From Gordonia westfalica (GTDB lineage: Bacteria; Actinomycetota; Actinomycetes; Mycobacteriales; Mycobacteriaceae), in the NCBI RefSeq assembly GCF_900105725.1, contig NZ_FNLM01000003.1, positions 1 to 17,597 on the forward strand: 17,597 nucleotides of DNA, given 5' to 3'. A model generated the notes under the pieces. It was not told where the DNA came from, made no database searches, and saw nothing but the letters and a program-made list of their open reading frames with translations. The translations under genes and the position numbers were made by a program. Shown here in pieces: positions 1 to 17,597 of the stretch; within the stretch, counting starts at the first letter, position 1, and the number at the start of each line of letters is the position of its first letter.

Positions 1-198
1 TGGTCCAGACGGACCCGCCACCATTCACCTTCAACCGCACCGTCGACTCGCCGGGGGTGAACTGCTGTTGGGATGCGGCACGGAACTGGTCCGATGCCGC
101 ATCCAACAGTTGATACACCGACGCGTGCTCAGGTTCGGTCAGGTCCCTTTGCGCCACGGCGATCACGTCGTCACGAACAGCAAGGGAGGAAGAGACAC
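1..198 (-). CDS. Head-tail adaptor, arm A copy, 3'-truncated by the window edge
   Basis: This is the mirrored copy of the adaptor N-terminal part, running off the window start. It has the same three-C run after the start as arm B (arm C has four) and one further G loss near its distal end. It holds only about the first 65 residues. Confidence 0.7.
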
Positions 199-203
199 CT
201 GGA

Positions 204-1022
204 TCAGCTACCCGAAGTCATTCCGAACTTGACGACGCCGTCCGGACGGACAACCTTGCCGCCGTACACGTGCAGGCCGCGCAGCCGGTCGGCGAAGCTG
301 TTGTCGGCGCGCAGGCCTCCACCTTATCGAGCTGCGACACGTAGGCCGCGGCCTCCGGGTGGAACGCCACGAAGCCGGGGTGGAGTTGTTGGCAGGTTGT
401 TCGACGACAGCACACGGAACCCGAGGAGGAGCCGATGGTGCCGTTGCGGAGGCCGTTGTTGTCGCCGGACACATCGAAGCTGGTGAGCTTCGAATCCGCG
501 CCGAGGAGCAGACCTTCGAAGTCGGCGTTGCACACGAGAACTCGGCCGGAGGCGGGGCGTTCTTCTTGTTCAGGGCCACACGAGCAGCCTTGACGAGGTC
601 GAATGCCTTGTTCCCGGTGTCCGGAGCGGAGCCGACAGGTTGGTGGCTCCGGCGGCGAGCATGGTGGCGATGAACTTGTCCGCGTCATCGACGAGCGCCT
701 TTCCGGCGGCGTCGGTGTACGGGGCCAGGCTGCCCGCAGACTGGGCGGCGTCGATGTCGTCGACCTTGAAGTCGAAGTTCTTCTCCTGGTCGATCAGGAG
801 GTCGACGCCGGTGTCGGTGATGGCGTCAGCCGACGTGGTGCGGTTGTTGGCCTTGTAGTCCTTGATCGCGGGTGCGACGACACCGGGGATGTGGACGGTG
901 TTGCCCTTTGTCGCGACGCCTTCGTACTGGCGGTCGAGCAGAGCGGCGAACACCTTCTCGGCGTCCCACGCCTGGGTGATGTTCGCCGCCCACAGTTCGG
1001 GAATGAAATGGGTGATGGCCAT
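204..1022 (-). CDS. Major capsid protein, arm A copy, frameshifted
   Basis: This is a second copy of the coat protein, clean from the start to the SGSAPD segment. It has private losses near 415 and 560-625, mostly in G or C runs, besides the C loss at gaggcc shared by all copies. It is six bases shorter than the corrected 825-base gene. It gives no functional information beyond arm B. Confidence 0.85.
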
Positions 1023-1031
1023 GATGGCTCC

Positions 1032-1613
1032 TTACTTTCGGATGCCCTTGAGTTCGTCGAGCTGGCCTTTGGCGTCAGCGTCGCGAATCTGGGCTGGGGA
1101 CATGTTCTTCAGGTCTGCCTGAGTGAGCTGCTGCACCTTGTTCGCCGGCGCCGCATCGGCATTGGCAACCACCGATGCCGGGGCAGCGGGCGGTACGGTC
1201 TGCTTGGGTCCGCGGAACGATTGCAGGCGGTCGAGATGGGCGCGCATCTCCTCCTCGGTGTCACCGACGAGTAGATCCGCGGGCACATCGGTGCCTTCCA
1301 CGATCTTCTTGGCGAGGTTGTCGCGTTCCCGCTGCTTCGTGTTTGCAGCGAGGGCAGCTTCGGCCTTTTCGGCCCGCTCCTGCCAGGTCTGCTCGTCGCG
1401 TTCCTTCTGCGCCAGCAGTTCGTCGTACTTGCGGGCCTTGTCGGCGTTCGCCTTCCGGCCCTTCTCGTTCTCGCGAGACAGCGACTTCCACTTGTCGCGT
1501 TCAGCGATGAGATCCTCCACACTGAGCGTGGGCTCACTGTCGGTGGTCTCAACCTCGGCGGTCGGGTCGTCTTGCTGGTCAACCGTTTCGGCGGCAGCAG
1601 TTTCCTCGGGCAT
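1032..1613 (-). CDS. Scaffolding protein, arm A copy, intact
   Basis: This copy encodes exactly the same 193 residues as the arm B scaffold. The spacing to the capsid copy is identical. Because two arms agree over the whole gene, the scaffold is the best-supported product in the window. Confidence 0.9.
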   Translation of the reverse strand: MPEETAAAETVDQQDDPTAEVETTDSEPTLSVEDLIAERDKWKSLSRENEKGRKANADKARKYDELLAQKERDEQTWQERAEKAEAALAANTKQRERDNLAKKIVEGTDVPADLLVGDTEEEMRAHLDRLQSFRGPKQTVPPAAPASVVANADAAPANKVQQLTQADLKNMSPAQIRDADAKGQLDELKGIRK

Positions 1614-1688
1614 GTTGCTCCTGACGTTTCGTCGGATGGTGCGCCGTTGCGGCGCTCAAAATCCCCGCACTGGTGTGCGAGGGAAGCT

Positions 1689-2452
1689 CTAGGCGGCTTT
1701 GAAGTTCTGGTCCGCCATGTGAGGACGGGGCCGATCTCTCCGTGGTCGCGGACCAGGAGAAGTTTCTGGTAGTCGTGGGCGGCGCGATTGTCGGCGCCGG
1801 TAAGTTCCCGCACCTGCTTGTGTGTGTCCTCGAGTAGATCCGGATCGATCACCCGGTCGCCGTTCCAATCCGACTTCACGGGAGCGACCGAACAGTCACA
1901 TCCAGGGTGTATGGGCGACAGGTCACCAACGTGATAGCGCTGAGTAGAGGCGATGACACAGAGAGCACAGTTCTTGGGGCCGTTCAGCACCCGCCGGTAC
2001 GCCTTGACTCCAGCAGCCTGGAGGGACGCGTCGGCCTGCCGTACCTTCGCCATCTGCATGTCCGTCGCCACCAGATGCATCAACCGTGTGGCCCCGGCCG
2101 CGACTGCCGCATCCAGCGGTGCGGATTCGGAAAGGTCGGCCCATACCTGCTCAAAAGGCCTCCGGTACAACAGTTCGGGGTCCACCCCACGGCCACGGGT
2201 AACCCCGTCTCGATCCACTGGAAGCGGAACTCCACCTGATACAGCACGGGCAATATAACTGGACGTCAGATTCGCGACTTGAAGTTGTCCCGCCGTCACC
2301 ATCGGCACCAGTCGGGCAATCAGCCTCTCTGCCTGAGCATCACGGAACGCGGGAAGCCCACCCCAGATTGCGTTGGCGTAGTTCATCACCCGCGCGCGGA
2401 CGTCCGCAACGGCCTGTTGGTAGCCGATCAGAAGGCGATCAGACTCGGGCAT
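1689..2452 (-). CDS. MuF-like minor capsid protein, arm A copy, one-base loss near the end
   Basis: It is identical to arm B through LTWR. It lacks one G of a ggg run near 1713, which shifts the last residues. The shift opens a misleading 447-residue reading frame that runs on into an out-of-frame scaffold; that fusion is not real. Confidence 0.87.
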
Positions 2453-3133
2453 TCGCGTTGTCCACGAAACTCATCAGCTGCTCGTCAGCCAGATCTAAGG
2501 CATCCTGCTCGATCTGCTCCGGCGAGTAGCCAAGAATGTTGCGGGCAATCGACTTCCATGACTCCCCCGCACCCTTCGCCTTCACCGCGGCGTCATACTT
2601 CTCCGACAGCGACACGTGATCCGGCGGTTCCCACGACAAGGAGATCGTCTCCTCGGTCTCAAACCCCTCGATACGCAAAGCTTTCGAGATGATCGCCGAC
2701 AAGCCCGTATCAACCACGTCAAGTCGGTCACGCGCCTTCAGGATCAACGCTTCCTTCATCGCAGCAGAGCCGGTAGCCGACTGATTCTGAGAACCGGAAG
2801 CAGCGCGGGGAACGGGTGGCCGACATCTCCGACAGCTCCGCAAGTCATCCTTCACCCCTCCAGAAAGCCTAATTCGTGGCATCGACTCCCCACCGATACC
2901 AGCAGGATGTCCACAACGCACCACCCGCCGAACACCGACGCCCATCGATTCGTGCCTTCGCTCCTTCTGTCGACCTCCCGTGCGCGCTGACGCCACCCGC
3001 ATCCTGATGTCACACGACGCTCGAGGATTCCGCGTTGATGCGGTGATGTGTCGAGATGTTCGAACTCACCCCCGGCGGTGCCACCCCCCCGCCCCCGCCG
3101 TGATGACGAACTCTGTCGCCGCATCCCCCGTGC
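2439..3133 (-). CDS. Portal protein, arm A copy, 5'-truncated by the fold
   Basis: The C-terminal part is identical to arm B from SQNQSATG to the end. Upstream, this arm is longer and retains recognisable portal sequence that arm B lacks, including GFLEGVKDDLRS and SEMSAT when one or two bases are restored. It is still noisy, with frame changes, between 2800 and 3130. Confidence 0.75.
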
Positions 3134-3737
3134 TCACGTGGGATGCGCACAGAGTTCGTCATCACCGGCGAGGGCCGCCGGTGGTGGTGTTGAACAACCG
3201 CTCGAATGGGTGAGTTCGAACCCATCTCGACACCATCACCCGCATCAACGCGTCCTCGAGCGTCGTGTGACATCAGCGATGCAGGCGTGGCTCAGCGCGA
3301 GGAGGTCTGCACAGGAGCCGCATGATCGTCGGGCACTCGGACCCTCGGTTCGGTTTACACCGCGCTGCATGCGTTGCGCGGGTTCTCAGAATCAGTCGGC
3401 TACCGGCTCTGCTGCGATGAAGGAAGCGTTGATCCTGAAGGCGCGTGACCGACTTGACGTGGTTGATACGGGCTTGTCGGCGATCATCTCGAAAGCTTTG
3501 CGTATCGAGGGGTTTGAGACCGAGGAGACGATCTCCTTGTCGTGGGAACCGCCGGATCACGTGTCGCTGTCGGAGAAGTATGACGCCGCGGTGAAGGCGA
3601 AGGGTGCGGGGGAGTCATGGAAGTCGATTGCCCGCAACATTCTTGGCTACTCGCCGGAGCAGATCGAGCAGGATGCCTTAGATCTGGCTGACGAGCAGCT
3701 GATGAGTTTCGTGGACAACGCGAATGCCCGAGTCTGA
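3134..3737 (+). CDS. Portal protein, C-terminal part (SPP1 gp6-like), 5'-truncated by the fold
   Basis: The portal forms the dodecameric ring at one capsid vertex, through which DNA is packaged and ejected and to which the tail connector attaches. Near the fold, short stretches in shifting frames resemble the family core: VVVLNNR, then GEFEP, then ERRVTSAMQAW. From about 3380 the frame is open and clean, from GSQNQSATGSAAMKEAL through a charged helical tail to the stop. This fits the usual portal C-terminus (GT.QSAEG-like motif, then long helices). The N-terminal half is missing because the palindrome cuts the gene. About 90 bases seem lost between 3270 and 3380 relative to arm A. The stop overlaps the MuF start by 14 bases. 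The family call is from recognition of motifs, not from a search. Confidence 0.82.
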
Positions 3738-4488
3738 TCGCCTTCTGATCGGCTACCAACAGGCCGTTGCGGACGTCCGCGCGCGGGTGATGAACTACGC
3801 CAACGCAATCTGGGGTGGGCTTCCCGCGTTCCGTGATGCTCAGGCAGAGAGGCTGATTGCCCGACTGGTGCCGATGGTGACGGCGGGACAACTTCAAGTC
3901 GCGAATCTGACGTCCAGTTATATTGCCCGTGCTGTATCAGGTGGAGTTCCGCTTCCAGTGGATCGAGACGGGGTTACCCGTGGCCGTGGGGTGGACCCCG
4001 AACTGTTGTACCGGAGGCCTTTTGAGCAGGTATGGGCCGACCTTTCCGAATCCGCACCGCTGGATGCGGCAGTCGCGGCCGGGGCCACACGGTTGATGCA
4101 TCTGGTGGCGACGGACATGCAGATGGCGAAGGTACGGCAGGCCGACGCGTCCCTCCAGGCTGCTGGAGTCAAGGCGTACCGGCGGGTGCTGAACGGCCCC
4201 AAGAACTGTGCTCTCTGTGTCATCGCCTCTACTCAGCGCTATCACGTTGGTGACCTGTCGCCCATACACCCTGGATGTGACTGTTCGGTCGCTCCCGTGA
4301 AGTCGGATTGGAACGGCGACCGGGTGATCGATCCGGATCTACTCGAGGACACACACAAGCAGGTGCGGGAACTTACCGGCGCCGACAATCGCGCCGCCCA
4401 CGACTACCAGAAACTTCTCCTGGTCCGCGACCACGGAGAGATCGGCCCCGTCCTCACATGGCGGGACCAGAACTTCAAAGCCGCCTAG
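3724..4488 (+). CDS. MuF-like minor capsid protein
   Basis: MuF-type minor head proteins are a few copies per virion, linked to the portal, and often inside the head. This copy is intact at 254 residues. The N-terminal half is helical. The MuF signature lies at about residues 153-190: RR, NGPKNCALC (Cys162, Cys165), QRYHVGDLSPIHPGCDC (His182, Cys185, Cys187). The Cys/His set is typical of the family and may bind metal. No toxin or other C-terminal fusion is present, as the protein ends about 65 residues after the motif. No good Shine-Dalgarno precedes the ATG. The 14-base overlap with the portal end suggests translational coupling. Position between portal and scaffold is the standard location. 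Confidence 0.92.
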   Translation: MPESDRLLIGYQQAVADVRARVMNYANAIWGGLPAFRDAQAERLIARLVPMVTAGQLQVANLTSSYIARAVSGGVPLPVDRDGVTRGRGVDPELLYRRPFEQVWADLSESAPLDAAVAAGATRLMHLVATDMQMAKVRQADASLQAAGVKAYRRVLNGPKNCALCVIASTQRYHVGDLSPIHPGCDCSVAPVKSDWNGDRVIDPDLLEDTHKQVRELTGADNRAAHDYQKLLLVRDHGEIGPVLTWRDQNFKAA

Positions 4489-4521
4489 AGCTTCCCTCGC
4501 ACACCAGTGCGGGGATTTTGA

Positions 4522-4536
4522 GCGCCGCAACGGCGC
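4522..4536 (+). other. Short GC hairpin upstream of the scaffold gene
   Basis: A perfect 6-base stem (gcgccg / cggcgc) with a caa loop lies between the MuF stop and the scaffold start, in a 75-base gap. It is not followed by a T run, so it is a weak terminator candidate. It could be an mRNA stability or processing element. It is present in the mirrored positions of arms A and C. Confidence 0.35.
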
Positions 4537-4563
4537 ACCATCCGACGAAACGTCAGGAGCAAC

Positions 4564-5145
4564 ATGCCCGAGGAAACTGCTGCCGCCGAAACGGTTGACC
4601 AGCAAGACGACCCGACCGCCGAGGTTGAGACCACCGACAGTGAGCCCACGCTCAGTGTGGAGGATCTCATCGCTGAACGCGACAAGTGGAAGTCGCTGTC
4701 TCGCGAGAACGAGAAGGGCCGGAAGGCGAACGCCGACAAGGCCCGCAAGTACGACGAACTGCTGGCGCAGAAGGAACGCGACGAGCAGACCTGGCAGGAG
4801 CGGGCCGAAAAGGCCGAAGCTGCCCTCGCTGCAAACACGAAGCAGCGGGAACGCGACAACCTCGCCAAGAAGATCGTGGAAGGCACCGATGTGCCCGCGG
4901 ATCTACTCGTCGGTGACACCGAGGAGGAGATGCGCGCCCATCTCGACCGCCTGCAATCGTTCCGCGGACCCAAGCAGACCGTACCGCCCGCTGCCCCGGC
5001 ATCGGTGGTTGCCAATGCCGATGCGGCGCCGGCGAACAAGGTGCAGCAGCTCACTCAGGCAGACCTGAAGAACATGTCCCCAGCCCAGATTCGCGACGCT
5101 GACGCCAAAGGCCAGCTCGACGAACTCAAGGGCATCCGAAAGTAA
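4564..5145 (+). CDS. Capsid scaffolding protein
   Basis: Scaffolding protein co-assembles with coat protein inside the procapsid and leaves or is degraded during maturation. This copy is intact at 193 residues. It has the expected layout: an acidic disordered N-terminus (residues 1-30, rich in Glu, Asp, Thr), a long charged helical or coiled-coil region (about 32-105, with AERDKWKSL, KARKYDELL and ERAEKAEAAL), a segment with DVPADLLVG, a Pro/Ala-rich linker, and a C-terminal helix ending GIRK. A Shine-Dalgarno (gtcagga) precedes the ATG. It sits immediately before the capsid gene with a 9-base gap. No protease motif is seen. The family is assigned from composition, length and position, since scaffold sequences diverge widely. 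Confidence 0.9.
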   Translation: MPEETAAAETVDQQDDPTAEVETTDSEPTLSVEDLIAERDKWKSLSRENEKGRKANADKARKYDELLAQKERDEQTWQERAEKAEAALAANTKQRERDNLAKKIVEGTDVPADLLVGDTEEEMRAHLDRLQSFRGPKQTVPPAAPASVVANADAAPANKVQQLTQADLKNMSPAQIRDADAKGQLDELKGIRK

Positions 5146-5154
5146 GGAGCCATC

Positions 5155-5977
5155 ATGGCCATCACCCATTTCATTCCCGAACTGTGGGCGGCGAACATCA
5201 CCCAGGCGTGGGACGCCGAGAAGGTGTTCGCCGCTCTGCTCGACCGCCAGTACGAAGGCGTCGCGACAAAGGGCAACACCGTCCACATCCCCGGTGTCGT
5301 CGCACCCGCGATCAAGGACTACAAGGCCAACAACCGCACCACGTCGGCTGACGCCATCACCGACACCGGCGTCGACCTCCTGATCGACCAGGAGAAGAAC
5401 TTCGACTTCAAGGTCGACGACATCGACGCCGCCCAGTCTGCGGGCAGCCTGGCCCCGTACACCGACGCCGCCGGAAAGGCGCTCGTCGATGACGCGGACA
5501 AGTTCATCGCCACCATGCTCGCCGCCGGAGCCACCAACCTGTCGGGCTCCGCTCCGGACACCGGGAACAAGGCATTCGACCTCGTCAAGGCTGCTCGTGT
5601 GGCCCTGAACAAGAAGAACGCCCCCGCCTCCGGCCGAGTTCTCGTGTGCAACGCCGACTTCGAAGGTCTGCTCCTCGGCGCGGATTCGAAGCTCACCAGC
5701 TTCGATGTGTCCGGCGACAACAACGGCCTCCGCAACGGCACCATCGGCTCCCTCCTCGGGTTCCGTGTGCTGTCGTCGAACAACCTGCCCAACAACTCCA
5801 CCCCGGCTTCGTGGCGTTCCACCCGGAGGCCGCGGCCTACGTGTCGCAGCTCGATAAGGTGGAGGCCTGCGCGCCGACAACAGCTTCGCCGACCGGCTGC
5901 GCGGCCTGCACGTGTACGGCGGCAAGGTTGTCCGTCCGGACGGCGTCGTCAAGTTCGGAATGACTTCGGGTAGCTGA
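5155..5977 (+). CDS. Major capsid (coat) protein, with two single-base losses
   Basis: This is the main shell protein, probably with the HK97 fold and of the P22-coat-like branch seen in many actinophages. The ATG follows a strong Shine-Dalgarno (aaggag, 5 bases before the ATG). The frame is clean from MAITHFIPELWAANI to about residue 216 (SSNNLPNN). It then breaks. Restoring one C in the ccacccc run near 5802 and one C at gaggcc near 5870 joins it to a C-terminus that reads GFVAFHPEAAAYVSQLDK, then ADNSFADRLRGLHVYGGK, and ends GMTSGS. The corrected length is 274 residues. The second loss is shared by all three copies; the first is repaired by arm C. I regard both as sequencing errors. A long antisense open frame over this gene is a codon-bias shadow. 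Confidence 0.92.
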
Positions 5978-5982
5978 TCCAG

Positions 5983-6549
5983 GTGTCTCTTCCTCCCTTG
6001 CTGTTCGTGACGACGTGATCGCCGTGGCGCAAAGGGACCTGACCGAACCTGAGCACGCGTCGGTGTATCAACTGTTGGATGCGGCATCGGACCAGTTCCG
6101 TGCCGCATCCCAACAGCAGTTCACCCCCGGCGAGTCGACGGTGCGGTTGAAGGTGAATGGTGGGCGGGTCCGTCTGGACCAGTTGCCAGTCACAGGGGTG
6201 ACGTCTGTGACCGATGACGCGGGAAACTCTGTGGACTACACCCGAAATGGATGTGGTTGACCGTCGGATGTGATTCTTCACGGTTCCTCACTGTCACATA
6301 CTCGCATGGCGGAGAAGTGCCGCCGCGTGTGAAGAATGCGGTCGCCGAAATGGTGATCCGCGCTCTTGTGACGCCGGAGGAAGTGATGGCCGGAGCCCGG
6401 TCGCTGACCGACTCCGCAGGTCCGATCTCGCAGACCACTGCATGGTCGGTCCGAGCGCCGAACTCGGGTTTGCAGATGTCCGAGTCGGACCTGAAGTTGG
6501 CGGCATCGTTTCGCTGGCAGGAGGGCAAGTCATTGTCCAGGCACCGTAG
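5983..6549 (+). CDS. Head-tail adaptor (connector ring 1), frameshifted
   Basis: This family (HK97 gp6 / SPP1 gp15-like) binds below the portal and forms the first connector ring. The GTG start is chosen because arm C has one more C after it, giving a continuous MSLPPLAVRDDVIAVAQ opening, 5 bases after the capsid stop. Later motifs are typical: an N-terminal helical part, LDQLPVTGVTSVTDDAGN, the beta segment MWLTV then FLTVTYSHGG, VPPRVKNAVAEMVIRALV, and LQMSESDLKLA. Three single-base losses (after 5990, near 6250 and near 6520) are each supplied by arm C. The corrected length is about 189 residues, ending QGGQVIVQAP. The end is less certain than the rest, because the arms differ around 6500-6550. 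Confidence 0.78.
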
Positions 6550-6893
6550 GGGAATACCCGCCGTCTTCGACGTAGAACACCTGCCGTTCAACGGAACCGG
6601 CGCCGACGACTACGGCAACGATGTCGAGTCCTGGGGCGAACCGGACCCGCGGAAGTTCGTGACGTTCATCGACCCACAAAGCGATGAACTAGATCTCCCG
6701 GGCACATCCGGGACTCCGTTGACGTGGAATCATCGTCCTCCCCGATTTCGGTCCGGTGTCACCACGTGACAGGGAAGTCATCGACGGAACTGTCTATGAC
6801 GTTGTCGGCCAACCCAAGGACTACACCAGGATTCCGTCTCTCACGGGCGGCGGTTGCTACGTCGTAACTCTGAAGGTGGTGAAGTCGTCGTGA
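6533..6893 (+). CDS. Head closure / stopper-like connector protein, frameshifted
   Basis: This small protein follows the adaptor and probably forms the second connector ring that seals the DNA-filled head (SPP1 gp16 / HK97 gp7 role). The proposed TTG start has a strong Shine-Dalgarno (agggagg, read complete in arm C) and overlaps the adaptor end. The product begins MSRHRRGIPAVFDVEHLPF, continues with DDYGNDVESWGEPDP, and after two restored G residues (near 6708 and 6727) reads DSVDVGIIVLPDFGPVSPRD, DGTVYDVVGQP and ends TLKVVKSS. The corrected length is 120 residues. The V.VLPD / DR..IDG..Y.V.G pattern matches head-tail connector proteins of actinophages by recognition. The stop overlaps the next start (GTGA). 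Confidence 0.72.
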
Positions 6894-7147
6894 GAATCGA
6901 GTGGAATCAGAAGGCGTTCAAGGACGTCCGATACGGTCGGACGTCCGACATCATCAGCGAGCTCGAGGGTCATGCTGAGCGCATTGCTGACGATGCGAGC
7001 GCTATGGGCGAGGGCACGTACGCGGTGGGTTCACGGGCAGGCATGGCACGTCCCCAGGGCCGTTGGCGTGCCTCTGTCGTCACCGCCGACTACAAGGCGC
7101 AACGCGACAATGCCCGCAACAACACGATCCTCAGGGCTCTCGGATAA
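6890..7147 (+). CDS. Neck protein, HK97 gp10-like
   Basis: This 85-residue protein belongs to the small gp10-like neck or minor head-tail joining family. The GTG start is fixed by a 4-base GTGA overlap with the preceding stop. The sequence has the family layout: MRIEWNQKAF, a helix with ELEGHAERIADDAS, then a Tyr/Val strand (TYAVGSRAG), the conserved ARPQGRWRASVVTA, and the terminal RDNARNNTILRALG. It is intact in arm B but loses several bases in arm C. Its position between the head closure and the tail terminator is the usual one. A 14-base palindrome lies inside the gene near its 5' end. Confidence 0.85.
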   Translation: MRIEWNQKAFKDVRYGRTSDIISELEGHAERIADDASAMGEGTYAVGSRAGMARPQGRWRASVVTADYKAQRDNARNNTILRALG

Positions 7148-7150
7148 CTG

Positions 7151-7532
7151 ATGTCGACACCCACGCTGGCGGCGCTCTCCATCTGCCGAGCGGCGCTGCC
7201 TGGAGTGAAGTTCTCCACGACCGTCTCAGAAGACCCTGCCCGATTCGGGAGGGTTTCTCGTATCGGCGGCCCACGGGATCGCTCACTGGATCGCGCTCGC
7301 ATCCTTGTCGAACTGTACGGCTCAACCCCAAGGGCAGCCCGGACACGGCGTGGACTGAGCAATCGATCGGAACCATCGCGGACGGATTCCAGGCTGCATC
7401 CTCGGGCGGCCCATGGGCAGGCCTGTGGGTAACCGACTGGGTCATGAACAGCCTGGCCGACTATCCCAACCCGGACTATGAAAAGCATTCCGGTTCCAGT
7501 TCACCGGGACACTCTTCGTGCTCCGAACCTAA
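7151..7532 (+). CDS. Tail terminator protein, two single-base losses
   Basis: The tail terminator (lambda gpU-like) caps the tail tube and joins it to the neck. It starts 3 bases after the previous stop. The frame is open through MSTPTLAALSICRAALPGV, FGRVSRIGG and RARILVELYGSTP. It then shifts. Adding one C at accccaag (near 7325) gives KGSPDTAWTEQSIGTIADG, and adding one C at attccgg (near 7490, present in arm C) gives SRFQFTGTLFVLRT before the TAA. The corrected length is 127 residues, and the terminal FTGTLFVLR beta strand is typical of this family. The first loss is shared by arms B and C. Assignment rests on position and on the characteristic R..L.VELYG and F.FTGTLFVL segments. Confidence 0.82.
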
Positions 7533-7550
7533 AGTCTCCTAACTGAATAA

Positions 7551-7586
7551 CCCTTTCGCGGCTCCTGGTCACCTCGCCTGAAAGGG
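7551..7586 (+). promoter_or_regulatory. Hairpin masking the major tail protein ribosome binding site
   Basis: Bases 7551-7557 (ccctttc) pair perfectly with 7580-7586 (gaaaggg), with a loop of 22 bases. The right arm contains the aaagggg Shine-Dalgarno of the major tail protein. The loop includes the 15-base element found inverted after the gene. The same structure is present in arm C. It could lower initiation until a partner opens it, or simply act as a weak terminator or processing site; the sequence does not decide. Confidence 0.45.
7557..7571 (+). repeat. 15-base repeat, left copy, upstream of the major tail gene
   Basis: The sequence cgcggctcctggtca is the exact reverse complement of 8263-8277, on the other side of the major tail gene. 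A shorter direct match (gctcctggt) lies at 8299-8307. Both long copies recur in arm C (14389-14403 and 13686-13700). Confidence 0.75.
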
Positions 7587-7594
7587 GCAAAACA

Positions 7595-8187
7595 ATGGCA
7601 GTCGAACACTCTTACGTGGCGCAGTCGCTCGACGGCGGCGTCTACTGGCGGGCACCTCTGGGTACCACGCTTCCCACCGCTCCGGTCGAGTCGCCGGAAG
7701 ACCTGAACGCCGCGTTCGAGGACCACGGAACCGCGGCGGTCGACGGCCTGTCGGTCGGCATCACCCGCACCTCGAACACCGTCAAGGACTTCGACGGTGG
7801 CGACTACGTCGATGTGCAGACCGAGTACGGCACCAGCTTCAAGATCAAGCTGCTCGACGTCGACCTGCCGTCGGTGAAGCGGACCGTCGCAGGTGACGAC
7901 AACGTCACCCTCATCCCCGCTGCCGGCGGCAAGGGCAGCGCTACCACGTCCGCCACAACTCGTCGCAGCTTCCGCTGTCGGCCCACGTGTTCGCCACGAA
8001 GTGCGGCAAGAAGTTCAAGACGTACGTCGTGGAGAAGGGCCGCGTCTCGGAGATCGCGGAGTGGAAGGACGAGTCGCAGGACGCGTCGGGCGTGGAGTTG
8101 ACGATCCGAGCGTTCCGCAACTCCAACGGCGACTACGTCGACGAGTTCGGCGACGTGGACGGCATCGCCGCCACTTCGGGTAGCTGA
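7595..8187 (+). CDS. Major tail (tube) protein, one single-base loss
   Basis: This protein polymerises into the tail tube around the tape measure. The ATG has a strong Shine-Dalgarno (aaagggg). The product opens MAVEHSYVAQSLDGGVYWR, has VESPEDLNAAFEDHG, GLSVGITRTSNTVKDFDGG, the strand FKIKLLDVDLPSVKRT and VTLIPAAGGKG. Here one G is missing near 7935; arm C carries it. The frame then continues QRYHVRHNSSQLPLSAHVFA, KKFKTYVVEKGRVSEIAEW, GVELTIRAFRNSNGDYVDE and ends TSGS. The corrected length is 197 residues. Beta-rich composition, place between tail terminator and chaperones, and the following terminator all agree with a tube protein. Confidence 0.88.
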
Positions 8188-8194
8188 CCCGTCT

Positions 8195-8224
8195 TGCCCG
8201 GGAGGTATCTAGCCTCCCCGGGCA
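8195..8224 (+). terminator. Hairpin terminator after the major tail gene
   Basis: The stem is tgcccggg(g)agg / cctccccgggca with loop tatctag, 8 bases after the stop. Arm B lacks one G in the left arm and arm C lacks one in the right arm. Combining them gives a perfect 12-base GC-rich stem. No T run follows, so it may be a partial terminator or an mRNA 3' stabiliser that sets a high level of tail protein relative to downstream genes. Confidence 0.65.
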
Positions 8225-8232
8225 CACAATCT

Positions 8233-8307
8233 CGGCCTGGCGAAGGGGTGTCATGTTGTCCCTGACCAGGAGCCGCGTCCTTTTGCCAGGCCGGGGCTGC
8301 TCCTGGT
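8233..8307 (+). promoter_or_regulatory. Structured leader of the tail chaperone genes, interleaved inverted repeats
   Basis: Stem 1 pairs 8233-8244 (cggcctggcgaa) with 8282-8293 (one G-T wobble). Stem 2 pairs 8265-8273 (accaggagc) with 8299-8307 (gctcctggt). The two are interleaved in the order a-b-a'-b', so both can form only as a pseudoknot; otherwise they compete. The tail chaperone ATG is 40 bases downstream and has only a weak, distant Shine-Dalgarno (gaaagg). Arm C preserves both stems. Function is unknown; a translational or termination switch is possible. Confidence 0.5.
8263..8277 (-). repeat. 15-base repeat, right inverted copy, downstream of the major tail gene
   Basis: The sequence tgaccaggagccgcg is the exact reverse complement of 7557-7571. 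It forms the centre of the chaperone leader and includes the left arm of its second stem. The match ends sharply at 15 bases on both sides. Confidence 0.75.
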
Positions 8308-8347
8308 TGAAGTTCTATCCCAATGTTGAAAGGTTCCTGGTCAAACC

Positions 8348-8769
8348 ATGTCTGTTCCCGAAGGCTACGCAGTAGCCCCCTCGTCCGACGATCACCTGTT
8401 GAAGTTCGCCGTCCCCATCCCGGGCGCGATCCGGTACTGGTGTCGATGCCGCCGCGCAAGTGGATGGACCCGCCGAGATCAAGAAGTACCAGGACTGGAT
8501 CACCCGTTCGGGAAGCGGATGTGAAGATCGCGAATGGGCGAACAGCCTCAACAGCGCGGAGAAGACGCTGCGCGCCGGTCGACGCAGAGGAAACCCTGAA
8601 GGGTTTCGAGGAGAAGGAAGTCACCCTCCGGTGGCTCAAGCCGTACGTGTCGGCTGCCGAGTACAAGCTCCTGATGACGAAGATCCCTGAGGGCACCATC
8701 CAGTGGATCAAGAAGCAGCTCGAAGATCCTGACATCACAGTGGGGAATCTTCGGCTCCGCGACTCCTAG
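8348..8769 (+). CDS. Tail assembly chaperone, short (G-like) product, frameshifted by errors
   Basis: This is the lambda gpG analogue, a chaperone that coats the tape measure during tail assembly. The ATG opens MSVPEGYAVAPSSDDHLLKF. Comparison of arms B and C gives PVLVSMPPRKWMDPAEIKK, ITPFGEADVKIAEWANSLN, APVDAEETLKGFEEKEVTL, AEYKLLMTKIPEGTIQWIKK and the end DPDITVGESSASADS. Arm B has several single-base losses here (near 8436, 8470, 8506, 8533 and 8573), most repaired by arm C. Two, near 8436 and in gagaagac, are shared by both copies. The corrected length is roughly 143 residues. Position after the tail tube gene and before the tape measure is diagnostic, and the gene is the 0-frame part of a -1 frameshift pair. 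Confidence 0.8.
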
Positions 8770-9145
8770 ACGAGCACGGGGAGGCCATCGAGTACGACCT
8801 GATTTCCCGCGGCCTCAGGTTGCGGGATCTCGGGAAGCCCTGGTTTTCATGGACTGACCTGCGGGCTATTGTCCGCAGGGCTCGCACAGACCACGCAATG
8901 GAGCTGTTCCGGGCATGGAATCCTGACACTTGGCTGTGGTCTGATCGTCTGTGATGCTCTTGTCGGAGTGGCGACGATCGTTTCCGACCTCCGATACATG
9001 CAGGCGTTGACCACGTTTAACGAAGTGCCTGAGATCTACTTCCCGGCCCGGTATGGGCCGCCTCGGATGACGCTGCCGAAGCTACCGAGGGCGAAGGTCC
9101 AGCGAGGCTGAGAAGGCTCGGGCGGTCGCGGCGTCGATGCGCTAG
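8348..9145 (+). CDS. Tail assembly chaperone, long (GT-like) frameshift product
   Basis: The product is made by a -1 shift near the G run and adds about 130 residues to the G-like part. The extension reads FGLRRLLDEHGEAIEYDLIS, RDLGKPWFSWTDLRAIVRRA, MELFRAWNPDTWLWSDPS, LSEVATIVSDLRYMQALTTF, EVPEIYFPARYGPPRDD and ends KARAVAASMR. In lambda-like phages this T domain recruits tail tube protein to the tape measure. Arm B interrupts it with losses near 8946, 8969, 9065 and 9102; arm C is clean for the last 109 residues. The TAG stop shares the tetranucleotide CTAG with the stop of the opposing lipoprotein gene. Confidence 0.78.
8742..8747 (+). other. Candidate -1 ribosomal frameshift site for the G/GT chaperones
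   Basis: Arm C reads tgggggaatc (five G) where arm B has four. With five G the 0 frame is GTG GGG GAA and ends at GESSASADS-stop, while the -1 frame is open from this point into the long downstream part. The G run followed by AA is the obvious slippery stretch and lies about 25 bases before the 0-frame stop. In arm B the lost G hides this arrangement. Confidence 0.65.
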
Positions 9146-9614
9146 ATATCACCGGACTTCACTAGTTCGCCGCCGAACTGTCCCGCAATCTGGCCTGCCA
9201 TGACCGCGTTCTGGTCGAGGCTGATCAGCCAGGTTGGTCCCGTTACGTAGTAGTGGCGATCGCCAGTGATGTCTCCCGTGATGTCAGAGTGCTTTACCGA
9301 TGCAGCGATTCCCTTCGAGGCGAGGTCTTCTGAGAACCACACACTCAGTCGAGCTTCGGCCGTTGGGGTTAGTGGGCACGATCCGTGCTCAGCCTTCGGC
9401 CCCGAGGTTGCGTCAGTAACCAGGCATGGGAAGCCGGCTGAAGTTAGTCCGGCCGCGAGTTGACTCACTGACGTGTACGCACCTGCGACTGCAGGGCAGG
9501 TGCGGAGGCCGACGATGTCGCAGGAGCCTTACCGGCCTCGGGGCTTCGGTCGCTGCACCCAGAGGCGGCGAGGGCGAATGCGATTACTGGGATGGCAATG
9601 CATGCACGTTTCAT
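9142..9614 (-). CDS. Phage-encoded lipoprotein (moron candidate), reversed in the late operon
   Basis: The product has a lipoprotein signal peptide: MKRACIAI, a short hydrophobic stretch, and AASGC with the lipidation Cys at residue 20. An Ala/Pro/Ser linker follows (about 25-45), then a small domain with VSQLAAGLTSAGFPCLV, GSCPLTPTAEARLSVWFSE, GDRHYYVTGPTWLISLDQNA and the end IAGQFGGELVKSGDI. It would be anchored outside the host membrane. Arm B lacks one C in the linker (gccctgca; arm C has gcccctgca). The corrected length is 157 residues. The small-domain pattern (Trp-Leu-Ile, then QFGGEL near the end) resembles lipoproteins seen in other actinophages and their hosts. Opposite orientation and own upstream region suggest independent expression. 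A role in superinfection exclusion is inference only. Confidence 0.85.
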
Positions 9615-9729
9615 CTCGACAGGATAAGCCGTCAGTGCGACGACCCGAGATAGAATGGAGCGACCCCGGAGGTGCTACCAACACCAGCCGGGCCTAACCA
9701 CTCGCTTGAAGCACCAAGGAGGGGCTGCC
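9615..9729. promoter_or_regulatory. Divergent intergenic region between lipoprotein and endonuclease genes
   Basis: The two genes point away from each other here, so promoters are expected. On the plus strand tagaat (9651-9656) is a fair -10 match without a clear -35. On the minus strand tatcct (complement of 9621-9626) lies about 8 bases before the lipoprotein ATG, which itself lacks a Shine-Dalgarno, so a leaderless transcript is possible. A good Shine-Dalgarno (aaggagggg, 9716-9724) precedes the endonuclease GTG. Confidence 0.4.
9664..9693. other. Hairpin or operator-like inverted repeat in the divergent region
   Basis: The arms are ccccgg-a-ggtg and cacc-ag-ccgggg around a 7-base loop (ctaccaa). 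Arm B has lost one G in the right arm and arm C shows the full version. It lies between the candidate -10 and the endonuclease start, so it would be in the 5' leader of that transcript, or it could be a protein-binding site. Confidence 0.4.
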
Positions 9730-10434
9730 GTGAAGGCTACCCGAACCCGACGTCCATGTCCGACATGTGGATCACCCATCGACCGAGGTCCCGGACAGCA
9801 TGCGTACTGCTCCGACGAATGTCGCCCCATCTGCGAGCACCCCACATGCGACCGCCCTACGCGGGCATGCAGACGGTGTGCGACTCGCACCGGGTTCAGC
9901 TTGATCGCCACGGCGAACTCCGGCCGGACACGTGGTCGAAGGAATGGGTGTGCGTCGTTTGCGGGGCAGGTGTCCCGAAGGGGTCGGGGCGCCGTAAGCA
10001 CTGCTCGAGGGGCTGTCAGCAAACCGACTCTCGATACAACGGGCGTCGCCCAACGACGGCGAAATGTCGGCTATGCGGCAGGACTTCTCCCTACAGCGGC
10101 GCACCGGGGCGAGGCTTCAGCGCACCGACACTCAGTGGTGCCGCACCTGCGGTAGAGAATCCCCCGAAGCGCGCCGATATCTGAAGTACGGAATCACCCC
10201 GGAGGAGTACGCGGCCGCGATGAATCGGGGCTGCGACATCTGCGGCGAGCGCGTGGGGGCGCTACATATCGACCATGACCACAGCTGCTGCCCTCCACGG
10301 AGTAAGCAGTGGCGAACCTGCGGGCAGTGCGTCCGCGGATTCCTCTGCGGATCGTGCAACCGCGGATTGGCCTACTGAAGGATGACCCGAACGTGCTGCG
10401 AAGCGCGATCGAGTACCTCGGTCGAAAGGCCTAG
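9730..10434 (+). CDS. Recombination endonuclease VII-like HNH protein with N-terminal zinc motifs, three single-base losses
   Basis: The GTG start has a strong Shine-Dalgarno. After restoring one G at each of three places (near 9861, 10077 and 10371; arm C has all three) the product is 235 residues. The N-terminal two thirds hold repeated zinc-ribbon-like Cys sets: C10/C13 with C27/C31, C75/C78 with C92/C96, and C113/C116 with C138/C141. The C-terminal part (about 150-235) is the endonuclease VII domain: [17 protein letters not shown] (169/172), [10 protein letters not shown] with the catalytic His-Asp-His core, [17 protein letters not shown] (Cys207/Cys210) and [13 protein letters not shown]. 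Endonuclease VII cuts branched DNA and mismatches. Small relatives of this family in actinophages may be resolvases or homing-type nucleases. Its place inside a tail operon favours a mobile or accessory gene. Confidence 0.86.
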
Positions 10435-10458
10435 AAACAGCGCATACATACGGACTCA

Positions 10459-10497
10459 ACGAACACCCCTAAGGCCATGAGCCTCTGGGGTGTTCGT
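10459..10497 (+). terminator. Strong bidirectional hairpin terminator before the tape measure gene
   Basis: A perfect 11-base stem (acgaacacccc / ggggtgttcgt) closes a 17-base loop that itself holds aggc / gcct. It is followed by catttct. It starts 25 bases after the endonuclease stop and ends 33 bases before the tape measure GTG. The mirrored copy in arm C is identical in sequence. Confidence 0.8.
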
Positions 10498-10529
10498 CAT
10501 TTCTGGCGGCAAGCAAAGGGGGTGGCAGC

Positions 10530-10977
10530 GTGGCCACGGAGCTAGGTGTTGCCTACATTTCCATCGTTCCAGAGACGAGCCGTATCGCTCCTGGCATCCG
10601 TAACGCGCTCAATGGTGCTGAACGCGGCGCTGGTGACACTGGGCGTCGCATGGGTCACACGATGTCCACCGCCCTCGGCACGGCGCTGGGGATTGGCGTG
10701 TCGAAGGCGGCGGCGCAGCATCGAAGGTGCTGCAGGATGCCCTGTCGGCAGGCTACAACCGGATCACCACCCTGGAGAAGGCGGACATCCAGTTCCGCAA
10801 TATGGGCTGTCGGCCGGTGACACGAAGCGTCAGCTTGCCGATCTGAATGACATCGTCACCGGCACCTCGACTTCGCTGGCTGATGCAGCGGCGGCAGCAG
10901 CGATGCTGGCGGTGCTGGCGTGGCGGCGGGCGACGACATGAACAACGCTGTGAAGCGTTGGTGAAACGAGGCGCCAG
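10530..10977 (+). CDS. Tape measure protein, N-terminal fragment cut by the second fold
   Basis: The tape measure sets tail length and runs inside the tail tube; full proteins are usually hundreds to thousands of residues. The GTG follows aaaggggg. Only about 140 residues are present: MATELGVAYISIVPETSRIA, GIRNALNGAERGAGDTGRRM, then (corrected with arm C) VSKAAGAASKVLQDALSAGY, RITTLEKADIQFRNMGLSAG, KRQLADLNDIVTGTSTSLAD, an Ala-rich segment, and GVAAGDDMNNAVKALV. The motif series K..I.F..LGLS, L..IVTGTS.ALADA and D...A.KALV is typical of the phage tape measure N-terminal domain. Arm B loses bases near 10715, 10805 and 10905-10955. The gene stops because the sequence folds back, not because of a stop codon. 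Confidence 0.85.
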
Positions 10978-10989
10978 AGCGCAGAGATG
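10965..10989. other. 25-base apex between arms B and C
   Basis: The apex is flanked by ggtga and tcacc, which begin the long mirrored arms. It has no mirror partner. Read on the minus strand, it continues the tape measure frame plausibly (Ile-Ser-Ala-Leu, then Gly-Ala-Ser-Phe) if one or two bases are restored. That suggests it belongs to arm C, and that the copying strand switched about 25 bases away from where arm B ended. Confidence 0.6.
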
Positions 10990-11425
10990 TCACCAACGCC
11001 TTCACAGCGTTGTTCATGTCGTCGCCGCCGCCACGCCAGCACCGCCCAGCATCGCTGCTGCCGCGCTGCATCAGCCAGCGAAGTCGAGGTGCCGGTGACG
11101 ATGTCATTCAGATCGGCAAGCTGACGCTTCGTGTCACCGGCCGACAGCCCCATATTGCGGAACTGGATGTCCGCCTTCTCCAGGGTGGTGATCCGGTTGT
11201 AGCCTGCCGACAGGGCATCCTGCAGCACCTTCGATGCTGCGCCCGCCGCCTTCGACACGCCAATCCCCAGCGCCGTGCGAGGGCGGTGGACATCGTGTGA
11301 CCCATGCGACGCCCAGTGTCACCAGCGCCGCGTTCAGCACCATTGAGCGCGTTACGGATGCCAGGAGCGATACGGCTCGTCTCTGGAACGATGGAAATGT
11401 AGGCAACACCTAGCTCCGTGGCCAC
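10978..11425 (-). CDS. Tape measure protein, N-terminal fragment, arm C copy
   Basis: This is the mirrored copy. It reads AAGAASKVLQDALSAGYNRI and QFRNMGLSAGDTKRQLADLN correctly where arm B is broken, but has its own losses near 11280 and 11040. The 25-base apex may extend this copy beyond the arm B end. Confidence 0.8.
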
Positions 11426-11457
11426 GCTGCCACCCCCTTTGCTTGCCGCCAGAAATG

Positions 11458-11496
11458 ACGAACACCCCAGAGGCTCATGGCCTTAGGGGTGTTCGT
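11458..11496. terminator. Tape measure upstream terminator, arm C copy
   Basis: Same 11-base stem and loop as in arm B, reversed. No base differs within the stem. Confidence 0.75.
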
Positions 11497-11520
11497 TGAG
11501 TCCGTATGTATGCGCTGTTT

Positions 11521-12224
11521 CTAGGCCTTTCGACCGAGGTACTCGATCGCGCTTCGCAGCACGTTCGGGTCATCCTTCAGTAGGCCCAATCCGCGGTTGC
11601 ACGATCCGCAGAGGAATCCGCGGACGCACTGCCCGCAGGTTCGCCACTGCTTACTCCGTGGAGGGCAGCAGCTGTGGTCATGGTCGATATGTAGCGCCCC
11701 ACGCGCTCGCCGCAGATGTCGCAGCCCCGATTCATCGCGGCCGCGTACTCCTCCGGGGTGATTCCGTACTTCAGATATCGGCGCGCTTCGGGGATTCTCT
11801 ACCGCAGGTGCGGCACCACTGAGTGTCGGTGCGCTGAAGCCTCGCCCCGGTGCGCCGCTGTAGGGAGAAGTCCTGCCCGCATAGCCGACATTTCGCCGTC
11901 GTTGGGCGACGCCCGTTGTATCGAGAGTCGGTTTGCTGACAGCCCTCGAGCAGTGCTTACGGCGCCCCGACCCCTTCGGGACACCTGCCCCGCAAACGAC
12001 GCACACCCATTCCTTCGACCACGTGTCCGGCCGGAGTTCGCCGTGGCGATCAAGCTGAACCCGGTGCGAGTCGCACACCGTCTGCATGCCCCGCGTAGGC
12101 GGTCGCATGTGGGGTGCTCGCAGATGGGGCGACATTCGTCGGAGCAGTACGCATGCTGTCCGGGACCTCGGTCGATGGGTGATCCACATGTCGGACATGG
12201 ACGTCGGGTTCGGGTAGCCTTCAC
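11521..12224 (-). CDS. Endonuclease VII-like protein, arm C copy, frameshifted
   Basis: It has the complete G runs missing in arm B (cgcggggcatg, tgcgggcag and attgggcc). It carries private losses instead, including one C at ccgcctacg near 12112, one G in the gaggggctg region near 11945 and others near 11700 and 11805. Together with arm B it defines the 235-residue product. A 320-residue open frame extending past the real start is a shift artefact. Confidence 0.8.
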
Positions 12225-12341
12225 GGCAGCCCCTCCTTGGTGCTTCAAGCGAGTGGGTTAGGCCCCGGCTGGTGTTGGTAGCACCTCCGGGGTCGCTCCA
12301 TTCTATCTCGGGTCGTCGCACTGACGGCTTATCCTGTCGAG

Positions 12342-12813
12342 ATGAAACGTGCATGCATTGCCATCCCAGTAATCGCATTCGCCCTCGCCGCCTCTGGGTG
12401 CAGCGACCGAAGCCCGAGGCCGGTAAGGCTCCTGCGACATCGTCGGCCTCCGCACCTGCCCCTGCAGTCGCAGGTGCGTACACGTCAGTGAGTCAACTCG
12501 CGGCCGGACTAACTTCAGCCGGCTTCCCATGCCTGGTTACTGACGCAACCTCGGGCCGAAGGCTGAGCACGGATCGTGCCCACTAACCCCAACGGCCGAA
12601 GCTCGACTGAGTGTGTGGTTCTCAGAAGACCTCGCCTCGAAGGGAATCGCTGCATCGGTAAAGCACTCTGACATCACGGGAGACATCACTGGCGATCGCC
12701 ACTACTACGTAACGGGACCAACCTGGCTGATCAGCCTCGACCAGAACGCGGTCATGGCAGGCCAGATTGCGGGACAGTTCGGCGGCGAACTAGTGAAGTC
12801 CGGTGATATCTAG
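12342..12813 (+). CDS. Lipoprotein, arm C copy, frameshifted
   Basis: It carries the correct linker (gcccctgca) but lost one C at agcccgagg near 12412 and one G at cctcgggcc near 12555. The lipobox Cys and the C-terminal 66 residues are identical to arm B. Two arms together give an uninterrupted 157-residue lipoprotein. Confidence 0.8.
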
Positions 12814-13617
12814 CGCATCGACGCCGCGACCGCCCGAGCCTTCTCAGCCTCGCTGGGACCTTCGCCCTCGGTAGCTTCGGCAGCGTCATCCCGAGGCGGC
12901 CCATACCGGGCCGGGAAGTAGATCTCAGGCACTTCGTTAAACGTGGTCAACGCCTGCATGTATCGGAGGTCGGAAACGATCGTCGCCACCTCCGACAAGA
13001 GCATCACAGACGGATCAGACCACAGCCAAGTGTCAGGATTCCATGCCCGGAACAGCTCCATTGCGTGGTCTGTGCGAGCCCTGCGGACAATAGCCCGCAG
13101 GTCAGTCCATGAAAACCAGGGCTTCCCGAGATCCCGCAACCTGAGGCCGCGGGAAATCAGGTCGTACTCGATGGCCTCCCCGTGCTCGTCTAGGAGTCGG
13201 CGGAGGCCGAAGATTCCCCCACTGTGATGTCAGGATCTTCGAGCTGCTTCTTGATCCACTGGATGGTGCCCTCAGGGATCTTCGTCATCAGGAGCTTGTA
13301 CTCGGCAGCCGACACGTACGGCTTGAGCCACCGGAGGGTGACTTCCTTCTCCTCGAAACCCTTCAGGGTTTCCTCTGCGTCGACCGGCGCGGCAGCGTCT
13401 TCTCCGCGCTGTTGAGGCTGTTCGCCCATTCGGCGATCTTCACATCCGCTTCCCCGAACGGGGTGATCCAGTCCTGGTACTTCTTGATCTCGCGGGGTCC
13501 ATCCACTTGCGCGGCGGCATCGACACCAGTACCGGATCGCGCCCGGGATGGGGACGGCGAACTTCAACAGGTGATCGTCGGACGAGGGGCTACTGCGTAG
13601 CCTTCGGGAACAGACAT
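12810..13617 (-). CDS. Tail assembly chaperone GT-like product, arm C copy
   Basis: The -1 extension is uninterrupted here from the G run to the stop, which makes this the reference copy for the long product. The G-like part still has a few losses near 13499 and 13560-13600. Confidence 0.75.
13190..13617 (-). CDS. Tail assembly chaperone G-like product, arm C copy
   Basis: It preserves the ITPFGEADVKIAEWANSL region and the five-G slippery run with the 0-frame end GESSASADS. Shared losses with arm B are at gatccggta and gagaagac. Confidence 0.75.
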
Positions 13618-13657
13618 GGTTTGACCAGGAACCTTTCAACATTGGGATAGAACTTCA

Positions 13658-13731
13658 ACCAGGAGCAGCCCGGCCTGGCAAAAGACGCGGCTCCTGGTCA
13701 GGGACAACATGACACCCCTTCGCCAGGCCGA
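13658..13731 (-). promoter_or_regulatory. Chaperone leader with interleaved inverted repeats, arm C copy
   Basis: Both stems of the arm B leader are present with all paired bases intact; only unpaired C and G runs are one base shorter. It includes the 15-base repeat at 13686-13700. Confidence 0.45.
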
Positions 13732-13738
13732 GATTGTG

Positions 13739-13768
13739 TGCCCGGGAGGCTAGATACCTCCCCGGGCA
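13739..13768 (-). terminator. Major tail gene terminator, arm C copy
   Basis: Mirrored hairpin. The G missing from the arm B left arm is present here, and one G is missing from the other arm. Confidence 0.6.
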
Positions 13769-13775
13769 AGACGGG

Positions 13776-14366
13776 TCAGCTACCCGAAGTGGCGGCGATG
13801 CCGTCCACGTCGCCGAACTCGTCGACGTAGTCGCCGTTGGAGTTGCGGAACGCTCGGATCGTCAACTCCACGCCCGACGCGTCCTGCGACTCGTCCTTCC
13901 ACTCCGCGATCTCCGAGACGCGCCCTTCTCCACGACGTACGTCTTGAACTTCTTGCCGCACTTCGTGGCGAACACGTGGGCCGACAGCGGAAGCTGCGAC
14001 GAGTTGTGGCGGACGTGGTAGCGCTGCCCCTTGCCGCCGGCAGCGGGATGAGGGTGACGTTGTCGTCACCTGCGACGGTCCGCTTCACCGACGGCAGGTC
14101 GACGTCGAGCAGCTTGATCTTGAAGCTGGTGCCGTACTCGGTCTGCACATCGACGTAGTCGCCACCGTCGAAGTCCTTGACGGTGTTCGAGGTGCGGGTG
14201 ATGCCGACCGACAGGCCGTCGACCGCCGCGGTTCCGTGGTCCTCGAACGCGGCGTTCAGGTCTTCCGGCGACTCGACCGGAGCGGTGGGAAGCGTGGTAC
14301 CCAGAGGTGCCCGCAGTAGACGCCGCCGTCGAGCGACTGCGCCACGTAAGAGTGTTCGACTGCCAT
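13776..14366 (-). CDS. Major tail protein, arm C copy, frameshifted
   Basis: It supplies the aaggggcag run missing in arm B, but lost one C in catcccgctg near 14046 and further bases near 13925 and 14311. The two arms together give the 197-residue protein. Confidence 0.83.
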
Positions 14367-14374
14367 TGTTTTGC

Positions 14375-14409
14375 CCCTTTCAGCGAGGTGACCAGGAGCC
14401 GCGAAAGGG
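14375..14409 (-). promoter_or_regulatory. Major tail protein ribosome-site hairpin, arm C copy
   Basis: The 7-base stem is intact. The loop is one base shorter than in arm B (cgctg instead of cgcctg), which allows gcg/cgc pairing to extend the stem with a small bulge. Confidence 0.4.
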
Positions 14410-14427
14410 TTATTCAGTTAGGAGACT

Positions 14428-14803
14428 TTAGGTTCGGAGCACGAAGAGTGTCCCGGTGAACTGGAACCGGGAATGCTTTTCATAGTCCGGGTTGGGATAG
14501 TCGGCCAGGCTGTTCATGACCCAGTCGGTTACCACAGGCCTGCCCATGGGCCGCCGAGGATGCAGCCTGGAATCCGTCCGCGATGGTTCCGATCGATTGC
14601 TCAGTCCACGCCGTGTCCGGGCTGCCTTGGGGTTGAGCCGTACAGTTCGACAAGGATGCGAGCGCGATCCAGTGAGCGATCCGTGGGCCGCCGATACGAG
14701 AAACCCTCCCGAATCGGCAGGGTCTTCTGAGACGTCGTGGAGAACTTCACTCCAGCAGCGCCGCTCGGCAGATGGAGAGCGCCGCCAGCGTGGGTGTCGA
14801 CAT
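14428..14803 (-). CDS. Tail terminator, arm C copy, frameshifted
   Basis: It carries the attcccgg run that repairs the arm B C-terminus. It has more private losses (near 14540, 14630, 14690 and 14735) and is eight bases shorter than the corrected gene. Confidence 0.75.
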
Positions 14804-14806
14804 CAG

Positions 14807-15059
14807 TTATCCGAGAGCCCTGAGGATCGTGTTGTTGCGGCATTGTCGCGTTGCGCCTTGTAGTCGGCGGTGACGACAGAGGCACGCCAACGGCCCTGGG
14901 GACGTGCATGCCTGCCGTGAACCCACCGCGTACGTGCCTCGCCATAGCGCTCGCATCGTCAGCAATGCGCTCAGCATGACCCTCGAGCTCGCTGATGATG
15001 TCGGACGTCCGACCGTATCGGACGTCCTTGAACGCCTTCTGATTCCACTCGATTCTCAC
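14807..15059 (-). CDS. Neck protein (gp10-like), arm C copy, frameshifted
   Basis: Five bases shorter than the intact arm B gene. The losses fall in G runs of the region encoding MGEGTYAVGSRAGMARPQGR. The start overlap with the head closure stop is preserved. Confidence 0.75.
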
Positions 15060-15410
15060 GACGACTTCACCACCTTCAGAGTTACGACGTAGCAACGCCG
15101 CCGTGAGAGACGAATCTGGTGTAGTCCTTGGGTTGGCCGACAACGTCATAGACAGTTCCGTCGATGACTTCCCTGTCACGTGGTGACACCGGACCGAAAT
15201 CGGGAGGACGATGATTCCCACGTCAACGGAGTCCCGGATGTGCCCCGGAGATCTAGTTCATCGCTTTGTGGGTCGATGAACGTCACGAACTTCCGCGGGT
15301 CCGGTTCGCCCAGGACTCGACATCGTTGCCGTAGTCGTCGGCGCCGGTTCCGTTGAACGGCAGGTGTTCTACGTCGAAGACGGCGGGTATTCCCCTACGT
15401 GCCTGGACAA
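15056..15410 (-). CDS. Head closure-like protein, arm C copy, frameshifted
   Basis: It provides the gtgggaatc sequence missing in arm B and the complete agggagg Shine-Dalgarno. It lost bases near 15250, 15310 and 15399. Confidence 0.65.
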
Positions 15411-15958
15411 TGACTTGCCCTCCCTGCCAGCGAAACGATGCGCCAACTTCAGGTCCGACTCGGACATCTGCAAACCCGAGTTCGGCGCTCGAACCGACCA
15501 TGCAGTGGTCTGCGAGATCGGACCTGCGGAGTCGGTCAGCGACCGGGCTCCGGCCATCACTTCCTCCGGCGTCACAAGAGCGCGGATCACCATTTCGGCG
15601 ACCGCATTCTTCACACGCGGCGGCACTTCTCCGCATGCGAGTATGTGACAGTGAGGAACCGTGAAGAATCACATCCGACGGTCAACCACATCCCATTTCG
15701 GTGTAGTCCACAGAGTTTCCCGCGTCATCGGTCACAGACGTCACCCCTGTGACTGGCAACTGGTCCAGACGGACCCGCCACCATTCACCTTCAACCGCAC
15801 CGTCGACTCGCCGGGGTGAACTGCTGTTGGGATGCGGCACGGAACTGGTCCGATGCCGCATCCAACAGTTGATACACCGACGCGTGCTCAGGTTCGGTCA
15901 GGTCCCTTTGCGCCACGGCGATCACGTCGTCACGAACAGCAAGGGGAGGAAGAGACAC
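15395..15958 (-). CDS. Head-tail adaptor, arm C copy, frameshifted
   Basis: It carries the four-C run after the GTG that connects the start to the body, and the aaatggga run that repairs the centre. It has private losses near 15625, 15697 and 15814. Confidence 0.72.
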
Positions 15959-15963
15959 CTGGA

Positions 15964-16777
15964 TCAGCTACCCGAAGTCATTCCGAACTTGACGACGCCG
16001 TCCGGACGGACAACCTTGCCGCCGTACACGTGCAGGCGCGCAGCCGGTCGGCGAAGCTGTTGTCGGCGCGCAGGCCTCCACCTTATCGAGCTGCGACACG
16101 TAGGCCGCGGCCTCCGGTGGAACGCCACGAAGCCGGGGGTGAGTTGTTGGGCAGGTTGTTCGACGACAGCACACGGAACCCGAGGAGGGAGCCGATGGTG
16201 CCGTTGCGGAGGCCGTTGTTGTCGCCGGACACATCGAAGCTGGTGAGCTTCGAATCCGCGCCGAGGAGCAGACCTTCGAAGTCGGCGTTGCACACGAGAA
16301 CTCGGCCGGAGGCGGGGGCGTTCTTCTTGTTCAGGGCCACACGAGCAGCCTTGACGAGGTCGAATGCCTTGTTCCCGGTGTCCGGAGCGGAGCCCGACAG
16401 GTTGGTGGCTCCGGCGGCGAGCATGGTGGCGATGAACTTGTCCGCGTCATCGACGAGCGCCTTTCCGGCGGCGTCGGTGTACGGGGCCAGGCTGCCCGCA
16501 GACTGGGCGGCGTCGATGTCGTCGACCTTGAAGTCGAAGTTCTTCTCCTGGTCGATCAGGAGGTCGACGCCGGTGTCGGTGATGGCGTCAGCCGACGTGT
16601 GCGGTTGTTGGCCTTGTAGTCCTTGATCGCGGGTGCGACGACACGGGATGTGACGGTGTTGCCTTTGTCGCGACGCCTTCGTACTGGCGGTCGAGCAGAG
16701 CGGCGAACACCTTCTCGGCGTCCCACGCCTGGGTGATGTTCGCCGCCACAGTTCGGGAATGAAATGGTGATGGCCAT
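15964..16777 (-). CDS. Major capsid protein, arm C copy, frameshifted
   Basis: Eleven bases shorter than the corrected gene. It is clean over the central third (LAAGATNLSGSAPDTGNKAF to about NNLPNN) and supplies the C run that arm B lost there (ccccgg). Losses cluster near 16600-16760. Confidence 0.83.
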
Positions 16778-16786
16778 GATGGCTCC

Positions 16787-17365
16787 TTACTTTCGGATGC
16801 CTTGAGTTCGTCGAGCTGGCCTTTGGCGTCAGCGTCGCGAATCTGGGCTGGGGACATGTTCTTCAGGTCTGCCTGAGTGAGCTGCTGCACCTTGTTCGCC
16901 GGCGCCGCATCGGCATTGGCAACCACCGATGCCGGGGCAGCGGGCGGTACGGTCTGCTTGGGTCCGCGGAACGATTGCAGGCGGTCGAGATGGGCGCGCA
17001 TCTCCTCCTCGGTGTCACCGACGAGTAGATCCGCGGGCATCGGTGCCTTCCACGATCTTCTTGGCGAGGTTGTCGCGTTCCCGCTGCTTCGTGTTTGCAG
17101 CGAGGGCAGCTTCGGCCTTTTCGGCCCGCTCCTGCCAGGTCTGCTCGTCGCGTTCCTTCTGCGCCAGCAGTTCGTCGTACTTGCGGGCCTTGTCGGCGTT
17201 CGCCTTCCGGCCCTTCTCGTTCTCGCGAGACAGCGACTTCCACTTGTCGCGTTCAGCGATGAGATCCTCCACACTGAGCGTGGGCTCACTGTCGGTGGTC
17301 TCAACCTCGGCGGTCGGGTCGTCTTGCTGGTCAACCGTTTCGGCGGCAGCAGTTTCCTCGGGCAT
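16787..17365 (-). CDS. Scaffolding protein, arm C copy, frameshifted
   Basis: It lacks two bases near 17039 and one near 16800 relative to the two identical intact copies, so it is a damaged copy of the same gene. Confidence 0.83.
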
Positions 17366-17440
17366 GTTGCTCCTGACGTTTCGTCGGATGGTGCGCCGTT
17401 GCGGCGCTCAAAATCCCCGCACTGGTGTGCGAGGGAAGCT

Positions 17441-17597
17441 CTAGGCGGCTTTGAAGTTCTGGTCCGCATGTGAGGACGGGGCCGATCTCTCCGTGGTCGC
17501 GGACCAGGAGAAGTTTCTGGTAGTCGTGGGCGGCGCGATTGTCGGCGCCGGTAAGTTCCCGCACCTGCTTGTGTGTGTCCTCGAGTAGATCCGGATC
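17441..17597 (-). CDS. MuF-like protein, C-terminal fragment, arm C copy
   Basis: Only the last 50 or so residues are inside the window, which ends within the gene. Two bases are missing near 17465 relative to arm B. Confidence 0.7.
   Translation of the reverse strand, partial: IRIYSRTHTSRCGNLPAPTIAPPTTTRNFSWSATTERSAPSSHADQNFKAA

Follow-up and report, generated by a model that had tools for sequence, protein, structure and literature searches.

The window analysed here, 17,597 bases long, is the entire contig NZ_FNLM01000003.1 (C3; positions 1-17,597) of the Gordonia westfalica assembly GCF_900105725.1, and it carries head and tail genes of a phage. Their forward-strand copies lie in its central part (arm B below), and tblastn with the arm B proteins recovers mirror copies on the reverse strand. 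A head maturation protease that we take to be of the MuF type (3724..4488; phrog_1522, E 1.4e-76) is mirrored at 1697-2452, with an end piece at 17469-17597. Beyond it lie a scaffolding protein (4564..5145; phrog_2592, E 7.6e-26), mirrored at 1035-1613 and 16801-17365, and the major capsid protein (5155..5973; PF25209 and phrog_267, E 9.1e-58), mirrored at 428-1022 and 16185-16766; the capsid family match reaches about residue 215, and the first 200 residues served as query. The head-tail adaptor Ad1 (6015..6769), whose family phrog_2377 is matched by two open reading frames in different frames, was searched with its N-terminal piece, which has mirrors at 17-166 and 15685-15925. The neck protein (6854..7147; phrog_387) recurs at 14839-15095 and the major tail protein, or tail tube (7595..8101; phrog_117; first 120 residues as query), at 14008-14313. 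Scaffold, capsid and adaptor are present three times each, the protease twice plus a 129-base end, and neck and tail tube twice each, in agreement with the two- to threefold repetition noticed in an initial sequence-only reading. The mirror copies are frame-broken. The unfolded contig C27 of the same assembly holds one copy of each of these six proteins, and the small contigs together hold 17 to 21 copies of each, pieces counted.

BLAST of the window on C27 places the same phage segment backward, forward and backward again. Arm A (1..3127, reverse) runs from C27 position 30571 down to 27379, arm B (3138..10965, forward) from 27377 to 35385, and arm C (10992..17597, reverse) from 35385 down to 28717; with the fold bases included, the last match joins window 10967-17597 to C27 35410-28717. 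The first fold, at about 3,133 and near C27 27,377, leaves some 10 bases (3128..3138) without placement. Its flanks are rich in errors (arm-to-arm identity of 81% across 2964-3317) and the aligner score there is 580, so its position was set from BLAST and by eye. At the second fold (10966..10991, about 10,977), about 25 phage bases (C27 35386-35410) are read once, and no foreign sequence was seen between those coordinates. Self-BLAST, the check proposed alongside that reading, recovers the same layout. Positions 4330-17597 match their own reverse complement at 98.57% identity with 21 mismatches and 167 gap openings; 1-2795 and 3381-6181 form an inverted pair at 99.8% with no mismatches and six gap openings; and 1-1846 repeats directly at 15761-17597 (98.9%). 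The length and identity of these repeats exclude a chance origin. The reversed-forward-reversed order, the turning points near 3133 and 10977 and the direct repeat between outer arms had all been read correctly from the letters alone. Both turns probably fall within genes, as also proposed: the first in the portal gene, judging by synteny with Gordonia phage Lucky10, and the second in the tape-measure gene, given the forward-strand match of its start to phrog_10780 (10530..10820, E 3.7e-17).

Lucky10 (Luckytenvirus, KU963256) is 75.8% identical in DNA over 37% of the query and has in common with the phage studied here the order terminase, portal, protease, scaffold, capsid, adaptor, connector, tail tube, chaperones and tape measure. 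Its genome is 43 kb, against about 58 kb for our phage, and its head genes, unlike those of the window, are annotated once and in a single direction. A scan of a genome collection with the scaffold protein gave no confirmed relatives among 70 pattern matches, and a viral-contig scan gave six partial relatives. A literature search for Gordonia westfalica prophages yielded three entries, all apparently on other subjects.

For a real genomic rearrangement, a phage or prophage with inverted and duplicated head genes, the contig itself is the one observation that speaks. However, C27 is unfolded, 25 other phage contigs of the assembly are folded elsewhere, and both Lucky10 and the same-genus relative G055 have one orientation only. 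The differences between copies also argue against it. Over three matches of at least 500 columns, the window arms differ from C27 by 152 gap openings and one mismatch, and 126 of those openings sit in homopolymers, which make up 43% of C27 bases. Under the same rule the phage contigs as a whole differ from C27 by 2076 gap openings and 63 mismatches. Differences dominated by indels behave as read errors do, and they accompany broken reading frames in the mirror copies. We therefore reject a real duplication, on the grounds of the unfolded C27, the indel-dominated differences and the even spread of folds described below, and regard a rearranged genome as almost inconceivable. The 21 mismatches that BLAST counts between arms within the window count against the artefact reading that we favour.

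The window is one of many such contigs. The assembly comprises 38 contigs and 6.4 Mb and is recorded as 100% complete with 0.3% contamination, yet 35 of its contigs derive from one phage of about 58 kb. Of the total, about 684 kb is phage-derived, which makes some 0.63 Mb, or 10%, redundant. Twenty-six of the 35 phage contigs are folded, the window among them, and nine are not; seven of the latter (C27, C7, C24, C25, C15, C18 and C31) span the whole circular layout. The phage is a prophage integrated in a tRNA-Gly gene: its junctions in C34 and C36 have in common a core of 52-53 bases inside that gene. The ends of phage contigs cluster at a cos-like terminus, and together these two features suggest that the phage had been induced and that its DNA was sequenced at high copy number. 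The examination covered 36 contigs in full and the outermost 20 kb of C34 and C36 on both sides; within it, folds occur only in phage sequence, and the plasmid contig C30 (pKB1) has no inverted self-match and no fold. This restriction to the phage counts against the artefact reading, although coverage would explain it.

We listed 49 folds by hand from BLAST segments, of which the 26 folded phage contigs carry 48 and chromosome contig C36 carries one, at its phage-derived end; a strand change in the last 64 bases of C28 (C27 24438-24500, about 1 kb away) was left out. Their positions fit a uniform spread over the phage map (Kuiper p 0.48, n=49), so no site sets them, and they face both ways (24 and 25), with the nearest pair of the same kind about 150 bases apart. 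Covalently closed linear phages of the protelomerase type would be expected to show one fixed turning point, and we rejected a fixed hairpin terminus because the turns are spread over the whole layout. Another possibility is that the folds are real hairpin or palindromic DNA, formed at random places by strand switching during intracellular replication of the induced prophage. This would account for folds in phage DNA alone, as found in the examined part of the assembly, and could accommodate both a slight excess of junction homology and the folded phage sequence that, in C33 and C36, runs on past the right attachment site into the chromosome. Yet the folds are evenly spread, nine of the 35 phage contigs are unfolded, and library chemistry alone yields fold-back reads, according to PMC13141652. 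We consider such hairpins very improbable. Bases read once at a fold are compatible with two strands read in succession and clipped at their ends, so we did not use them to tell true hairpins from consecutive strands.

Among the nine single-fold contigs, seven have arms equal within 10% (ratio at least 0.9), a count unreached in 200,000 random-turn simulations; the other two, with ratios of 0.62 and 0.80, speak against the artefact reading. C16 and C22 both start and finish at the cos-like terminus. This symmetry is compatible with a missed SMRTbell hairpin adapter, in which the polymerase rounds an adapter that the software fails to recognise, and a single insert bounded by two fixed ends can account for six of 17 multi-fold contigs, among them the window with its three arms. 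The other 11 break the two-fixed-ends rule, which argues against missed adapters unless reads were chained, and chaining could mimic such breaks. Nineteen folds score at least 940 of 1000, a cut-off set after the scores were seen (30 of 49, including the first fold of the window, fall below it), and such a score leaves no space for 45 foreign bases, and the roughly 10 unplaced bases at that first fold are likewise too few to hold a 45-base adapter. Within 200 bases of the 49 folds, no match to the presumed SMRTbell adapter sequence exceeded the shuffled control (best 32, shuffled at most 34), in a search in which simulated adapters carrying 20% error reach 55.9 or more in 95% of cases. A nanopore oligo scored 24 in the window, one point above the highest of 20 shuffles (23), at 2250-2265 and its mirror 3911-3926, away from the folds. 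A literature search on missed adapters returned nothing, and one on hairpins and end repair returned two papers. The missed adapter offered as one cause by the sequence-only reading is thus not supported; we rejected it for want of an adapter near any fold and think it quite unlikely.

The other cause it offered was strand switching in multiple displacement amplification (MDA), in which a 3' end, once displaced, anneals again at a nearby site and is extended back along the strand to which it belongs, at times more than once in one molecule. The 11 contigs that zigzag beyond any single fixed insert are consistent with this, as are the 1-166 phage bases between arm ends at the 19 well-resolved folds and a junction homology that averages 1.47, where random folds in simulation give 0.65 (P 0.0012). 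However, homology of at least 2 nt occurs at only seven of these 19 folds (47 of 300 simulated), against 93.5% of inverted MDA chimeras under 10 kb as reported in PMC1855051. All 49 folds are, as in such chimeras, inverted joins of segments less than 10 kb apart. Against MDA, 46 of them skip at most 200 bases, single-fold contigs are mostly symmetric, and culture DNA would, we assume, need no amplification. We rate this possible cause as rather unlikely, though ahead of a missed adapter.

We are highly confident that the window is an artefact contig, most probably made of fold-back reads of the induced prophage that turn at random and were chained by the assembler. Mirror arms, an unfolded counterpart in C27, fold positions that are not fixed and near-equal arms in single-fold contigs mark such an artefact, and all were found here. 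In this scenario, the prophage in the tRNA-Gly gene would have been induced in part of the Gordonia culture, so that phage DNA probably outnumbered the chromosome. Either at the library stage or in the long-read run itself, some fragments of phage DNA may then have been read along one strand and straight back along its complement, producing reads with a single turn at a random place. The assembler, unable to place these reads, would have left them over as extra contigs, presumably joining some through ordinary overlap in a common arm. The window would combine a read turning at 3,133 with one turning at 10,977, with arm B in common. The fold-back chimera proposed from the letters is, in these terms, supported by the unfolded C27 and by the folds elsewhere in the other contigs.

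Fold-back reads have been reported for amplified DNA (PMC6218980 and PMC1855051) and for strand-displacement reactions (PMC9484634). The palindromic long reads of the Pacasus paper (PMC6218980) resemble our contigs in carrying at least one inverted copy of a segment and in disturbing assembly, but they follow whole-genome amplification, whereas the folds found here lie in one phage. Nanopore ligation libraries of DNA standards contain 0.18-7.33% inverted repeats (PMC13141652); like our folds, those chimeras hold two opposite-strand copies per read and arise in library preparation or sequencing. Unlike those in reads, the folds described here survived assembly, in contigs that turn up to three times.

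The caution that anyone counting genes or claiming duplication here would be misled is borne out by the single copies in C27 against two or three in the window. An assembly of this kind would give wrong gene counts, a wrong genome size and false claims of phage gene duplication, and self-alignment of small contigs would detect such fold-backs. For this Gordonia phage, the doubling and tripling of genes arose in sequencing and assembly and is no real biological feature.

Self-BLAST of the window bears out the two-fold mirror layout, and the coordinates, proposed in the sequence-only reading. Positions 4330–17597 match their own reverse complement (98.57%), 1–2795 and 3381–6181 form an inverted pair (99.8%), and 1–1846 recurs as a direct repeat at 15761–17597 (98.9%). 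At the second fold the arms meet directly, the roughly 25 bases between them corresponding to 35386–35410 of C27, a phage contig of the same assembly used as the mapping reference. The capsid ORF is frame-broken in the first and third arms (A and C), as is the scaffold ORF in arm C; in arm A the scaffold ORF is intact.

The assembly has 38 contigs totalling 6,405,003 bases, and the window is the whole of one of them; two others are chromosome-sized (C34, 4.5 Mb; C36, 1.1 Mb). Among the best 80 of 594 RpoB loci, the top match is G. paraffinivorans at 96% identity. Contig C30, 100.0% identical to Gordonia westfalica pKB1 (101,016 bases) over the 20 kb compared, is a plasmid, and because the same 7.96 kb stands at both of its ends it is a circle left unclipped. 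These matches make the host a Gordonia, probably G. westfalica. The 35 other contigs (683,863 bases in total) are phage throughout, apart from roughly 2 kb of chromosomal sequence with which C33 ends and short unaligned fold gaps. Together they map onto a circle of about 58,172 bases made up of C27 1–41774, some 812 bases seen in C7, and C24 1–15586. C27 has no fold, and each of six head and tail proteins tested is found in it a single time; in a search of 36 small contigs, the same six each turn up 17 to 21 times. Folds are present in 26 of the 35 phage contigs (one in nine, two in twelve and three in five). The tip of C36 is likewise folded and phage-derived (1–2785 against 2850 onward), so even the 1.1 Mb chromosome contig carries the artefact.

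The phage, whose gene families include head maturation protease, scaffold, capsid, adaptor, neck, tail tube and tape measure, is an integrated prophage. The right end of C34 runs into it and the left end of C36 runs out. The two share an attachment core of 52–53 bases inside a tRNA-Gly (ccc) gene (locus L046 on C36, 9962–10035; locus L072 on C34, 14110–14161), beside a phage integrase of 407 residues (PF00589; L072, 14282–15505). Next to a glycine-rich ORF the phage also holds an IS630-like element that encodes a DDE_3 transposase of 368 residues (locus L039 on C24, 6423–7560). Further copies at 100% identity in C34 and C36 (four full-length, one of 1,060 bases) indicate that the prophage seems to have acquired a host IS. 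Four pieces at C34 3092297–3102019, in a single orientation and 66–74% identical to the phage, are perhaps a second, distant prophage.

Gordonia phage Lucky10 has a matching gene order and is partly alike in DNA (75.8% identity across 37% of the query); its head and tail genes are each annotated a single time, all pointing the same way. Immediately before the tape measure gene, the window has an endonuclease VII-like match at 11521–12483 (−), mirroring about 10064–10440 (+) (phrog_2914, residues 260–319 of the mirrored ORF), where Lucky10 has no annotated endonuclease. A strong relative is present in one (G055) of 58 further genomes from the genus, split into two pieces that lie in the same orientation on a single contig; 12 genomes give weak matches only (E 8.9e-6 or higher) and 45 give none. 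Six contig ends (C16 twice, C22 twice, C32 and C37) cluster within 27 bases at C27 24437–24463, about 3.7 kb ahead of the protease gene; the Lucky10 genome ends about 3.2 kb ahead of its own. This cluster is a probable cos terminus, and cos-cut molecules would imply a running lytic cycle and thereby a high phage copy number. In contig C28 the final 64 bases (locus L017, 10655–10718) switch strand and jump about 1 kb to C27 24438–24500, adjoining this terminus.

Several observations support the earlier view of the window as an artefact. First, the 49 mapped folds are evenly spread over the phage layout (Kuiper p 0.48), with 24 turning one way and 25 the opposite way, whereas a fixed position would be expected of a biological hairpin or recombination site. 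Second, in matches of at least 500 columns, the window arms differ from C27 by 1 mismatch and 152 gap openings, of which 126 fall in homopolymers, and the phage contigs by 2076 gap openings and 63 mismatches. Real duplicates diverge mainly by substitution, so this pattern points to read errors rather than duplication. Finally, some of the mirror copies in the window have broken frames, and the unfolded phage is present in the same assembly. Against this reading stand 21 mismatches between window arms (BLAST). At 3.6 kb, contig C37 shares just 93% identity with C27 (244 gap openings, 11 mismatches) and looks like a nearly unprocessed long read that was kept as a contig.

Of the two mechanisms suggested from sequence, a missed hairpin adapter is not supported. 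A search of the 200 bases around each of the 49 folds gave no adapter-like sequence: the best score was 32, shuffled adapters scored as high as 34, and 95% of simulated adapters carrying 20% error scored 55.9 or more. The other, strand switching in multiple displacement amplification (MDA), is possible. In the 19 folds scoring at least 940 of 1000, a cut-off chosen after the scores were known, the arms run straight into each other, their ends separated by 1 to 166 phage bases; the window's second fold is one of these. In the 19, mean junction homology is 1.47 nt against 0.65 in simulated random folds (P 0.0012). However, homology of at least 2 nt occurs in 7 of these 19 (simulation, 47 of 300), far below the 93.5% that one study reports for junction homology in inverted MDA chimeras under 10 kb (PMC1855051). 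The remaining 30 folds, below the cut-off, count against the artefact reading. Other papers describe inverted-repeat reads at 0.18–7.33% in nanopore ligation libraries of DNA standards (PMC13141652), inverted-repeat reads as physical hairpins in strand displacement by the T7 replisome (PMC9484634) and multi-turn palindromes after amplification (Pacasus; PMC6218980).

In seven of the nine single-fold contigs the two arms differ in length by no more than 10%, which is what one fragment read down each of its strands would give; C16 and C22, both of this kind, have both ends at the cos-like terminus. The two with asymmetric arms count against the artefact reading. A single insert with two fixed ends is impossible for 11 of 17 multi-fold contigs and possible for six, the window included. 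Together, the equal arms and these 11 contigs suggest fold-back reads of mostly a single turn, which, we think, the assembler would have chained into multi-fold contigs.

Across the full length of 36 contigs, and in the outermost 20 kb at both ends of C34 and C36, folds occur in phage sequence only; this too counts against the artefact reading, and we attribute it to presumed phage coverage. Read chaining explains why C33, which has two folds, runs into the chromosome past the right attachment site, but a folded structure made in the cell would produce the same and so also counts against that reading. Overall, the artefact interpretation is supported, and the finding is ordinary in kind. It is useful as a caution: redundant phage makes up a tenth of this assembly, which the listed completeness of 100 and contamination of 0.3 fail to reveal.
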